From contig CP085323.1 in the NCBI GenBank assembly GCA_022870745.1, positions 3,100,001 through 3,164,000 on the forward strand: DNA of 64,000 bases. Direction: 5' to 3'. This DNA comes from Silvibacterium acidisoli. Lineage in GTDB: Bacteria; Acidobacteriota; Terriglobia; Terriglobales; Acidobacteriaceae. Shown here piece after piece: positions 1 through 64,000 of the stretch. The notes beneath the pieces were generated by a model that saw nothing but the letters and a program-made list of their open reading frames with translations, had not been told where the DNA came from and made no database searches. The translations under genes and the position numbers were made by a program. Every line of letters begins with the position of its first letter. Positions within the stretch are counted from its first letter, which is position 1.

Positions 1-1
1 C

Positions 2-832
2 GCAGGCCTTACCGCCAATCGCCTGAGCGGACGACTGGAAATACTCAATCCTGAAGATGAGCTTGGCCTTATGGCCAAGGTATTCAACCAGCTTCTGGAT
101 CGCCTGGAGCAGGCATTTCAGCAGCTACAGCGTTTTACCGCGGACGCTGCGCATGAGCTTCGTGCGCCGCTCGCGGCACTGCGGGCGGTCGGGGAAGTCG
201 CCCTCGAGCGGAACGCGGGCGAAGACGCTTGTCGCCGTGCTCTGGGAGACATCCTAGAAGAAACGCAACGTCTCAGTGAGACGATTGACAGTCTCCTTCT
301 ACTCGCCCGGGCAGAGGCCACGCAAAACTCGTCTGAGACGGAAACCTTTCAGGTGACCGTACTCAGCGACGAAGTCGTGGATCTGCTCAGCGTCGTTCTC
401 GAGGAGAAAAAGATCACAGTTCTGCGCATTGTCGAACTAACTCAGCGGTCGCTCGTGCAGGCAAATCGCAAACTGTTGCGCGTGGCAATTCTTAATGTTC
501 TACATAACGCGCTTAAGTTTTCTCCCGACAACTCTATTCTGCGCATCGGCTATGAATACGTGGAAGGTACTTCACCAAAGCTTCGTGTCACCATCCACGA
601 CTCAGGACCAGGGCTCCAGAAGGGTGAGCACGAAAAGGTATTCGATCGCTTTTACACTGGTCCGGATTCGTCGGCATCTCCACACCGGGGTATGGGACTT
701 GGCCTATCCATCGCCAAACTAATCGTAACGAGGGACGGGGGAGCGATCTGGTTCGATACCGCTGTCGAGCGTGGTGCAAAATGCGTCATTGAACTACCTC
801 CTGCAGATATCAAGCCGCAGATCGGAGTCTAG
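2..832 (+). CDS. Sensor histidine kinase, 5' truncated by window edge
   Basis: The reading frame is open from base 2, so only the C-terminal 276 residues or so are present. The first ~25 residues resemble the end of a HAMP linker. A dimerisation/phosphoacceptor H-box follows (FTADAAHELRAPLAALR, His phosphorylated in the family). The ATPase domain shows an N-box (LNVLHNALKFSP), a G1 box (DSGPGL) and a G2 box (GMGLGLSIAK). This order is that of class I membrane kinases, and the H-box wording is closest to CusS/QseC-type kinases. Its response regulator is presumably to the left of the window. The signal sensed cannot be told because the sensor domain is missing. The kinase identity is certain; the subfamily is a guess. 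Confidence 0.93.
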   Translation, partial: AGLTANRLSGRLEILNPEDELGLMAKVFNQLLDRLEQAFQQLQRFTADAAHELRAPLAALRAVGEVALERNAGEDACRRALGDILEETQRLSETIDSLLLLARAEATQNSSETETFQVTVLSDEVVDLLSVVLEEKKITVLRIVELTQRSLVQANRKLLRVAILNVLHNALKFSPDNSILRIGYEYVEGTSPKLRVTIHDSGPGLQKGEHEKVFDRFYTGPDSSASPHRGMGLGLSIAKLIVTRDGGAIWFDTAVERGAKCVIELPPADIKPQIGV

Positions 833-894
833 AAGAGTCCTGCACATCCGTGGAAGCTGTAGAGCCGCTTTCCATCTCCCGTTTTCTCTCTGAT

Positions 895-1110
895 TCAGCG
901 CGAGACCGAGCTTTTCCAATGCGACCAGTGTTCGTAAGTGTCTTCTTTTCAGGTGACAAGTCTCGATCGTTCTGCAGCCAGAAGCGAGATCAATCGACAT
1001 TCCCTTGTTGGGAAGCGAGAAGCTGGTGTGGCTGCTGCAAAATGTGCTGATTGTCGGGATGTAGACCAGATCGACAGCCTTTCCCTGTTGATAGAGGGAA
1101 GTGAAGCCGG
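895..1110 (-). pseudogene. Decayed C-terminus of an S9 peptidase
   Basis: Read on the minus strand, this stretch gives SLYQQGKAVDLVYIP and then, after a frame change, HILQQP, LLASQQGNVD and FWLQ. These are the last ~75 residues of the same S9 (prolyl-oligopeptidase-like) protein whose larger remnant lies at 22651-23935. The frame is broken after the VDLVYIP stretch, and a Trp codon (NVDW in the sister copy) has become TGA. Nothing of the N-terminal part is recognisable upstream. The two copies are clearly alike by eye at base level over about 230 bp. The peptidase clearly no longer works. The family assignment rests on the sister copy. Confidence 0.7.
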
Positions 1111-1258
1111 AAGGCCCGTTGATGGACAATATTGCCGGAACTGACGACCATGAACCATAACTATCGGCGGGCGTTCATTCTTTACTTGAAGGACCAAATC
1201 AGGGTGGCTGGTATAGGTCTTCTGGACCTCCGGTCCACCGCGCCATCCCTTGGTTCGA

Positions 1259-1288
1259 TTGACGCAGCTCGACGTGTGTTGATAAGTT
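1259..1288 (+). promoter_or_regulatory. Candidate sigma-70 promoter for leader ORF 1
   Basis: TTGACG (1259-1264) and TAAGTT (1283-1288) are separated by 18 bp. A start point about seven bases downstream would fall at or next to the ATG of the cysteine leader ORF at 1296, so that ORF could be leaderless. The match is by eye only. Confidence 0.4.
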
Positions 1289-1295
1289 AGGTTTA

Positions 1296-1361
1296 ATGAA
1301 GCGCGTTCAACAATCCGACTGCCGTTGTTGTTGTCGCTTCGTCTCACCGCTCGGTGAATGA
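1296..1361 (+). CDS. Poly-cysteine leader peptide 1 (upstream of receptor 1)
   Basis: This is a 21-codon open frame starting ATG-AAG and ending TGA. Residues 9-13 read C-R-C-C-C, encoded TGC CGT TGT TGT TGT. It ends 139 bases before receptor 1 and has no convincing Shine-Dalgarno sequence; a promoter-like pair would put the transcript start at the ATG itself. Runs of cysteine codons in short upstream ORFs are known from mycobacteria as cysteine-responsive attenuators of sulfur operons. Four more such frames precede other genes in this block, so chance is unlikely. That it is translated and regulates receptor 1 and the sulfatase is inference. Confidence 0.65.
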   Translation: MKRVQQSDCRCCCRFVSPLGE

Positions 1362-1500
1362 TCAGGTTTTCCCGCCTCGCCTGGAATGTTCTTTCTACTT
1401 CCGCTAAGGCGACCCGCCTCATCCGCCGTCTCTAGTCCAATATTTTGATTGGATTCTCCGGCTCCGGTCTCTCTCGATTACGAATAAGGATCAGTTCGAT

Positions 1501-4500
1501 ATGCAAGTTCCGTTCTTTCCGGCGGGCGCGTCGCGCCGTCTTAGAAGCTTTTTGCCAGTGTTTGCCTATGCATTGCTTGCTGCCTTAGTGGTGCTCCTCC
1601 CGGCATTTTCCGCGTTTGGCCAGATCGTTACCGCGTCAGTCCGGGGTACAGTTCAAGACCCTGGAGGCGCCGTGATCGCGGGTGCGTCGGTAGACGCACT
1701 CAATACCGCTACCGGAGTACGCAACCATGTTGTTGCCGATGGCGGGGGCCGATTTGTATTCGCCTCGCTCGCGCCCGGAGGTCCGTACACGATCACGGTG
1801 ACAGCTAACGGCTTCAAGAGCGAGGATCGCACCGGTATTCATCTCGAGGTGAACCAAGTCGTGGACTTGGAGATCCCGCTGCAGCTTGGTAGCTCACAAC
1901 AGCGCGTGGAAGTACACGCAGATGCAACCCAGCTCGAAACGTCGACCGCCGCGCTCGGGCAGGTAATCGACAATCGCAACATCGTGGATCTTCCGCTTAA
2001 CCAGCGCAATGTCTACTCTCTGATCTTCCTCATGCCGGGTGTTACCGGCAGCGTGACCTACCAGTACAACAGTCTGAACATGTCAGTAAATGGAGGCCGT
2101 CCGGGTGCGACGAATCTCCTGCTCGACGGCATTCCATCTTCACCACCGCTCATCGTTCCCATCGGTGGTTTCGGAGCTTTTCCTTCCGTTGACGCTGTGC
2201 AGGAGTTCAAGGTCCAAACATCTTCCTACTCCGCTGAGTTCGGCCGCAGCGGCAGCGGTATCGTGAACGTGATTCTCAAGTCGGGAACCAACGATCTGCA
2301 CGGGAGCGCGTATGACTTCCTGCGCAACTCCGCTCTTGACGCGAACAATTGGTTCTCCAACCACAACGGTACCGCGCTCCCAAGCTTCAAACGCAACCAG
2401 TTTGGAGGCAGTGTCACTGGACCAGTGGTCATCCCTGGTCTCTACCACGGCCGCGATAAGACTTTTTTCATGTTTTCTTACGAAGGCCTGCGCCAGGGTA
2501 CCGGCTCGACGCTTACGACTACTGTACCGACCGCGCTCGAACGCACCGGCGACTTTTCACAAACTTCCTATACGATCTATGACCCAGAGACGACTGTTTC
2601 AGGAGCATCGACAAATTCGGGTTATCAACGAACCGCATTCGCAGGGAACAAAATTCCCGGTAACCGTATCGATTCGGTCGCGGCGGCTGTCGTGAACTAT
2701 TACCCAGGGCCGAACCACGCCTCGACTGCTGCCGGGCTGAACAACTTCTTCGCTGCAGGCGTGCAAACGCTCAATATCGATACCTACGACACGCGTGTGG
2801 ACGAGGTCATCAATGATCGCAACCGTTTCTTTGTGCGTTATTCGCGGCGTAACTTGCAGCAGCCACCCGTGCTTTATTTTCCGGCAGCGCAGCAGGTGGC
2901 CGAGGGAGGTAACTCAGAACCGCAGACTTCGAACAGCGCTGCGATCGACTACACGTTTACGGCCAGCCCAACATTCCTGGTCGACATCCCCTTTGGATTC
3001 TCGCGCACGGCGATTAACTTCGTGCCTGTGAGCGCTGGTTTCAATCCAACTACGCAGCTTGGCTTCCCCGGCTATATCGCATCGAATGCTGATCATCTGC
3101 TTTTCCCCGGCATTGCACCGACTAACTACTACACGCTCGGGGATGCCTCGCAGGGAGAAACCCGCGCCGGTGGCTTCAACATCTTCTCGATCGGTGTGAA
3201 CAACACGAAGGTTCAGGGGAACCACATCTTCAAGTTCGGAGGAGCAGCGTGGCTCCTGCAGGCTAACGATGTCGAGTCGGGAGCATCAACCGGCAGCTTC
3301 AATTTTACGAACGCGATCACTCAGGGGCCAGATCCGGACGTCGCAGCGGCAACAAGCGGGAATGCAATCGCATCGTTGCTCCTAGGTGTTGGCAGCTCCG
3401 GAACATATACCATCAACTCGAAGAACGCTGCGGCGAGCAGCAAATATTACGGTCTCTATGTGCAGGATGACTGGAAGGTGCAGCACAATGTCACCTTCAA
3501 CCTGGGTCTGCGCTACGACCTCGACATTCCCCGCACCGAGCGATACAACCGGATGGAGACCTTCGATCCGAATATCGCCTCGCCACTCGCTCAGACCGCG
3601 GGCGTTGCGGGACTGAAGGGCGGAACGGTCTTTGCTGGTGTAGACGGTCTCAGCCGCCGCCAGTTTGCGCCTCAGTACCACAACTTCGGACCGCGATTCG
3701 GATTCTCCTGGCAAGTCGATAATGATAGTGTCGTCCGCGGCGCTTACGGCGTCTACTACGGACCGTCGATGCGTTCGGCAGGCGCGACGATCGGCCAGGA
3801 AGGTTCCAGCGCAACCACGACCTACACCGGCAGTGCGGATGGATTGACGCCATCTGTCTATCTCAGCAACCCGTTTCCCAACGGACTCAACCAGCCGGCC
3901 AACAGTAGCCAGGGATTGCTCACCGGAATTGGATCCTCGTTTGAGAATTCACTTCGCGGTGACAATAAGGTGGGCTACACAGAAAATTGGAGCTTCGGTG
4001 TCCAGCGCCAGTTGCCATTCCAGGTTCTTCTGGACGTAGCCTATGTGGGCAGCCATGGCGTGCACCTGAACAAATCGGGCGAGTCGGACTGGAATGCCAA
4101 CCAACTCACGCCTGCCACGCTGGCTCAGGGTTCCGCTCTTCAGTCGAAAGTTGCCAATCCATTTTACGGCATCATTACAACCGGAACGCTTGCCGGCAAG
4201 ACCGTGCCACTTAGCTATCTCGAAGCGCCATTCCCGCAGTTCACGGCAGTGTATCTTTCCTATCTCACCGGCGGATATGCAGACTACAACAGCTTCCAAC
4301 TCAAGCTCAACAAGCAGCTCTCGCATGGGTTAAGTGCGCTGGTGTCCTATACGGGACAGAAACAGATCGACGATTACTCCGGTATCGAAAACGTTGGCAA
4401 CATCACGGGCGGTATTCAGAACATCTACAACCCGCGCGCGGAGCGTGCTGTTTCATCAAACGATGTTTCCGAGAACCTGACTATTAGTGCGATCTATAGC

Positions 4501-5016
4501 TTGCCATTCGGCCGTGGGCAAGAGTTTGCCTCGCACCTCAACCGTCCACTTGACCTCGTCATCGGTGGCTGGCAGGCCAATGGCATCCTCACAGAACACA
4601 GCGGTTTCCCGATCTCTGTTTCCGCGTCGAACACCTCGGATGCCGGAAATAACGTTGAGCGTCCTAACCTCACCGGCAAGTCTCCCAAGACCAGGGGGTC
4701 GGTGGAGTCGCGTGTGAATGACTACCTGAATATTGCAGCGTTCTCCCAGCCGGCAGCTTTCACCTTTGGCAATGCGCCGCGCACTCTCTCGGATGCGCGT
4801 ACGCCGGCGACGCACAATCTCGACTTCTCACTCTTCAAGAGCTTCCCTGTAACCCAACAGGTGCATGCCGAGTTTCGAGCGGAAGCCTTTAACCTGTTCA
4901 ACCAGGTCGTATTCGGAGCGCCGACTACGAGCATCACATCCACCTCCTTCGGTGCGATTACCAGCCAGCTCAACACACCCCGCGAAATTCAGTTCGCATT
5001 GAAGTTCCTCTTCTAA
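1501..5016 (+). CDS. Oar-like TonB-dependent receptor 1
   Basis: A 1171-residue outer-membrane protein. A signal peptide (hydrophobic stretch at about 16-38 ending SAFGQ) is followed by a carboxypeptidase-regulatory beta-sandwich (about 45-125, with GTVQDPGGAVIAGASV), a plug domain (about 140-260, with SVNGGRPGATNLLLDG) and a long beta-barrel ending in an aromatic residue (FALKFLF). The ATG has AAGGA ten bases upstream. Oar-like receptors are greatly expanded in Acidobacteria and take up large or scarce ligands across the outer membrane using TonB energy. A sulfatase gene follows 43 bases later, and a poly-Cys leader ORF precedes it, so a sulfated ligand is a reasonable inference. The exact substrate is unknown. 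Confidence 0.93.
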   Translation: MQVPFFPAGASRRLRSFLPVFAYALLAALVVLLPAFSAFGQIVTASVRGTVQDPGGAVIAGASVDALNTATGVRNHVVADGGGRFVFASLAPGGPYTITVTANGFKSEDRTGIHLEVNQVVDLEIPLQLGSSQQRVEVHADATQLETSTAALGQVIDNRNIVDLPLNQRNVYSLIFLMPGVTGSVTYQYNSLNMSVNGGRPGATNLLLDGIPSSPPLIVPIGGFGAFPSVDAVQEFKVQTSSYSAEFGRSGSGIVNVILKSGTNDLHGSAYDFLRNSALDANNWFSNHNGTALPSFKRNQFGGSVTGPVVIPGLYHGRDKTFFMFSYEGLRQGTGSTLTTTVPTALERTGDFSQTSYTIYDPETTVSGASTNSGYQRTAFAGNKIPGNRIDSVAAAVVNYYPGPNHASTAAGLNNFFAAGVQTLNIDTYDTRVDEVINDRNRFFVRYSRRNLQQPPVLYFPAAQQVAEGGNSEPQTSNSAAIDYTFTASPTFLVDIPFGFSRTAINFVPVSAGFNPTTQLGFPGYIASNADHLLFPGIAPTNYYTLGDASQGETRAGGFNIFSIGVNNTKVQGNHIFKFGGAAWLLQANDVESGASTGSFNFTNAITQGPDPDVAAATSGNAIASLLLGVGSSGTYTINSKNAAASSKYYGLYVQDDWKVQHNVTFNLGLRYDLDIPRTERYNRMETFDPNIASPLAQTAGVAGLKGGTVFAGVDGLSRRQFAPQYHNFGPRFGFSWQVDNDSVVRGAYGVYYGPSMRSAGATIGQEGSSATTTYTGSADGLTPSVYLSNPFPNGLNQPANSSQGLLTGIGSSFENSLRGDNKVGYTENWSFGVQRQLPFQVLLDVAYVGSHGVHLNKSGESDWNANQLTPATLAQGSALQSKVANPFYGIITTGTLAGKTVPLSYLEAPFPQFTAVYLSYLTGGYADYNSFQLKLNKQLSHGLSALVSYTGQKQIDDYSGIENVGNITGGIQNIYNPRAERAVSSNDVSENLTISAIYSLPFGRGQEFASHLNRPLDLVIGGWQANGILTEHSGFPISVSASNTSDAGNNVERPNLTGKSPKTRGSVESRVNDYLNIAAFSQPAAFTFGNAPRTLSDARTPATHNLDFSLFKSFPVTQQVHAEFRAEAFNLFNQVVFGAPTTSITSTSFGAITSQLNTPREIQFALKFLF

Positions 5017-5059
5017 TGCAAGTGAGATCACTCGATTTTGAATTTCCTTGGAGATTTGT

Positions 5060-6514
5060 ATGACCGATACCATCAAGACTGCGAGCACCACACGCCGTGA
5101 ATTTATGCAGAGCACGCTAGCAGTAGCAGGAACTATGTTGGCAAGTGCTCCGCTGGCACGTGCGGCCGCGACCGAAAGGCGCCCGAATCTCATCTTTTTT
5201 CTCGGAGAAGGCCAGCGGGCTGACGCGCTCTCTATCGCCGGTAATCCCATTTTGAAAACACCGAACCATGATCGGGTCGGCAAAGAGGGCATTCGATTCC
5301 GTAATGCTTTCTGCACGAATGCCTTGTGCGCGCCTGCGCGTGCCAGCATTCTCAGTGGCCGCTACTCGCGCTCGACGGGTGCGCTCTCGAACGATGACTT
5401 GAAACGGCCGCTGCCCTCAGATGTCCCGCTCTTCACCGACCTGCTCAAGCAGGCCGGGTACGAGATTGCCATCCTCGGCAAAGTGCACGTTCACAATGGC
5501 GTCGAAGAGCGGAACTGGGATTACTACTTCGGACACAACAACCCGGGCAACAATTACGCCAATCCGTTCTTCAAGGAAGGCCGCAATGGACAGGTCGGCG
5601 ATGAGAAGCAGTATTTCGGGGTTTACCCTGACGATCTGACCGTAGACAAAGCACTCGCCTGGCTTGAACAGGATCGAGGCGACAAACCGTTTTGCCTTCT
5701 GGTCTGGTTTGTAGCGCCGCATGAGCCCTTCTTCCGTGCACGCCGTCATTTCGATCTCTACCGCGATACGGTGATCCACAAACCAGCGACCTTCGACGAT
5801 GATCTGAAAGGCTGGCCCGGCAAACCGAAGGGTTTCATCGACGCCGAGAATAAGATCGGCACCACGCCCACCCATGTTGCATGCGGTTCTCATGAAGGTA
5901 TCGTCAAGGATTACTACGCGGGTCTCGTTGCGGTCGATGACAACATTGGACGCATCTTCGATTACCTGGAGAAGAAGAACATTCTCGACGATACCGCCAT
6001 CGTGCAGAGCTCGGACCACGGCTATTTTCTCGGCGAGTGGCGTCTCTTCGACAAGCGCCTCATGCATGAGCCATCGATCCGTGTGCCTTTGCAGATTCGA
6101 TACCCGAAGCGGATCCCCGCTGGAACCGTACGCGACGAGATGGTCCTTGACATCGACCTTGCGCCGACATTCCTCGATCTTGCCGGAGTGTCTGCACCCG
6201 AGCACCTCGACGGCAAGAGCGTTCTGCCGCTCGCGAAGCAACAGGACCCTCACTTCCGAGAGGAGTGGTACTACGAATATTACGAGTGGCCAAACCCGGA
6301 GCGTGTTCGTCCGCATCGCGGCATCCGTACCGAACGCTACAAGCTCATTCACTACCACGAGGATCCGCAGGAGTTCGAACTCTACGATCTTAAGAACGAT
6401 CCGGACGAAACGAAGAATCTCTACGGTATGCCGGATCAGGCGGCGGTGCAGAAGCACCTCTTTGAACGTCTGGACGCCTTACAATCGGCGGTTCCGAAAC
6501 ACGCAGTTGTCTAG
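5060..6514 (+). CDS. Tat-exported sulfatase (alkaline phosphatase superfamily)
   Basis: 484 residues from the ATG at 5060, which has TGGAG seven bases upstream; a TTG at 5048 is a less likely start. The N-terminus carries a Tat motif (TRREFMQSTLAVAG) and an Ala-rich cleavage region. The type I sulfatase signature C90-A-P-A-R94 is intact; its Cys is converted to formylglycine in active enzymes. The metal-binding core (PNLIFFLGEGQRADAL, SSDHGYFLGEW) is present. Such enzymes hydrolyse sulfate esters, here probably in the periplasm, releasing sulfate. It lies just behind receptor 1 in the same unit and so is probably under the same cysteine leader. The substrate (choline sulfate, aryl sulfate or sulfated glycan) cannot be told. 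Confidence 0.92.
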   Translation: MTDTIKTASTTRREFMQSTLAVAGTMLASAPLARAAATERRPNLIFFLGEGQRADALSIAGNPILKTPNHDRVGKEGIRFRNAFCTNALCAPARASILSGRYSRSTGALSNDDLKRPLPSDVPLFTDLLKQAGYEIAILGKVHVHNGVEERNWDYYFGHNNPGNNYANPFFKEGRNGQVGDEKQYFGVYPDDLTVDKALAWLEQDRGDKPFCLLVWFVAPHEPFFRARRHFDLYRDTVIHKPATFDDDLKGWPGKPKGFIDAENKIGTTPTHVACGSHEGIVKDYYAGLVAVDDNIGRIFDYLEKKNILDDTAIVQSSDHGYFLGEWRLFDKRLMHEPSIRVPLQIRYPKRIPAGTVRDEMVLDIDLAPTFLDLAGVSAPEHLDGKSVLPLAKQQDPHFREEWYYEYYEWPNPERVRPHRGIRTERYKLIHYHEDPQEFELYDLKNDPDETKNLYGMPDQAAVQKHLFERLDALQSAVPKHAVV

Positions 6515-6524
6515 GGCTTTGCAG

Positions 6525-6557
6525 AAGGCGCGGCGGCGACATCGAAGCCGCGCCTTT
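6525..6557 (+). terminator. Rho-independent terminator after sulfatase
   Basis: A 10-bp perfect stem AAGGCGCGGC / GCCGCGCCTT, with a 12-base loop and a short T-rich tail (TTCACTTT), lies 10 bases after the sulfatase stop. Confidence 0.75.
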
Positions 6558-6604
6558 CACTTTGAGGTCTCAATGATTGATCCGTTCACTATCGATATAA
6601 GTGA

Positions 6605-6633
6605 TTGAACTGGAAGAGAAGATCACTTATAGT
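6605..6633 (+). promoter_or_regulatory. Sigma-70-like promoter for leader ORF 2 / M14 gene
   Basis: TTGAAC (6605-6610), a 17-bp spacer and TATAGT (6628-6633) form a near-consensus promoter. The start point would fall near 6640, a few bases before the leader ATG at 6647. An inverted repeat TATAAGTGAT / ATCACTTATA (6596-6605 and 6622-6631) overlaps both hexamers and could be an operator. Confidence 0.55.
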
Positions 6634-6646
6634 TGCCAGCAGATAC

Positions 6647-6727
6647 ATGAAGCGTTTCTCCAACAAGTTGCTCGCTTTTTCCAGCGCTCCTCGCGCTGCG
6701 CGAGTCTGTTGTTGCTACTACCAGTAG
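6647..6727 (+). CDS. Poly-cysteine leader peptide 2 (upstream of M14 peptidase)
   Basis: A 26-codon frame beginning ATG-AAG-CGT; residues 21-26 read C-C-C-Y-Y-Q before a TAG stop. It lies between a good promoter and the M14 gene, whose ATG is 118 bases downstream. There is no obvious Shine-Dalgarno sequence. The codons after the Cys run contain CTACC, which can pair with GGTAG in the ribosome binding region of the main gene. Its form and position match the other leaders in this block. Translation is inferred. Confidence 0.65.
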   Translation: MKRFSNKLLAFSSAPRAARVCCCYYQ

Positions 6728-6825
6728 CGGTTCTTACTTTCTCTCTTAACATCTCTTTTTCATAAGTTCTCGTGTGTGGGCGTGCGTGTGCAGCGCACCG
6801 CATGGGCGTTGCCAACGTTGTGCAC

Positions 6826-6840
6826 ACCTTTCCGAAAGGT
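6826..6840 (+). promoter_or_regulatory. Hairpin covering the M14 gene ribosome binding site
   Basis: ACCTTTCCGAAAGGT can fold on itself so that the AAAGG Shine-Dalgarno element, 6 bases before the ATG at 6846, is hidden in the stem. It fits a translational on/off switch coupled to leader ORF 2. Confidence 0.45.
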
Positions 6841-6845
6841 AGGTT

Positions 6846-9569
6846 ATGAAGTCCTTGCGTGGCTTTAAGTCTTTGGCGATGTTGGGTGTCGTGTTCACGT
6901 CATCCGCTTTATGGGCGCAGGTTCCCAGTCCGGAGCAGTTCTTCGGATTCAAAATGGGCGATGACCACAAGTTGGCGCGCTACGACAAGATCGTGGACTA
7001 CTTTAACGCGGTCGCGGCAAAGTCGGACCGGGTGCATGTGAGGAATCTCGGCCCAACAACATTGGGCAAGCCTTTCGTGATGGCAGAGATTTCATCTGGC
7101 GATACAGTTGCGCATCTCGACCACTACAAAGATCTCGAAAAGAAGCTGTACTTTCAGGGTGGTGCGCCGACTGACGCGGAGCGTGACACCATTCTGGCTT
7201 CGGGCAAGGCTGTGGTGCTGATCACTAATAACATCCACTCGACCGAGATCGGGAGCTCGCAGGAATCCGTGGAGCTCTTGTACAAGCTCGCTACTGACGA
7301 TTCACCGCGGGTAAAGAAGATCCTCGACAATGTGATCCTGTTGTTGGTTCCTTCGCTGAATCCTGACGGCCAGCAGCTGGTGGTGGACTGGTACAACAAA
7401 TACCTGGGCACTCCGAACGAGGGGGCACAGACGCCGTTTCTGTGGCATCCGTATGTGGGTCACGACGACAACCGGGACGAATACCTGTTCTCACAAAAGG
7501 AAAGCCGGCTGATCGCCGAAGTGCTATGGCATGACTGGTTCCCATCGGTGTGGCTGGACGAGCACCAGCAGGGCAGTGAAGGCTCGCGAATCTTCACGAT
7601 GCCGGCGACGGATCCGATCAACCCGAATGTCGATCCGCTGATCTACAGGCTGACAACGGTGTATGGGCAGGAACAGGCCGCTGCACTGGAGCTGGCGGGA
7701 AAAGACGGAATCACCTACAACTCGACCTATACGAACTTCTGGCCGGGAGCCATGGCCTGGACGGGCTGGTGGCACAACCAGATCGGGCTGCTGACGGAGG
7801 TAGCAAGCGCACGAATCGCTTCTCCTATTTATCAGAAGAAAGCCGACTTGAAGAAGGATCTTGCGGAGGCGCAATCGGCCTCGGGTGGACGATCGCTTGA
7901 GGCTCCGGACAGGTTCGCTTCCGGCGAGCAGAGACCGACCGGGGCGGAGAACGATCCGCTGCCGGCGCCGAAGGATATTACCGCACGGCTTGATTATCCG
8001 CGGCCATGGCTGGGCGGCGAATGGCGCCTGAAGGACATTGTGGACTACGAGTTGATCGCAACGCTCGCTCTGCTGGATACGGCGGCCGATAACAGGCCGC
8101 AATTGCTGACTCAGATCTACGGCATCAATCAGCGGACGATCGCGGAAGGGAAAGACGGAGATATCGGTTTCGGTACAGGCAAGGCTTATGCAGCGATATT
8201 GCCACTAGACGGGCAGCATGACGAAAACGAGATTTCGCAGCTCGTGGACAAGCTGCTCATCGGCGGCGTGGAAATTTACAAGTCCAATAAGGACTTCGAG
8301 CAGGACGGTCATAAATACGCGGCCGGAAGCTATGTGATCCCGTTCAACCAGGTGTTCGGCCGGTATGTGAAGGACCTGTTGGAGAAGCAGACTTACCCGG
8401 AAGTGCATAGGGCACCGGGTGCTCCGGCTGAAGCTCCTTATGACGTCTCGGCATGGTCGCTGGGTTTGCAGTTTGGGGTGAACACGGTGTACGCGAAAAC
8501 TTCGTTGCCTCAGGATCTAGCTCTTGAAAAGGTGGAGCAGGCTCCGAAGCCCAAGCTGGAGGCAGCGAAGACCAAGGGCGGATGGGTGCTGGATTACAAC
8601 GGTGCGGACGATGCGCGGGTGGTAAACCGATTGTTAAAGGCTGGTGCTCATGTGAGCCTGGTGCGCGATAACACGAATGGTCGCGCGTATGCAGTCGTGA
8701 GCGGCAGCTCGAATATCTTCCATGATGCGACCGCGGATTACCAGGTGGTCGATGCGACTGCGGCTCCGAAATTGGATGCAGGCGTGGCTGTGCGGCAGCC
8801 GCGAATCGGGCTGTACCAATCCTGGACGGCCAATATGGACGAGGGATGGACGCGGTGGGTATTGGAGCACTATGAGTTCCCCTACACGACGCTCCACAAC
8901 ACCGATGTGAAGTCGGGCAAGCTGCATGATCGCTTCGACGTGCTGGTGCTGCCCGATGCACGAGTCAAAGAGATACTGGGGGGGCGGGACAATAAGACAA
9001 CGCCGACCGAGTACAAGGGCGGCATCGGCGAAGAGGGCTGGAAGTCAATCGAACAATTTCTTCATGACGGCGGGACGGTCATTGCATTGGGGGATGCCTC
9101 GGACCTGCTGCTGAACAAGTTGCCGTTACCGGTAAATGATGTGAAGGCTACATTGAAGCCGGCGCAACACTTCGCTCCCGGAACCATCGTGAACCTGCAG
9201 GTGGACACGACCAGCCCCATCGGCCTCGGCGTCTCTCCGGCAACCTACGGGTTCTATATCAACTCTCCCTTCTTCCAACTCACCGAGGGGTTTGCATCGC
9301 AGCAGGTGGACGTGGTCGCACGCTACCCGAACACCGAAGTGAAAGCCTCAGGCTGGCTGCGAGGAGAGGAGTTTCAATTGGGACAGGCAGCGGTGGTTTC
9401 TGCGCGATTGAACCCTGGCAAGGTAGTCCTCTTTGGAATTCGCCCGCAGCACAGAGCTCAGACGCATGCCACATTTCCGCTCTTCTTCAACGCTCTGTAT
9501 TGGTCGACAGAGCAGGATGGTACGGGGAGTGGGGCTGCGGTCCCCGGCAAAGGAGCACACGGCGAATAG
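6846..9569 (+). CDS. Secreted M14-family zinc metallopeptidase
   Basis: A 907-residue protein with a Sec signal peptide (about 1-25, ending LWAQ). The M14 carboxypeptidase zinc site is present: H131-S-T-E134, then SLNPDG, and a third His in WLDEHQQGSEG. The C-terminal half resembles the glutamine-amidotransferase-like accessory region seen in long bacterial M14 proteins of the Bacteroidetes/Acidobacteria type. The enzyme should trim C-terminal residues or gamma-glutamyl-like bonds of peptides in the periplasm. It stands alone between two terminators. The poly-Cys leader and the hairpin over its ribosome binding site suggest induction when cysteine is short, so a role in releasing sulfur amino acids from peptides is plausible but unproven. 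Confidence 0.88.
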   Translation: MKSLRGFKSLAMLGVVFTSSALWAQVPSPEQFFGFKMGDDHKLARYDKIVDYFNAVAAKSDRVHVRNLGPTTLGKPFVMAEISSGDTVAHLDHYKDLEKKLYFQGGAPTDAERDTILASGKAVVLITNNIHSTEIGSSQESVELLYKLATDDSPRVKKILDNVILLLVPSLNPDGQQLVVDWYNKYLGTPNEGAQTPFLWHPYVGHDDNRDEYLFSQKESRLIAEVLWHDWFPSVWLDEHQQGSEGSRIFTMPATDPINPNVDPLIYRLTTVYGQEQAAALELAGKDGITYNSTYTNFWPGAMAWTGWWHNQIGLLTEVASARIASPIYQKKADLKKDLAEAQSASGGRSLEAPDRFASGEQRPTGAENDPLPAPKDITARLDYPRPWLGGEWRLKDIVDYELIATLALLDTAADNRPQLLTQIYGINQRTIAEGKDGDIGFGTGKAYAAILPLDGQHDENEISQLVDKLLIGGVEIYKSNKDFEQDGHKYAAGSYVIPFNQVFGRYVKDLLEKQTYPEVHRAPGAPAEAPYDVSAWSLGLQFGVNTVYAKTSLPQDLALEKVEQAPKPKLEAAKTKGGWVLDYNGADDARVVNRLLKAGAHVSLVRDNTNGRAYAVVSGSSNIFHDATADYQVVDATAAPKLDAGVAVRQPRIGLYQSWTANMDEGWTRWVLEHYEFPYTTLHNTDVKSGKLHDRFDVLVLPDARVKEILGGRDNKTTPTEYKGGIGEEGWKSIEQFLHDGGTVIALGDASDLLLNKLPLPVNDVKATLKPAQHFAPGTIVNLQVDTTSPIGLGVSPATYGFYINSPFFQLTEGFASQQVDVVARYPNTEVKASGWLRGEEFQLGQAAVVSARLNPGKVVLFGIRPQHRAQTHATFPLFFNALYWSTEQDGTGSGAAVPGKGAHGE

Positions 9570-9691
9570 GTACTCGTGTTGTGAGGGAGTGGGCGAGGGT
9601 TAAACTCCTCGCCTATTCCTTTGTCACTAAGCGCAACACAGAGGAGTTGTACAAGCTTAGGCGATTGCAAACTGTGACTACTGGCAAATAT

Positions 9692-9726
9692 CAAAAGCCC
9701 GGACCATTCGATGGTCCGGGCTTTTG
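9692..9726. terminator. Bidirectional terminator between M14 gene and receptor 2
   Basis: A perfect 16-bp stem (CAAAAGCCCGGACCAT and its complement) closes a 3-base TCG loop. An A-run on one side and a T-run on the other serve the two convergent genes. Confidence 0.92.
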
Positions 9727-9740
9727 ATTGTATGAGGCCA

Positions 9741-12700
9741 CTAGAAGGAGTAGCGCAGGGCAAACTGGAATTGACGCGGGCCTCCGGTCGCAGTAGGGAC
9801 CGAGGCGTTGACAGTGGATGTGATGACTCCGGTCGTGCCCTGCGTGATGCCGGTGCCGGTAGAGCCGCCGTAGGCTGCCGATGGATTGTTGAAGTTGGGA
9901 TGATTGAGGATGTTGAAGGTGTCTGCACGGAACTCTACCGACTGCTCGTTGGCGAACCGGACTCGCTTGATAAGGGTAAGATCCCAATCCTGTAGGCCCG
10001 GACCGCGAATGCTGTCGAAGCCGGCGGATCCGTAGCTGTAGACGTAGCCGGCGCCTCCGTAGTTGGTATAGTTTGTACCGTTCTCGGGGGCATTGGAACG
10101 GTAGGCAGCGGTATTGAACCAGTCCTGCCGGGTATGAGTCCTATGGCCAGTGTTGCCGTCGATGCTTGCATTCTGGTCGACGCCGGGGACGACAAAGGCG
10201 CGGTCGCTGGCACCGGTATAGGACGCCAACGCATCCGTTGTGCTGGTGCTGATTGGCCGGCCAGATTGGAAGGTGAGAATGGTCGCGGCCTGCCAGTTGC
10301 CGATGATGTTGTTCACAACCGGACCGACTTCGCCGAGGAAACGATGGCCGGTGCCGATGGGTAAGTCGTACTGGCCGGTGGTGACGGAGCGAAACTCCTG
10401 GTCGAAGGCAGAGGGGCCGTAATTGGAAGCGAACTCGTATGGATTTTGCAGGCTGGAGACCTCCAGCGATTTGGCCCAGACAAGGTATGACTGGAAGCTG
10501 AGGCCAGTCCTGAAGCGTCGTTCGGCGCGCAGGAGCACCGAGTTGTAGTTGGAGGAGAAGCCGTCGCTCAGGTAGCTGATGCCAGACCAACGAGACTCGG
10601 ATCCGATGGTGTTGAACGGGCGAAGAGCGTTGACCTGGGTGGAGCGCGCCGGATTGGCGTTGCGTGCGGCGAGTTCAGGAATATTGATGTTTTGCGTGCT
10701 GACGTTGTGAAGTGTGCGGGACCCCTGATAGCTGATTTCGAAAAGGGCAAAGTTGTGGAAGTCATGCTGGACGCCCAGCGAGTACTGCTGGGTGTAGAGG
10801 GTCCCGATATGCGGATCAGCAGTCGTGATGGAGATGCTGTTTGTAGTTTGCGTGCCTGAAGTGCCAAACGCTGAAGGCCCCCACAGATACGGATTAGTCG
10901 TGACGCCGTCTGCGTCAGGAGTAGGCGCAGTGAAAGACTTGGTGAGAAGAAACGGCGCTCCAAGCCCCATCGCCGGGTACCAGGTCTGTACCTGAGGAAT
11001 ACCGTAGTAGATACCGTAGCCGCCGCGGATCGCGGTCTGCTCCTGGCCGAAGAGGCGATAGGCAAAACCTACGCGGGGAGCGAAGTTGGTAAGCGGCGCT
11101 GCCCACAGATCATGGAAGACCGGTTGCGTGCCGGATTGTTGAAGAAGTCCGGTGGTGTTATTGAGTGTGTAGGAAGGGCCACGGCCGGTGAGAATCTGAT
11201 TGTTCACAGGGTCGAAGCGGTCGATGAGGTTGTAGCCTTCGCGCTCTGTGCCGGTGTACTCCCAACGCAGGCCATAGCTGAGGGTAAGTGAGTTGGAAGC
11301 TTTCCACTCGTCCTGCACATAGGCTGCGCCGGTGAACTGTTCGGGATATTGATTGACATTGCCGGTGCCGTAAGAGTCGGAGGTGATGTAGCCGAGCAGG
11401 AAGTCTGCGAAGGCATTCTGAATATTGCCAAGACCGCCGGTGTATTGGCCGCCGAAGGAGAAGTAGCCGCGTCCGGTGGTCTCAAAGAAAGAGTGCTTGA
11501 AGAAACGAAGCGCATCGGCGCCCGCCTTGAGCGTGTGGTTGCCGACGACCCAGGTGATGGTGTCAGAAGCCTGGACGGTGTTGTCGCCGCGCCATTGGGG
11601 ATTGTTCGACGCGCCGATGGAACTGATGCCGGTGATGGCAACGGCGGGAACACCTGTGTTGCCGTTCGTGGAAGGCTGCATGTAGCCGTTGCCTTGTGGC
11701 AGGCCAAGTTGAGCGACCACATCGCCCTGGTCTGCGTCCTGGTTGCCGTAAGAGGCGTCCATGCGATTGAACCCGATCCGGAACTCATTCAGCAGAGAAG
11801 GAGTAAAGGTATGCAGCAAGGAGATGGATCCGTGCTGGTAAATGTGGTCGCCTGCGCCGCCAAATCCAGGGACTACAGAATTCGAAACGACAAGGTCACC
11901 GATGGTGCCGGTGTCACGGCCCTCAAGAATGGTGTAGATTCCGCTGAGGTTGTCCCTCCGCGTGAGCACGTCGTCCACACGAAAGCTGCCCTGATTCTCA
12001 TCCGCCGTGTTGAGTTTGTGGTTAGCGAAGACGCCAACCGATCCGTTTTGCGAGGTGGAAGCAGGGAAGTATTTGAGAAGGATCTGGCTTGCGGCGCTGA
12101 CGCGGCTCGCGGGCACAACATATTGGCCATTGGCATTGGTTGCAAAAGGCAGGCCGGTCGTAGGATCGAGGATTCTGGAAGTGAAGAGCGCATCGCCACT
12201 GGAGGTATAGCTGCCGCCTTTCCAGTCGTTAAGAGGGCTGGTGCCACTAACCGCTGGATCGGCCGATTGGCGTTGTGCTTCGAATGCGGCGAAGAAGAAG
12301 GTCTTGTCTTTGACGAAGCGTCCGCCGAGGGCTCCACCAAATTGCTTGGTCTGGCCTGATGGTGGTGGTAGCGGTGATGCAGTGAAGTTGTACTGAGGAG
12401 AGTTAATTTTGTTATTGCGATAGAAGGTGTATGCACTGCCGTGATAGCTGTTCGTGCCAGAGCGGCTTGTGAGAACGATCTGGCCACCATTTTTGCGGCC
12501 GAACTCAGCTGGAGCTTCGCCTGTAACGATGCGGAACTCTTGAATAGCATCGAGTGATGGACGAACGGTCGGCTGCCCCGTGGTCCAATCTGTGTCATCG
12601 GAGCCGTCGAGGATGTAGTTGTTGTTGGAGGGGATGATGCCTGCGACGACGAAGCCGCCGCGGTTGGCGAGAGAGTCGCCCTGAGCCGTTGGAGAAACGT

Positions 12701-13187
12701 TGGGATCAAGCTGGGCCAACTGCCAGAAGTTGCGGCTGTTGGTCGGTAGTTCCTCCAGCTTTCGCTGATCGATAACGGTGCCGTTAACAGGATTTTCAGA
12801 CTGCAGAAGGATGCCGGTGGATGTGACCTGGACCTGCTGGACAACGGAACTCACGCCCAACGTTGCATCGATACGGGCTTCCTGCTGGATGTTGAGAACT
12901 ACGCCCGTATAGTCGCTGGGCTGGAACCCGGAAGCCTGGATGTGGACGGTGTAGGTGGCGGCTGGAAGTTCGGGAACAACGTAATCGCCAGTCTTATTGG
13001 TGGTAACAGTGTGAGCGATGTTGGTAGCAGGATTGAGCACGGTAACGGTTGCCCCGGAAACGACCGACCCCTGAGAGTCGCGAACGGTTCCGCGCAAGGT
13101 TGCGGAGACGTTTTGAGCAAACGCGGAAGAGAAGACGGAAAAAAGGCTGGCGGCAATGGCAATGACGGCCAGTGTTCTTCGCTGCAT
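9741..13187 (-). CDS. Oar-like TonB-dependent receptor 2
   Basis: 1148 residues when started at the ATG at 13187. That ATG has AAGGAA upstream and begins a proper signal peptide (MQRRTLAVIAIAASLF... ending SAFAQ). The frame runs 65 codons further upstream without a signal sequence, so the longer start is rejected. A carboxypeptidase-regulatory domain (GTVRDSQGSVVSGATVTVL), a plug and a barrel ending FQFALRYSF follow. It is the last gene on this strand before the bidirectional terminator. The LLM monooxygenase/ATP-grasp pair is transcribed toward it from 568 bp upstream, and that gap holds a cysteine leader ORF. The ligand is unknown; an organosulfur compound is inferred from context only. Confidence 0.93.
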   Translation of the reverse strand: MQRRTLAVIAIAASLFSVFSSAFAQNVSATLRGTVRDSQGSVVSGATVTVLNPATNIAHTVTTNKTGDYVVPELPAATYTVHIQASGFQPSDYTGVVLNIQQEARIDATLGVSSVVQQVQVTSTGILLQSENPVNGTVIDQRKLEELPTNSRNFWQLAQLDPNVSPTAQGDSLANRGGFVVAGIIPSNNNYILDGSDDTDWTTGQPTVRPSLDAIQEFRIVTGEAPAEFGRKNGGQIVLTSRSGTNSYHGSAYTFYRNNKINSPQYNFTASPLPPPSGQTKQFGGALGGRFVKDKTFFFAAFEAQRQSADPAVSGTSPLNDWKGGSYTSSGDALFTSRILDPTTGLPFATNANGQYVVPASRVSAASQILLKYFPASTSQNGSVGVFANHKLNTADENQGSFRVDDVLTRRDNLSGIYTILEGRDTGTIGDLVVSNSVVPGFGGAGDHIYQHGSISLLHTFTPSLLNEFRIGFNRMDASYGNQDADQGDVVAQLGLPQGNGYMQPSTNGNTGVPAVAITGISSIGASNNPQWRGDNTVQASDTITWVVGNHTLKAGADALRFFKHSFFETTGRGYFSFGGQYTGGLGNIQNAFADFLLGYITSDSYGTGNVNQYPEQFTGAAYVQDEWKASNSLTLSYGLRWEYTGTEREGYNLIDRFDPVNNQILTGRGPSYTLNNTTGLLQQSGTQPVFHDLWAAPLTNFAPRVGFAYRLFGQEQTAIRGGYGIYYGIPQVQTWYPAMGLGAPFLLTKSFTAPTPDADGVTTNPYLWGPSAFGTSGTQTTNSISITTADPHIGTLYTQQYSLGVQHDFHNFALFEISYQGSRTLHNVSTQNINIPELAARNANPARSTQVNALRPFNTIGSESRWSGISYLSDGFSSNYNSVLLRAERRFRTGLSFQSYLVWAKSLEVSSLQNPYEFASNYGPSAFDQEFRSVTTGQYDLPIGTGHRFLGEVGPVVNNIIGNWQAATILTFQSGRPISTSTTDALASYTGASDRAFVVPGVDQNASIDGNTGHRTHTRQDWFNTAAYRSNAPENGTNYTNYGGAGYVYSYGSAGFDSIRGPGLQDWDLTLIKRVRFANEQSVEFRADTFNILNHPNFNNPSAAYGGSTGTGITQGTTGVITSTVNASVPTATGGPRQFQFALRYSF

Positions 13188-13521
13188 TGAATATTTCCTT
13201 TCGAGCAGTAGCGATGTTGAGAGAGCCCGAGCCCTGCAATAGGCGGGTCGGAGCAGGCAGAAGATCGTGACATCGGCCCAGTGGCAGAAGTCGCCAGGCA
13301 TGGGCTTCCCGCTTTTGAGCGGACCCATGCGGCGAAGCACACGCATGCCCGGGCCTGCTGGAAGTAGAGATAGCCTCGGCAATCAGGTCGTTGAGCTCGT
13401 CATGAACCTGACAAAGCTACGCACCGGATCGCAGAGCCCTGCTCGTAACGCAACGGCGGTATTACTCCGGCGCTAACTTAGCGAGTCTGGATTGGAATGG
13501 ATTTTGGAGTGAGAAACTGGG

Positions 13522-13599
13522 TCAGCAACAACAATAACGCGCGCCCGGAACGGGACGTTGGGTGACCTTGGAGGCGCGCAGTGTATGTTCGCTATGCAT
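13522..13599 (-). CDS. Poly-cysteine leader peptide 3 (upstream of receptor 2)
   Basis: A 25-codon minus-strand frame whose last four residues are Y-C-C-C directly before TGA (TAT TGT TGT TGC TGA). It starts 412 bases before the receptor 2 ATG. A GCGCGCC / GGCGCGC inverted repeat lies inside and around it. TTGACG and TATAGA elements occur upstream but with only 14 bp between them; a TACTAC six bases before the ATG could be the -10 of a leaderless start. About 330 bases of leader follow before the receptor, longer than at the sister loci. The function is inferred by analogy with the other four leaders. Confidence 0.62.
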   Translation of the reverse strand: MHSEHTLRASKVTQRPVPGARYCCC

Positions 13600-13754
13600 G
13601 GTGTTGTAGTAACTGTGTTTCACTCTATAACAAAACTCTACGTCGTCAAGATGTTTGTTGAGTGCGGCGGCAAATGGAACTAGAACTCGCTTACACAAAA
13701 CGAAACTGTGTCATTAACTTTGTGAAAAGATGGGGGCTGGCATCCAGCCGAAGT

Positions 13755-14798
13755 TTATCCCTGTGGACGGATGACGTCGCGACTGAATCTCTCCATCTCT
13801 TCGAGTTGTGGACTGAACTGGAGAAGGAGAAGGTCGACACCCACTTCTTCGAATCTCGCAACCTGTTTCCGCACCTGCTCGGCAGTACCGAACAAGTTCG
13901 AACGAAGTCCGCGATTTGAGACGGAATACTCCTGGAGCGACATCTTCTGCTCGAGCTGTGTGCCCTGAAGCCACTGCTCGTAGTTTGCGAAGCCCTTCGC
14001 GCTCGCGTTGACGTTTGTAATCCGTTCCAGCTCCTCGCGGACTTCGGCTTCGGTATCGCGGACAAAAGAATACCCTGCGACCCCGAACTGCATGGGCGGA
14101 AGTCCAAGCTTGTCGCGGCGCTTTCTCATATCTTCAATCTTTGTGGCGACATACTCCGGTGAGTCGCCGTGCATCACGTAAGCGTCGCACTTCTCCGCGA
14201 TAAGATTCTTCGCTGCTTCAGATTCGCCACCTGCATAAATCACCGGGCGTGGAGAACGTACGGGTTTCGGTTCCAGTACGGTGTTCTCGGTGCGGTAGTG
14301 TTTTCCGGTGAAGCTGAACAGATCCTGGCACCATGCTCCGTTCACGACATCCAACCACTCCGAGGTGCGCTCATAGCGATCGTCATGCTTCTCGAAGTGG
14401 ACGCCGTACATGCGCGCCTCCTGCTCCCACCAAGACGAAACCACATTTAGAGCGAGTCGACCATTGCTGATCTGGTCGATGTTTGCAGCCTGTTTCGCAA
14501 AGAGAGCCGGGGAATGAAAGGTGGGGCGCACGGCGACCATGAGCTCGAGCGTGCTGGTGATCGCGGCGAGTGCCGCCGCAGTCGACCATGCGTCGAGGCT
14601 TGGAGCCTCAATGCCCTTGATGTCGTTCAGGTTAAGCTCGGCGATCAAAGACAGCGCGTAGCCAAGCTCCTCACTGCGCCGTGCGAGCTTGCTCACATAC
14701 TGCCAACTCGCCTCCATCCCTTCGTCACCTACGTTGCGTAGCCACCCGCCGAACACCGGCATCCAGTAGCCATATCGGATCTGACCTTTAGCCGGCAC
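13755..14798 (-). CDS. LLM-class FMNH2-dependent monooxygenase (SfnG/SsuD-like)
   Basis: 347 residues forming a luciferase-like TIM barrel. Typical features include IRYGYWMPVFGGWLRN at the N-terminus, LAELMVAVRP-like strand wording (LELMVAVRPTFHSPALFAKQAA), GRLALNVVSSWW and a C-terminal HVLLLQFSP-like end (VDLLLLQFSPQLEEMERF). The closest named relatives I recognise are alkanesulfonate and dimethylsulfone monooxygenases, which split C-S bonds to release sulfite using FMNH2 from a partner reductase. No reductase is nearby. It overlaps the upstream ATP-grasp gene by 11 bases, so the two are co-translated. Its place among a sulfatase, receptors and poly-Cys leaders supports an organosulfur substrate. 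The family is sure; the substrate is inferred. Confidence 0.85.
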   Translation of the reverse strand: MPAKGQIRYGYWMPVFGGWLRNVGDEGMEASWQYVSKLARRSEELGYALSLIAELNLNDIKGIEAPSLDAWSTAAALAAITSTLELMVAVRPTFHSPALFAKQAANIDQISNGRLALNVVSSWWEQEARMYGVHFEKHDDRYERTSEWLDVVNGAWCQDLFSFTGKHYRTENTVLEPKPVRSPRPVIYAGGESEAAKNLIAEKCDAYVMHGDSPEYVATKIEDMRKRRDKLGLPPMQFGVAGYSFVRDTEAEVREELERITNVNASAKGFANYEQWLQGTQLEQKMSLQEYSVSNRGLRSNLFGTAEQVRKQVARFEEVGVDLLLLQFSPQLEEMERFSRDVIRPQG

Positions 14799-15789
14799 GT
14801 TCCACCTCTTCGATCAGGAAATCTGCAAGTTTAACGAATGGGTCGAAACCAATCACCCTTGGTGCATCCGCTACGAAGTTGGAAAGCGCATTCACATCGT
14901 AGTAGTAGATCTCACCGTCTCGATCGTCCACGATGTATTCCACTCCGCCAACATCGATGCCCGCTGCCTGGACGATGCGCTCGATATTCGCGATCACATC
15001 CGCGGGAGGCGTGTAGCCTTCAACCTTTAATCCGGCTTTCGATGCCTCCAGTACGCAGGCGTTGTTAAGGCTTTCGCCTCTGGCAGTCTGGCAGATATCG
15101 GCGGGGCAGAGATCGAATGTTTCGCCGTTCAGGTAGACGCGGATGGCATACAGGTATCGTCTCGCTAACGTCTCGACGCGGGTAATGTAGCCGCCTCGCG
15201 CCGGAACAAATTCCTGCACCAGGGCGACATTATCGTAGCCAAGATCGATCTGGCCTCCACGAACTGCAGCCTCCAGTTCTTCACGGGTGTTGAATCGGAC
15301 GATGCCTTTGCCGCTGCCTCCGATGTTGGCTTTCACGATGATCGGAAACCGCAGCCCCTCTACGGCCGCCAGGGCCTGTTCGGGCGCATGAATGATTCGC
15401 GAAGGTAGATAGCGGATCCCAAGCGAGCGCAAGAGCGAGTGTTGAGACGACTTTGAAACTTCGAAGCGAAACGCTTGGGCTCCATTGATGACGCGTTTAC
15501 CGAGCAAGTCCAGATGATCGAGGTATGCCAGTGTATGGAAGATTGTAGATCCATTCCCGCGGCTGTTTGCCGAGGGGCTCATACGATTGAAGATCACCTT
15601 GAATGGGGCATCCGACCCAATGTCGAAGAAGGCATCGGGTGCGTAGACTTTTGCAAATGAGAATCCGCGCCGGTCAAGCTCGGCAAAGATGGGAGCAAAC
15701 CACTGGGGATGTTCATAAAGGAATGCGAGTGAGCCCTCTCGGGCTGGCGGCTGGATCAGAGTTGGAGCGCTCAGTTCTGCGTCTGGCAT
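14788..15789 (-). CDS. ATP-grasp ligase (RimK-like)
   Basis: 333 residues with the ATP-grasp order: a pre-ATP-grasp region, a central domain with FPIIVKANIGGSGKGI (ATP-binding Lys and Gly loop) and a C-terminal half with YDVNALSNFV (metal-binding Asn). These enzymes ligate a carboxylate to an amine or thiol via acyl-phosphate. The ATG has AAGGA upstream. It overlaps the LLM monooxygenase gene by 11 bases, so the pair should act in one pathway. No precursor peptide is seen next to it. Glutathione-, peptide- or amino-acid-conjugating roles are all possible. It has no signal peptide and so is cytoplasmic. Confidence 0.87.
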   Translation of the reverse strand: MPDAELSAPTLIQPPAREGSLAFLYEHPQWFAPIFAELDRRGFSFAKVYAPDAFFDIGSDAPFKVIFNRMSPSANSRGNGSTIFHTLAYLDHLDLLGKRVINGAQAFRFEVSKSSQHSLLRSLGIRYLPSRIIHAPEQALAAVEGLRFPIIVKANIGGSGKGIVRFNTREELEAAVRGGQIDLGYDNVALVQEFVPARGGYITRVETLARRYLYAIRVYLNGETFDLCPADICQTARGESLNNACVLEASKAGLKVEGYTPPADVIANIERIVQAAGIDVGGVEYIVDDRDGEIYYYDVNALSNFVADAPRVIGFDPFVKLADFLIEEVERAG

Positions 15790-16313
15790 GCAGCATCCTT
15801 ATAACTATCGGTTACTTATTGCTGAGGTATATTCGATGAGCTTCCCGGTGTTCGCATGCTTCTTCATTTCGAGAACCGAGTTGCAACATCCGGTAATTTC
15901 ACCAGTTCGATCGTGAAGAGGCTGCGAATTACTTCAGCGACCATACTACATTCATCCAAAATGAGAACGCGATTCATCCCACTCTCACTAGAGACAAATC
16001 GAGATACTCTGCGCGGGAGGAGCGGTGCACGAGTGGAGATGCGTGCCCGTTCTGAGGCGTATCCCCTGAAGTCGATATCTCGAGCAGTTGCACCACACGC
16101 GCTCCACATCTTCCGCAGGATGCGCCAATTACCGGCTCGATCGCGGAGCGAAGGCATATTCCGCAGTAGTTTATCCCTGTCGAACTGGAGACCCACCCGA
16201 GACGTACACATGGGTGATTCGTTCCGATCATTACGGCATATAGTTCTGAACTTTTCACGATGCCTCCCTGATGGTTGCCTTCGTGTCGTAAATCGCTACG
16301 TTTGGGTGGAGAG
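15790..16313. other. Intergenic region, no secure gene
   Basis: 524 bp between the ATP-grasp start and the PIG-L stop. A minus-strand frame (about 15974-16231) has a zinc-ribbon-like spacing (CGIC...CGRC) but no ribosome binding site, and its other part is uncharacteristic. No poly-Cys leader is found here, in contrast to the neighbouring units. The ATP-grasp/LLM promoter must lie in this stretch. Confidence 0.5.
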
Positions 16314-17189
16314 TCATCTCGGTCCTTTCAGAGATGAAGATGGAAGAGCGAGCAAGCGGAAGAGCGAGCTGGCAGCGGGGCTGGCGTCAATGGAACTAAC
16401 CCAGATGTATTCCCGGGGATCTTTGCCGCACATGGTCTGGAACAGGCCCTGGGATTTATGTTCCGCAATCATCCAATGGACGATGATCTGGTAGCTCAGT
16501 GAGTCGTGGAAGCCGAAAGTGGTTGTTCGATCAAAGGCGTATGCGTAGGAAGCAGGCCATGTTTCGTTAGACGGAAAAGTTCGGCCATCGGTATCGAAAC
16601 CCAGAAGGGCAGGGCGTGCGTCGGTTGGCAAAGCCTGAATCACGGTAGATGCCAGCTCCGTGGTCTCCTGGTGATGACCGTGCATACTTGTACGAGGAAG
16701 AATGCAGAATATGTAGCGGTAATGTTCGCGCTTGACCAAGGATGAGATTGTGCCCGTGATCAGCGTTATATTCCATCCGCTTTTTTGCCCATTTGATTGA
16801 TCTGTCGTGAACGCAGTATCTTTCTGATTGAGAAAATAGTGGTGCCTTATGCCGAGCACTCTCCCTGCTCGCACTGCTTCTCTTCGCCGGATGGCAGGCA
16901 ACGACTGACGACCGATTGTTTCGTTCGTGAGGTTTTTTCCGTAATAGGGTTCTGCAAGTGTTGAGTATCGATAGCCGCCTTCTCCATCCGTGATAATCAG
17001 CTCATCGACATCCCCACGAAGCTGCACCGCCATCCTGTAAACGGTTGCCGCGAAGTAATATTCGTCATCGGGATGAGCAACGACGATCAGCGTCTTTCCC
17101 GGCACCTGAGAGAGTGCCGGGAGTGAGGTTACAAGGATCGGGAGAAGCGAAATGAACAGAAATGCTCGGCTTGCCAGCATGCGGCGCAT
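16314..17189 (-). CDS. Exported PIG-L-family deacetylase/amidase
   Basis: 291 residues with a signal peptide (about 1-29, ending PALSQ). The family zinc motif AHPDDE (residues 38-43) and the second zinc motif HGHHQ are intact. PIG-L enzymes remove N-acetyl groups from GlcNAc-linked compounds. The family includes MshB, BshB and the thiol-conjugate amidase Mca, so a thiol conjugate is a possible substrate here. The start has GTGAGGGAGTTCC before it; this strong ribosome binding site is exactly complementary to the bases just after leader ORF 4. The unit is divergent from receptor 3. The enzyme class is sure; the substrate is inferred. Confidence 0.9.
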   Translation of the reverse strand: MRRMLASRAFLFISLLPILVTSLPALSQVPGKTLIVVAHPDDEYYFAATVYRMAVQLRGDVDELIITDGEGGYRYSTLAEPYYGKNLTNETIGRQSLPAIRRREAVRAGRVLGIRHHYFLNQKDTAFTTDQSNGQKSGWNITLITGTISSLVKREHYRYIFCILPRTSMHGHHQETTELASTVIQALPTDARPALLGFDTDGRTFPSNETWPASYAYAFDRTTTFGFHDSLSYQIIVHWMIAEHKSQGLFQTMCGKDPREYIWVSSIDASPAASSLFRLLALPSSSLKGPR

Positions 17190-17192
17190 GGA

Positions 17193-17362
17193 ACTCCCTC
17201 ACAAATTTTGCGCAATTTAAGTTGGCATGACCCTGCAAAGTCCGTATTTGAGGAGCGTTCTCGCAAATCGGCATAACCCAGAAAATATTCTGGCGCGATG
17301 TCATCCTCGAAGACGAGACAGTCTCAAGATTGTGGCTGCAGGGAAGAGGGCAAGGAGGGAGT
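17193..17362 (-). promoter_or_regulatory. Anti-Shine-Dalgarno pairing in the PIG-L leader
   Basis: On the minus strand ACTCCCTC (17355-17362), overlapping the stop codon of leader ORF 4, is a perfect 8-base complement of GAGGGAGT (17193-17200), the PIG-L ribosome binding site. A ribosome stalled on the two Cys codons would cover the first element and free the second. Confidence 0.5.
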
Positions 17363-17439
17363 CAACAACAGCGAAGTCGTACCTCAATTGATGAGGAATG
17401 AACTGTGACTGCAGTCAGGTATTGCAGAAGCACCTTCAT
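17362..17439 (-). CDS. Cysteine leader peptide 4 (upstream of PIG-L)
   Basis: A 25-codon minus-strand frame starting ATG-AAG-GTG and ending R-L-R-C-C then TGA (CGC TGT TGT TGA). It ends 172 bases before the PIG-L gene. It has two Cys codons rather than three, but the stop follows at once and an anti-Shine-Dalgarno segment starts at the stop. Leader ORFs 4 and 5 are divergent from a shared 149-bp promoter region. Weaker on its own than the CCC leaders, it gains support from the perfect complementarity. Confidence 0.52.
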   Translation of the reverse strand: MKVLLQYLTAVTVHSSSIEVRLRCC

Positions 17440-17573
17440 TGTTTCTGAGGCTAGCACTACACTGCCTGGATGGCAATCACGGAGATTAAAGTGGTGACGC
17501 GGCTTAAATTTCCTACGCTATGTGTTTCCCAGAATATTCCGTGGCGAAATTGAGAACCATCAATGATGGCATC

Positions 17574-17588
17574 TGCTATGCTAACGGC
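17574..17588 (+). promoter_or_regulatory. Extended -10 element for leader ORF 5
   Basis: TGCTATGCT (17574-17582) is an extended -10. The expected start point seven bases later is the ATG of leader ORF 5 at 17589, which would make it leaderless. No good -35 at 17 bp is seen. Confidence 0.35.
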
Positions 17589-17660
17589 ATGCAGCGTGCG
17601 AACATTCTGTGTTGTTGCTCCTCACGGCCTTGTCCTGTTGAGTTGAGCAGTGCGCGCTAA
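17589..17660 (+). CDS. Poly-cysteine leader peptide 5 (upstream of receptor 3)
   Basis: A 23-codon frame, ATG-CAG-CGT onward, with C-C-C at residues 8-10 (TGT TGT TGC) and a fourth Cys at 15, ending TAA. It lies 115 bases before the receptor 3 ATG. The Cys codons can pair with AGCAGCAA at 17683-17690, which in turn can pair with GCTGCT at 17720-17725, so mutually exclusive folds are possible. Placement and composition match the other leaders of the block. Confidence 0.66.
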   Translation: MQRANILCCCSSRPCPVELSSAR

Positions 17661-17680
17661 GCATCTACGACTGATTCAAA

Positions 17681-17771
17681 GCAGCAGCAAGTTGACCGGG
17701 GAATAGTCCGCGCTCTTTCGCTGCTCACTTGACTCTCCCGGCAACATTTCTTGTACCGATTCCCAGGAGAG
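17681..17771 (+). promoter_or_regulatory. Candidate attenuator structure before receptor 3
   Basis: Three alternating complements are visible: AGCAGCAA (17683-17690) with the Cys-codon run, AGCAGC with GCTGCT (17720-17725), and CTCTCC (17733-17738) with GGAGAG (17766-17771), the ribosome binding site of receptor 3. No folding energies were computed. Confidence 0.42.
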
Positions 17772-17775
17772 CCCC

Positions 17776-20700
17776 ATGTCTCAATTCAAAGTTTCGCGGA
17801 TTCTCGTCGTTTCTTTACGCTTCTTACTCGCGATAGCGTTTCTTGCCGGTTTGCAGGTTGCCATTGCGCAGACCTTTGTTGGAGGAATTCGTGGCTCCAT
17901 CACCGATCCGAGCGGGGCGGCTGTCGCGGGGGCTTCGGTCAGGCTCACGGACGACCATACACAACAGGTTCGAAGCACGATTGCCGATGGCGTCGGTGCA
18001 TACTCTTTCAATGCATTGAAGCCTTCCACATACACGCTTCACGTTGAAGCGGGAAGCTTCAGTCCCGCCGATCGGACGCATATCATCGTCTCGACGCAGG
18101 ACTTTCTCACTCTCGATGTAGCGCTGAGCGCCGGAAGCTCCGTAAGTACAGTGGAGGTTTCGGCCGATGCTCCATTGGTTGACTCATCGACGGCTTCGGT
18201 CAGCACCGATCTCGACCAGCGCCGCCTCGAGGATATACCCGTGCTGGGGCGGAATCCTTACATCACGGCGAAACTCTCGGGGATCTTCGTCAATACTGGC
18301 AATCCGCAATTCATCCGCTTCGCCGATCAGAACGGCACCTCGACCACTTCAGTTGCTGGCGGTCCTGTGGCTGCAAATCTTTATCTCGTTGATGGAGTCC
18401 CGATCACCGATACCAACAACCGCCCGATCGTGATTCCTACCATCGAGTCCATTCACGATGTGAAGGTGCAGGCAAACACTTACGATGCGCAGGTCGGTCG
18501 TACGGGCGGTGGCGTCTTCAACACGCTGCTTCGCTCCGGTTCGAACACCGTGCATGGATCGGTCTTCGGTGAAACGCGACAGGGCTCATGGCTGGCCAAC
18601 GATTTCTTCGCGAACCGGGAAGACATCCCCCGGCCCGACAGTCCGTACTACAACTGGGGAGCATCGCTTGGCGGACCGGTTGTGATTCCTCATGTCTACA
18701 ACGGACACGACAAGACCTTCTTCTGGGTCGGAACAGAGGGCTACATTCAGACGTCGCCCTACACGGAGAGTTTCGCAGTGCCGACGGCGCTTGAGCGCAC
18801 AGGCGACTTCTCGCAGAGCTTTAATGCCAATGGTTCACTCAACGTGATCTATGACCCAACGAAGACTTACACCGATGCGCAGGGCATTCACCGCACACCA
18901 TTCCCGGGGAACAAAATTCCGGCCGGGCAGTTGAGCACCGTCGGCAGGAACATCGCTTCCTACTACCCTTCACCGCAAACGTCTGGGCCTACGGGAAGCT
19001 ACAACTTCACGGGTGTCGATAATGTACGTGACCACGCTCAGGAAGTGACCGTGAAGCTGGACGAGCAGATTCGTTCCTGGTGGAACGTGAGTGGATCCTA
19101 CATCTTCTACGAAGCGTTGCAGCCACTGGGGAACCCTTTAGGCACGCTGCCCGGCAGCTATTCCTATACCTATCATCGTCAAGTCGATGCGACACAATTC
19201 AACAGCACTTGGATACTCAATCCCACGACCGTGTTGACAGCGCGCTATGGCAACAATCGCTTCCCGAATCTCATTGCCGAGGTGAGCCAGGGCTTTGATC
19301 CTGCGAGCCTTGGCTTGCCTGCGAGCTACTCTTCACAGGTAGAGTCGAAGTTCTTTCCAACGATCTTCCTGCGAAACTTCTCGCAGCTCGGGCAGAATAC
19401 GAGTTCGTTGGACAATTGGAAGTCCCAGATCGTAAACGGCTCGCTCGCCAAGACACTCAATCATCACAACGCTACTGTCGGAGCAGAATATCGCCGCGTA
19501 CGCATGGACTTTCAGGACTTCAGCAACGCGCCCGGCACGTACACCTTCTCAGGCGCATTCACGCAGGCCGATCCAAGCACAACCGGTGACGGCACCGGCT
19601 CCGACCTGGCCGATCTTCTGCTGGGATATCCGGTGTCCGGCGAAGTAGACATCACGACTCCGCTGAAGACGTACTTCGACTACTACGCTGTTTTCGCGCA
19701 GGACGACTGGCGCGTGACTTCGCGGCTGACCTTGAACCTGGGCCTTCGCTATGAAGCCGAGACAGGCCTGAAGGAGGACAACAACCAGCTTGCTGTAGGA
19801 TTCGACCGCACGGCGGTATCGCATCTCTCGAACGGCACGGCGGTGAATGGCGGTATTCTCTTCGCGGGAGTGAATGGCAATCCGCGCGATACGGGAAACC
19901 TGTCACGACTGAAGTTCGCTCCGCGCATCGGAGCATCCTATCAGCTCACTCCAAAGACCGTTCTTCGCGGCGGCTATGGCATTCTCTACGCGCCATTACG
20001 CTATGACCCCATCGGAACGCTTGCCCCTGGATATACAGCGGCGAACTCATACATTGCCAGTAATGACAACGATCAGACACCGGCGGGTTCGCTGAATAAC
20101 CCCTTCCCATCCGGCTTCAGCAAGCCTGCCGGCAACTCAGCGGGGCTGCTGACCGGCATCGGCAACTCGGTGACGACGTACGACCAGTCTCTTCACGCGC
20201 CGCGCGTGCAGCAGTTCTCAGTTGGAGTCGAAAGGGAATTGCCGGGCCATATCGCCATCGAAGCCTCCTACATCGGCACGCGATCGATCAACCTCAATCC
20301 ATCACCGACCAGCAGCACTCCGATCAATACCAACCAGCTCAATCCTTCGAACTTCAATCTTGGCGGATCGCTCAGCGATGCCGTAACCAATCCCAACTAT
20401 GTGGCCGGTGGCCCGGGAATCATTGGCCAGCCCACAGTGTCGCGTTCGCAGGCCTTAAGACCGTTTCCGCAATTCACTTCAGTGAATCTTTTCGTCAGCT
20501 CCGCGCATGCCGACTACAACGCTTTGCTGATCAAGGCAGAGAAGCGTGCCGGGCACGGTTTGAACATCGTCTCTTCCTTTACATGGTCCCGCAACACGGA
20601 TTCTTCATTCGCCACGGCCAACAGCATCCAGAGTCCTGGGTTCAGTGCTCCGCAGAATGTCTACGATCTCGAAGCGGAGTATTCACACTCGGTGACCGAT

Positions 20701-21258
20701 GTGCCATATCGTTTCGTGGCGGGCGTTCTGTACGATCTCCCGTTCGGTAGAGGGCAGAAGTACAACACGGGTAATCGATGGATTGACGAGGCGATCGGTA
20801 GTTGGCAATTGAATGTGCTGCCGACGTTCCAAAGCGGTTTTCCTGTTTCGATCTCTCAGAGCAACAATCCGAACAGTACGATTGCGGGCAACGGCATCCA
20901 GCGGCCGAACCGGGTGCAGGGTATTTCACTGGGCACGAAGGGAAGTCTCTACGATCGGCTCGGCGGATACATTAATCCGGCCGCCTTCTCGTCCTCAGCG
21001 GCTTACACCTTCGGCGATGCTCCGCGCACGCTCTCGATGCGCGGACCCGGTTATGAAAACTGGGACATCTCGCTCTTCAAGAGCGTGCTCGTGCGTGAAC
21101 GTGTGAATGTGCAGTTTCGTGCGCAGACGTTCAATACCTTCAATACTCCGCTCTTTGCGGGGCCGAACACGGCATATGGCAGCGCAAACTTTGGAGCCAT
21201 TACCGCACAGTCGAACTTTCCCCGCTACCTGCAGCTAGGACTGCACATCACTTACTAG
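17776..21258 (+). CDS. Oar-like TonB-dependent receptor 3
   Basis: 1160 residues. A signal peptide (about 10-32, ending QVAIAQ), a carboxypeptidase-regulatory domain (GSITDPSGAAVAGASV), a plug (with GGPVAANLYLVDGVPITDTN) and a long barrel ending LQLGLHITY are present. The ATG has AGGAGA six bases upstream, and that site can be sequestered by an upstream CTCTCC. Its stop overlaps a possible GTG start of the aminotransferase gene, so the two are translationally coupled. It is preceded by poly-Cys leader 5. It should import a large or scarce sulfur-containing ligand if the leader regulates it; the ligand identity is unknown. Confidence 0.93.
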   Translation: MSQFKVSRILVVSLRFLLAIAFLAGLQVAIAQTFVGGIRGSITDPSGAAVAGASVRLTDDHTQQVRSTIADGVGAYSFNALKPSTYTLHVEAGSFSPADRTHIIVSTQDFLTLDVALSAGSSVSTVEVSADAPLVDSSTASVSTDLDQRRLEDIPVLGRNPYITAKLSGIFVNTGNPQFIRFADQNGTSTTSVAGGPVAANLYLVDGVPITDTNNRPIVIPTIESIHDVKVQANTYDAQVGRTGGGVFNTLLRSGSNTVHGSVFGETRQGSWLANDFFANREDIPRPDSPYYNWGASLGGPVVIPHVYNGHDKTFFWVGTEGYIQTSPYTESFAVPTALERTGDFSQSFNANGSLNVIYDPTKTYTDAQGIHRTPFPGNKIPAGQLSTVGRNIASYYPSPQTSGPTGSYNFTGVDNVRDHAQEVTVKLDEQIRSWWNVSGSYIFYEALQPLGNPLGTLPGSYSYTYHRQVDATQFNSTWILNPTTVLTARYGNNRFPNLIAEVSQGFDPASLGLPASYSSQVESKFFPTIFLRNFSQLGQNTSSLDNWKSQIVNGSLAKTLNHHNATVGAEYRRVRMDFQDFSNAPGTYTFSGAFTQADPSTTGDGTGSDLADLLLGYPVSGEVDITTPLKTYFDYYAVFAQDDWRVTSRLTLNLGLRYEAETGLKEDNNQLAVGFDRTAVSHLSNGTAVNGGILFAGVNGNPRDTGNLSRLKFAPRIGASYQLTPKTVLRGGYGILYAPLRYDPIGTLAPGYTAANSYIASNDNDQTPAGSLNNPFPSGFSKPAGNSAGLLTGIGNSVTTYDQSLHAPRVQQFSVGVERELPGHIAIEASYIGTRSINLNPSPTSSTPINTNQLNPSNFNLGGSLSDAVTNPNYVAGGPGIIGQPTVSRSQALRPFPQFTSVNLFVSSAHADYNALLIKAEKRAGHGLNIVSSFTWSRNTDSSFATANSIQSPGFSAPQNVYDLEAEYSHSVTDVPYRFVAGVLYDLPFGRGQKYNTGNRWIDEAIGSWQLNVLPTFQSGFPVSISQSNNPNSTIAGNGIQRPNRVQGISLGTKGSLYDRLGGYINPAAFSSSAAYTFGDAPRTLSMRGPGYENWDISLFKSVLVRERVNVQFRAQTFNTFNTPLFAGPNTAYGSANFGAITAQSNFPRYLQLGLHITY

Positions 21259-21269
21259 TGAAAGGACGC

Positions 21270-22391
21270 ATGATGACATCAGGAGTCTCCCGGCGCAGGC
21301 TGCTTCAATCCTCTAGTCTCGCAATCGGTGCCGGACTGCTACCCTCTAGCGCATTTGCAGCGAGCGCTCCGGAGCAGACTGGTACGATCCATCTGAATCT
21401 CAATGAGAATGCCTTTGGGCCATCACCGAATGTGCAACGAGCCATCCAGGCAGAATTCAGTCGCCTGAATCGCTATGCCGATGCTGCTTTAGCGCAGGCG
21501 CTGGCGGAAGAGGTAGCCAGCTATGAGAAGGTTCCCGTCGAGCAGATCGTGCTCGGCGAGATTCTTGGTGCGCTCGGCCTCTCGTTCGGAAGCAAGGGAG
21601 GACCCGGCGGAGAGTTCATCTATTCCACCCCCGGTTATCTCGCGCTGGTCGACGCCGCTTCACACTTGGGGGGCGTCGGCGTGCCTGTTCCATTGGATAA
21701 GGAGTACCGCAACGATCTGGATGCGATTGCTAGTCGTGTGAATTCAAAGACGCGTGCGATCTATCTGATCAACCCGCACAATCCAACCGGAACAGTCAGC
21801 GACGATGAGGCGTTCAAGAGCTTTCTGCGAAGCGTCTCCGAGCGCGCTCCTGTGATTGTTGACGAAGCTTATCTTGAATACACGCCAGACTTTGAGAGGC
21901 GCTCAGCTGTTTCTCTGGTAAAGGACGGAGCCAACGTGCTGGTCTTTCGCACCTTCGACAAAATTCACGGCTTAGCAGGTCTGCCGATCGGGTATTCCAT
22001 TGTGCCTCGCGCTCTTGGAGAACAATTGCGCAAACAAGGGCTTGGTGATGCGGAGGGCTTGGGCCGTTTGAATATTGCCGCGGCATCTGCTGCACTCGCC
22101 GATCGCAATCATGTGACTCAGGTGCGCGCAGCAGTGGCGACAGAGCGGCAGCGATGGAACGCGCTTTTAGATGACTTGAAGCTGAAACACTCTGACGCAA
22201 ACGGCGACTTCGTCTTCTTCAATGTCGGTGTTCCGCTTCAGCAGCTCGCAGATGCCCTGCGGGCAGATGACATACTCATCGGCCGCGCCTTTCCGCCTTA
22301 CGACACCTGGGCTCGTATCACCATCGGAACCCCTGCCGAAAACAGAAGGGTGCAGCAGAGTGTAAAACGGTTCCTGCAGCGGAGAAGCTAA
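21270..22391 (+). CDS. Tat-exported HisC-like aminotransferase
   Basis: 373 residues from the ATG at 21270, with AAAGGA just upstream; a GTG at 21258 overlapping the receptor stop is an alternative. The N-terminus has a Tat motif (SRRRLLQSSSLAIGAG) and an Ala-rich cleavage site. The body is a fold-type I PLP enzyme of the histidinol-phosphate aminotransferase group: LNLNENAFGPSP, NPHNPTG, VIVDEAYLEY and the PLP-binding Lys in FDKIHGLAGLPIGY. A Tat signal on such an enzyme is unusual, since HisC is cytoplasmic; it implies folding with PLP before export and action in the periplasm. Coupling to receptor 3 suggests it works on the imported amino compound. Its true reaction is unknown. Confidence 0.85.
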   Translation: MMTSGVSRRRLLQSSSLAIGAGLLPSSAFAASAPEQTGTIHLNLNENAFGPSPNVQRAIQAEFSRLNRYADAALAQALAEEVASYEKVPVEQIVLGEILGALGLSFGSKGGPGGEFIYSTPGYLALVDAASHLGGVGVPVPLDKEYRNDLDAIASRVNSKTRAIYLINPHNPTGTVSDDEAFKSFLRSVSERAPVIVDEAYLEYTPDFERRSAVSLVKDGANVLVFRTFDKIHGLAGLPIGYSIVPRALGEQLRKQGLGDAEGLGRLNIAAASAALADRNHVTQVRAAVATERQRWNALLDDLKLKHSDANGDFVFFNVGVPLQQLADALRADDILIGRAFPPYDTWARITIGTPAENRRVQQSVKRFLQRRS

Positions 22392-22432
22392 AACAACACC
22401 CTGGCTGCCCTGCAGCATCGAGAACCTGCACG

Positions 22433-22591
22433 ATGAGATATATATCTCCAGCAATCATGAAAATCGAAAGCACGAACGCGGCCTTTGCCTCGAAGCAGTC
22501 CAACGCGGTCTTCACGAGCGTGAAGATCGGCTTGAACCTTGATGGTGCAGACACGCAATCCGCTTCATCCGGTTATGTCGCGAACGCTTAA
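22433..22591 (+). CDS. Small ORF, possible precursor-like peptide
   Basis: A 52-codon frame (internal ATG at 22457 gives 44) in the gap between the aminotransferase and the S9 peptidase remnant. It begins MRYISPAIMKIES and ends SSGYVANA, is rich in Ser, Ala and Asn, and about 70% of its codons end in G or C, as in real genes here. It has no clear ribosome binding site; GAGATATATATCTC, a perfect palindrome, lies over its first codons. The Y-x-x-P start recalls leader peptides of some modified peptides, but no lasso-type maturation genes are in the window. It may equally be a chance frame. Confidence 0.3.
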   Translation: MRYISPAIMKIESTNAAFASKQSNAVFTSVKIGLNLDGADTQSASSGYVANA

Positions 22592-22650
22592 TCGTTAATG
22601 GAAAATGGGATGGATGCAGAAGCTTCCATCCACTCCATTTTCTCTCTGAT

Positions 22651-23935
22651 TCAGCGCGAGATCGAGGATTTCCAATGCGACCAACGTTCGTAAGCGTCTT
22701 CCTTTTCAGGAGACAAGTCCCGGTAGTCCTGCAGCCAGAAGCGAAACCAATCGACGTTCCCTTGTTGTGAAGCGAGACGTTGGCGTGGCTGCTGGAGAAT
22801 GTGTTGGCCGTTCGAGATGTAGATCAGATCGACAGGCTTTCCCTGCTGATAGAGAGAGGAATAGATCTCCCATTCGAGCAGGATCGAATATTAGCGGATC
22901 GCCTCGACCCGCAAAGGTGTATGCACCTGATTCAGGTTGAAGCTTGGAGCCGCGTCTAACCAATGCGGCAGATTCGCCCCAAACGGTGAACCGCCATCGG
23001 CTGCTTCATGATTGTTCTTACACGAAGGCACATTAGGGCAGAGCAGCAGGTAGCTCTCATATCCCTGGTCGATACCGTCGATGAGGGTCGCGGCTTTGAA
23101 CAGGTCTGGATACCGTTCAAGGGTTGTTTCGACGTACCAGCTGGTACGGCTGAAGCCGATGATTCCGACCTTTTCTGGATCGATAAGCCCTTCTGCCGCC
23201 AACTCCTTGATCGCAGCCGCACTTCCATCCGCGAAAGAGGCAGCCTCCTCGCACACCGGCCGAGAACTCCGATCTCTTCTGTCTTCAACCTGGAGAACCA
23301 TCATGCCTGCGGCGGCAAGCGGCCGGGCGGCGAACCCGGTCGTGTACGATCCGTCCACGAGAAACTCATGCGGATTGAAGCCGTGGGTCTGGATGACCAA
23401 AGGATAGCGATGTCCTGATTCATATCCGTTCGGTTTAAGCAGGCCTCCGGACCACTCATAGCCGGACGGATCGCGCCAATGGAACACGGACGCAGTGCCG
23501 GACTTCAAAGCGGTCAACCGTGCATTCGGAGCCCACAGGAGCTTTTGCTTTCCTGTCTTGATATCGGCTGCCCAGAGTGCCTGTGGCTCATTGAGACTCT
23601 GTCGAACTTCCACTTCGATGGTTGTGGCAGGATTGCTGGGTTCGGGAGATGCAGACGTTCGTTCCCATTTTCCCGCTTGATTCCGATAGGTTTCTTTGAT
23701 CAGCGTTCCATCCTGTATCCACTCTGTCTGAATCGCTTGGGACGCACCTTGAAACGATGCCTTCGTAAGCCGCATCTTGGGAAGCCGGCTGAGCGCAACG
23801 CACGCAGTTCTTTCTGTCGCGACGTCAAATGTCGCGACGGCGCATGGAGCGTTGACCTCTTCGATCGTTCCGAGAGCTGATTCTTTCGCAAGAAACGTGT
23901 TTGTGACCAGTCCCATCTTTCCATCCAGAGACCAA
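22651..23935 (-). pseudogene. S9 peptidase, broken by stop codon and IS
   Basis: The frame covers the C-terminal ~430 residues of a prolyl-oligopeptidase-fold enzyme. It includes LVIQTHGFNPHEFLVDG, the nucleophile motif GFSRTS, the region of the acid residue (TPLRVEAIR) and the His region (NGQHILQQP), then SQQGNVDWFRFWLQ near the end. TAA at 22891-22893 interrupts it just after VEAIR, at the GPYS-like site expected in the family. The N-terminal half is lost where the IS copy begins at 23936, and it does not resume on the far side. The C-terminal wording is like that of the family containing the lasso-peptide isopeptidases, which usually sit beside TonB receptors; that match is from memory. 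Confidence 0.82.
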
Positions 23936-24647
23936 TGGTCTGCCCGGGGAAATTTGTACCAGATTGAGTGATAGAGACTGGTTACAAGGGGCAGGAAATG
24001 CGGAGTGGCAAGAAGCATAGTGCGGAGTGGGTAGTGAGCCTTCTTCGTCAGATCGAAGTGGGTGTTGCGAACGGGAAGACGACGGTCCAGGCTTGCAAGG
24101 AAGCGTGCGAAGGCCTGAAGGTTCCGCAGAAACAGAAGCCGCGTGGTCGTCTGTGGTTCAACGACGGCCGCATGGCCCGCACGCTGAACACACGAGGGAG
24201 GCGCTGGTGGTTCGGTTCGAACGGAGATGGTCGTCTGCGAAGGTGATCGGTGCGCTGGCCGATGCGATGGTGGCCAAGGGCGTTCCTGAGCACCTGCGAT
24301 CCGACCACGGGCCCGAGTTCATCGCGCACGGCCTGCGCAAGTGGCTTGCCGATACGGGCGCAAAGACAGCCTACATCGAACCCGGCTCGCCGTGGGAGAA
24401 CGGCTACTGCGAGAGCTTCAACTCGAAGATGGGGGACGAGTTCCTGAACGGGGAAATCTTCTACTCGATGAAGGAACTCCGAGTGCTTGCCGAACGCTGG
24501 CGCAAGCACTACAACACCATCCGGCCACACTCATCGCTTGGGTATCGGCCACCAGCGCCAGAGGTATGGCTGGCATCAACCGCTGGGCAGGCGGAGATCG
24601 CTGCGCTACACTAACAATCCAACTGGTACAAAACTTCGGTCAGGCCA
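23936..24647 (+). mobile_element. Deleted IS3-family element, copy 1 (712 bp)
   Basis: Imperfect terminal repeats TGGTCTGCCCGGGGAAAT and, at the right end, the complement of TGGCCTGACCGAAGTTT bound the element. Inside are the first part of OrfA (KKHSAEWVVSLLRQIEVG) joined directly to the C-terminal half of OrfB (RSDHGPEF, ENGYCESF, RPHSSLGYRPPAPEVW). Compared with copy 3, about 430 bp between OrfA and OrfB and two short internal segments are missing, including the first catalytic Asp (WSYDFV). It cannot make transposase. No target duplication is seen: the left flank ends CCAA and the right begins TGGC. It cuts the S9 peptidase gene. Confidence 0.9.
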
Positions 24648-24827
24648 TGGCTCTTAGACACCGGGCAATTCCACGAGGAAGACTCATTCAATGAAGATGG
24701 CGAGGTTCGAGAAATTCCGTTCGACCGTTGCACCTATCTCGGGCATGCGGACTGTCCGGGCATTGTCTGGGACGACAAAGCAGTGAAGTCGTCTTGCACC
24801 TGCGTGCATCACAGACTGAGTCATTAA
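24648..24827 (+). other. C-terminal gene fragment abutting the IS
   Basis: From the first base after the IS a 59-codon frame runs to TAA at 24825. It looks like real protein (acidic stretch HEEDSFNEDGEVREIPFDR, several Cys, CTCVHHRLSH at the end). It has no start of its own and is not the missing part of the S9 peptidase, so the two sides of this IS copy come from different genes. I do not recognise the protein. From 24828 to 25077 only a 33-codon ATG frame at 24847 is seen, unsupported. Confidence 0.35.
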
Positions 24828-25077
24828 AATTGCCGCCTCTGTCTGCATGAGGCTCGTGAGCGCCCAGTATTTTACCTCCTCGATCCATCCTGACGTCGAC
24901 GAGGACTCGGCAGCGTTGCCCTTTCGGCCTCTCAGGTTCGAGAAATAGATCGTCTTCTTAAGGCCAAAAGTCGTTAGGCTTCCTACTTATCGCTCTGTGG
25001 ACAATGCCTGAAGTACATTGCAGGAGACTAACCCATCGGTGTCATTTTTCACGCGAAACGAGTAGGCTTTCCAGTGT

Positions 25078-25293
25078 ATGGACAATGTAGAGGCGCTGAG
25101 CCTTATCAAGGTACTAGAAATGCGTCTCGCTCTCATCCTTCAGAAAATGCGATCCGATGGCAGCTTGGCAACTCTTGAAGTCCTTTCACTGAATGATCCC
25201 CACAGTAATGCGTCGATCTCGCAAGACATTTACCGAGCTCACAGCGTTGAGTTGGAATTCGCTATCCGAGAGCTAAAACGCTTGACTCGTTAG
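25078..25293 (+). CDS. Small hypothetical protein, 71 aa
   Basis: An ATG frame encoding a helical, charged 71-residue protein (begins MDNVEALSLIKVLEMRLALI, ends AIRELKRLTR). It has no signal peptide, membrane segment or recognised motif. No clear ribosome binding site precedes it. Its composition is protein-like, and the flanks have no competing frame. It could be an orphan gene of the accessory region or a chance frame. Confidence 0.4.
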   Translation: MDNVEALSLIKVLEMRLALILQKMRSDGSLATLEVLSLNDPHSNASISQDIYRAHSVELEFAIRELKRLTR

Positions 25294-26159
25294 AGATCCA
25301 CGGAGAGCAGAAGAACTCATTGCCCTGACCATATGGGTAGCACTTCCAAAGGGTCACACGTCTCCAGATCGAAACATAGCAATACGTTGGATGGGCCGCA
25401 TTCCCAAGCTCTGTCCTGAAGAACGCATGTTGCTGAGCTAATTCCACTCGCTTCCGGCCAGCGGGAGCGTCCAAGAATACTTCGCATTGCTCGATGACAA
25501 AGAGTCTTCAGGCGCTTTGAAGAGATGCATTTGGATTGATTTCCGAGATCCCCTACTAAGATTTGAATCGTCCCGCGACGTGATCGGCAAGGATATCGGC
25601 GTTCATTAAAACGGCCGCCATTGAAGGGGCTGTCGGCGGCATGAAGTAGAGGACGTGAATCACAATCGATCCGAGCCCAATGCACCAGCCGAATGCATCC
25701 AGCGCCCTCAAAATAAAGCGATATGCAACACACACGTGGGGTGCATGAGCACAACATCCACGCCTTTCCTTCGAGGGCTGAACATCGAATACGATCGTAA
25801 TAGCCGCGCCTTGAGGCAGGTAAAATTACAAAGACGGGCAGAGCTTGGGACAATACGTACGCGATCGTCCGGATGCTTCTGAAAAGGCGCAAGTTCAGGT
25901 CCGAGTATTGGGTTCGTATTCCGGTTAAGGACTGCGTTGCTGCTTCGGTGGAACCTAGTAAAGCCACTAGATAGCTAAATACTTGCCGAAGCTAACTCGG
26001 AGACGGGTTGCCTCTCCTTCGGAACAACCGAGTCGTTTGACGAAAGCATCTCATCATGGATGTATGACACTCCTGGCGCGCATCCCTGGCAGCAGCGCGC
26101 CCCTTTTTGACTTCATCTCTGCCGGTTATGCCCATTTATGCTGCGCTATTCGTTCCCAT
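25294..26159. other. Accessory gap with only doubtful frames
   Basis: 866 bp. A 216-codon minus-strand frame (25317-25967) is Cys/Arg-rich and unlike a folded protein. In another minus-strand frame around 25600-25760 a hydrophobic stretch (AFGWCIGLGSIVIHVLYF) ending before a TAG suggests a decayed membrane-protein tail. No intact gene can be supported. Confidence 0.4.
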
Positions 26160-26501
26160 CTATTTCTCTGCCCGTCGAGTCGAGATCTGGTGTACGCACT
26201 GGAGAAGCTCATCCGGCGAGACGGGTGCTTCTAGTAGGCGCACATGGAGGTTTGGCAGATCGCCAAGAAATGTACGGGAAGCTAGGATTTCACAGCCAAG
26301 CGCTTTCGCGGCTAGGGCAATGTTTTTTGCCGCCTCGGTCGGCAAGTACGAACCTAGTATCACGACGTCAAATCGGGTTTGCTGAAGCAGCCGGATCGCA
26401 TCGCGCGAGGAGGTTCCGTGCACGTCCCATTCTCGAAGAATCATTCGCCGCGTCATCAGCAGCACGGAATCGTCCTCAATAAGCAAGATGCGTGTGCTCA
26501 T
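26160..26501 (-). CDS. Stand-alone receiver-like protein lacking the phospho-Asp
   Basis: 113 residues, essentially one CheY-like receiver domain: RILLIEDD at the N-terminus (acidic pair D10, D11), alternating strands and helices, length as expected. At the phosphorylation position the family has Asp (ILD-x-x-LP), but here it is VILGSYLP, Gly at residue 50. The conserved Lys-Pro near the end is Ala-Pro (EAPVSPDELL). It is therefore probably a pseudo-receiver that binds partners without phosphotransfer, or a decayed regulator. No kinase is adjacent. The next plus-strand gene begins 85 bp away in the divergent direction. Confidence 0.78.
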   Translation of the reverse strand: MSTRILLIEDDSVLLMTRRMILREWDVHGTSSRDAIRLLQQTRFDVVILGSYLPTEAAKNIALAAKALGCEILASRTFLGDLPNLHVRLLEAPVSPDELLQCVHQISTRRAEK

Positions 26502-26586
26502 CGGAAATTACGGGACAAGTGAGTGTCCGCTCCAGTGCATCTGAGTAGGTGTGTCTTCGATCGAGAATCCTAAAAAAGAGAAGTGT

Positions 26587-26826
26587 ATGGGCCTTCCGAA
26601 GGAGAGTCCCCGACTCGTGCGCGACGACTGCTTTTCACCTGATTTCCGGCATGCCCTGGAGATTATGAACAATATTTTCTACCTTCTCGAAAAGAAACCG
26701 GAGGATGTAGAGATGGTGCGGCACCTTGTCGCATTTGCCCGACCGGTTTTGGGGAAACTGATCAAGGACGTTTTCCCAGAGCGTGAATTTGCTCAGCCTT
26801 CCACTTCCGATGGATCCTCTGGATAA
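26587..26826 (+). CDS. Small hypothetical helical protein, 79 aa
   Basis: Started at the ATG at 26587, with AAGAGAAG upstream; an in-frame ATG-like start at 26551 is possible. The core (DFRHALEIMNNIFYLLEKKPEDVEMVRHLV) is predicted helical and vaguely like a phosphotransfer/dimerisation helix of histidine kinases, but without the H-box. Its last 34 bases overlap the 3' end of the convergent Crp/Fnr gene. It may belong with the neighbouring pseudo-receiver, with which it is divergent. Function unknown. Confidence 0.5.
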   Translation: MGLPKESPRLVRDDCFSPDFRHALEIMNNIFYLLEKKPEDVEMVRHLVAFARPVLGKLIKDVFPEREFAQPSTSDGSSG

Positions 26827-27581
26827 AGTGACTGCTCGGTGAGCCGGTACAGGGTAGCAATGAGCTTGCGCGTCACCGAATAGCACTCGCAGACTGTGTT
26901 CTCGAGTCCGACGCGATCTAGGATCCGGATCGTGCCCCGTGAGTATTCGATTAGCCCTCGAGCCTGGAGATCGCCTGCAACTTCACTGACCGTCGTCCGC
27001 TGCGAGCCAATCATCTCACCGAGAAATTCCTGCGTCAGTCTGAGTAAGGAATTAGCGGTGCGGTCCTGGATCATGAGCAGCCAGCGGGAGAGGCGCGCTT
27101 CGGCGGAATGAAGCCGATTGCACCCGGCAATCTGGCCTAGCAGCGCAGTCTGGTACTGGGCATAAGCAAGCACAACGCGCCGGACTTCCTCCTCACTAGC
27201 GAAGAGACGCTGCATGGTCGCGTATTCCATACGGAGCGCCGTGCCCGCGATCTGCATGAAGCACCGCGTTGGCACGGGCACTGACCCGAGAAGATGAACG
27301 CCCTGTGGTATGCCTTCGCGCCCGAGCGTCGTCACCTCGGTTGTGCTGCCCTCCAGCGTGGTCGAGACGACGCTGGCAATGCCCGAGGTAATGAAGTGAA
27401 TGTGTCTCGGCGTTTCGTTGGGTTCGTAGAGGGGGGCGCGAAGGGGCAACCTCACTCGCGTCATCTGCCCTGTCAGCTTGCGCTTCAGGGCGTCCGGTAA
27501 AGCGTCGATCAAAACATTTGAAAGCGGATAGATCAAAGCGAGTCGCTCCTCCAGAGACCACGACAAGAATATCGCCTCCAT
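26793..27581 (-). CDS. Crp/Fnr-family transcriptional regulator
   Basis: 262 residues. An N-terminal cyclic-nucleotide-binding-like beta-roll (about 35-150; LYEPNETPRHIHFITSGIASVV) is joined by a long helix to a winged helix-turn-helix (about 180-240; LGEMIGSQRTTVSEVAGDLQARGLIEY). The N-terminus lacks the Cys cluster of oxygen-sensing FNR, so it is probably of the effector- or stress-sensing type common in Acidobacteria. It is divergent from the manganese catalase gene 110 bp away and may control it. Its 3' end overlaps the small convergent gene. Confidence 0.9.
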   Translation of the reverse strand: MEAIFLSWSLEERLALIYPLSNVLIDALPDALKRKLTGQMTRVRLPLRAPLYEPNETPRHIHFITSGIASVVSTTLEGSTTEVTTLGREGIPQGVHLLGSVPVPTRCFMQIAGTALRMEYATMQRLFASEEEVRRVVLAYAQYQTALLGQIAGCNRLHSAEARLSRWLLMIQDRTANSLLRLTQEFLGEMIGSQRTTVSEVAGDLQARGLIEYSRGTIRILDRVGLENTVCECYSVTRKLIATLYRLTEQSLYPEDPSEVEG

Positions 27582-27629
27582 ATGTCGGCCAGGCGGAATA
27601 GCGTCAGATTGCGTCTGGCATCCGAACCA

Positions 27630-27668
27630 GAAGGCGCTTGTAGGGCTTATCGCCCTGCAAGCGCCTTC
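27630..27668. promoter_or_regulatory. Long hairpin before manganese catalase
   Basis: GAAGGCGCTTGTAGGGC and GCCCTGCAAGCGCCTTC form a 17-bp stem with one T-G pair and a 5-base loop. It ends 23 bases before the catalase ATG. It has no T-run, so it is more likely an RNA stability or regulatory hairpin than a terminator. Confidence 0.55.
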
Positions 27669-27691
27669 AATTTCAATCTAATGGAGATCCC

Positions 27692-28525
27692 ATGTATCAC
27701 CACGTAAAGAAGCTTATGTACACGGTGAATGTCGAAACCCCGGACGTTCGGTTTGGAAACATGCTCCTTGAGCAGTTCGGCGGGGCGAATGGCGAGCTGG
27801 CCGCCGCCATGCAATACACCATACAAGGCTGGAATTGTGTCGACGACCTCGCCCGGCGGGACCTTTTGCTCGATATCGGCACGGAGGAACTCAGCCACCT
27901 CGAGGTTGTCGGCGCACTCATCCGCTTACATCTCAAAGACCTCAAGACGAACCGTGAGGCGGCCGAGGCCGATCCACTCGTGACCATCGCTGGTGGTGGG
28001 GGAGTTGCGTTGCTCAACTCGCGCGGTAATCCCTGGACAGCCGACTATCTCAAGATTACAGGCGAACTCGATGTTGACTTGCGTAGCAACATCGCAGCCG
28101 AGGCGCGCGCCAAGATCGTCTACGAGCGCCTCATCGATCACACGGACGACCCGGGCACGATCGATACACTCCAGTTTCTGATGACGCGCGAGATTACGCA
28201 CATGAAGGCTTTTGCGGCAGCGCTCGAAAGCATAGAGAAACCGCCTTTTTCGATTGGCCGGCTAGCCCCGACACCCGTGCTGGTCGACGAATATTTTAAC
28301 GGCTCGACAGGTGACGGAGACGAGGGCGAAACCGATATGCGTGGTCCTTGGAGTAAGGCATACGGGATGCATGTTGTCGAATCGCAGCTTACTGGAGGCG
28401 CGGGATTGTCCATTGGCAAGGTGAGGGGCCTTGCAGGCCAGGAAGAGCGTGGCAAGCAGGACAGCACCCCAACCACGACTACCGCACCCGCGCGCGAAGA
28501 GCTAATCGGCGTTGAAGGACGTTAA
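27692..28525 (+). CDS. Manganese (non-haem) catalase
   Basis: 277 residues, the usual length. The dimanganese ligands of the family are all in place: E35 (GANGELAAAMQY), E66 and H69 (TEELSHLEVV), E137 (IAAEARAKIVYERL) and H170 (REITHMKAF). The start MYHHVKKLMYTVNV has GGAG upstream. It disproportionates hydrogen peroxide in the cytoplasm. A DUF892 protein gene follows 23 bases later, a common pairing in stress operons. Control by the divergent Crp/Fnr regulator is inferred from layout only. Confidence 0.95.
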   Translation: MYHHVKKLMYTVNVETPDVRFGNMLLEQFGGANGELAAAMQYTIQGWNCVDDLARRDLLLDIGTEELSHLEVVGALIRLHLKDLKTNREAAEADPLVTIAGGGGVALLNSRGNPWTADYLKITGELDVDLRSNIAAEARAKIVYERLIDHTDDPGTIDTLQFLMTREITHMKAFAAALESIEKPPFSIGRLAPTPVLVDEYFNGSTGDGDEGETDMRGPWSKAYGMHVVESQLTGGAGLSIGKVRGLAGQEERGKQDSTPTTTTAPAREELIGVEGR

Positions 28526-28548
28526 AACACCTAGGCTGAGGAGAGAAT

Positions 28549-29169
28549 ATGAGCGTTGAAACTGCACATGAGCTGTTCGTCGAGGAGTTGAAGGACATTT
28601 ATTCGGGCGAGAAGCAGGCCATCAAGGCGTACCCGCGGCTCGTCAAGGCGGTGCGCTCCGAATCCCTGAGGGACGCAATGCAGGCCCATCTAGCGGAAAC
28701 TCAAGCTCAACTCGAGCGGCTTGAACAGATCTTCGAGCTGCTCGAGGAGCGGCCTGGAGGGAAAACCTGTAACGGAATGAAGGGTCTGCTCGAAGAGGCA
28801 TTCGAGCACAAGGATGAGATCGACCCGGGTTCGGTCCTCGATGCCGCCATGATTGGCGCCTTACAGCGTGTCGAAGATTACGAAATCGCCGCTTATGGCA
28901 CAGTCGTTGCATTTGCCGAAGCAACAGGCCAAACGGAAATTCTTCGGCTGCTCGAAGCGACCCTGATGGAAGAAAAACAAACCGACGAGAAGCTGTCCAC
29001 TGTCGCCCACGAGGTGAACGAGGCGGCCATTGCTGAAGCCGAGGGTGGCCAGGAAGAAGAGGATGGAGGGAACGATAAGGAAGGGAAAAAGGAGGGCAAG
29101 GCGAAGAAGAGCCGAGTGATACGCAAACCTGCAAAACCGCTCAAGAAAGCAACTAAACAATCGCGTTGA
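28549..29169 (+). CDS. DUF892/YciE-YciF-like ferritin-fold protein
   Basis: 206 residues. Residues 1-165 form the four-helix DUF892 bundle (ETAHELFVEELKDIYSGEKQ; repeated E-x6-H/E helices). An unusual Lys-rich low-complexity tail follows (EEEDGGNDKEGKKEGKAKK...), longer than in enterobacterial YciE/YciF. The family is linked to general stress and may bind a di-metal site; its chemistry is unresolved. The basic tail could bind nucleic acid. It is in an operon with manganese catalase. Confidence 0.88.
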   Translation: MSVETAHELFVEELKDIYSGEKQAIKAYPRLVKAVRSESLRDAMQAHLAETQAQLERLEQIFELLEERPGGKTCNGMKGLLEEAFEHKDEIDPGSVLDAAMIGALQRVEDYEIAAYGTVVAFAEATGQTEILRLLEATLMEEKQTDEKLSTVAHEVNEAAIAEAEGGQEEEDGGNDKEGKKEGKAKKSRVIRKPAKPLKKATKQSR

Positions 29170-29188
29170 AATATTCCGGGTGATAACG

Positions 29189-29220
29189 GAGGGTTAGCGG
29201 TGCAATTTGCCGCTACCCTC
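29189..29220 (+). terminator. Terminator-like hairpin after DUF892 gene
   Basis: GAGGGTTAGCGG and CCGCTACCCTC pair with one bulged T around a 9-base loop, 20 bases after the stop. The following bases are not a clear T-run. Confidence 0.5.
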
Positions 29221-29722
29221 AACTTAACGTTGCGCCCCAATTTTAAGCGCTAATCGCGCCGCATCCCCAAGATTTGAGCAATCATGGGCTGAGGTGCCGT
29301 CACTGCGAATTGACTCTAGAGCTATCGTGATCCCTCACTGAGGTGACGTTGGCGGTTGTACGCTGTGCTTTCACTGCGACCGTTTAGGGCATGCCTTTCC
29401 GATGGCCAAATTGGAAATGACAGTCTTGCAAGCTCTCTATTCTGTCGAGCCCGGTTTATCGCTTCCCCGAAATTTACGGTTTTGAAATAATTGGCATTGT
29501 TGATCGATGAGACCTGGAGTCGGCTGTGGCAGACGTAACCCCGTACGTCTTCTTTTGGAGAGCGTGCTGCCTAAGATATTGGAACGAGGAGCGATACCTT
29601 CATTCTGTGATTTTTGGGGGCACGGCTAATCTGGCGAAGCGGTTTCGAGGCTCAGAGTTAACGTAGAGGCGATCTTGAAGACTCCGCGATGAGATGTGTG
29701 ACCTCAGAGTGTGTTTTGCTCC

Positions 29723-29968
29723 TCACCCAAAACCAGGTCTTCTTCCTCCGTTTGTTGACAGCCTTTTGGGGTAGCTTTCCTGTTTTCGGCAACGTAGCAT
29801 ATGATGCCACACTTTCCACAGCATCCGTTTCGGCCCTGCAACCTTAATAGCAGATAGACGGCCGCGGTCGATCAAGTCTGCAATGGCTTGACTCGATAGA
29901 CCCCGGATATGAGCCGCCTCCGCCTGCGAAATATATTTATCTGTGCTGATCTTTGTACTTTGTATCTT
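29723..29968 (-). pseudogene. HTH (excisionase/HTH_17-like) remnant
   Basis: The frame contains KYISQAEAAHIRGLSSQAIADLIDRGRLSAIK, cited here in two parts: YISQAEAAHIRGLSSQ then AIADLIDRGRLSAIK. This is a MerR/excisionase-like winged helix common in acidobacterial mobile regions. Between the upstream in-frame stop and the domain there is no ATG, GTG or TTG, so the start is missing or shifted out of frame. The region is AT-richer than its neighbours. It may be the remnant of an element's directionality factor. From 29221 to 29722 I see no gene. Confidence 0.55.
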
Positions 29969-30109
29969 TCAAGTACTTTTTGTAGATTTGAACTACTAGT
30001 CTCTCCCCTGACGACGCGGGTTTGTACATACAATCCGGAATACGGGATACGCGGACGGTGACACGCCGCGTACTCCTGACCACCGTCACCTTCCTAGAAA
30101 GGCGACGGT

Positions 30110-30696
30110 ATGGCTGTTTCTAAAAGTAATCGTAGATCCTCCCCTGACGCAAGGCGGATTGCCCAGCAGTTCTTTCCTAAGAGATACATTTCACAGGAAC
30201 GCCTGCAAGCGTGGCTCGACGCTACGGCTCATCTCGAAGCCCGCACACCCACCCTCCTTTCCTGTGTATGAGGGCCTATTCAATCTCAATTCCTATGCCC
30301 AGAAGCTGTTCGATCTGGTAAGAGAGATTAGCGAGAAGTTGCACCATCCATTGGGCCAGTTCGTCTACCGGCAATGTCTCGTACAGCACACCCGCTCCGG
30401 CGTCACGAGCGACGTTCTCGATCAAATGAATGACATTGAGCATACCGAGGCCTGGTTATTCGAGAGTCTCGGCCGGCATGAGGAGATGAAGCTGCGGGAT
30501 CCGGAGGGTGTCTATCCAATGGTCCGTGAGCAGGAAGCAGAACGACTCAAAACGGCCTGCCTCTGCGCCTGGAGTTTTTCAGGATTCCACCGACCACGAA
30601 GTTCGATCTCCCGCCAAAAAGTCAGTTCGTCCGCGCAAACCAGGAAAGAAGGCTCTTGGGAAGGGGTTCGCCGTGGCTCAACGCGAAAGGAGTAAA
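30110..30696 (+). pseudogene. Unknown gene with frameshifts
   Basis: An ATG with AAAGG upstream opens a frame (MAVSKSNRRSSPDARR..., LQAWLDATAHLEARTP) that stops after 53 codons at about 30268. The sequence goes on in the next frame as EGLFNLNSYAQKLFDLVREI... HHPLGQFVYRQC... RDPEGVYPMVREQEAERL. A second shift near 30550 is needed to reach a basic tail (RSPAKKSVRPRKPGKKALGKG). The three parts read like one protein of about 195 residues. I do not recognise the family. The shifts could be real decay or sequencing errors. Confidence 0.5.
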
Positions 30697-31165
30697 CACA
30701 CGCAATTGAGATCGGCCACGAGTTGTGGATGCGAAGTCTTACTGTATGAGTTCTTTGATTTTGCTGGAATCGCCGGCGAATCGTCCGAAAAAGAGGAAGG
30801 GCCAAGTCGACCCGAATCCAACCCGGTTCGTATCGCGGCGGTCGATGTCGAGGATGCTACTCGTATCTTCGAAATAGCTGGCCAGACTTCCGGGTTCAGT
30901 GTGTAGTACATTGGGCTGGTCGAACTCGCTGCGGGAGTCACTTGATTAAGCAGCGCCGCTGATCTACCGGCCAGGTAGTCGCAATGGCTCCTCTCTGGAC
31001 GGAAGCAGAGCAGGCAGGAACAGGGCGAGAATGTTACCGAAGAGATGGCCGCTACTCAAAACGAAGCAGGATTCAGTCAGAGGGCCTTCTAAAGCCGTGA
31101 AGGAGGCCTGAAGAACTATCCAGGCCTTGAGGTGGTGTTGGGCAAGGAAGCTATTAGGCATTGTT

Positions 31166-31471
31166 ATGCATTCTATGGTGAAAACGATAGCGCGTGACAT
31201 GGTGACCCGGATGGCCGAGAAGTTGACGCTCGCTGTTCCGACCGAAGCAGGAGGCCTGATGCGATTTTCGCGTGTCGTGAAAAAACTGGAGGATGTAGCG
31301 CAGATAGCTTCCGGAGCAGCCGTTTATCACAATGCACATAGATTGCCAATCACTGTGTATGAAGAAGACGGTAAGAAAAGCGTGTCGTCGTGGTCATGCG
31401 GAACCGCGTTTAATCCCCGTGAAAAGGCGGCCAAACCACCTCGGGCACAGGACGAGCTGCGGGCAGATTGA
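31166..31471 (+). CDS. Hypothetical protein, about 100 aa
   Basis: Start chosen at the ATG at 31166 (another in frame at 31175); an upstream TTG at 31127 is less likely. The protein (MHSMVKTIARDMVTRMAEKL... SRVVKKLEDVAQIASGAAVY... YEEDGKKSVSSWSC) is soluble, basic and without recognised motifs. No clear ribosome binding site. It ends 13 bases before a small membrane-protein gene on the same strand. From 30907 to 31165 nothing else is supported. Confidence 0.4.
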   Translation: MHSMVKTIARDMVTRMAEKLTLAVPTEAGGLMRFSRVVKKLEDVAQIASGAAVYHNAHRLPITVYEEDGKKSVSSWSCGTAFNPREKAAKPPRAQDELRAD

Positions 31472-31484
31472 GCTAGCATTGAGT

Positions 31485-31724
31485 ATGGATTTCGAAGCGT
31501 TGACGAAACCGTGCCCGCTTTGCGTCCAGGGTTTCGGATTGTTCATGATGTTGATAGTGGTGGTCGAGAGTCACATCGGTATGATTCGTGGCCGGTGGGA
31601 GCAGGCAGACGATTCCTATGAGCGCGGAGGCATCCCAGCTTCGTATTGGTTCATGATCGCCGCGGCGTTCTTCGGCGGAGTCGCTCTTGTTTGGTACGGA
31701 ATAACGATGGGTAACAGCGTGTAA
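31485..31724 (+). CDS. Small membrane protein, 79 aa
   Basis: An N-terminal C-P-L-C motif (TKPCPLCVQGF) is followed by two hydrophobic segments (about 17-31 GLFMMLIVVV and 55-75 WFMIAAAFFGGVALVWYGI) separated by a charged loop. The start is weakly supported. The function is unknown; the CPLC motif may bind metal or be redox-active. Confidence 0.5.
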   Translation: MDFEALTKPCPLCVQGFGLFMMLIVVVESHIGMIRGRWEQADDSYERGGIPASYWFMIAAAFFGGVALVWYGITMGNSV

Positions 31725-31826
31725 AAGCTAATCAGAAGAGATTGAAACTTTATGGGGTGACCGCACGTAACTAGCTTCAGCAAATGGATGGAACACCCTC
31801 CGCCCTCGGCAAACACCGGGGGCTCT

Positions 31827-32087
31827 TTATTGCACCCATAAAGGTGCTGGTTTGATGCGGCTGCATTGTGGGCAGTTCCTGCGATGCTCTTCAAAATCAG
31901 TCCACGCCTGAAGTTTCTCTCTTAGATCTGGAGTGGTCAGCTTTGTTAAACGGTTTCCGTCGAGCTCGGCAGCAGTGGGCGACGTCGTCACATAGCCATT
32001 AAGTAGCTCTAAGCCCTCAAGGCAAGGGCGGATCAATCCCGAAAGCCAGTTGGCAACAAAAGTTTCCAATGATGTCAACCGCTCCAT
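31827..32087 (-). CDS. Small paralogous protein A with C-terminal CxxC
   Basis: 86 residues. It is clearly related to the protein at 33043-33300: both share LETFVA-x-WL-x-G, LLN-x-YVT-x-SPT-x2-EL, L-x2-LT, FEEH and a C-terminal C-x2-C-x-R..., ending VQ. The CPQC near the end with the preceding FEEH could bind a metal. The two copies lie 1 kb apart on the same strand, so they arose by local duplication or by repeated insertion. I do not recognise the family. Confidence 0.6.
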   Translation of the reverse strand: MERLTSLETFVANWLSGLIRPCLEGLELLNGYVTTSPTAAELDGNRLTKLTTPDLREKLQAWTDFEEHRRNCPQCSRIKPAPLWVQ

Positions 32088-32491
32088 AGAACCATCATAG
32101 CTGACTGACTTCTGACGTGCGCAGATGGCCGTTCCGAACCATGCTGAGCTGTGTTAAACGCCCGGCTGTGGGCTTTTTCGGATGTCTTCGAATGGTGAGG
32201 GTATCTTGGCGTTTAGCCGGACAGAGCTTTGCCTAATCCGTAGCTTGGACTGATGCAACAAAACCAGCATCTCGAGTCTCGATAAGCGAGATAGAGCCAC
32301 TTGCCGTTCGACCCTAAAGGCGATGGCTATTGCGGTATTTAGCGTCGACGATTTCATCACGAGTCCCGAGGATATCTAAGCCTGTTCGGCCCACGTACAA
32401 GATTCGCGCCACGCGGTGCCGCCCCGAGCCCTTGCATAGCCTTTCGTGCGTGGCCATTTTAGGAGTGCCGCCCGCCATCACTATTGCGCGA

Positions 32492-32827
32492 TCAGTCTCC
32501 GGTAGAGGGTAAAACGGGGCGTTCCGATGGGCGGTTTTCCAGGTACCAAATTAACGCCGGTCCGATGTCATAACGGCGAAGCGCCTCACCGTGACGCGTT
32601 CGATCTCGAATAAAGCCGTGATCAGTGAGAAATGCGATTCGCTCGACCAGCCGGGTGAAATCCTCGAAACAATAATAGTGGTCTCGCACGTAGGGCAGGG
32701 CGGGCATCAAGTCCGCCGAACAAACATAGATCGTCGTTAAAAGCGGATCAGCTTTCAGGTCCGTTTCAAGTCTGTCCAGGAGTTCAGGCATCAGAAATTC
32801 TAACGTCACGGGGCTTAGGTAGGTCAA
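32492..32827 (-). CDS. Hypothetical protein, 111 aa
   Basis: A soluble protein between the two CxxC paralogues on the same strand (begins MTYLSPVTLEFLMPELLD; contains RDHYYCFEDFTRLVERIAFLT). Composition and codon use look coding. No family recognised. The neighbourhood of three small minus-strand genes is typical of an integrated element cargo. A shorter frame at 32154-32360 in the gap is not convincing. Confidence 0.5.
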   Translation of the reverse strand: MTYLSPVTLEFLMPELLDRLETDLKADPLLTTIYVCSADLMPALPYVRDHYYCFEDFTRLVERIAFLTDHGFIRDRTRHGEALRRYDIGPALIWYLENRPSERPVLPSTGD

Positions 32828-33042
32828 CGTTAACCTCCGGCTACTCGAATGGAAACAATATATTGCAATTGCACCCGTTGTGTAGAGTGATTTTCAGCCA
32901 TGGCGTATCAAGTCGAGTGGCTGATTCAGCCGAATAGGAGGGATTGGCAGACGTTGAATGGGGTGCTGAAACTTTGGCGGGTACCAGAAATCAAATAAGT
33001 TAGATTGACCGCCCCGGGCCTGCGGCAGACATCTGGCGCCTT

Positions 33043-33300
33043 TTATTGCACTAATAGAGATGTCGGCCCGCGTCGCCCGCACGCAACACAAATCTTCTGG
33101 TGTTCTTCGAAGACATTCAAGGCCCCGATCTTAGCCGACAGCTCTTTCTCGGTTAGCCGTGCGAGTGGGTCGCGTTCCAGTTCTCCAGGAGTTGGGGACA
33201 TCGTCACATAGTGATTGAGAAGCATTAAGCCCACTATGCAAGGGGTTCGCTCCCCAGCCAGCCAACGTGCTACGAAAGTTTCCAACGACATTTGTACCAT
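33043..33300 (-). CDS. Small paralogous protein B with C-terminal CxxC
   Basis: 85 residues, the sister of the protein at 31827-32087. It keeps LETFVARWLAGE, GLMLLNHYVTMSPT, the FEEH segment and CVACGR at the C-terminus, ending LLVQ. By eye about 40% of positions agree, so this is an old duplication kept under selection. That argues it is a real gene, not a chance frame. Function unknown. Confidence 0.6.
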   Translation of the reverse strand: MVQMSLETFVARWLAGERTPCIVGLMLLNHYVTMSPTPGELERDPLARLTEKELSAKIGALNVFEEHQKICVACGRRGPTSLLVQ

Positions 33301-33966
33301 ACGGATATGCTAGCCCTCGAGCCTGCGTATGTTGGAAATGATCATCGGTCTAAGTCCCGCAGCCGACTAAGGGCAAGCAACACGTCGGACTGTGGCCGAA
33401 CGTCCTCGACGCGCACGTGAAGCGTCGACGTTGCACGTTAAAGCATAACAGAATGAACCGATTACGACTTCACGTAAGGCGTCCATTCTGCCGACCGAGG
33501 GGCGGGTCAAATCTGAGCCTTGAGGCCCAGAGAGTGCCTTAGCACTAGAGCTCCCACTCACAAATTAATGAACAAAATTAGAAGACTCCTAAAAGAATTT
33601 CAAGCACTTTAACGCAGCAAGCTGAATCGACGCCTTAAGGAAGCACTTAAGCTGTTGATTATAAGCATGTTATTGTTGACAGCTATAGCCTTCTACCCGA
33701 TGGTGGTCTCACTTCGGTTTACATGGAGGGGCCGAAACGTGCAGAAGATCATTCAGCGAGCGAACGGGGCGGTTTCAAACTCGAGCCGCAACACTGGTGC
33801 GGTTTTGGGGTAATCGCGCCCGCTAACCTAGCTCATCGGAACGCAAAAATCAAAGTGGGCAGAGATTGGTGGATTAGGCGAAGTGGCGTCCACTGAGAGG
33901 CATTACTGATGGGAGGGCGTTTCCCGATACCGGTCCTGCTTTTTGCTATTGGAGGATTTCGATGAA
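33301..33966. other. Accessory gap, nothing recognised
   Basis: 666 bp, AT-richer than the window. Only a 64-codon unsupported minus-strand frame (33367-33561) is seen; the longer stretch holds no gene, RNA or repeat I can support. Confidence 0.4.
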
Positions 33967-34404
33967 CTATTTTCTGGTGATGAGCAACACTCTCCCGACG
34001 AGAAGTAATGCGCCGGATATCTTTGTGAGGCTAATCGGATGTACATCCATCCCGAATCAGCCGAAATGATCAATCACGAGAGATGCTATGGGTGCTGCCG
34101 TCACGGTTAAAGCCATGAAGTTCCCCGTTCCTACCCGGTGCACCAAGCTCAGCCCGGCGAACACCTCGACTGCCCCGACGAGACCGCCAAAAACTGCCCA
34201 TCAAGGCATCTCATGGATATCCCGCATCCCCGGCAGTGGGTGAGGCATCGCGAAAAAGAGTGCAGTAAAGAAGAACGTGATAATGAGGATCGAAGCGAGA
34301 TAGGGATTGACCAGTGATTTGTTGAGTTGCCCATTCATGGCTGCGCCACAGGTCTGAAGCGCCCCGCCGAGAATGATGAACGGAATAATCCACGATGCAT
34401 TCAT
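33967..34404 (-). pseudogene. YdcZ/DMT-type transporter with two TGA stops
   Basis: On the minus strand the protein starts MNASWIIPFIILGGALQTCG and runs through typical DUF606/YdcZ membrane segments. It is interrupted by TGA at 34201-34203, continues WAVFGGLVGAVEVFAG, is interrupted by TGA at 34057-34059, and continues FGMDVHPISLTKISGALLL to a TAG. Both TGA codons stand where relatives commonly have Trp, a G-to-A change of TGG. The rest is unshifted and well preserved, so the gene died recently. Such proteins are small drug/metabolite-type transporters of unknown substrate. Confidence 0.72.
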
Positions 34405-34637
34405 GTTGCCTCCCGTGTTGTGGGAAGATTGCGTTCATGAGGAACGCTCCCGCCATGCTAGCGGCAAGTGCGGCAGGCATGGCAATAGCTCCAGCGTTCA
34501 AAAAGTCCCAGGCGCTTACATCAAGCTTTTTCTTTGCGCAGAGCAAGCAGCCAAAGAAGCGCTGCGAGTGAACCCGTAACCGAGAGATTCGGACCGAGAT
34601 CGACACCGATGAGAACCGCATTGGCGAAGAGCGCAGG
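34405..34637 (-). pseudogene. ArsB/NhaD-type transporter C-terminal remnant
   Basis: The minus strand encodes ALFANAVLIGVDLGPNLSV, then TGSLAALLWLLALRKEK, then, one frame over after a run of A, LDVSAWDFLNAGAIAMP. This is the last part of an ArsB-like (arsenite/anion) transporter, where GVDLGPN and GSLA-x-LLW are conserved. Its 5' part is missing because the IS copy 2 begins at 34638, and the A-run carries a frameshift. It directly precedes the YdcZ-like gene, with which it probably formed an operon. Confidence 0.6.
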
Positions 34638-35349
34638 TGGTCTGCCCGGGGAAATTTGTACCAGATTGAGTGATAGAGACTGGTTACAAGGGGCAGGAAA
34701 TGCGGAGTGGCAAGAAGCATAGTGCGGAGTGGGTAGTGAGCCTTCTTCGTCAGATCGAAGTGGGTGTTGCGAACGGGAAGACGACGGTCCAGGCTTGCAA
34801 GGAAGCGTGCGAAGGCCTGAAGGTTCCGCAGAAACAGAAGCCGCGTGGTCGTCTGTGGTTCAACGACGGCCGCATGGCCCGCACGCTGAACACACGAGGG
34901 AGGCGCTGGTGGTTCGGTTCGAACGGAGATGGTCGTCTGCGAAGGTGATCGGTGCGCTGGCCGATGCGATGGTGGCCAAGGGCGTTCCTGAGCACCTGCG
35001 ATCCGACCACGGGCCCGAGTTCATCGCGCACGGCCTGCGCAAGTGGCTTGCCGATACGGGCGCAAAGACAGCCTACATCGAACCCGGCTCGCCGTGGGAG
35101 AACGGCTACTGCGAGAGCTTCAACTCGAAGATGGGGGACGAGTTCCTGAACGGGGAAATCTTCTACTCGATGAAGGAACTCCGAGTGCTTGCCGAACGCT
35201 GGCGCAAGCACTACAACACCATCCGGCCACACTCATCGCTTGGGTATCGGCCACCAGCGCCAGAGGTATGGCTGGCATCAACCGCTGGGCAGGCGGAGAT
35301 CGCTGCGCTACACTAACAATCCAACTGGTACAAAACTTCGGTCAGGCCA
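34638..35349 (+). mobile_element. Deleted IS3-family element, copy 2 (712 bp)
   Basis: Base for base the same as copy 1 as far as I can compare, including all three internal deletions and both ends. It lies between the ArsB-like remnant and unrelated sequence. The flanks (CAGG on the left, ATAC on the right) show no target duplication. Two identical transposase-dead copies mean either recent mobilisation in trans by a full relative or duplication by recombination. Confidence 0.9.
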
Positions 35350-35667
35350 ATACGAACCGATTGGGATTTCCGCCATGAGGTGGCTTCCATCCTGGGTGAC
35401 TTTGATGAAATCGTAGATCCCAACGTAACGTGCGAATTTCAATAGATCTCCTGCTACAACGATATGCTCAACCGGCTAAAGATGCAGCCACCCGTAGGCT
35501 TGCGTAACAATCGCGTGATCGATGCGGTGTGCTCGAAATCAGCATAATCGATACAAACATTGGACAATTGGATGACACCTACCGTGTGCTGGTCTCCCTA
35601 TTGTTCTGCTAGGCCAACACTCCCCCACGGAACTGTCGGCCTGAATCCCAATTCAGGTACAGCACCG
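35350..35667. other. Gap with possible gene fragment
   Basis: On the minus strand, beginning at the IS end, a short frame reads LKFARYVGIYDFIKVTQDG then SHLMAEIP, resembling the C-terminal lipocalin-like domain often fused to beta-lactamase-fold proteins (DUF3471). It has no start and is cut by the IS. The rest holds the promoter of the ferritin-like gene and nothing else I can support. Confidence 0.3.
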
Positions 35668-36816
35668 ATGAACAACAAGCGAATTTCGAAAGATATGCTC
35701 GATCGTCGTTCCTTTGTACGCAGTGGTCTTCTGGCAGGTGGCGCCGCGATGAGCGTCGGCTTGTTGGCAGATGCCAAACCCGCGCAAGCCCGGGAGCGCG
35801 GTCGCCTTACACAAGGCGACGAAGCGATTCTGCGGTTTCTTGCGGCAGCAGAACTGATCGAAGCCGACCTCTGGATTCAGTACGCAGAACTCGGGGGTAT
35901 CGGGGACAACCAGCCGGTTGAGATCAATCCTAATCAACCCATGAATAATTACCAGATCGCCCTCTCCAACTTGGATGGCGATGGCCCTCAATACATCACC
36001 AGCAACACCCTCGACGAAGTCAGCCACGCCAACTTTCTTAATGCTTATCTCGAGTCGCGTGGTGGACGCTCTGTCGATTTTTCTGAGTTCACCACTCTTC
36101 CTGGAAGCACCGCGGATGGGTCTTCTAGGACCAAGCGTCTCACGAACCTCATGAAACTGAACGTCGATACAAGCTGGTTCGTGCGATACCGCAGCGCAAC
36201 CAATCCTGATCTCGGTGCGACGTTCCCTCAGGCCATCACCCTCAATAACGTCACTGCCATTCCACGTAACAACGCTGATTTCAACGGCACGACAAACGGC
36301 AATTTCCCTGGGAACAACCATATCCAGGCAATCGCCAACGTTGCGGCGTTTCACTTCGGCATGATCGAGCAGGGAGGAACCAGCCTCTACGCTGCGATGA
36401 GTAAAAAGGTCACCGATCCCGAGGTGCTCGATGTCACTCTTGCGATCGGTGGTGACGAGATTGCCCATTTTCTCGAGTGGGTCGACTTCGCAGGCAACGG
36501 CGTCCAGCAGCCCGTCGCCCCTTTCACAGACGCCATCTCCGGTCTCACGTTCCCGGACTTCTTTAACAACCCGCCACTCCAGCCGCCTTCGCTTGTTCAA
36601 CCGAGCTTGATCTTCCCCGTTCCTTGCGAATTCATCGATTCCAACCTGCCGCGCGTATCGGTCATACGCCCCATCACGGATAAGTTTGCCGGCGCGACCG
36701 CAGCAGCGCAATCCCTCATCGCAAGCGGCCTTTTCATCGGGCAGAGCAGGAGATTCATTAACACCCTCCTAGGGATGGCGGCTGAGGCTGATGCCGCCGT
36801 TCGTTTTGCTCTATGA
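35668..36816 (+). CDS. Tat-exported ferritin-like domain protein
   Basis: 382 residues from the ATG at 35668; a second ATG at 35695, with GAAAG upstream, keeps the Tat motif (LDRRSFVRSGLLAGG) and may be the true start. After cleavage, the body has ferritin-2-type helices with E/H ligands (AAAELIEADLWIQYAEL, LDEVSHANFLNAYLESRGG, AAFHFGMIEQGG, GGDEIAHFLEWVDFAG). Such proteins are widespread in soil bacteria and are annotated as desiccation- or stress-related; the metal chemistry is unproven. It is monocistronic and followed by a terminator. Confidence 0.85.
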   Translation: MNNKRISKDMLDRRSFVRSGLLAGGAAMSVGLLADAKPAQARERGRLTQGDEAILRFLAAAELIEADLWIQYAELGGIGDNQPVEINPNQPMNNYQIALSNLDGDGPQYITSNTLDEVSHANFLNAYLESRGGRSVDFSEFTTLPGSTADGSSRTKRLTNLMKLNVDTSWFVRYRSATNPDLGATFPQAITLNNVTAIPRNNADFNGTTNGNFPGNNHIQAIANVAAFHFGMIEQGGTSLYAAMSKKVTDPEVLDVTLAIGGDEIAHFLEWVDFAGNGVQQPVAPFTDAISGLTFPDFFNNPPLQPPSLVQPSLIFPVPCEFIDSNLPRVSVIRPITDKFAGATAAAQSLIASGLFIGQSRRFINTLLGMAAEADAAVRFAL

Positions 36817-36844
36817 GACTTTGATCCGAATATTTCCGAGTCTT

Positions 36845-36875
36845 GGGTCTGGACGCTGTGCCGGTGTCCAGACCC
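36845..36875 (+). terminator. Terminator after ferritin-like gene
   Basis: GGGTCTGGAC and GTCCAGACCC form a 10-bp perfect stem around an 11-base loop, then GTCATTCTTT. Confidence 0.8.
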
Positions 36876-37041
36876 GTCATTCTTTGATGAGGCAACAATC
36901 ATCGAGGGGCATCCTTACTCTCGAACTGCGTCCAAAGTTGTGACGATTCGAAGGAATCCAGTCAGAGAGTCTGAATGTTAAGTGCTGAACGCTTCGGGGT
37001 TGGGCGTCGTAACCTGGGCGATAGCTTTGGTCGGGCGCTGA

Positions 37042-37395
37042 CTTTGGACTGCCGGCCATTGTTCGGCAACAAAGCCTCGCGAATCTGTCCGTCGCCTTGA
37101 GCAAACTGCTAGAGAAATCACTTCGCGTCTGTTCTTCTTCGCGTTCTCTTTGTCTTGGCTGCGTTTGACAAGCGTGGACTCGTTTCTAAGAAGTGAAGGC
37201 GCAGCCGACCTCTCTTGCGAGCATGAGCATTCTGCTCGGGAGAGGATGATCTCCCGAGACGAAGCAGATTGGCCCATCGTGGCCACGTCACTTCTGCTGA
37301 GACGTCCGGTATGGACACAGGATCGTGACTTCTTTAGAAGCGGCATCCCCACCTGGACTTCCGAGACTGTCGAACATTATTTCAGAACGTTGTGA
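37042..37395 (+). pseudogene. PIN-domain (VapC-like) remnant
   Basis: The frame, open from 37042 to TGA at 37395, has the C-terminal PIN-domain signature SRDEADWPIVATSLLLRRPV, then WTQDRDFFRSGIPTWT. The acidic residues of the RNase site in the second half (RDEADW, DRDFF) are present. The N-terminal part with the first catalytic Asp is missing, and no good start codon exists (only TTG at 37150). No antitoxin gene is next to it. It is a truncated toxin-type gene in the decayed region. Confidence 0.6.
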
Positions 37396-37447
37396 ACAGC
37401 AGGGAAGACCTGGCTATCCTTGGCGGCACTCAGTGAGTGGCCGACGA

Positions 37448-37891
37448 TTACTGCAATTCGCGACGCTGCGGAAGCCAATTCCGCGAGACCTGATCCGCGT
37501 CAGGAAGAGGTGCTTCCGGTGAGATCGCTGGCCGATGCGACCTGCGGGACGCCTCTTCCCGAACCTTCGCGGCAGGGACGGCAATGGGCGCTTTCGGTGC
37601 CGAAAGCGCCAGCGCGCCGTTGGGGCTTTTGGGCTTGGCCTCGCTGGACGGCCGTTCTCTTCGCTTGACCGGAGGCAAACGGACGATAGCAGGAGCAGCC
37701 TCGAGCTTGCGCGCTGGCTTAGGGCTTGTCTCGCGCACATGCTTTGCTGGTTGCGGAGAGGCTAGACGCCGTATGGGTTGTCGCCGCGCCGCCTTCTTTG
37801 GGACAGCGTCTTTGCCACTGAGCAGTTCCCGGGCTTGTTGAAGCAATTCAATTTCAGCATCAATCAGGGCAACAATGCGTGGGTAGTCCAT
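37448..37891 (-). CDS. Hypothetical protein with helical N-terminus and Ala/Pro/Arg-rich body
   Basis: 147 residues. The first ~27 (MDYPRIVALIDAEIELLQQA) are a clear amphipathic helix; the rest is low-complexity, rich in Ala, Pro, Arg and Lys, with KPAR/PKA repeats. It resembles short acidobacterial proteins with a conserved N-terminus and a disordered basic tail that may bind nucleic acid. GGGTAAAACG precedes the ATG. Monocistronic; the gap downstream of it toward the PIN remnant is small. Confidence 0.6.
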   Translation of the reverse strand: MDYPRIVALIDAEIELLQQARELLSGKDAVPKKAARRQPIRRLASPQPAKHVRETSPKPARKLEAAPAIVRLPPVKRRERPSSEAKPKSPNGALALSAPKAPIAVPAAKVREEASRRSHRPAISPEAPLPDADQVSRNWLPQRRELQ

Positions 37892-38035
37892 CGTTTTACC
37901 CGCTCACCAAATCGATTAATCTTTCTTTTCAATCGATTCGTCGGAGTCCTCTCGTCTCTACGTTTGCATCATTATCCAACAATCGATGACGGGCAGGAAT
38001 TGATCTAGGGAAGATGTGTGGATGGCGGGATGAGG

Positions 38036-38073
38036 GCGCGGGAGAAACCGAAGAGGTTTCTCCCGCGCGTTTT
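38036..38073 (+). terminator. Strong terminator-like hairpin 1
   Basis: A 14-bp perfect stem (GCGCGGGAGAAACC / GGTTTCTCCCGCGC) with loop GAAGA is followed by GTTTTT. No plus-strand gene is directly upstream, so it may be left over from a lost gene. Confidence 0.75.
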
Positions 38074-38081
38074 TAGAAACA

Positions 38082-38116
38082 ATTCAAGGGACGGCGCCAT
38101 GCGCCGTCCCTTGAAT
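38082..38116 (-). terminator. Strong hairpin 2, terminator of the ParB-like fragment
   Basis: A perfect 16-bp stem, ATTCAAGGGACGGCGC and its complement, around CAT, begins 10 bases after the stop of the ParB-like frame. Confidence 0.7.
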
Positions 38117-38126
38117 GAATCGGTTT

Positions 38127-38462
38127 CTACGCTGTTTTCCTGGGCTTAGATTCAGCCGTGACCTCCTTCCTTGCCCGGGCTTTGGCGGCGAACTCCTGCC
38201 TCACTTTCTGGCCGATGGCTTCGGTGTCCACCTTATAGAGTGCCGCCGCGTCTTTGAGTACGTCGCGCCCGTTATGCCGTGAGGCAAGAAGGATGGTCGC
38301 CTCGACCATGACCCGTGACAGGGTGCTTTCATCGGCACGGCGCAGAAAGGCAAGGAAAGTCTTGCCGATCTCGCCGTCGTCTCGTTTCTGCTGGATGCCA
38401 TGCTGCCTGGCCAGTGTTTCGATGCGGTTGCCATCGAGTAGACTGACCAGCCTTTCCAGCAG
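38127..38462 (-). pseudogene. ParB-like partition protein C-terminal fragment
   Basis: About 112 residues remain (LLERLVSLLDGNRIETLARQ, then FLAFLRRADESTLSRVMVEA, then VDTEAIGQKVRQEFAAKARA). The wording matches the C-terminal region of ParB/RepB-type proteins found on acidobacterial plasmids and chromosomes. The IS3-type element (copy 3) begins at 38463 and has replaced the 5' part including the ParB nuclease/HTH domains. The frame runs on into the IS by chance. It points to a former plasmid or integrative element here. Confidence 0.55.
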
Positions 38463-38524
38463 TGGTCTGCCCGGCGAAATTTGTCCCAGACTGAGTGATA
38501 GAGACTGAGTACGAGGAGCAGGAT

Positions 38525-38806
38525 ATGCCGAGGGGCAAGAAGCATAGCGCGGAGCAGGTAGTGAACCTTCTTCGCCAGATCGAAGTGGGAGTTGCGAACG
38601 GGAAGACGACGGTTCAGGCCTGCAAGGAAGCATTGATTACAGAGCAGACATACTACCGCTGGCGCAAGGAGTACGGCGGCTTGCAGGTCGACCAGGCGAA
38701 GCGGTTGAAGGAACTCGAGGCGGAGAACGCAAAGCTGAAGCGGCTGGTTGCGAACCTGAGCCTGGATAACCTTGTGTTGAAGGACTTCGCCTCGGGAAAC
38801 TTCTAA
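38525..38806 (+). CDS. IS3-family OrfA
   Basis: 93 residues: a helix-turn-helix (SAEQVVNLLRQIEVGVANGK, then TTVQACKEALITEQTYYRW) and a C-terminal leucine-zipper helix (RLKELEAENAKLKRLVANLS, then LDNLVLKDFASGNF). This is the usual OrfA of the IS407 type, which binds the terminal repeats and combines with OrfB by frameshifting. It is intact here, while copies 1 and 2 keep only the first third. Confidence 0.9.
   Translation: MPRGKKHSAEQVVNLLRQIEVGVANGKTTVQACKEALITEQTYYRWRKEYGGLQVDQAKRLKELEAENAKLKRLVANLSLDNLVLKDFASGNF
38794..38800 (+). other. Slippery heptamer for -1 frameshift in IS OrfA/OrfB
   Basis: G-GGA-AAC sits in the exact X-XXY-YYZ phase of OrfA, two codons before its stop. A one-base slip back enters OrfB directly (CTT CTA AGC CCG...). 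Confidence 0.6.
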
Positions 38807-39728
38807 GCCCGGCGCGTCGGCGACAGGCTGCGGAGCATGCGCGGCAGCGACACGGTCTCACGGAGCGACGAGCGTGCCGTCTGGCTTGTCAGCCACGCGG
38901 CACGCAGCGCTACCGGCCGACGCAACGGGCGGATGAAGATCAACTTACCCGCGCGATCGTCACTCTGGCTGGCCAGTATGGCCGGTATGGCTATCGACGC
39001 ATCACGGCGCTGCTGGTGCATGCCGGCTGGACGGTCGGCACGGATCGCGTGGAACGGATCTGGCGATGCGAAGGGCTGAAGGTCCCGCAGAAACAGAAGC
39101 CGCGTGGCAGGCTGTGGTTCAACGACGGCTCGTGCGTGCGGCTGCGTCCTACACATGTGAACCATGTGTGGAGCTATGACTTCGTGAGTGTGCGCACGCA
39201 CGATGGCCGCATGGCCAGGACGCTGAACCTGATCGACGAGCACACGAGAGAAGCGCTGCTGGTGCGGTTCGAACGGAGATGGTCGTCTGCGAAGGTTATC
39301 GGTGCGCTGGCCGATGCGATGGTGGCCAAGGGCGTTCCTGGGCATCTGCGATCAGACAACGGGCCCGAGTTCGTTGCGCATGATCTTCGCAAATGGCTTG
39401 CGGATACGGGCGCGAAGACGGCCTACATCGAACCTGGCTCTCCTTGGGAGAACGGCTACTGCGAGAGCTTCCACTCCAAGATGCGTGACGAGTTCCTGAA
39501 CGGTGAGATCTTCTACTCGATGAAAGAGCTGCGTGTGCTCGCCGAACGCTGCGCAAGCACTACAACACCGTCCGCCCGCACTCCTCGCTGGGCTATCGAC
39601 CACCAGCGCCAGAGGTACGGCTGGCATCGACCACTCGGCAGGCGGAGGAGCCGTTCGCTACGCTCACGCCTCCTCCGCCTGCCATATCCTGCTTCGATCC
39701 GAACTCGGAGATCGCTGCGCTACACTAA
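38800..39728 (+). pseudogene. IS3-family OrfB transposase, frameshifted
   Basis: In the -1 frame from the slippery site: PARRRQAAEHARQRHGLTER, a helical region, YGRYGYRRITALLVHAGW, then the DDE core: first Asp in WSYDFVSVRT, second in RSDNGPEFVA, Glu in PWENGYCESF. Near 39551 one G is missing (CGCTGCGCAAG versus CGCTGGCGCAAG in the other copies), which throws out the last ~58 codons (HYNTVRPHSSLGYRPPAPEV in the restored frame). All catalytic residues are before the break, so weak activity is not excluded. Without the shift it would be a normal ~300-residue OrfB. Confidence 0.85.
39637..39683. repeat. 14-bp inverted repeat inside IS copy 3
   Basis: GGCAGGCGGAGGAG ... CTCCTCCGCCTGCC, with a 19-base spacer, is part of a 63-bp segment absent from the other two copies. 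It keeps the reading frame. It looks like a REP-type palindrome insertion. Confidence 0.7.
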
Positions 39729-39777
39729 CAATCCAACTGTACAAAACTTCGGTCAGGCAAGCGAATCGCTCGGGGTC

Positions 39778-40019
39778 TTATCATGCTTCGCGCACGATAA
39801 CACATCCGATGTTATCGTGCAAAATAAGCGTTATCATGCTTCTAAACATCCCCTCGCTGAGCGCGGTTTTTCGCATACAGGGTAGTGAAAACCAGATCCA
39901 AACCCCGACCCTCACTATTCGTGAGATCAAGTGTCGCAACAGCAATAGGTTTGAAAATAAAGCACTTGTTGCGTCGGAGCAATAAGCGTTGGATCGGAGC
40001 ATTATCGGAGCAATAAGCG
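39778..40019. repeat. Cluster of short repeats next to tRNA fragment
   Basis: TTATCATGCTTC occurs twice (39778-39789, 39831-39842). An 11-bp inverted repeat GCACGATAACA / TGTTATCGTGC lies between them (39792-39802, 39810-39820). CGGAGCAATAAGCG occurs twice (39975-39988, 40006-40019), and AATAAGCG a third time at 39823. Such arrays flank tRNA att sites as integrase or excisionase binding sites. Confidence 0.65.
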
Positions 40020-40095
40020 GTTCCAAGGGGGGGTGGAGGGCTTTCTAGGGCGACGAAGACCTTCAAAATCAATCAGTTACCAGTTAGCGGGAAGA

Positions 40096-40139
40096 TGGCA
40101 TGGAAGAGGTCATCGGTTCGATCCCGATCAGGTCCACCA
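40096..40139 (+). tRNA. 3' half of tRNA-Ala(GGC), att-site remnant
   Basis: TGGCATGGAAGAGGTC is the anticodon loop (GGC) with the 3' stem and variable region. ATCGG-TTCGATC-CCGAT is a perfect T-arm, and CAGGTCCACCA is the acceptor strand with encoded CCA. The T at position 70 agrees with the G3-U70 pair of tRNA-Ala. The 5' half is absent: the base match stops at the anticodon loop. This is the classic crossover region for tyrosine-recombinase integration, so the site is likely the displaced end of an integrated element. It is not a working tRNA gene. Confidence 0.78.
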
Positions 40140-40216
40140 ATCACACCAACAATTTAGCGATGACAAGTCTCCGATTCCGGAATAGTCGGCTTTAGTTGCA
40201 GGCAGATAGATCGCTC

Positions 40217-41110
40217 TCAATGAGCTGTCGCGGCCTCCTGCTGGCTTAGTGCCTTTACGAAGGTCTCCTGGGCGTCGGCGACGAAATCCTTGTAACCGGC
40301 GGGATCGATAAAGACGCGAGGGCCGGCCTGTGCGTAGCGCTTTAGCTTGGTGAGCATATCGAAGTATCCACCGTGGGCTCCCAGAAATACGTCGCAAGGT
40401 AGAGCGCGCAGCTCCGAAAACGTATGCCGGAAATCCTGAGTGATGCCGGGATAACTTACGGAATGGCGAGGTGTGGCCACGAAGTGATACTCGGACCAGA
40501 AGCCCACTCCACCGACAATGACGATATTTCTCATCGTTCCTGCCGGCTCACCGGGGAGATGAGAACGCATGGTCCAAGTGGTACATCCTCGCGTATGGCC
40601 TGCGGTTTTGTGAGCGGTCAGGACCACATCTCCCAGACGCACAGTATCTCCGTCATGAAGAACACTATCGACATGCGCAGGCGCATACCTGACGATGTTC
40701 GGTGAAGGGGACAGGAAGTCCGTGCGTGCTCCGGTTTCAATCACGCTCACGTCGCCGTCCATCACCATGTTCTTGGCGTGAGTCTCCCGAATCACTTCCG
40801 CGGCTCCGCCCACATGGTCGTAGTGGGCCTGGCTGTTGAGCAGGATCCTGGTGTCACTCCAATGAAAGCCCAGCTTCTCCACGCTTGCCCGGATTTGCGG
40901 CGGCGAGCTGGCAAGATTTGCATTGATGAGGATATTTCCTGCTCGCGTGACGATAAGGTAGCTGGCGAGATCTTCGCTTCCCACGTAGTACAGGTTGTCG
41001 GTAATTTGAAACGGAGCAATTGAGGTGGTCCATGAAGGGTTTACCTCGGCAAGTATCGATCTGGAGCTGCAGACCAGTAGCAGGAACAGGCAGGAGAGAG
41101 TCGCGCGCAT
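40217..41110 (-). CDS. Subclass B3 metallo-beta-lactamase-like enzyme (Gln at first zinc ligand)
   Basis: 297 residues with a signal peptide (about 1-21). The B3 pattern is present: NSQAHYDHVGG, AGHTRGCTTWTM and LGAHGGYFDM. In most B3 enzymes the first motif is HAHYDH; here the first His is Gln, as in GOB-type lactamases, which keep activity with a changed zinc-1 site. The other ligands (His, Asp, His; second His in AGHT; His in GAHG) are intact. It is periplasmic and monocistronic. Real beta-lactam hydrolysis is likely by family but would need testing. Confidence 0.88.
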   Translation of the reverse strand: MRATLSCLFLLLVCSSRSILAEVNPSWTTSIAPFQITDNLYYVGSEDLASYLIVTRAGNILINANLASSPPQIRASVEKLGFHWSDTRILLNSQAHYDHVGGAAEVIRETHAKNMVMDGDVSVIETGARTDFLSPSPNIVRYAPAHVDSVLHDGDTVRLGDVVLTAHKTAGHTRGCTTWTMRSHLPGEPAGTMRNIVIVGGVGFWSEYHFVATPRHSVSYPGITQDFRHTFSELRALPCDVFLGAHGGYFDMLTKLKRYAQAGPRVFIDPAGYKDFVADAQETFVKALSQQEAATAH

Positions 41111-41299
41111 TCTGCTTTCTTAGCAGAGCCTGACGACACTGAGACGCTTCATCTCGGTATGTCGTGGGTTCCGGTGCATACTTAGCTACCGCCCGTTTCA
41201 ACCGCGACTAAACTTTCCTTTAAACTCATGATGTTGACCGGGAACCAGATTTCCCTTAAAACCTCTTATAAATTCTTGTAACTAATCGATACATTACCT

Positions 41300-42847
41300 A
41301 TGAATACTCGATCGCGGATCACAGGTGTAATACGTCTCATCGCTTGTTTGTCTTTGACGCTCGTTCTCCTTGGGTATGCTGGGCTCATCCCACTCGGTAG
41401 ATGGCAGCTCGATGAATTCTCTGAGCTTTATAAGATGCGTTCCACGCCGCTTTACTTCTTCGAGCGTCTGAGCTGGAGTCCGCGGCCAATTTCTGAATTG
41501 CTGTACGGAGCGTATGGCTGGGCGGTGAACCACTTTCATCAGCCTCTGATCGTTCCTTTTCTCGCGCTCCTATGGCTGATTTTGCTCTTCGCGACGCTAT
41601 ATACCCCGGCGCAACGTTTTTTTGAACAACGCGACCGTGCGTGGCCCATTTTTCTGATTTCACTTACGCTGCTCGTGTTGGCCGTGAGTGGCGGAGATGC
41701 TACTGAGGTCTTCTACTGGCCGGCAGGCGCAGTAGCCTACATCCCTACACTCGCAGTGACATTGTTGTTGTTTCTTCAGGTTGTGGATGGGCGACTGGCG
41801 ACTAAAAAGGGCCGTATCCTGGCGTCCGTGTGCCTGGTTATCGCAGCCACTTGTACCGAGGCCGGCGCTACCTTTGTTTTCAGCTATGGATTGGTCCAAC
41901 TTTTCCAGAGATGCAGAGAAGCCTGGCAAAAGAAAACAGGAGCCGATCGACGTCCTGTCCTCTGGATAAGTATTCCGCTGTCCATCGCTGCTGTGGTGCT
42001 CGTTGCTGTGCGCATGAATCGCTTTCGCTCAAACGAGGTTGTCGCGGATCAACTGGCCGCTGGCCATCCTGTAAAAAGCATCGTTGCGAGCTTCAAGGAG
42101 ATGGCGTTCGAGATCTACGGGCGTGGCATCCTGGCACGCACCTATCACCAGTTTCCTAATCCCCACACGTGGCTTCATTCGGGAATGCACTTGCCCCTGG
42201 AGATACTTGCCGGATCTCACCTGTGGATGGAAGTTCTTCTGCTGGTCTCAGTACTGCTCATGTGGACCGGTGTGCAGCGCCCCGAGAAACGAACGATTCA
42301 ACAGATCCTGGAGCTCTGTACGGCTCTTATGGCCACCGCTCTTTTCATCATTGCGGCCGCCAATCTGCATTTTGGAGTAACTTGTTGCGAACGCCATGAA
42401 TTGCTGCGGGAATCATGGTGGAACATGATTCTGGTGGGACTGGCGATTGCCGGGGCTTCCTGGCTCTCCGACGCTCATCGCCAGCGGATTACACGTCTTA
42501 CACCCATTGCTCCCCTGGTTCTATTGCTGTCTGTACTTTCTTTAGGGATCATCGGGCCCTTGAGACGTACCTACCAGGCGTACGCGATTCTTCGCGAGGC
42601 CACATTGCAGAACAGCGAATCAGGTTTCCATTACGGCAGCGATCGGATGTCGCTCTCGATTCTTCCTTCAGAAGGGATCATTACGGAGGAGGCGATCCAG
42701 GCGGGCGTGTATCACAGCGGTGTGGCGATCAACAGGTTTGACCTGGATGTCTATCCTTATTACGTCCTTCGTTTCTTTGGCAAACAGACCATCGTTATTT
42801 ATCACCTGGTTGTCCCAGGAGACGCGGCTGCACCTGAAAAGAACTGA
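41300..42847 (+). CDS. Polytopic membrane protein, GT-C/DUF6056-like
   Basis: 515 residues with about ten hydrophobic segments and an acidic pair in the first periplasmic loop (RWQLDEFSELYKMR), as in GT-C-fold lipid-linked glycosyltransferases. A lumenal C-terminal part (SGFHYGSDRMSLSI...) follows. No sequence family is certain. Monocistronic, 30 bp from the convergent FNR-like gene. It may transfer sugars from polyprenyl carriers in the envelope; that is a fold-level guess. Confidence 0.6.
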   Translation: MNTRSRITGVIRLIACLSLTLVLLGYAGLIPLGRWQLDEFSELYKMRSTPLYFFERLSWSPRPISELLYGAYGWAVNHFHQPLIVPFLALLWLILLFATLYTPAQRFFEQRDRAWPIFLISLTLLVLAVSGGDATEVFYWPAGAVAYIPTLAVTLLLFLQVVDGRLATKKGRILASVCLVIAATCTEAGATFVFSYGLVQLFQRCREAWQKKTGADRRPVLWISIPLSIAAVVLVAVRMNRFRSNEVVADQLAAGHPVKSIVASFKEMAFEIYGRGILARTYHQFPNPHTWLHSGMHLPLEILAGSHLWMEVLLLVSVLLMWTGVQRPEKRTIQQILELCTALMATALFIIAAANLHFGVTCCERHELLRESWWNMILVGLAIAGASWLSDAHRQRITRLTPIAPLVLLLSVLSLGIIGPLRRTYQAYAILREATLQNSESGFHYGSDRMSLSILPSEGIITEEAIQAGVYHSGVAINRFDLDVYPYYVLRFFGKQTIVIYHLVVPGDAAAPEKN

Positions 42848-42877
42848 CGATCCGCTTCGCGCCAGCGCGAAGCCTTA

Positions 42878-43600
42878 TTAACCTGCTTGTTCTCTAAGGC
42901 GCATCAGGTCGGGAAGAACCATCCTGTCCGACTCGATGCGAACCAGTCCGTCCCGGCGAAAGGCGAGCAAAACCCTGGTCGCGGTTTCGCGGGAAACTCC
43001 GGCCATATGTCCGAGCTCTTCATGAGTGAGCGGCATGTGGAAGCTGACTTCGTTGAGGGGATGGGGGCATGCATCATTGTGTTGACCGGCAAGGATGAGC
43101 TTCCCCCAATCGCTTAAGACGCTGGCCAGCTTGGCGGCTGCGCTTCCTGAGAGAGCCAATCGTTTTGCGGTCAGGACGGCGGATTGATATTCATTCGCGA
43201 CGGCCCGGAGGGAGTTACGGCTCACGGCCTCGAACTCCTCCATGAACGAGAGGAATTGGGTGCGAGGAATGGACTTGATGACGCAAGGCTCCAGGGTCTC
43301 CGCAGAGGTCTCATAGGGATTTTGTTTCAACACAGCAGCGAGCCCCAGAACATCTCCCGGACCCACGATCCGGAGGATCAGGAGGCGGCCGTCATACGAC
43401 GATGTAGTGAGCTTGATCGTACCGCTGCAGATCACATAGACGTAATTCGGAGATGAACCTTCCTGCAGGACTGGTTGATTACTCTGTAAATGTATCCATG
43501 AACCCAGGCTGTCCATGCGCTGGATAGCGCTCCGATCCAAAGCGCAAAAGCAGTGTGGCCCTTTCGTCGTACAACTCTGGCAACTGCGCTTCAGCGGCAT
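42878..43600 (-). CDS. FNR-like transcriptional regulator
   Basis: 240 residues of Crp/Fnr type: cyclic-nucleotide-like roll (about 35-145) and a C-terminal HTH (THEELGHMAGVSRETATRVL). The N-terminus has four Cys (C7, C10, C17, C19: SCQSC...HCFC), the spacing of an oxygen-sensing iron-sulfur cluster site. It is divergent from cydAB, and a perfect Crp/Fnr palindrome lies between, so it probably controls cytochrome bd synthesis at low oxygen. Recognition helix residues E and R (SRETATR) suit a TGTGA/TTGAT half-site. Confidence 0.9.
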   Translation of the reverse strand: MPLKRSCQSCTTKGPHCFCALDRSAIQRMDSLGSWIHLQSNQPVLQEGSSPNYVYVICSGTIKLTTSSYDGRLLILRIVGPGDVLGLAAVLKQNPYETSAETLEPCVIKSIPRTQFLSFMEEFEAVSRNSLRAVANEYQSAVLTAKRLALSGSAAAKLASVLSDWGKLILAGQHNDACPHPLNEVSFHMPLTHEELGHMAGVSRETATRVLLAFRRDGLVRIESDRMVLPDLMRLREQAG

Positions 43601-43720
43601 ATTTGCGCCTCCTGATGTAAGGATATAGCAACGCGGCAGCCCGCCGAATAACCCCGTCGTAACATACCTAACGTCTGAAGACGTGGTCAGGCGATTACCG
43701 GTCCGTAATTACCGGAACTT

Positions 43721-43736
43721 TGTGACGTGCGTCACA
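43721..43736. promoter_or_regulatory. Crp/Fnr-type operator upstream of cydA
   Basis: TGTGA-CGTGCG-TCACA is a perfect inverted repeat with the consensus half-sites, 38 bp before the cydA ATG and 120 bp before the FNR-like gene. Two ATTACCGG direct repeats (about 43694 and 43709) lie just upstream. Confidence 0.75.
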
Positions 43737-43773
43737 GAGGCCGATGCCGATACCATTTATCGTGGCAGCAGCT

Positions 43774-45132
<1,359 letters not shown>

Positions 45133-45148
45133 AGCGAAAGGAAAAACA

Positions 45149-46195
45149 ATGGGAGCAGTCTGGTTCTGGATCGTCGCTTTAATGCTTGCGGCTTATGTTG
45201 TTCTCGATGGTTTCGATATCGGGATCGGCATCCTGTACCCGATCCTTGGGCGCAGCGGCCAGGACCGCAAGGTGATGCTGCGTTCGATCGGTCCTGTCTG
45301 GGATGGAAACGAGGTCTGGCTTCTTGCCAGCGGCGGAACCTTGTTCTTCGCGTTTCCGATTCTTTATGCTTCGGCCTTCAGCGGTTTTTATCTCCCCCTG
45401 ATGATTGTGTTGTGGCTGTTGATCGGACGCGGTATCGGAATCGAGCTTCGGTCACAGGTCGACAACGCGGTCTGGAGAAGCTTCTTCGATGGCGTCTTCT
45501 TTCTTTCGAGCGCACTGCTGGCCATCTTTCTCGGCGCCGCTCTTGCGAATGTAATTCGCGGCGTTCCGCTCGGCGCGGACCATTACTTCTTCCTGCCGCT
45601 CTGGACAGACTGGCGCGCTGGATCGCACCCCGGCATTCTCGATTGGTACACGGTCATCGGTGGAGTGGTCGCCCTGGTTGCGCTGACCACGCACGGCAGC
45701 TTGTATCTGGCACTCAAGGCATCGGGAGAACTTGAAGACAGAGCTCTTCGGTGTGGCCGGTTGTCCTGGCTGGGGCTTTGCATCATGACGCTTATCAGCC
45801 TGCCTGCGACCGTTCTCGTGCGGCCGGCAATGCTTACTCACTATTCCCAGCATCCGGCTGCGTTCGCAATCCCTGCGATGGTCGTGCTGTCGTTAGCAGG
45901 AACCGGCATCTACATGCGGCGCAGGGAAGAGCTCAAGGCATTCCTGTCGTCGTGCCTGTATCTGGCTACCATGCTGGTCGGAGCCGCAGTAGGACTCTAT
46001 CCGACGCTGCTCCCATCCTCATCGAACCCAGGCGATGACATCACCGTCGCGAATGCTCTCTCGGGCACCTACGCCATGCATGTCGGGCTGATCTGGTGGA
46101 TCTTCGGCATATCGCTCGCGCTTGGCTATTTCGTCGTCAGCTACAGCATGTTTCGTGGCAAGGTTCCGCTTCACGACGACGGATACGGGCACTAA
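45149..46195 (+). CDS. cydB: Cytochrome bd ubiquinol oxidase subunit II
   Basis: 348 residues with GGAGCAG near the start region and AAAGGAAAAAC just before the ATG. Starts WFWIVALMLAAYVVLDGFDI and GIGILYPILGR, the hallmark of CydB, and has the GPVWDGNEVWLL motif. Multi-pass, no haem. Shorter than the E. coli protein but normal for CioB. No cydX-like small subunit gene is seen after it. It pairs with CydA. Confidence 0.96.
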   Translation: MGAVWFWIVALMLAAYVVLDGFDIGIGILYPILGRSGQDRKVMLRSIGPVWDGNEVWLLASGGTLFFAFPILYASAFSGFYLPLMIVLWLLIGRGIGIELRSQVDNAVWRSFFDGVFFLSSALLAIFLGAALANVIRGVPLGADHYFFLPLWTDWRAGSHPGILDWYTVIGGVVALVALTTHGSLYLALKASGELEDRALRCGRLSWLGLCIMTLISLPATVLVRPAMLTHYSQHPAAFAIPAMVVLSLAGTGIYMRRREELKAFLSSCLYLATMLVGAAVGLYPTLLPSSSNPGDDITVANALSGTYAMHVGLIWWIFGISLALGYFVVSYSMFRGKVPLHDDGYGH

Positions 46196-46318
46196 TCGCA
46201 TCGCAGGCACGCAATCATCGGCGATTGTGTGTCTGCTAAGGCTGCGGCCAACCATTCTGTTGCCGCCGAATCGAGCTTCGAAGGTATACCGGCGGGCATG
46301 ACACCGGCTCGCGCAACG

Positions 46319-46540
46319 CTACGCAGTCATTACCCTTTCGCTGTCGATTTGCGGGAGCGGCATGGCGCCCAGCGCCATCAAGGCACACTGGGCCACCGCC
46401 AGTACGATGAGCGGGGGACAATTCGCTGCTGTTCCGTACCCCGAGCACACAGAATGGCCATCACATCGTTTCAGGGGTGAGTTGGGGCAGTTCAGACATG
46501 CCCGAGAACAACTGGAAGACTGAAGGATGTTGAGTGGCAT
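46319..46540 (-). CDS. Small Cys-rich protein, 73 aa
   Basis: The ATG at 46540 has a strong AAGGAG seven bases upstream, which selects it over a longer frame. The N-terminal half has several Cys (SSCSRACLNCPNSPLKRC, then CSGYGTAANC), with a hydrophobic stretch after (PLIVLAVAQCALMALGAM). It is unlike its neighbours and could be a small metal- or cluster-binding membrane-associated protein. It lies in the 600-bp gap between cydB and araB, convergent with cydB. No family recognised. Confidence 0.45.
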   Translation of the reverse strand: MPLNILQSSSCSRACLNCPNSPLKRCDGHSVCSGYGTAANCPPLIVLAVAQCALMALGAMPLPQIDSERVMTA

Positions 46541-46813
46541 GAAGCTTCTCCTTGATATATCAGCATCCACCAGTCGCGCCATCAGGAGATGTGACGGCGA
46601 TCACGTTCCGCACGTTTTCGTGAAGGATCAGGAAGCGTGGTTTGGATTCCCGGGGCTTCGGCCTCCTGCAAGAGCAGGGTGTCTGCGGGCATTTCTTCTT
46701 GCCCATCTGCCCGTGCTGTTCTTGACTCGCAACTTTGGCGCGTTTAGATTGGGCTTTGTTTGGCTGCAAATCTTTTAAAAATGGCGTAGTTGGCCCGCCG
46801 AAGCTGGAAATCC

Positions 46814-48406
46814 ATGCGCATTGTTGCCGGTGTTGATTTTGGGACTCTTAGTACCCGTGTCACTCTTCTTGATAGTGAAAAAGGCCGGCTGGGAACGGCT
46901 TCCGCCACCTATCCGCTGAAACGTAAACATCACGATCCTGACTTTGCGACGCAGTCCCACACCGACCAGATGGACGCGCTGGTGAAGGCTCTCCGCGAAG
47001 TGCTGGCGAATACCGGCATCGATGGTGAGCAGGTTGAGGCGCTGGCCCTCGACACGACCGGTTCGAGCGTTATTCCGGTCGATGACCACATGCAGCCTCT
47101 CGATGACTACTATCTATGGTGCGATCATCGCGCACTGCGTGAGGCGGAGCAGATTACCCGGCTGGCGCACGAGAAGAACCTCGAGGCGATCGAGTGGTGC
47201 GGCGGAGTGTATTCCCACGAGTGGGGTTGGGCGAAGGTGCTGCACTGGCTGCGGCACAACCCGGAAAAACGCGACCGGTTCGCCTCGGCCTTTGAACATT
47301 GCGACATGGTCGCAGCGACCCTGAGCGGAATCACCGATCCCAAACAGGCGAAGCGGAGCGTTTGCGCGCTGGGGCACAAGTGGCTATGGAATCCCAAGTG
47401 GGCGGGATTTCCTCCGGAAGAGTTTCTGGCTGCGGTCGATCCGCTGCTGACAGGCGTACGCGAAAAGCTGGCGGGTGATGTGCTCACCTCAGATCACGTT
47501 GCCGGGCACCTTTCTCCCGAATGGGCTGAGAAGCTTGGCCTGAAGGCCGGAATTCCTATCCCGGTTGGAGCGTTCGACGCGCACTGGGACGCGATCGGCG
47601 CAGGCTGCCGCGAAGGCGACGTGGTCAACGTGGTCGGAACCTCAACCTGCATCATCGCCATGCAGAAGAAGGCGGAACTGGTGCCGGGCGTGTGTGGTGT
47701 GGTGCCGGGCAGCGTACATCCTGGATATACCGGCGTGGAAGCAGGGTTGTCCGCGGTAGGAGACATCTTCGAAGCTATCGCCCGCCGCGCGGGAACCGAC
47801 GTCCGTGAGCTTTCGAAGGGCCTTGAAAATTACAAGGCTGGACAGACCGGATTGCTGCGTTTTTCCTGGGATAACGGCGATCGCACCGTTCTGACACGCA
47901 GCGACCTCGGCGGCATGACGCTGGGGTGGCACCTGGTAAATACAGCGCAGGACGAGCTCTTTGCAGCCATCGAAGGCACTGCATTTCATACCCGCATCAT
48001 TCTCGACCGCATGGCTGAGCATGGCGTTCCGATTGAGCGCGTGATCAATGCTGGAGGCATTCCGCAAAACAACGTGGTGTTGAACCATGTCTATGCGAAT
48101 GTCTTCAACAAGCCAGTGCTTGTGCCGGAGGTTCCGGCGACCAGCGTGGGTTCGGGCATTTTTGCGCAGTTGGCTGCCGGCATCTTTAAGACCGTAGAAG
48201 AGGCGCAGGACCGCATGTGCCCGACGTACAAAATCTACGAGCCGGAACCGAAGGCCGCTGCTGTTTACGAAGAGCTATATCAGCTTTATCGCAAGGTCTA
48301 TTTCGCCTTCGGTGATCGCAGGGCCACACCTCAGCCGCTGACCGAGGTGCTGCACGACCTGCGCGAGATCGCATCGCGCGTTCATGGCGATGCCGCGAAG
48401 GCGTAG
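46814..48406 (+). CDS. araB: Ribulokinase
   Basis: 530 residues. Started at the ATG at 46814 (MRIVAGVDFGTLSTRVTLLD), with GGAAA upstream; the frame runs eight codons further without family support. FGGY kinase motifs: the N-terminal ATP loop (GVDFGTLSTR), LDTTGSS, GAFDAHWDAIGAG and VGTSTCI, and the C-terminal AGGIPQNN. It phosphorylates L-ribulose (and in some D-ribulose) to the 5-phosphate. araD follows 37 bases later. No araA (isomerase) is in the window. Confidence 0.93.
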   Translation: MRIVAGVDFGTLSTRVTLLDSEKGRLGTASATYPLKRKHHDPDFATQSHTDQMDALVKALREVLANTGIDGEQVEALALDTTGSSVIPVDDHMQPLDDYYLWCDHRALREAEQITRLAHEKNLEAIEWCGGVYSHEWGWAKVLHWLRHNPEKRDRFASAFEHCDMVAATLSGITDPKQAKRSVCALGHKWLWNPKWAGFPPEEFLAAVDPLLTGVREKLAGDVLTSDHVAGHLSPEWAEKLGLKAGIPIPVGAFDAHWDAIGAGCREGDVVNVVGTSTCIIAMQKKAELVPGVCGVVPGSVHPGYTGVEAGLSAVGDIFEAIARRAGTDVRELSKGLENYKAGQTGLLRFSWDNGDRTVLTRSDLGGMTLGWHLVNTAQDELFAAIEGTAFHTRIILDRMAEHGVPIERVINAGGIPQNNVVLNHVYANVFNKPVLVPEVPATSVGSGIFAQLAAGIFKTVEEAQDRMCPTYKIYEPEPKAAAVYEELYQLYRKVYFAFGDRRATPQPLTEVLHDLREIASRVHGDAAKA

Positions 48407-48443
48407 GCTGTTGGTATAGGTTCGTATCCAGGAGAAGATTGAA

Positions 48444-49166
48444 ATGCTGTTGCAGAAACTGCGCGAAGAGGTTCTCGAGGCAAATCTCGAAGTGGTGCGC
48501 CGCGGCCTGGTGCTCTACACATTCGGAAATGCTTCGGGTGTCGACCGGGAGCAGGGGCTGGTCGTAATCAAGCCATCGGGCGTGGACTACGACGAACTGC
48601 GTCCCGAGCACATGGTGGTAACAGACCTTAACGGAAAGCTCGTCGAGGGAGATCTTCGCCCTTCTTCCGACCTGGATACACATACGCTGCTGTATCGCGA
48701 ATTCCCTGAGATCGGCGCGGTGGTCCACACCCACTCGGAATACGCGACCAGCTTTGCGCAGGCTGGGCTGCCGATTCCCGCCTTTGGCACAACGCATGCC
48801 GACTACTTTTACGGCCCGGTGCCGGTGACCGAGCCGCTTACGGACGAAGCGATCGGCGGACGCTACGTGCATGAGACGGGGCTTGCGATTATTGCCCGTT
48901 TCAAAAACACCGACGAGTACATCGATCCGCTTGCTGTGCCTGCCTGCCTCGTGGCAGGGCATGCTCCCTTCGTCTGGGGACGTACTCCTCACGATGCTGC
49001 CCACAATGCGGTGGTGCTCGAGGCAGTGGCTCGCATGGCCTATCGGACGGTTTCTCTCAAGGCAAATGCGGACGAAGTTTCGCAGGCCCTGCTTGACCGC
49101 CATTACTTTCGCAAACACGGCGCGAACGCGACCTACGGGCAGGCATCTCCTGCAGGCAAGCGCTGA
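48444..49166 (+). CDS. araD: L-ribulose-5-phosphate 4-epimerase
   Basis: 240 residues, class II aldolase fold. Conserved parts: KPSGVDYDEL, zinc-binding VVHTHSEYATSFAQ, the GTTHADYFYG loop and the third zinc His in AGHAPFVWG. It converts L-ribulose-5-phosphate to D-xylulose-5-phosphate. AGGAGA precedes the ATG. Operon with araB; a convergent large secreted protein gene ends 34 bases after it. Confidence 0.94.
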   Translation: MLLQKLREEVLEANLEVVRRGLVLYTFGNASGVDREQGLVVIKPSGVDYDELRPEHMVVTDLNGKLVEGDLRPSSDLDTHTLLYREFPEIGAVVHTHSEYATSFAQAGLPIPAFGTTHADYFYGPVPVTEPLTDEAIGGRYVHETGLAIIARFKNTDEYIDPLAVPACLVAGHAPFVWGRTPHDAAHNAVVLEAVARMAYRTVSLKANADEVSQALLDRHYFRKHGANATYGQASPAGKR

Positions 49167-49190
49167 CGACCGCAACAGTCATCAGCGCTT
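49158..49190. terminator. Hairpin between araD and the secreted protein
   Basis: AAGCGCTGACGA / TCATCAGCGCTT (one mismatch) overlaps the araD stop. No T-run; it may act as a weak convergent terminator. Confidence 0.4.
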
Positions 49191-49200
49191 ACCTGCAACA

Positions 49201-52140
49201 TCAGAAATGCGGAACGTCTGAGCTTCCTCCTTCATATCCCAACATCCCCGGCTTGCTAGCCTGCGAAAAGACGCTGTTCGATGGCGCGCTTTCGCCGAGT
49301 CCGTTGGTGGCCGTTACCTCGTAGAAGTAGGCGCAGCCCGGTATGGCCGTGTAATCGTAGGCATTGTAGGTATTTGTCTGAATAATTGTTACAAATGGAC
49401 CGGCGGGCGAAGTGCTGCGCTTCACGTTGAAGGCCGTTCCGAATTGAGGCGTCGTCAACGGATCGGGTTTCCACCTCAGGAATATGAAACCGTCGCGATT
49501 CCTGGCGTGTAGCACCGGCGGCGTACGAACTGTCTCGACCGGCGTGCCGCTGACCGAAGACGACTGCGAGCTTTCGCCAAGATAGTTCACCGAGGTGACG
49601 ACGTAGTAATACGTCGAACCGTTGTTGATGGAGAGATCGGTGTATCGGGTAGCGCTCTGCGGGGAGGTCGTAAGCAGGGTGTAACTCGATCCATCGGGCG
49701 AGCGGTAGACGTTATATCCCATTGCATCGGGGACGCTGTTCCACGTCAGGATCGCGATGCCTCCTCCGAAGAACGGCTCTGCGTCGCCGCCCCCGAATGT
49801 GGCGTTCAATCCGCCTGGCGGAGGTGGTGCGGAAGCTGCCGGAAAGCTGCTTACCTGCGACGAGACAGCACCCGTGCCGAAGGCGTTCGACGCATTCACG
49901 ACGTAATAGTAGGTATTGTTGTCGCTCACTGAAGTGTCAACGTATCGATTCGTACCCGTCGTAGCGAGAAGAGTGTAAGGTCCGCCGCTTTGAGTGGAGC
50001 GAAGGATCGAGTAAGTGGTTGCCGTTGTAGCGCTCGCCCATGAAAGCGAGACGGTTGCACTGCCCGGCACAGCGGTTAGATTCGAAGGCGCCGAGGGAGC
50101 GGTTGGGTATCCACCGCCCATGATCTGCTGAATGAGAATCGCGCCTGTTCCTGCGGGCAGAATGGTGTTGCCGGCGGAAGACGCAGAGGTTGCCAGCGAC
50201 AGGCTGTGAAAACCTCTTGACGTCGAGAAGGAGAGCGCGGAGGAAACTCCATCAGAGCTGTTGAGCGAGAGCGTGCCGATGCTTTGGTCGTCGATGAAGA
50301 CGTTGACGGCTGCTCCGGTGACTGCGGCATGTCCATAGAGACGCAGCGCGAAGGTGCCAGGGCCGGATGCCCTTAGCAGATAGACGTTGGGCGAGTTCGG
50401 CTGGATGGTCAGCCCTGATCCGGGTATTGCTTCGCTCACAAAGATATCGGGTGTTCGCTGGCTGGGGTCGATGTTCACGGTTTGCCCGGCCATGAAAGGC
50501 AATACATTGCCTGCTGTGAGAGGCGGTCGGGGTGCGCTTAGAACTCCTAGCGCTCCGAGATAGGTGGGGGTCCGCAGATGTTCGTAGTCTTCAACAAGCA
50601 TGAAGTCGCCGAACTCGCTGACATCCCCCTGTAGCGCATAGTAGTTGACGGTGTCGCCACCAACCGCGAACCAGTTATCGAGATAATGATGCACGATGCT
50701 GGCAATCATGCGGCGGTCGCGGATGCTATGGGCTCCGACGCCACCCAGAAGCGAGCCAGGTCCGGACTCGTAGCCGACTTCCTTGAGGCCATAGTAAGCA
50801 GCAACGGCCTGCCACCCGATAAAGTCTCGCCGCACTGCATCGCTGCCGGTCCACATCGTCGCGAAGGTTGCGTCGACGGAGGATGTGTCGGCCGCATCGT
50901 AGTAGGGCGCTTCACCGATGCCGTAGAGAACAGTCTTCACCGGAAAGCCAAACTTTTGCTCGGCCCATCCCAGCGAGTTGAAGAACGTGAGCTCCGTTGT
51001 GTATTGCCACAATGCAACCGGACGGACGCGGCCGGTGCAGCTGCTTTCTCCGAAGACCTGTTCGAAGATCTGTCCAATCTGTATGGTGCGCTCGATATAG
51101 CGTTGGTCGACAGTGATGCCTTCCTGACTGGCGATGATCTGGTTATAGGTGTACTCAGGAAAGCTGAAATTCCAGACTTCATTGCTGTATTCCACGTACA
51201 CGTGCAGATCGCGCTCAAGACCTTGTGTGTATTGGTTGCCGTTCCGGATGAGATTTGCGAGCTGCATCACGTAGTCGTCATCCGCGGAGTCGGGAATATT
51301 AATCCACATATCGTGATGGGTGGCGTTGGCGAGCATGATCATGTACTCCCATGCGACGCCTTGCGACTGCTTGCCATCGGTGTTCCTTGCGGGCAGCCCC
51401 GCCTGGTAGGCGTCAGCGACCTGCACGCGGTCTTCCCAGCGTGTTGTAACCAGGCTGGTTCCAAAGAATGTCTGGTAGCCGTTTCCCGAGTCGACATTGA
51501 GGAAACGGATCGCCGCAAATGGAGGCTCGTAAGCAGCCAGCGTGCCGGGTGTGAAAACAGCTTGCGTATTTTGCGAATACCCAGGGCGAAGCAGGTGCAT
51601 ATTCGTGAAGCCTGTGCCGGGTGTATCGGTAGGGAGCCTTTGTGTGTTCAGAAACTGTAGTTGCAGCAGGGAGTGCCCAGGCTGCAGAACAAGGTCGGCG
51701 GTTGTCTGGTTGCTTTGTGCGTTGTAGATCTGGTTCTGCACAAGCAGGCCGCCGCTTGCTGCTTCGGTGCTGGGAACAATGGTGGCTTGGCCGGTGAAAG
51801 ATAGTTTGTAGATGCCGGCGATATCTTCATTGATGGCAGGAGCATCCGGCGCACGCCAGGGCATGTTCCGGCGAATGTCATAATCCATGCCCGCATCGCT
51901 GGTCGGCCATCCGGCTGCGTCCTGGGTTACGGCAGTCGCTCCGACCGTGTTCCATCCCGTCAGTCCTTTGATCAGATCAACCCAGTCCCATCCTCCGTTG
52001 ACGCCCAAAGGAAGATTGGAGTATTCGGAATGCCCGTCGGCATGAGCTGGAGGGGTGTAGGCGGCCAGTGTGGCGAGCAGAAGTTGCAGAAGCAGGAAGT
52101 TACGAAGGACGGTGACAAGCGGCGTGGGGGATCGATGCAT
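49201..52140 (-). CDS. Secreted carbohydrate-active protein with FN3 repeats
   Basis: 979 residues from the ATG at 52140, which has an ideal GGAGG and starts a signal peptide (LLLQLLLATLAAYTPPAHA); the 17-codon longer start is rejected. Residues about 40-550 form an unclassified domain with glycosidase-like wording (VEYSNEVWNFSF, with the Asn-Glu pair of clan GH-A enzymes; DWVDLIKGLTGW). A ~100-residue spacer and three fibronectin type III repeats follow (e.g. APSNLTAVPGSATVSLSW, PPGGLNATFGG). The araB-araD genes next door suggest an arabinose-containing glycan. It is divergent from receptor 4, with a palindrome between. Confidence 0.7.
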   Translation of the reverse strand: MHRSPTPLVTVLRNFLLLQLLLATLAAYTPPAHADGHSEYSNLPLGVNGGWDWVDLIKGLTGWNTVGATAVTQDAAGWPTSDAGMDYDIRRNMPWRAPDAPAINEDIAGIYKLSFTGQATIVPSTEAASGGLLVQNQIYNAQSNQTTADLVLQPGHSLLQLQFLNTQRLPTDTPGTGFTNMHLLRPGYSQNTQAVFTPGTLAAYEPPFAAIRFLNVDSGNGYQTFFGTSLVTTRWEDRVQVADAYQAGLPARNTDGKQSQGVAWEYMIMLANATHHDMWINIPDSADDDYVMQLANLIRNGNQYTQGLERDLHVYVEYSNEVWNFSFPEYTYNQIIASQEGITVDQRYIERTIQIGQIFEQVFGESSCTGRVRPVALWQYTTELTFFNSLGWAEQKFGFPVKTVLYGIGEAPYYDAADTSSVDATFATMWTGSDAVRRDFIGWQAVAAYYGLKEVGYESGPGSLLGGVGAHSIRDRRMIASIVHHYLDNWFAVGGDTVNYYALQGDVSEFGDFMLVEDYEHLRTPTYLGALGVLSAPRPPLTAGNVLPFMAGQTVNIDPSQRTPDIFVSEAIPGSGLTIQPNSPNVYLLRASGPGTFALRLYGHAAVTGAAVNVFIDDQSIGTLSLNSSDGVSSALSFSTSRGFHSLSLATSASSAGNTILPAGTGAILIQQIMGGGYPTAPSAPSNLTAVPGSATVSLSWASATTATTYSILRSTQSGGPYTLLATTGTNRYVDTSVSDNNTYYYVVNASNAFGTGAVSSQVSSFPAASAPPPPGGLNATFGGGDAEPFFGGGIAILTWNSVPDAMGYNVYRSPDGSSYTLLTTSPQSATRYTDLSINNGSTYYYVVTSVNYLGESSQSSSVSGTPVETVRTPPVLHARNRDGFIFLRWKPDPLTTPQFGTAFNVKRSTSPAGPFVTIIQTNTYNAYDYTAIPGCAYFYEVTATNGLGESAPSNSVFSQASKPGMLGYEGGSSDVPHF

Positions 52141-52475
52141 GGTATGCCTCCATTGAGGAATTGGCCCGGCAGCATTTATGCACTTGCCCAAAGTAGGGTG
52201 TCAAATAAGTTGTTTGTGGCATGGAAATGTAGCCGTGCGGCATAGCATGTCGCCAGGCCAATGGAGTATAAGAGCGGGGTAAATCTCCAGCCAGATGTTA
52301 TCGCTATCTCCTGGCGAGGAGAAGTACTTATAGGAAGAATGCTCACCTGAAGTAGAGATGAGTGCCTGCTTTCCTATTGACAGCCGCATTGCCGGAAGCT
52401 AGGTTGCCATTGGCTCAAAAGCAGGTCTGGAAACAACTTGTATTGTGCGTATGCAACATTCAGCCATAAGTGCAT

Positions 52476-52494
52476 AAGACCGAATTTCGGTCTT
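52476..52494. promoter_or_regulatory. Palindromic operator-like site before receptor 4
   Basis: AAGACCGAA-T-TTCGGTCTT is a perfect 9-bp inverted repeat ending just before GGGGAGAG, the ribosome binding site of receptor 4. It could be a repressor site or an RNA hairpin next to the ribosome site. It differs from the poly-Cys leaders of receptors 1-3. Confidence 0.5.
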
Positions 52495-52509
52495 TAAGGG
52501 GAGAGCAGA

Positions 52510-55500
52510 ATGCTGTTTCGTGCTATGGGACTTCGAAACGCAATTTCAGTACTTTGCCTCGGCGTTGCTACATACGGCTATGCTCAGTTCAGTGGAAACG
52601 TTCAGGGGACTGTTACCGATCCTTCAGGTGCTGTTGTTAGCGGGGCCAGGGTTACGCTGCATAGTTCAGCGACAGGAGCAGACAACCTCTACATAACATC
52701 CGCAAGCGGAACCTACGCTTTCCCGAGTGTGCCTCCAGGGCACTACCAGGTGATTGTCGAGGCGCAGGGATTCGCGAAGAGCACGGTCGAGGTCGATCTG
52801 CAGACGGATGAAGTACGCGGCGTCAACGTGAAGCTGCAGGTAGGCGGTGCAAACTCCAGCGTGAATGTTACCGCCGTGGCAACGGCGATCAATCCTGAAG
52901 AGACTCGCATTCAATCCACGATCACCAGCGAGCAGTTAAAAACACTGCCACTGCCCAATCGCGATACGACGCTGCTATTGCAACTGGCTCCTGGCGCAAC
53001 TGGTTATGTGGATGAAGGAAACGGTGGCGGCTATGGATCGAACATCTTCGGCAATGGCGTTTACCAGCCGGGCGGGAATAATTCGACCATTGCGACCTCA
53101 ATCAATGGCAGCGGCCTTCCGGGATCTTCAAATCTGTTTCTGATCGACGATCTTCCCGTGATGAGTACGACGGCAAAGGGCAGCGTGACGATTCTGCCGA
53201 ATCCGGACATGATCGACCAGGTATCGCTGCAGACGCAGACGTATTCTGTAGTGAATGGAGAAAGCTCTTCGATTGAAACGGCCTTTACGACCAAGTCTGG
53301 CGCGAATGCTTTTCATGGTTCTGCCGACCTGACTTATACGGGAAGATTTCTCACTGCGAACCAGGAGTTCGCGCCGTCAGATGTAGGCTTCCACCGGCAG
53401 AATTTCATCGGCTCGCTCGGCGGTCCGGTCTGGAAGAACAAGACGTTCTTCTTTGGTTCCGTACAATTGCTGCGCTCCGCCGGTGCGGGCGGCGGGTTGG
53501 ATACATGGATTACTCCTGAAGCAGCCGCGTGGGCGCACGGAGCCTTCCCCGACGCGAACGGTCCGAAGATGCTTTTGCTGGCGCCGCCTACGCGTGTCTT
53601 CAACGGCGTACCCGAGCTGGCGTCGTCGTTATATCCATTCACGCCAGCAACCGGTACCACTGCGGCATCGGGCTGCGGCACCGCTGCAGACTCGAATATC
53701 CCCTGCGACCTTCCGGTGCTGGCCAATGGGCAGACGGAGCAGCAGAATCCCTATAACGGCACGCAATGGAATGTACGCCTCGATCAACTCTTTCGCGGCG
53801 GCAACGATCGTCTCTACGGCGAGTACATTCATCTCGACCAGAACCAGGGGTTCCTGTCTGACCGCGGATTTTTCGACGGCGGCAGCCCCAGCGATAACTG
53901 GTACTGGTCAGTGAACTATGTGCGCGTGATCAATCCGAAGCTTGTGAACGAAGCGCACTTCGGAGCAGCGCGGTCCTGGAATGCTGCGCAGTACAACAAC
54001 TTCGACGCGTACTCGGCTCCGGTTGAGCCGATCATCTTTGCAGGTGGCACAGTAGCGACGAACTTCCTTGGCGCGGTGAGCCGCGAGCATACTTACAACA
54101 TCCGCGATACGGTGTCATGGAATCTCGGAGCGCACAGCCTGCGCTTCGGCTATCAGTTCTTTCGCGGAGATTCCGTCACGGATGATTCGAACCTCTACGG
54201 ACGCCCGTTTATCCCGTTCTTCACCGATCCGTTGCCGTTCTTTCAGGACTACGCCAACGCCGGCGTGGTGGGGTACTACTCCATCGGTGGAAACGGCCAA
54301 TACACGCCGCAGATTTATGGATCGAAGGTCACCTGGAACAGCGTGTTTGTGGAAGATCAGTACAAGGTGCGTCCGAACCTGACGCTGACCCTTGGCGTGC
54401 GTTATGACAACTTCGGCAATCCTTCGAAGTACGGCGACAATGCGGGAAGCTTCTATCCGCTCTACCTGGGCTCGGGATCGACGCTGCTCGACCAGGTGAT
54501 CGGAGTGAGGACGCAGTTAAGCGGCAATGCTTTCTCAGGCAGCCAGAACCTGAACTTCCAGCCGCGTGGCGGTTTTGCGTGGACTCCGCTGCAGAATCAC
54601 AACCATGTGCTGCTGCGTGGCGGCGTCGGACTTTACGAGGACTCGGTGACGCCCTCGCAGGTGGCGGTGAACCTGCCGACGAATCCTCCGAACCGCATTA
54701 CGTTTACTCCTACGATCTCGAATCCCTCACTGGCAGCCTTTCTCAAGCCATTGCCGTATGGCGATTTCAAAACGACTACGGCTCCGTTCGGCATTACGTA
54801 CCCGTCGGTGCCTACCTATGGAACCGACCCTTTCGGCAATGTGTATTCGGATCCCGGCAAGACCATGGTCTATCCGTCAGGCATCAACGGCTACGATCGC
54901 AGCCTCAAGCCGCAGAAGATCCTCGAATACTCGCTGGGCATGGAGATACAAGGGCCGGCGCAGATGGTCTATTCGATCTCCTACGTGGGTAGCCACGGCT
55001 ATGACATCTACTTTGGCGGCGACTGGAATCAGCTGCCCGGAGACCTGCTGATTCATGACGGAGTGCAGGAGCGCCGCACATCGGAGTGGGGGCAGATCGA
55101 GTTCAACACGAATGGGCTTGAGAGCAATTACAACGGTGTGGTCTTCTCCACGCGGCAGAACTGGAAGAATTTGTTCTGGCAGGTGTCCTACACGTGGTCG
55201 CATGCTCTGCAGAACGCTCCGAATGCGGGGCAGGCTAATGTGCAGACCACGCAGCTGTTCACGGAAGCCTACGCGCCGAAGTCGTATTACGGGACGGCGG
55301 CCTACGATCGCACGAATGTTTTCACACTGGCTGGCGCCTACGAGATTCCAAAGTTCACTTCGCACATGTGGCTGCATGAGCTGACGGCATGGAGGCTTGG
55401 AACCATCATCACCGCGCAGACCGGGACGCCCTTCACGGTTGTGAACAGCGCGCCCTTCGCTGTGCCAACGGCCGATGCTCCGCTGGGCGGCGACTATGAA

Positions 55501-55896
55501 GCGGATGGACAGAGCTTCGGTATTCCGACCTACAACGGATCCCACAAGGGCGGTTGGAGCCGCGATCAGGCGCGGGCGGGTGTCTTCAATAAAACGGTCG
55601 ACTTCAGTGCGCCCGCAACCTTTCCCACGCAGCCCGGGGAAGGCAATCAGGGGGTAAACAGCTTCCGCAACCCGGGTTACTTTGTGGTCGATGCGAATGT
55701 TTCGAAGGCCTTCAAGTTTCCGCTGCCCCACGGAGAAGAAGGCACGTTCCTGCTGCGGGGCGAGGCCTCTAACCTGTTGAATCGCGCCAACCTTGGACCG
55801 CTCGGGAATGATGTCAACGCCGGACAATACTTCGGGCAGAGCTCGACCTCCGGATTTCCGCGCTTCCTGCAGATTGGTGGACGTTTCGAATTCTAG
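52510..55896 (+). CDS. Oar-like TonB-dependent receptor 4
   Basis: 1128 residues. A short signal peptide (about 9-25, ending YGYAQ), a carboxypeptidase-regulatory domain (GTVTDPSGAVVSGARV), a plug (SINGSGLPGSSNLFLIDD) and a barrel ending LQIGGRFEF. Strong GGAG before the ATG. It is divergent from the secreted protein beside araBD and so probably imports plant- or microbe-derived oligosaccharides. No poly-Cys leader: the 318-bp gap has only a 14-codon frame with one Cys, which makes it a useful negative control for the sulfur leaders. Confidence 0.93.
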   Translation: MLFRAMGLRNAISVLCLGVATYGYAQFSGNVQGTVTDPSGAVVSGARVTLHSSATGADNLYITSASGTYAFPSVPPGHYQVIVEAQGFAKSTVEVDLQTDEVRGVNVKLQVGGANSSVNVTAVATAINPEETRIQSTITSEQLKTLPLPNRDTTLLLQLAPGATGYVDEGNGGGYGSNIFGNGVYQPGGNNSTIATSINGSGLPGSSNLFLIDDLPVMSTTAKGSVTILPNPDMIDQVSLQTQTYSVVNGESSSIETAFTTKSGANAFHGSADLTYTGRFLTANQEFAPSDVGFHRQNFIGSLGGPVWKNKTFFFGSVQLLRSAGAGGGLDTWITPEAAAWAHGAFPDANGPKMLLLAPPTRVFNGVPELASSLYPFTPATGTTAASGCGTAADSNIPCDLPVLANGQTEQQNPYNGTQWNVRLDQLFRGGNDRLYGEYIHLDQNQGFLSDRGFFDGGSPSDNWYWSVNYVRVINPKLVNEAHFGAARSWNAAQYNNFDAYSAPVEPIIFAGGTVATNFLGAVSREHTYNIRDTVSWNLGAHSLRFGYQFFRGDSVTDDSNLYGRPFIPFFTDPLPFFQDYANAGVVGYYSIGGNGQYTPQIYGSKVTWNSVFVEDQYKVRPNLTLTLGVRYDNFGNPSKYGDNAGSFYPLYLGSGSTLLDQVIGVRTQLSGNAFSGSQNLNFQPRGGFAWTPLQNHNHVLLRGGVGLYEDSVTPSQVAVNLPTNPPNRITFTPTISNPSLAAFLKPLPYGDFKTTTAPFGITYPSVPTYGTDPFGNVYSDPGKTMVYPSGINGYDRSLKPQKILEYSLGMEIQGPAQMVYSISYVGSHGYDIYFGGDWNQLPGDLLIHDGVQERRTSEWGQIEFNTNGLESNYNGVVFSTRQNWKNLFWQVSYTWSHALQNAPNAGQANVQTTQLFTEAYAPKSYYGTAAYDRTNVFTLAGAYEIPKFTSHMWLHELTAWRLGTIITAQTGTPFTVVNSAPFAVPTADAPLGGDYEADGQSFGIPTYNGSHKGGWSRDQARAGVFNKTVDFSAPATFPTQPGEGNQGVNSFRNPGYFVVDANVSKAFKFPLPHGEEGTFLLRGEASNLLNRANLGPLGNDVNAGQYFGQSSTSGFPRFLQIGGRFEF

Positions 55897-55985
55897 TTTT
55901 GTTCAGGCTGAAAGACAGAAATGTTTCCGGCCTGCACGGTGACGAAGCATGTCTCGCGGAGTTAGTCTTTATACAGGCACCTCGC

Positions 55986-56732
55986 TTGACATCTCCTATC
56001 CCAAAGCGTGTTCGAACCGGAATTGCCTTTGCAGCGATTCTCGCTGTCTGTGCGCCGTTGACGGCGCATGCCGCCGATATCTCCACGGATGACGATGCCG
56101 CATCGCTGATGATAGCCACCGCAGACTTTAATGGAGACGGTATCGCGGACACAGCGACGGTCGCCTTTGCAGGCGGCGAAAGCAGGCTTACGATCGCGCT
56201 CGGTCGCGCAGATGGCAGCATGCAGAAGATGCCCTCGCAGAAGCTCTCAGGCGAGCGTCTGCGTTCGCTTGTTACCGGGGATTTCGATCATGATGGCAAG
56301 CCGGACCTGGTGATTGCCGATGCGGATGGAACCGTCTCGCTGTTGCTCGGCGATGGTGCGGGAGGTATCCGCGATACCAGGGAAGTTGCTCGGCTGGATT
56401 CCGCGATCTCTGTCACCTCCGCCGATTTTGACCGCGATGGCAAGCTGGATCTGGCTATTTCCGACTGGCGCGCCAGTTCGATAACAGTATTTCTTGGCAC
56501 AGGTGCGGGGCGGTTTCGCCAGGCATGGTCATTTCCCATGCGCATGCGCGGAACGACGCCGCAGCTTTCGGCGGCCGACTATAACGGGGATGGCATTCCG
56601 GATCTGGCCGTGATCTACGGCGATGACGATCAGTACACCTATGATGTCATGCTGGGCAACGGGCAGGGAACCTTCACCTCTTCGCCGGAGCTGAGCACGG
56701 CAGTGGACGCGAACGCCCACTGCCCGACATAG
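55986..56732 (+). CDS. Exported VCBS/FG-GAP repeat protein
   Basis: About 248 residues if TTG at 55986 is used (signal peptide VRTGIAFAAILAVCAPLTAHA); the frame is open to TTG at 55899, three bases after receptor 4, and no ATG fits. Four FG-GAP-type calcium motifs are visible: ADFNGDGIADTA, GDFDHDGKPDLV, ADFDRDGKLDLA and ADYNGDGIPDLA. Such repeats form a beta-propeller for surface binding. It is short for the family (usually seven blades), and its 3' end abuts the PQQ dehydrogenase gene, so it may be truncated. Probably co-transcribed with receptor 4. Confidence 0.65.
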   Translation: MTSPIPKRVRTGIAFAAILAVCAPLTAHAADISTDDDAASLMIATADFNGDGIADTATVAFAGGESRLTIALGRADGSMQKMPSQKLSGERLRSLVTGDFDHDGKPDLVIADADGTVSLLLGDGAGGIRDTREVARLDSAISVTSADFDRDGKLDLAISDWRASSITVFLGTGAGRFRQAWSFPMRMRGTTPQLSAADYNGDGIPDLAVIYGDDDQYTYDVMLGNGQGTFTSSPELSTAVDANAHCPT

Positions 56733-56735
56733 CTT

Positions 56736-58316
56736 TTAGCGCTTCGCCATCGACTCCGGCAATGCCCATGCAAACATCACGCCCCCGCTGCTGGTGAGCA
56801 CATACTGGCGTCCGTCCAGCTCGTAGGTGATGGGCGAGCTGTTCATCGACGAGCCCGTTCCTACATGCCACAGGGTTTTCCCGTCCGCCGTGGCGAGCGC
56901 CAGCAGGTTGCCGTGAGCGTCACCGGTAAAAGTCACACCGGAGTCGGTTGAGAGAACTCCGGCATTCGATCCGCCGGGTCCGAGGTCATGCGACCAGCGG
57001 ATCTTGCCGGTCTGGTAGTCGATCGCCTCAAGCACGCCCTTGCCCCAGAGACCGTAATCCGCGCCCGCCCAGCCGTAGTATCCATCGGCAGGTTTCGCGA
57101 AGTAGATGCTGTAGCTCGGGTGAGCGTCGACGATGAATAGACCCGTCTTGGGGTCGAAGCTGGGTGAACGGAAGTTCGTCATGCCGCCTTCGTCCGGCGC
57201 GATGAAGCGGCCGTCGGGTGTCGGCTCTTTATCGACATTCGGGATCGGATGACCATCCTTGTCGATGCCGGTGGTCCAGTTCGTCGGACCGTAAGGAACG
57301 GTCAGCAGGCTCTTGCCGTTGGTGCGATCGATGACGAAGAAGTAGCCGTTGCGCGAGGCCTGCATCAACATCTTTTTGGGCTGCCCGTGGAACTGGCCGT
57401 CGACCAGCACTGGCGGTTCCACTGCGTCCCAGTCATGCGTGTCGTGCGGCGAGACGGAGAATCCCCAGGAAAGCTTGCCGGTATCCACATCGAGCGCAAC
57501 GATGCTGCAGGTGTAAAGATTGTCGCCGGGGCGTGTCTTGCCGGTCAGCACCGGGGTCGGGTTACCCGTGCCCCAGTAGAGCAGGTTCAGGTCAGGATCG
57601 TAAGTGCCGGTGATCCACGTCATGCCACCGGTGGTTGCGTTGGGAGTGCCTGCGGGAGGCGTCGCATCCCACCTCCACTGCGTCTTGCCGGTCTCGGGAT
57701 CGACCGACATAAGATAGCCCTGCAGGTTATCCATGTCGCCGGAGACGCCGACGATCACGTGATCCTTCACAACCAGCGGGCACATGGTCGTCCAATAGCC
57801 TTTGCTGACGTCTGATACCTGTACATCCCACCGGACATGGCCGTTCTTCGCATCGAGCGAAAGCAGATGTCCGTTCGGCGTAAGGAAGTAAAGCCATCCT
57901 TTGTACATGGCGACGCCGCGCTGCCCGATGTGGTCTCCGTCTTCGGTCGGCTTGTTGTAGTGCCAGAGCATGTGGCCGGAGCGTGCGTCCACGGCCCAGA
58001 TGTTGTCAGGCACGGTGAAGTAAATGATTCCATCGACCAGCAGCGGCGATGCCTTGATGCTGGCAGTCTGGCCTGTCTGGAAGGCCCACGAAAGGCCAAG
58101 CTCATTCACGTTCTTCGGAGTGATCTGCGTGAGCTTGCTGTGGCGTCGGCCGGAGTAGTCGCCGTGATAGCTGGGCCACGAGTCCGGAGTGGGGTGCAGG
58201 ATGGCATCCGGCGTAAGGTTTTGCGCGTGCATGGGTGCAGCGAGTACAGGCAGCATGGCAGACGCCGCAATATAAGCAATTTGTCGCAATAGCTTCATCG
58301 TGATCTTTGACCTCAT
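56736..58316 (-). CDS. PQQ-dependent dehydrogenase (quinoprotein)
   Basis: 526 residues: signal peptide (IAYIAASAMLPVLAAPMHAQ), then the eight-bladed PQQ propeller with W-motifs (GLSWAFQTGQ, WAVDARSGHMLWHYN, GKTQWRWDATPPAG, AIDYQTGKIRWSHDLGPGG). Asp pairs for PQQ and calcium are plausible (DTHDWDAVEPP). The usual adjacent Cys-Cys pair of methanol dehydrogenase is not obvious. It oxidises alcohols or sugars in the periplasm, passing electrons to the cytochrome c encoded just upstream. GGAG before the ATG; 16 bases after the cytochrome stop. Last gene of the minus-strand operon. Confidence 0.9.
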   Translation of the reverse strand: MRSKITMKLLRQIAYIAASAMLPVLAAPMHAQNLTPDAILHPTPDSWPSYHGDYSGRRHSKLTQITPKNVNELGLSWAFQTGQTASIKASPLLVDGIIYFTVPDNIWAVDARSGHMLWHYNKPTEDGDHIGQRGVAMYKGWLYFLTPNGHLLSLDAKNGHVRWDVQVSDVSKGYWTTMCPLVVKDHVIVGVSGDMDNLQGYLMSVDPETGKTQWRWDATPPAGTPNATTGGMTWITGTYDPDLNLLYWGTGNPTPVLTGKTRPGDNLYTCSIVALDVDTGKLSWGFSVSPHDTHDWDAVEPPVLVDGQFHGQPKKMLMQASRNGYFFVIDRTNGKSLLTVPYGPTNWTTGIDKDGHPIPNVDKEPTPDGRFIAPDEGGMTNFRSPSFDPKTGLFIVDAHPSYSIYFAKPADGYYGWAGADYGLWGKGVLEAIDYQTGKIRWSHDLGPGGSNAGVLSTDSGVTFTGDAHGNLLALATADGKTLWHVGTGSSMNSSPITYELDGRQYVLTSSGGVMFAWALPESMAKR

Positions 58317-58332
58317 CAGCGGCTCCGCTCGC

Positions 58333-59370
58333 CTATTTCAGCGTCTGGATATAAGCCATCAGGTTGTGAATATCGTCGTCCGTGTATTTGCTGAACAGCT
58401 CTACGTGCGCATCGACCGGCGAATCGACCGTGAAGTGAATGCTGCGCACCGGCCACGAGTGGTAAATGCCTTCAGTGTCGCGCATGCCCAGGACCCACTC
58501 ATCGCGATATGCCAGCGTTCCGGCGATCTTCTGCCCGGAAGCAAGCGTAACCTCGACCTTGCTGACCGTGTCTTCGGGATAGAGCATGCGGCGCTCAAGC
58601 TGCAGGCCTTCATAGCGCGATGCAACTCCGGCGAGATCGCCGGTTGGCGAGTGGCACTTTGCGCAGCCGCCCGCACCGTTGAAGTAGGCCTTGCCTGCCT
58701 CAACATTGCCGGTCTGCAGGTCGGAGACATCGACGCCGCGGCGTCCGCCGGGCCGTGATGAGGCCTTCTTCTGTTGCGAGTGAATGAAGGCAGCAAGGCT
58801 GCGAATCTCTTCGCTGTTGAAGTTGAAGGCGGGCATCTTCTTCTCTGGACGCCCATTGCGAACCACTTCGCCGATCTTGTCTCCGCCGACGTCGGCAAGC
58901 GCGAGCTTCGACCGCGTAAGATCGGGACCGGTTTCGCCGCCGCCTGCATCACGTCCGTGGCAGAAGGCGCAGTTGCGCTGGAAGAGATGGCTACCGGCAT
59001 CGGCCAGGTTCGAGGAGGCGCCTGAAGCCGATGCTGGCGTGGACATGGGATCGGTTGCCAGGAAACGCAGCAGCTCCGAGACCTCCGCCTCCGGCAGATT
59101 CGGGAAGGCCGGCATGCGCCCCCTGCCGTGACGGATGAGCATCGTTATCTGCTCGGGCTTGAGCTGGCGGTTGATGTCAAGCAACGGCGGAAAGCCAGGC
59201 AGATTGCCCTGGCGTTGCTCTCCATGGCAGACGGCGCAATGCTTTGCATAGGCTTGAGCGCCGAGGTGAGCATCGGCAGCCTGCGCACGAGCCGAAGGTG
59301 CGCAGGCCAAAGCAGAGACCAATGCGAAAGCAGAAAGAAGCAGCGAGGATGCAGAAAGCGTTTTTTTCAT
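58333..59370 (-). CDS. Triheme c-type cytochrome
   Basis: 345 residues with a signal peptide (ending PSARAQ) and three CxxCH sites: CAVCH (45-49), CAFCH (about 134) and CAKCH (about 235). The first two modules are short class I cytochromes; the third is followed by a C-terminal domain (GMRDTEGIYHSWPVRSIHF) without haem. It should shuttle electrons from the PQQ dehydrogenases to the respiratory chain. AAGG before the ATG. Operon with the gene after it (16 bases). Confidence 0.93.
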   Translation of the reverse strand: MKKTLSASSLLLSAFALVSALACAPSARAQAADAHLGAQAYAKHCAVCHGEQRQGNLPGFPPLLDINRQLKPEQITMLIRHGRGRMPAFPNLPEAEVSELLRFLATDPMSTPASASGASSNLADAGSHLFQRNCAFCHGRDAGGGETGPDLTRSKLALADVGGDKIGEVVRNGRPEKKMPAFNFNSEEIRSLAAFIHSQQKKASSRPGGRRGVDVSDLQTGNVEAGKAYFNGAGGCAKCHSPTGDLAGVASRYEGLQLERRMLYPEDTVSKVEVTLASGQKIAGTLAYRDEWVLGMRDTEGIYHSWPVRSIHFTVDSPVDAHVELFSKYTDDDIHNLMAYIQTLK

Positions 59371-59421
59371 TCACTACCTTCGATAACGATTCGTCGGTTC
59401 TAATGCGTCCGTTTGAGCCGG

Positions 59422-60816
59422 TTATCCGGTGTACTTCATCAACACCATGAAGCCGTAATCCATGTGCAGCTGCTGATGGCAATGGATCAGCGTGTCACCC
59501 GGATTATCAGCAACAAAATCTACGGCAACGGTATCGAGCGGCATCACGTTGACGACGTCCTTCTTCAGGCCGCTAAGTTTTTTGTCGCCGATGCTTACCA
59601 CTTCGAATGTGTGACGATGCATGTGGATCGGGTGCTGGTCGCCGCTGCCGTTGCGCAGGATCATGCGATAGCGCTTGCCCTTCTGCACGCTGATCGGTTC
59701 CGCATTTGGCCAGGACTTGTTGTTGATCGTCCAGGTGTCGAACTTCGAGCCGTGCTGAGCGCCGATATCGCGGAAGGTGAGCGTAAAGGTCTCGTCCGGA
59801 GCAGGTGCCTCTGCCGTGCTCGCAAAACGGGTGTAGTCCCACTCAGCTGGCGTCGGATCTTTCCAGACCGGCTTGCCCTTGTGTCCCGCGTACTCGACAA
59901 CGATTCCCAGACCCATCTGGCGCGATTTTTCGAGCGTTGAACCCAGAACCCAGACACCTGGAGAATTCATCTCCACAATCGCGTCCACGCGCTCGGCCAC
60001 GGCCAGTGAGAGCACCTCGACCGATTGAGGATTGGGCACCGGGTTGCCGTCCATGGCGATCACCTTGAAGGTGTGACCCGGGAAGGCCAGTACAGCGTTC
60101 TCGGTGGCGCTCGCGTTCAGCAGGCGCATCAGCACGCGCTGGCCCTTTTTCACGCGGATCGGCTCTCCCGCTCCAAGCATGTGGCCGTTGATGGTGGCGT
60201 ACTTGTAGCCTACGTCTGAGCCGGAGGTCAGGGGGCTGTTCGCGGACATCTCGCGCATGTTCTCGACCATGGGAACGAACGACGGCTCCCACTGATGGAG
60301 CGCGAGGTTGATTTCCTGGTCATAGTGGCCCGGCTCGTCGCGTCCCTCGACCAGCAGAAACCCGAACTGGCCGGTGTAGGTGCCGATGGAGAGGTTGTCC
60401 ATCGCGGTTGTATGCGTGTGGTACCAGCGCGTGCCGGCGGGGCGCGGGATGAAGGAGTAGCGCTGGGTGTGGCCGGCGGCGATCATCGGCGAACCCTCTT
60501 CCATCGCGCCGTCGTTCAGCGGGTCGATCGCCAGGCCATGCCAGTGGGTAATGTCGGCCTCTGACGTTGCATTCGTAACGTCGATGGTGACCGGTGTGCC
60601 CTCGCGCAAACGAAGCAGCGGACCGGGAACCTGTCCGTTATAAGCCAGCGTCTTAACCGAGATGCCGGGCCCGATTTCAAGCGTGCAGGGCGCAATGCGC
60701 AGCTCGTGATCTGCTTTCGTGGCGTTTTGACCGAACAACATGCGAGGCGCGAGAGGCGACAGAGAATTTGCGGCGACCAGTGCGCTCGCGGAAGAAAGAA
60801 AGGTTCTGCGATTCAT
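59422..60816 (-). CDS. Tat-exported multicopper oxidase
   Basis: 464 residues from the ATG at 60816 (AGGAAA upstream); the 35 codons further up are not supported. Tat-like signal NRRTFLSSASALVAANSL. Three cupredoxin domains with all copper motifs: HWHGL, WYHTHT, HPIHMHRHTFEV, and HCHQQLHMDYGFM. The final motif has HCHQQLHMD, type 1 copper ligand region HCH...H...M. It oxidises substrates (phenolics, metals) with oxygen in the periplasm. Placed in a PQQ/cytochrome operon, it may serve as a terminal oxidase or for copper handling. Confidence 0.92.
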   Translation of the reverse strand: MNRRTFLSSASALVAANSLSPLAPRMLFGQNATKADHELRIAPCTLEIGPGISVKTLAYNGQVPGPLLRLREGTPVTIDVTNATSEADITHWHGLAIDPLNDGAMEEGSPMIAAGHTQRYSFIPRPAGTRWYHTHTTAMDNLSIGTYTGQFGFLLVEGRDEPGHYDQEINLALHQWEPSFVPMVENMREMSANSPLTSGSDVGYKYATINGHMLGAGEPIRVKKGQRVLMRLLNASATENAVLAFPGHTFKVIAMDGNPVPNPQSVEVLSLAVAERVDAIVEMNSPGVWVLGSTLEKSRQMGLGIVVEYAGHKGKPVWKDPTPAEWDYTRFASTAEAPAPDETFTLTFRDIGAQHGSKFDTWTINNKSWPNAEPISVQKGKRYRMILRNGSGDQHPIHMHRHTFEVVSIGDKKLSGLKKDVVNVMPLDTVAVDFVADNPGDTLIHCHQQLHMDYGFMVLMKYTG

Positions 60817-60848
60817 ACGGCTTTTCCTGTGGGTTGAGGGGCGGCGTA

Positions 60849-61730
60849 TCAGTGATTGCCGGCAGTCGTGTTGACACGCGGGTGCGATGCCGTGCTTCCT
60901 TCGGTCATCCCAAGCGCCCACTTAATAGCTTCGAAATACATCTTCTTGATATCTGGATCTTCCCACGCTTCTTCCGTATGTCCAAGTGTCGAGTAGAAGA
61001 CGCGGCCTTTGCCGTACATCTTGGTCCAGGCTACGGGGAAGTCGTGGTCCATCCGGTGAATGCGCGGATTGTTGCTGTAATCGAGCTTGGAGGGGTCGAG
61101 GCTCAGCAGCACATTGACCTTGTCGCGCGACCAGTCCTTCGGTTGGTAGATCTCGTCGTACTTGGTGAAAGCCTTGGGGAAATGACGCACAGCAGGGAAA
61201 TCGGGGCTTTCGTTGATGATCGGTGCGTTGAAGGTCATCCAGGGATGCTGATCGAACCAGCCGCCGGTCATCTCGCCATACTCTGGCCATTTGTAGTTCG
61301 TATCGAGCGCCGCGTGGATGCCGACGAAGCCCTTGCCGTCCTCATGAATGAAGGACATCATGTCCTTCTTCTGACTGTCGTCCATGTCGAGCTCGCCGGT
61401 GGTGCTGGCGAAGACCAATACGTCGAAGTAGTCCAGATTCTTGGCGTTCCGTCCGAGATCTTTCTTCGTCAGCAGCTCCGTGTCGGTTCGCATCTCGGTA
61501 TCCCACAGGCCGCTTTCTTTGCCCATGTTGTAGATCGCGGCCATGGCGGCAGAGACGGAATCGTGCTCGAAGCCCTTTGTCTCTCCGATTACCAGTACAT
61601 GCTTCAGATGGATCTGCTTGGCGTGCGGAGGAGGCGCTACGTCCGGCTGCTGTGAAAATCCGAGGTGGGGAGCGACGCCAACCAGCAGCAGGCACACGGC
61701 AGATGTAAGAGAGCTTCGAAGGGAAGGCAA
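60849..61730 (-). CDS. ThuA-like secreted protein
   Basis: 293 residues with a signal peptide (about 1-27). The ThuA/glutamine-amidotransferase-like fold is indicated by KHVLVIGETKGFEHDSVSAA, GFVGIHAALDTNYKWPEYG and the end region GRVFYSTLGHTEEAWEDPDI. ThuA-type proteins are linked to sugar (trehalose, keto-sugar) metabolism and hydrolyse or isomerise 3-keto sugars in some systems. Here it lies between two PQQ/oxidase genes, fitting periplasmic sugar oxidation. 32 bases separate it from the multicopper oxidase. Confidence 0.85.
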   Translation of the reverse strand: MPSLRSSLTSAVCLLLVGVAPHLGFSQQPDVAPPPHAKQIHLKHVLVIGETKGFEHDSVSAAMAAIYNMGKESGLWDTEMRTDTELLTKKDLGRNAKNLDYFDVLVFASTTGELDMDDSQKKDMMSFIHEDGKGFVGIHAALDTNYKWPEYGEMTGGWFDQHPWMTFNAPIINESPDFPAVRHFPKAFTKYDEIYQPKDWSRDKVNVLLSLDPSKLDYSNNPRIHRMDHDFPVAWTKMYGKGRVFYSTLGHTEEAWEDPDIKKMYFEAIKWALGMTEGSTASHPRVNTTAGNH

Positions 61731-61847
61731 GGAATCTCCTTGGCAGAACCAAATTTTCTATTGGTATGGAAGGATAACCGCTCGGCAGCACAAGTGGGAA
61801 GGGGCGTTTGTCCTATAAAGTTCGCACATGAAACGTTATCGAAAGCA

Positions 61848-61879
61848 AATGGCTGCGCAGGAGGCCCCGCACAGCCATT
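61848..61879 (-). terminator. Hairpin after PQQ sugar dehydrogenase
   Basis: AATGGCTG-TGCG and the facing CGCA-CAGCCATT form a stem beginning 9 bases after the stop, followed on the minus strand by TTGCTTT. It would separate this gene from the ThuA gene. Confidence 0.6.
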
Positions 61880-61887
61880 CTCGAAGG

Positions 61888-63270
61888 CTACTTGCCGGTG
61901 TAGGTGACGCGCCACACGCTGCGTGAGCCGTCATCGGTGACGTAAAGTGCTCCGTCATGACCGACCGCGACGCCCACAGGGCGGCCCCAGACCTGGCCAT
62001 CCTTGGTAACGAACCCGGTAAGGAAATCCTCGTACTCGCCGGTAGCCTTTCCGTCCTTCATGGGGAGGCGGATGACCTCGTATCCGCCACGATTGGCGCG
62101 GTTCCAGGAGCCGTGTTCGGCCGCGAAGCCGTCGCCGTCGTAGTCGGAGGGGAACATGGATTTTGTCGTCGGGTAGAAGGTCAGCTCCAGCGAAGCCATG
62201 TGAGGCTGCACCAGCACGTCGGGCGTGATGACCTTCGATTTCAGTTCAGGGTGCGCCCCCTGATGACGCGGATCCTGGGTGCCACCCATGTAGTACCACG
62301 GCCAGCCGTAGAATCCGCCCTCCTGGATCGAGGTCACGTAGTCGGGGACAAGGTTATTGCCCAGGCCGTCACGCTCGTTGGTCGAGCACCACAGTTTCCC
62401 GGTGATGGGATTGATGGCCTCACCCACGCAGTTGCGGATGCCGTAGGCATAAACCTTCTCGAATTTGCCTTCAGGCGTGTATTCGAGCACGTCCGCGCGG
62501 TGGAATTCGCTCGGGTGGGTATCCGGATCGTCGACATTGGAGCCGCTGCCGACTGACACCAGCATCTGCTTGTTATCCGGCGAGAAGACCACGTCACGTG
62601 TCCAGTGGCCGCCGCCGCGGAGTTGCGCATAGCCGGGAATGTCGGGAATCACGGTCGACGGAGCCGCCGATGCCTTCAGATCGCCGGACTTGTACGGAAA
62701 ACGCATGATCGTCGTGGCGTTACCGACGTAAACCCACTGAGGGTTCGGACCCTTCGGGTAGAAGGCGATGCCGAAGGGATGGTCGAGGCCGGTCGCGAAT
62801 GTGCTGATCTTCTCCGCTTTACCCTGGGCGTTGACTCCCCGAAGCACGAGGATGGAACCGGCCTGAGAATCCGCAATGAACAGGTCGCCGTTCGGTGCCG
62901 TGCGGATGATACGAGGCATTACGAAGGTTCCGGTAACCGGGGCATGCGTTTGCTTGTTGTTTTCCGCCCGCTCCATCGGCGGCGCATCTCCGCCCGCATA
63001 CAGCTGCACCTTGAAGCCGGCCGGTGCAGTAGGCCACACGCCGTCTGGTCGCTTTACAACGTCCGGACCATTGTCGACGGATTCACTGGGGTTGGGGGCG
63101 GGAAGGTCGGCAACGGTAATCTTGCGGCGCACGCCTGGCTTCTGCTGGTCGTAGCCGGCGAAGGCCGCTTTGCCGGTAATGGTTTGCTGAGCGGGAGCGG
63201 CAATGGGCAGCGCGAGAGCAATCGTCAGTGCGGCGAGTTGTTCTTTCGTTGCGATAAATTTCAGCTTCAT
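61888..63270 (-). CDS. Soluble PQQ-dependent sugar (sorbosone-type) dehydrogenase
   Basis: 460 residues, signal peptide ending PIAAPAQQ, ATG preceded by AAAGGAG. Six-bladed propeller of the glucose/sorbosone dehydrogenase family: PRIIRTAPNGDLFIADSQAG, TGLDHPFGIAFYP, RGGGHWTRDVVFSPD, GSGSNVDDPDTHPSEF, GIRNCVGEAINPITG, NERDGLGNNLVPDY and GVAVGHDGALYVTDDGS. The His and Arg of the active site are in the GGHWTRD part. It oxidises aldoses or sorbosone in the periplasm. First gene of the minus-strand group; a hairpin and 157 bp separate it from ThuA. Confidence 0.9.
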   Translation of the reverse strand: MKLKFIATKEQLAALTIALALPIAAPAQQTITGKAAFAGYDQQKPGVRRKITVADLPAPNPSESVDNGPDVVKRPDGVWPTAPAGFKVQLYAGGDAPPMERAENNKQTHAPVTGTFVMPRIIRTAPNGDLFIADSQAGSILVLRGVNAQGKAEKISTFATGLDHPFGIAFYPKGPNPQWVYVGNATTIMRFPYKSGDLKASAAPSTVIPDIPGYAQLRGGGHWTRDVVFSPDNKQMLVSVGSGSNVDDPDTHPSEFHRADVLEYTPEGKFEKVYAYGIRNCVGEAINPITGKLWCSTNERDGLGNNLVPDYVTSIQEGGFYGWPWYYMGGTQDPRHQGAHPELKSKVITPDVLVQPHMASLELTFYPTTKSMFPSDYDGDGFAAEHGSWNRANRGGYEVIRLPMKDGKATGEYEDFLTGFVTKDGQVWGRPVGVAVGHDGALYVTDDGSRSVWRVTYTGK

Positions 63271-63787
63271 ATTTCTCCTTTCGGAACCTTCAGTCCGAAA
63301 TTTTCATCTTGCGTCTGGGCCGCTGACTTCTGTCAGATGCTCAGAAATCGCCATCGAGGACGGTGAGTCTCAAAAGACCAGCCGGCGTTGAGCAGCAGTT
63401 AGGCTATGTTCTGCCGATGCCCGAATCTTTGCGCATGAAAAGACCATTCAAATTGGTCAGAAGCTCGAAAGTGTTTTAAAGCAATATCCCAGGAGGATTT
63501 GGCCTCTCTGGTGGCGTAGCCATATTTCTGTTAAGGATCAGAAATCAAATGGTCTGACCGTTGTCTGGAAGTATATCGTCCACGCCAGAGATGGGCATCT
63601 CGCTGGCTGAGACGCCTATCTCCGGGGGACTGGAACGAACCCATTCACGATTGCAGCGACCTCCGTGTCTGTTGCAAATCTGTTACATTGGCGCAATGAT
63701 TCGGCGTTTTGCTGCTTTGCGGCCTGCCTGCTTCATCACCGTAACGATCGCCGGCATGCGGCGTACTACGCTTACGGGTAATGCTGG
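63271..63787. other. Divergent promoter region
   Basis: 517 bp between the PQQ sugar dehydrogenase and the symporter. A 77-codon frame (63561-63794) has no ribosome site or family and is not supported. Both promoters must be here; no operator palindrome stood out. Confidence 0.5.
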
Positions 63788-64000
63788 ATGGTGACAACGG
63801 CCTCCGTGACAGCCGCCAGGCTGAGCACGCCCGACCTCGTACTGGTTGCGGTTTACCTGGCAGCGATCACCCTTTTCGGCCTGCGCTTTCGCAAGCAGGA
63901 TCGCTCCCTGAAAAGCTATTTCCTCGCCGATCAGCGCATCCCCTGGTGGGCCATCGCGCTCTCGATCGTTGCAGCGGAGACCAGCACGCTCACGATCATC
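63788..64000 (+). CDS. Sodium/solute symporter, 3' truncated by window edge
   Basis: The first 71 codons only: a short N-terminal tail, then the first two helices with wording typical of the SSS family (DLVLVAVYLAAITLFGLRFR, SYFLADQRIPWWAIALSIVA, ETSTLTII). The ATG at 63788 is chosen because the frame fits the family at once; another ATG at 63781 is out of frame. Sugar or organic acid uptake is likely but cannot be told from this part. Confidence 0.85.
   Translation, partial: MVTTASVTAARLSTPDLVLVAVYLAAITLFGLRFRKQDRSLKSYFLADQRIPWWAIALSIVAAETSTLTII

Follow-up and report, generated by a model that had tools for sequence, protein, structure and literature searches.

Poly-cysteine short ORFs as candidate leader peptides of a cysteine-responsive sulfur regulon in Silvibacterium acidisoli and other Acidobacteriaceae

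Classical trp and his attenuators combine leader codons, an early hairpin, competing helices and a terminator, and for mycobacterial poly-Cys short ORFs (sORFs) the readout is the opening of the Shine-Dalgarno (SD) sequence of the next gene. According to the excerpts of the sources cited here, leaderless poly-Cys sORFs occur in mycobacteria (Canestrari et al. 2020, via PMC9031893 and PMC9094748), cys leader peptides are found in Actinobacteria, with no conserved terminator hairpins in Mycobacterium (PMC1262725), and the uORFC-8-2 motif before cysS in Rhodobacterales pairs tandem Cys codons with a downstream intrinsic terminator (PMC8632094). None of the literature listings examined names a poly-Cys attenuator in Acidobacteriota or before TonB/Oar receptors.

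The locus described here lies in a 64 000 nt stretch of Silvibacterium acidisoli DNA, hereafter the window. Going by the same excerpts, it resembles the mycobacterial and actinobacterial systems in that cysteine or sulfur operons are preceded by short ORFs which look leaderless and contain adjoining Cys codons, but it belongs to a different phylum, TonB/Oar receptors, a sulfatase and an SfnG-like monooxygenase are among its targets, and 41 of 78 related cysD leaders have an intrinsic terminator between sORF and gene (2.8 expected). An upstream ORF with tandem Cys codons plus an intrinsic terminator is common to this system and uORFC-8-2 as excerpted; there the gene is cysteinyl-tRNA synthetase and UGC dominates, whereas the leaders studied here precede sulfate assimilation and scavenging genes (cysD, receptors and others, not cysS) and UGU dominates. 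The proposed mechanism would share leader codons, early hairpin, competing helices and terminator with trp/his attenuators, although the signal here would be Cys-tRNA and the start near-leaderless, lacking an SD sequence. A run of the regulated residue in a short ORF before an operon, as in trp leaders, was found in the window, before cysD and before PF01077 reductases, a terminator between leader and gene in the cysD group, and the mycobacterial combination of leaderless ATG and contiguous Cys codons at predicted start sites.

The first-pass annotation of the window had proposed five poly-Cys sORFs in a single block. All five are present, each on the strand of its downstream gene, and the gene names given in the block were upheld by Pfam. 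The features are as follows.

1280–1288, plus strand: predicted extended -10 TGATAAGTT (pattern match), 7 nt before the leader 1 ATG
1296–1361, plus strand: poly-Cys leader 1, MKRVQQSDCRCCCRFVSPLGE, 205 nt before receptor 1
1501–5016, plus strand: receptor 1, Oar-like TonB receptor (OMP_b-brl_4; Pfam PF25183, 785 bits)
5048–6514, plus strand: sulfatase 3' of receptor 1 (Pfam PF00884/PF16347)
6628–6633, plus strand: predicted -10 TATAGT, 13 nt before the leader 2 ATG
6647–6727, plus strand: poly-Cys leader 2, MKRFSNKLLAFSSAPRAARVCCCYYQ (ending RVCCCYYQ-stop), 199 nt before the M14 gene
6712–6730, plus strand: terminator-like hairpin TTGCTACT-ACC-AGTAGCGG then TTCTTACTT, overlapping the leader 2 Cys codons
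6846–9569, plus strand: M14 zinc carboxypeptidase-family protein (Pfam PF00246)
9741–13382, minus strand: receptor 2 (first ATG 13346; Pfam PF25183, 639 bits)
13522–13599, minus strand: poly-Cys leader 3, MHSEHTLRASKVTQRPVPGARYCCC (ending GARYCCC-stop), 253 nt before the receptor 2 ATG
13755–14798, minus strand: LLM flavin monooxygenase, SfnG/SsuD-like (Pfam PF00296; PDB 3rao, 8vw6, 8t0u)
14788–15789, minus strand: ATP-grasp (RimK-like) ligase (domain match)
16314–17189, minus strand: PIG-L deacetylase (Pfam PF02585; weak BshB2 match)
17362–17439, minus strand: poly-Cys leader 4, MKVLLQYLTAVTVHSSSIEVRLRCC (ending RLRCC-stop), 250 nt before the PIG-L gene
17448–17456, minus strand: predicted extended -10 TGCTAGCCT, 8 nt before the leader 4 ATG
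17574–17582, plus strand: predicted extended -10 TGCTATGCT, 6 nt before the leader 5 ATG
17589–17660, plus strand: poly-Cys leader 5, MQRANILCCCSSRPCPVELSSAR, its CCC run conserved at three orthologous loci
17776–21258, plus strand: receptor 3 (Pfam PF25183, 688 bits)
21258–22391, plus strand: aminotransferase (Pfam PF00155), overlapping the receptor 3 stop

The sulfatase contains a C-A-P-A-R motif, which we take to be its active site. The LLM monooxygenase scored 232 bits against the SfnG model TIGR04021, under the cut-off of 383. An LLM gene adjoins the ATP-grasp gene in 19 of 20 fetched loci of relatives; the run PIG-L/ATP-grasp/LLM/receptor 2 begins with PIG-L. No SD-like 4-mer precedes the leader 1 ATG, and a -35-like TTGAAC at 6605 accompanies the predicted -10 of leader 2. 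Terminator-like sites of the leader 2 kind numbered 18 over positions 1–19000 against 16.8 in shuffles, no excess, and no strict or clear terminator lies between leader and gene for leaders 1, 3, 4 and 5. The Cys run of leaders 3 and 4 abuts the stop, after which comes a stretch rich in C and poor in G. A search of the window against Rfam 15 gave no matches at gathering score.

Across nine gene starts of the block (300 nt upstream of each, ATG-started sORFs of up to 45 aa, 2000 dinucleotide shuffles), CCC sORFs were present at four against a shuffle mean of 0.022 and maximum of 1, which sustains the first-pass judgement that such a cluster is unlikely to be chance; CC sORFs numbered five (shuffle mean 0.49, maximum 3). 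Also as annotated there, receptor 4 lacks such a leader: the 500 nt upstream contain no same-strand CC sORF that begins with ATG. In a sample of 875,835 bases (~16 % of the genome; genes of at least 200 aa), which is not random because it lies mostly around receptors, a CCC sORF was found within 300 nt upstream of 8 of 396 gene starts; four of these belong to the block described here, two to the cysD block and two to other places. CC sORFs preceded 30 of the 396.

The decisive support for cysteine leaders comes from outside the window. In the same genome a poly-Cys sORF lies 185 nt before cysD-cysN-cysH; this leader, absent from the first-pass annotation, is the strongest evidence in the collection. 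Among Acidobacteriaceae, a CC sORF was found within 300 nt before cysD in 77 of 90 upstream regions read, compared with a shuffle expectation of 6.0 and 32 of 296 control genes, and 12 of the 90 had none within 400 nt. Strains (not MAGs, by record title) that bear the cysD leader include Edaphobacter lichenicola M8US30, Terriglobus albidus DSM 26559 and Granulicella sp. dw_53. Eleven control genes had CCC; judged by eye from their N-termini, eight are receptor-like near cysD, one siroheme-type methyltransferase-like, one cysH-like and one of unknown identity. Cys codons in the leader runs were TGT:TGC = 157:49, as against 499:2102 in genes. When each leader was taken to begin at the earliest ATG of its longest frame, TGNTANNNT occurred 8–12 nt before the ATG with 33 matches among 78 cysD leaders and an SD-like motif in 6 of 78, counts that are rough because several leaders probably start at another ATG; with start sites so predicted, a -10-like element peaks 10 nt before the ATG.

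In the A1 group of leaders, covariation is seen at helix 4:5, where 8 pairs changed on both sides (3.4 in shuffles; 0 of 500 shuffles as high), and the 2:3 pairing is invariant; the 1:2 and 3:4 helices showed no covariation. Compared with shuffled sequence, the spacer has the more stable fold (mean z -1.63) and the leader hairpin slightly so (-0.66), with p-values that are not independent because the sequences are related. The terminator 5' arm was complementary to the leader tail beyond shuffles (p<=0.05) in 5 of 41 cases. Pairing of leader tail and spacer was strong in a subgroup, but its mean z across 71 leaders was a weak -0.72, and it was rejected as a general rule. Fifteen cysD loci compared with Rfam 15 returned nothing but a tRNA at gathering score.

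Taken from sequence, these patterns indicate that the sORFs are probably leader peptides of cysteine-responsive attenuators in a sulfur regulon of Acidobacteriaceae. Transcription would start at or a few bases before the leader ATG, and the leader would therefore be translated from a nearly leaderless mRNA. With Cys-tRNA plentiful, the ribosome would clear the Cys codons and finish the leader, and the RNA behind it would, in the cysD case, fold into the terminator and stop transcription before the sulfur gene. With Cys-tRNA scarce, the ribosome would stall where the rare TGT codons follow one another and hold back the early hairpin arm, the leader tail (GGGTG-type) would pair with the terminator 5' arm, and transcription would continue. 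We infer that the leaders are translated, that ribosomes stall on them, that cysteine provides the signal and that all five leaders of the window operate in this manner.

For cysD the readout is likely the intrinsic terminator and not the mycobacterial translational mode. Translational attenuation, in which a stalled ribosome keeps the SD sequence of the next gene open without any termination, is rather unlikely: window leaders 1, 3, 4 and 5 would suit it in having no clear terminator, but before cysD intrinsic terminators are strongly enriched. Folding of 53 cysD leaders gave an SD accessibility of 0.262 for a ribosome placed at the Cys codons and 0.259 for one at the stop (8 up, 9 down); by folding only, the accessibility effect of mycobacteria was not seen here and SD opening as readout found no support. 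Leaderless poly-Cys sORFs are nonetheless the known mycobacterial arrangement, as excerpted from PMC9031893. Attenuation through Rho, after the manner of TnaC, is a possible though doubtful alternative overall. It would apply to leaders 3 and 4 if not to more, with a ribosome stalled at the Cys codons next to the stop covering a C-rich Rho-loading site. The 40 nt after these leaders hold C16/G3 and C18/G5, C exceeds G after the stop in 73 of 78 cysD leaders, and a Rho model was proposed for actinobacterial cys leaders (excerpt of PMC1262725); against this, composition is no reliable guide to rut sites, an intrinsic terminator instead follows many of the cysD leaders, and leader 5 has no C-rich stretch (C10/G11). 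Taken by themselves, leaders 3 and 4 could with equal likelihood be read out through Rho, in the TnaC manner, or through an intrinsic terminator.

Two further explanations dispense with attenuation. That the sORFs encode small Cys-rich peptides acting as proteins, in metal or redox binding, is very improbable; the sORFs are indeed Cys-rich, and some cysD leaders contain many Cys residues (e.g. L212), but the peptide outside the Cys run varies between leader groups, and position in cis to sulfur genes, rare TGT codons and frequently adjacent terminators are not expected of a peptide product. Chance clustering selected by eye would draw on the post hoc choice of the block and on the fact that CC sORFs precede ~8–11 % of genes anyway (30/396; 32/296), yet CCC is much rarer (0.02 of 9 genes in shuffles) and the feature turns up again before cysD and, across 22 genera, before PF01077 reductases, which leaves chance scarcely credible for the set as a whole.

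The regulon extends beyond receptors. In this genome a Cys-rich sORF lies upstream of a NirA-type sulfite/nitrite reductase, and among 30 PF01077 reductases 22 had a CC sORF, 13 of them CCC. Ten were typed: eight were NirA/sulfite-reductase-like (seven with leader), all below cut-off, and two were dsrA (neither with leader). A plain sulfite reductase label was dropped; sulfite and nitrite reductase are inseparable by name because the models score under their cut-offs, and following the typing the genes are therefore named NirA-type sulfite/nitrite reductases. Leaders also preceded 12 of 30 ATP-grasp/LLM pairs. Stand-alone cysH loci had an ATG-started CC sORF in 0 of 12, and in eight of these 12 genomes a PF01077 match is listed 2.3–2.5 kb upstream, sharing contig and strand with cysH; both such reductases that were read (G048 L427, G005 L425) carry a leader, and the cysH negative may therefore be an operon effect.

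The cysteine-sensing sulfur regulon posited in the first-pass annotation is thus supported as a candidate by enrichment over shuffles, clear in the window and for cysD across the family, by conservation and by the cysDNH leader. Conservation of the Cys run itself, which the annotation had made a test, holds for cysD, NirA-type reductases, part of the ATP-grasp/LLM pairs and receptor 3, fails for the M14 leader and is poor for receptor 1. The receptor 3 CCC leader is kept in 3/3 orthologs at 74–76 % identity; of its relatives at 41–46 %, 2/7 have a CC sORF. For receptor 1, a CC sORF was present within 450 nt in 2 of 14 relatives, comprising 2/5 at 51–70 % identity (one 424 nt away) and 0/9 at 37–44 %. 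Two M14 orthologs at 61–62 % identity were compared, and conservation was negative in both: in L132 the 600 nt ahead of the match contain no CC sORF, and L133 has just a 49-aa CC frame ~450 nt away. Individually, the M14 and receptor 1 leaders could be chance.

We lean towards a broader reading, in which poly-Cys attenuation is a family-wide sulfur switch of Acidobacteriaceae, with many units under their own leader, and marks sulfur-scavenging Oar receptors and orphan enzymes; it would cover a few of the at least 65 orphan Oar receptors per genome, the ATP-grasp/LLM pair, PIG-L and M14. If so, the 5' leader by itself would reveal substrate class. Soils are rich in Acidobacteria, which have scores of outer-membrane receptors of unknown cargo, and a cis-acting cysteine-starvation tag would show which of these feed sulfur metabolism. 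Leaderless poly-Cys attenuation would also have emerged or survived beyond Actinobacteria, coupled in this case to intrinsic terminators.

The leader is not general to receptors, because among the 65 receptors scored, drawn from 117 initial candidates and without receptor 4, just five have a CCC sORF within 500 nt upstream, and that idea was rejected; three of the five are in the window, one is at 79468 near cysD and one has its sORF 449 nt away. Genome-wide, the unframed pattern ATG-N18-48-TGTTGTTGY gave 59 matches against 55 for the reversed pattern, no excess, and also matched coding DNA, whilst TGYTGYTGY gave 1138 against 624. The poly-Cys leader signal resides in frame and position, not in the bare pattern. 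Among 12 inspected sites of the longer pattern, two, both in the cysD block, preceded a likely target gene; other in-frame matches lie at 2923775, 3410971, 4641754 and 4766307.

All five poly-Cys short ORFs (sORFs) claimed in the first-pass annotation were found on reading the sequence, at the positions and on the strands assigned to them. These leaders, numbered 1 to 5 and preceding receptor 1, the M14 gene, receptor 2, PIG-L and receptor 3 respectively, are 21-26 codons long, with TGT and TGC in a ratio of 11:3 within the Cys runs. Upstream of the ATG, leaders 1, 4 and 5 carry TGNTANNNT at a distance of 6-8 nt and leader 2 carries TATAGT at 13 nt, whilst no Shine-Dalgarno-like 4-mer preceded the ATG in any of the five. 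The downstream genes comprised three Oar-like receptors, a sulfatase, an M14 peptidase and a minus-strand run in the order PIG-L, ATP-grasp, LLM monooxygenase and receptor 2. The view that such clustering is unlikely to be chance was supported: sORFs of at most 45 aa with an ATG start and three adjacent Cys codons (CCC) lay within 300 nt upstream of 4/9 gene starts in this ~17-kb block, compared with a mean of 0.022 and a maximum of 1 at the same nine starts in 2000 dinucleotide shuffles. A terminator-like hairpin lay directly over the Cys codons of leader 2, and no clear terminator was found for the other four leaders. Leaders 3 and 4 were followed by a C-rich, G-poor stretch that would suit Rho-dependent readout, composition alone being no proof of it. 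Elsewhere in the window, two 588-base copies (24027-24614 and 34729-35316), identical over all 588 bases and ~10.7 kb apart, are likely a recent insertion sequence pair; the first contains an integrase-core (rve) ORF.

The genome containing the window (G000; window at bases 3,100,001-3,164,000) is a single contig of 5.36 Mb, of which we read 875,835 bases (about 16 %), mostly around receptors. CCC sORFs by the same 300-nt definition occurred at 8/396 gene starts in this DNA: four belong to the block described above, two to a second block (79-83 kb), and the remaining two lie outside both. Within 500 nt upstream, they preceded 5/65 scored receptors, drawn from 117 first-look candidates; the CCC leader is a mark of particular receptors. 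When matched regardless of frame or place, the poly-Cys pattern showed no excess in the genome (59 matches versus 55 for the backward pattern). An sORF at 4534584-4534616 (locus L013; MFRKDAFACCCRR...), 449 nt upstream of another receptor, may be one more leader at a greater distance, or a chance match.

The proposed cysteine-sensing regulon was supported by conservation at several loci, the Cys run being retained before receptor 3 and, as set out below, before cysD, NirA-type reductases and some ATP-grasp genes; it was not retained before the M14 gene or, in most relatives, receptor 1. All three receptor 3 orthologs (74-76 % identity) kept the CCC run, with S-S and C-P after it, within diverged flanks, and 2/7 relatives at 41-46 % had an sORF with two adjacent Cys codons (CC). 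For receptor 1, CC sORFs were present in 2/14 relatives, both among the five at 51-70 % identity (one 424 nt away) and none among the nine at 37-44 %. Leader 2 is the least secure of the window leaders, because no similar leader precedes either of the two M14 orthologs, the nearest thing being a CC frame of 49 aa that lies ~450 nt from one of them.

Stronger evidence for a link to sulfur came from the 79-83 kb block of the same genome. Here, a third sORF (MRIICHRCCCLRACPTSHGCQFASA) was identified 185 nt upstream of cysD, followed by cysN and cysH (gene names by NCBIfam), and a poly-Cys leader therefore precedes the canonical sulfate assimilation operon of this genome. The receptor beside cysD (L064) is preceded by two poly-Cys sORFs in tandem, MSLALQICSCCCVSPMQLA and MTASIHNSTCLAACCCRPCCRAL, at 79204 and 79340. 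These three were the only ATG-started CCC sORFs of at most 60 aa between 71,000 and 87,000. The closest named relatives of this cysD belong to the Acidobacteriaceae (Silvibacterium, Edaphobacter and Granulicella among them). A Cys-rich sORF (...ACHACC...) was also found 171 nt upstream of a NirA-type sulfite/nitrite reductase gene at 2.91 Mb (L407); a second gene of this reductase family (PF01077) lies at 4.71 Mb.

An initial survey of one genome per genus identified CC sORFs before 13/18 cysD loci, counting one (L118) whose sORF was 46 aa long and 329 nt away, and before 0/12 stand-alone cysH loci. cysD was present in 153/300 family genomes searched, and we read 90 loci, comprising 30 returned by the search and 60 hand-picked from other listed rows and spread over the list. 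Within 400 nt upstream of cysD, 78/90 carried a CC sORF and 54/90 a CCC sORF; within 300 nt the counts were 77 and 54, and 40 shuffles of the latter sequences gave averages of 6.0 (maximum 11) and 0.25 (maximum 1). The commonest doublets in these sORFs after CC were RR (31) and LL (30). At 296 other gene starts in 60 fetched cysD loci there were 32 CC and 11 CCC sORFs, the latter preceding, as judged by eye from N-termini, eight Oar-type receptors near cysD and, once each, a siroheme-type methyltransferase, cysH and an unknown gene. PF01077 loci had a CC sORF within 400 nt in 22/30 cases and CCC or longer in 13/30, across 22 genera. Ten of these genes were typed: eight were NirA/sulfite-reductase-like, seven with a leader (L402 without), and two were dissimilatory dsrA, with a leader in 0/2. 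dsrA scoring above the model cut-off, with no poly-Cys leader, was seen in the Acidobacteriaceae loci L414 (genome G008) and L424 (G038).

The ATP-grasp gene of the minus-strand run adjoins the LLM monooxygenase gene:

13755-15789, minus strand: ATP-grasp/LLM pair of the window (relatives' loci L191-L210)

The window LLM protein is nearest to the SfnG/SsuD group, with alkanesulfonate and dimethylsulfone monooxygenases among its solved relatives, but its score of 232 bits against an SfnG cut-off of 383 excludes it from that model's family. ATP-grasp loci had CC sORFs in 12/30 cases and CCC sORFs in 10/30, counted up to 500 nt from where the match begins. Across 20 fetched ATP-grasp neighbourhoods and two M14 loci, poly-Cys sORFs lay within 350 nt of 7/282 gene starts, namely three ATP-grasp genes, the receptors of neighbourhoods L196 and L194, and two others; both receptors have a CCC leader, and in one neighbourhood a sulfatase homolog then follows. 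A RimK-like ATP-grasp ligase adjoined an SfnG-like LLM monooxygenase in 19/20 fetched loci (exception L207). The pair may represent an undescribed organosulfur pathway.

Several features of the cysD leaders point to attenuation. In the DNA read, Cys codons in leader runs were TGT:TGC 157:49, versus 499:2102 in long genes. TGNTANNNT matches lay 8-12 nt upstream of the ATG in 33 instances among the 78 cysD leaders, peaking at 10 nt (15), and Shine-Dalgarno-like 4-mers preceded 6/78 leader ATGs versus 58/90 cysD ATGs; this spacing and the scarcity of such 4-mers suggest that translation of the leader probably begins close to the 5' end of an almost leaderless mRNA. Under a fixed rule, an intrinsic terminator was located between leader stop and cysD in 41/78 cases against 2.8 expected, with textbook examples in L279, L260, L275, L274 and L280. 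The largest alignable group of cysD leaders (A1, 20 sequences) was organized as five segments, in which an early hairpin (1:2) directly follows the Cys codons, the 2:3 pairing is invariant (CGGGTG:CACCCG), 3:4 forms the terminator and helix 4:5 competes with it. Helices 2:3 and 4:5 together had eight pairs changed on both sides compared with 3.4 when shuffled (0/500 as high), all within 4:5; helices 1:2 and 3:4 displayed no covariation. By eye, the cysD leader of G000 follows the same segment order with different letters. In the mechanism inferred from this, stalling would leave segment 1 hidden by the ribosome, favouring 2:3 and 4:5 and preventing the terminator, and a ribosome that finished would cover segment 2 and allow 3:4 to form. 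Three results speak against this reading: Shine-Dalgarno accessibility did not change between the stalled and finished states in 53 leaders, complementarity of the leader tail to the terminator arm exceeded shuffles in 5/41, and a clear terminator is missing from four of the five window leaders. A SNIFDGC-like peptide tail is conserved downstream of the Cys run in A1, which may be better explained by the encoded RNA hairpin and GGGTG segment than by the peptide.

Cys-run leader peptides before cys operons have been predicted in Actinobacteria, where no conserved terminators are reported (PMC1262725), and demonstrated for M. smegmatis (Canestrari 2020, as described in PMC9031893 and PMC9094748). 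The Acidobacteriaceae cysD leaders differ from the former in their frequent intrinsic terminators. In Rhodobacterales, PMC8632094 describes a Cys-codon uORF with a terminator before cysS, whereas in Acidobacteriaceae leaders and terminators precede cysD. Among the matches listed in a full-text literature search, no title concerned poly-Cys leaders in Acidobacteriota or before TonB/Oar receptors. Rfam gave 0 matches in the window and only tRNA in 15 cysD loci.

Beyond the family, CC sORFs preceded 3/20 cysD loci from 19 genomes of the phylum. We read 75 of 80 named cysD loci, with CC sORFs in 13/35 Acidobacteriota rows (one with just 16 nt of upstream sequence) versus 4/40 other rows, and in 0/5 rows labelled Bryobacterales/Bryobacteraceae. 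Of the remaining five named loci, two lacked upstream sequence altogether, and the other three (182-351 nt) showed no CC sORF. The poly-Cys leader is mainly a feature of Acidobacteriaceae. Among its carriers are Edaphobacter lichenicola M8US30, Granulicella sp. dw_53, Terriglobus albidus DSM 26559 and Acidobacterium sp. S8. In a locus from another Acidobacteriota family (L308, 4007-4898), the sORF MSSACSCCCSCLARAACCCACMRPATGW precedes a permease gene that by eye looks to be of the TauE/SafE type.
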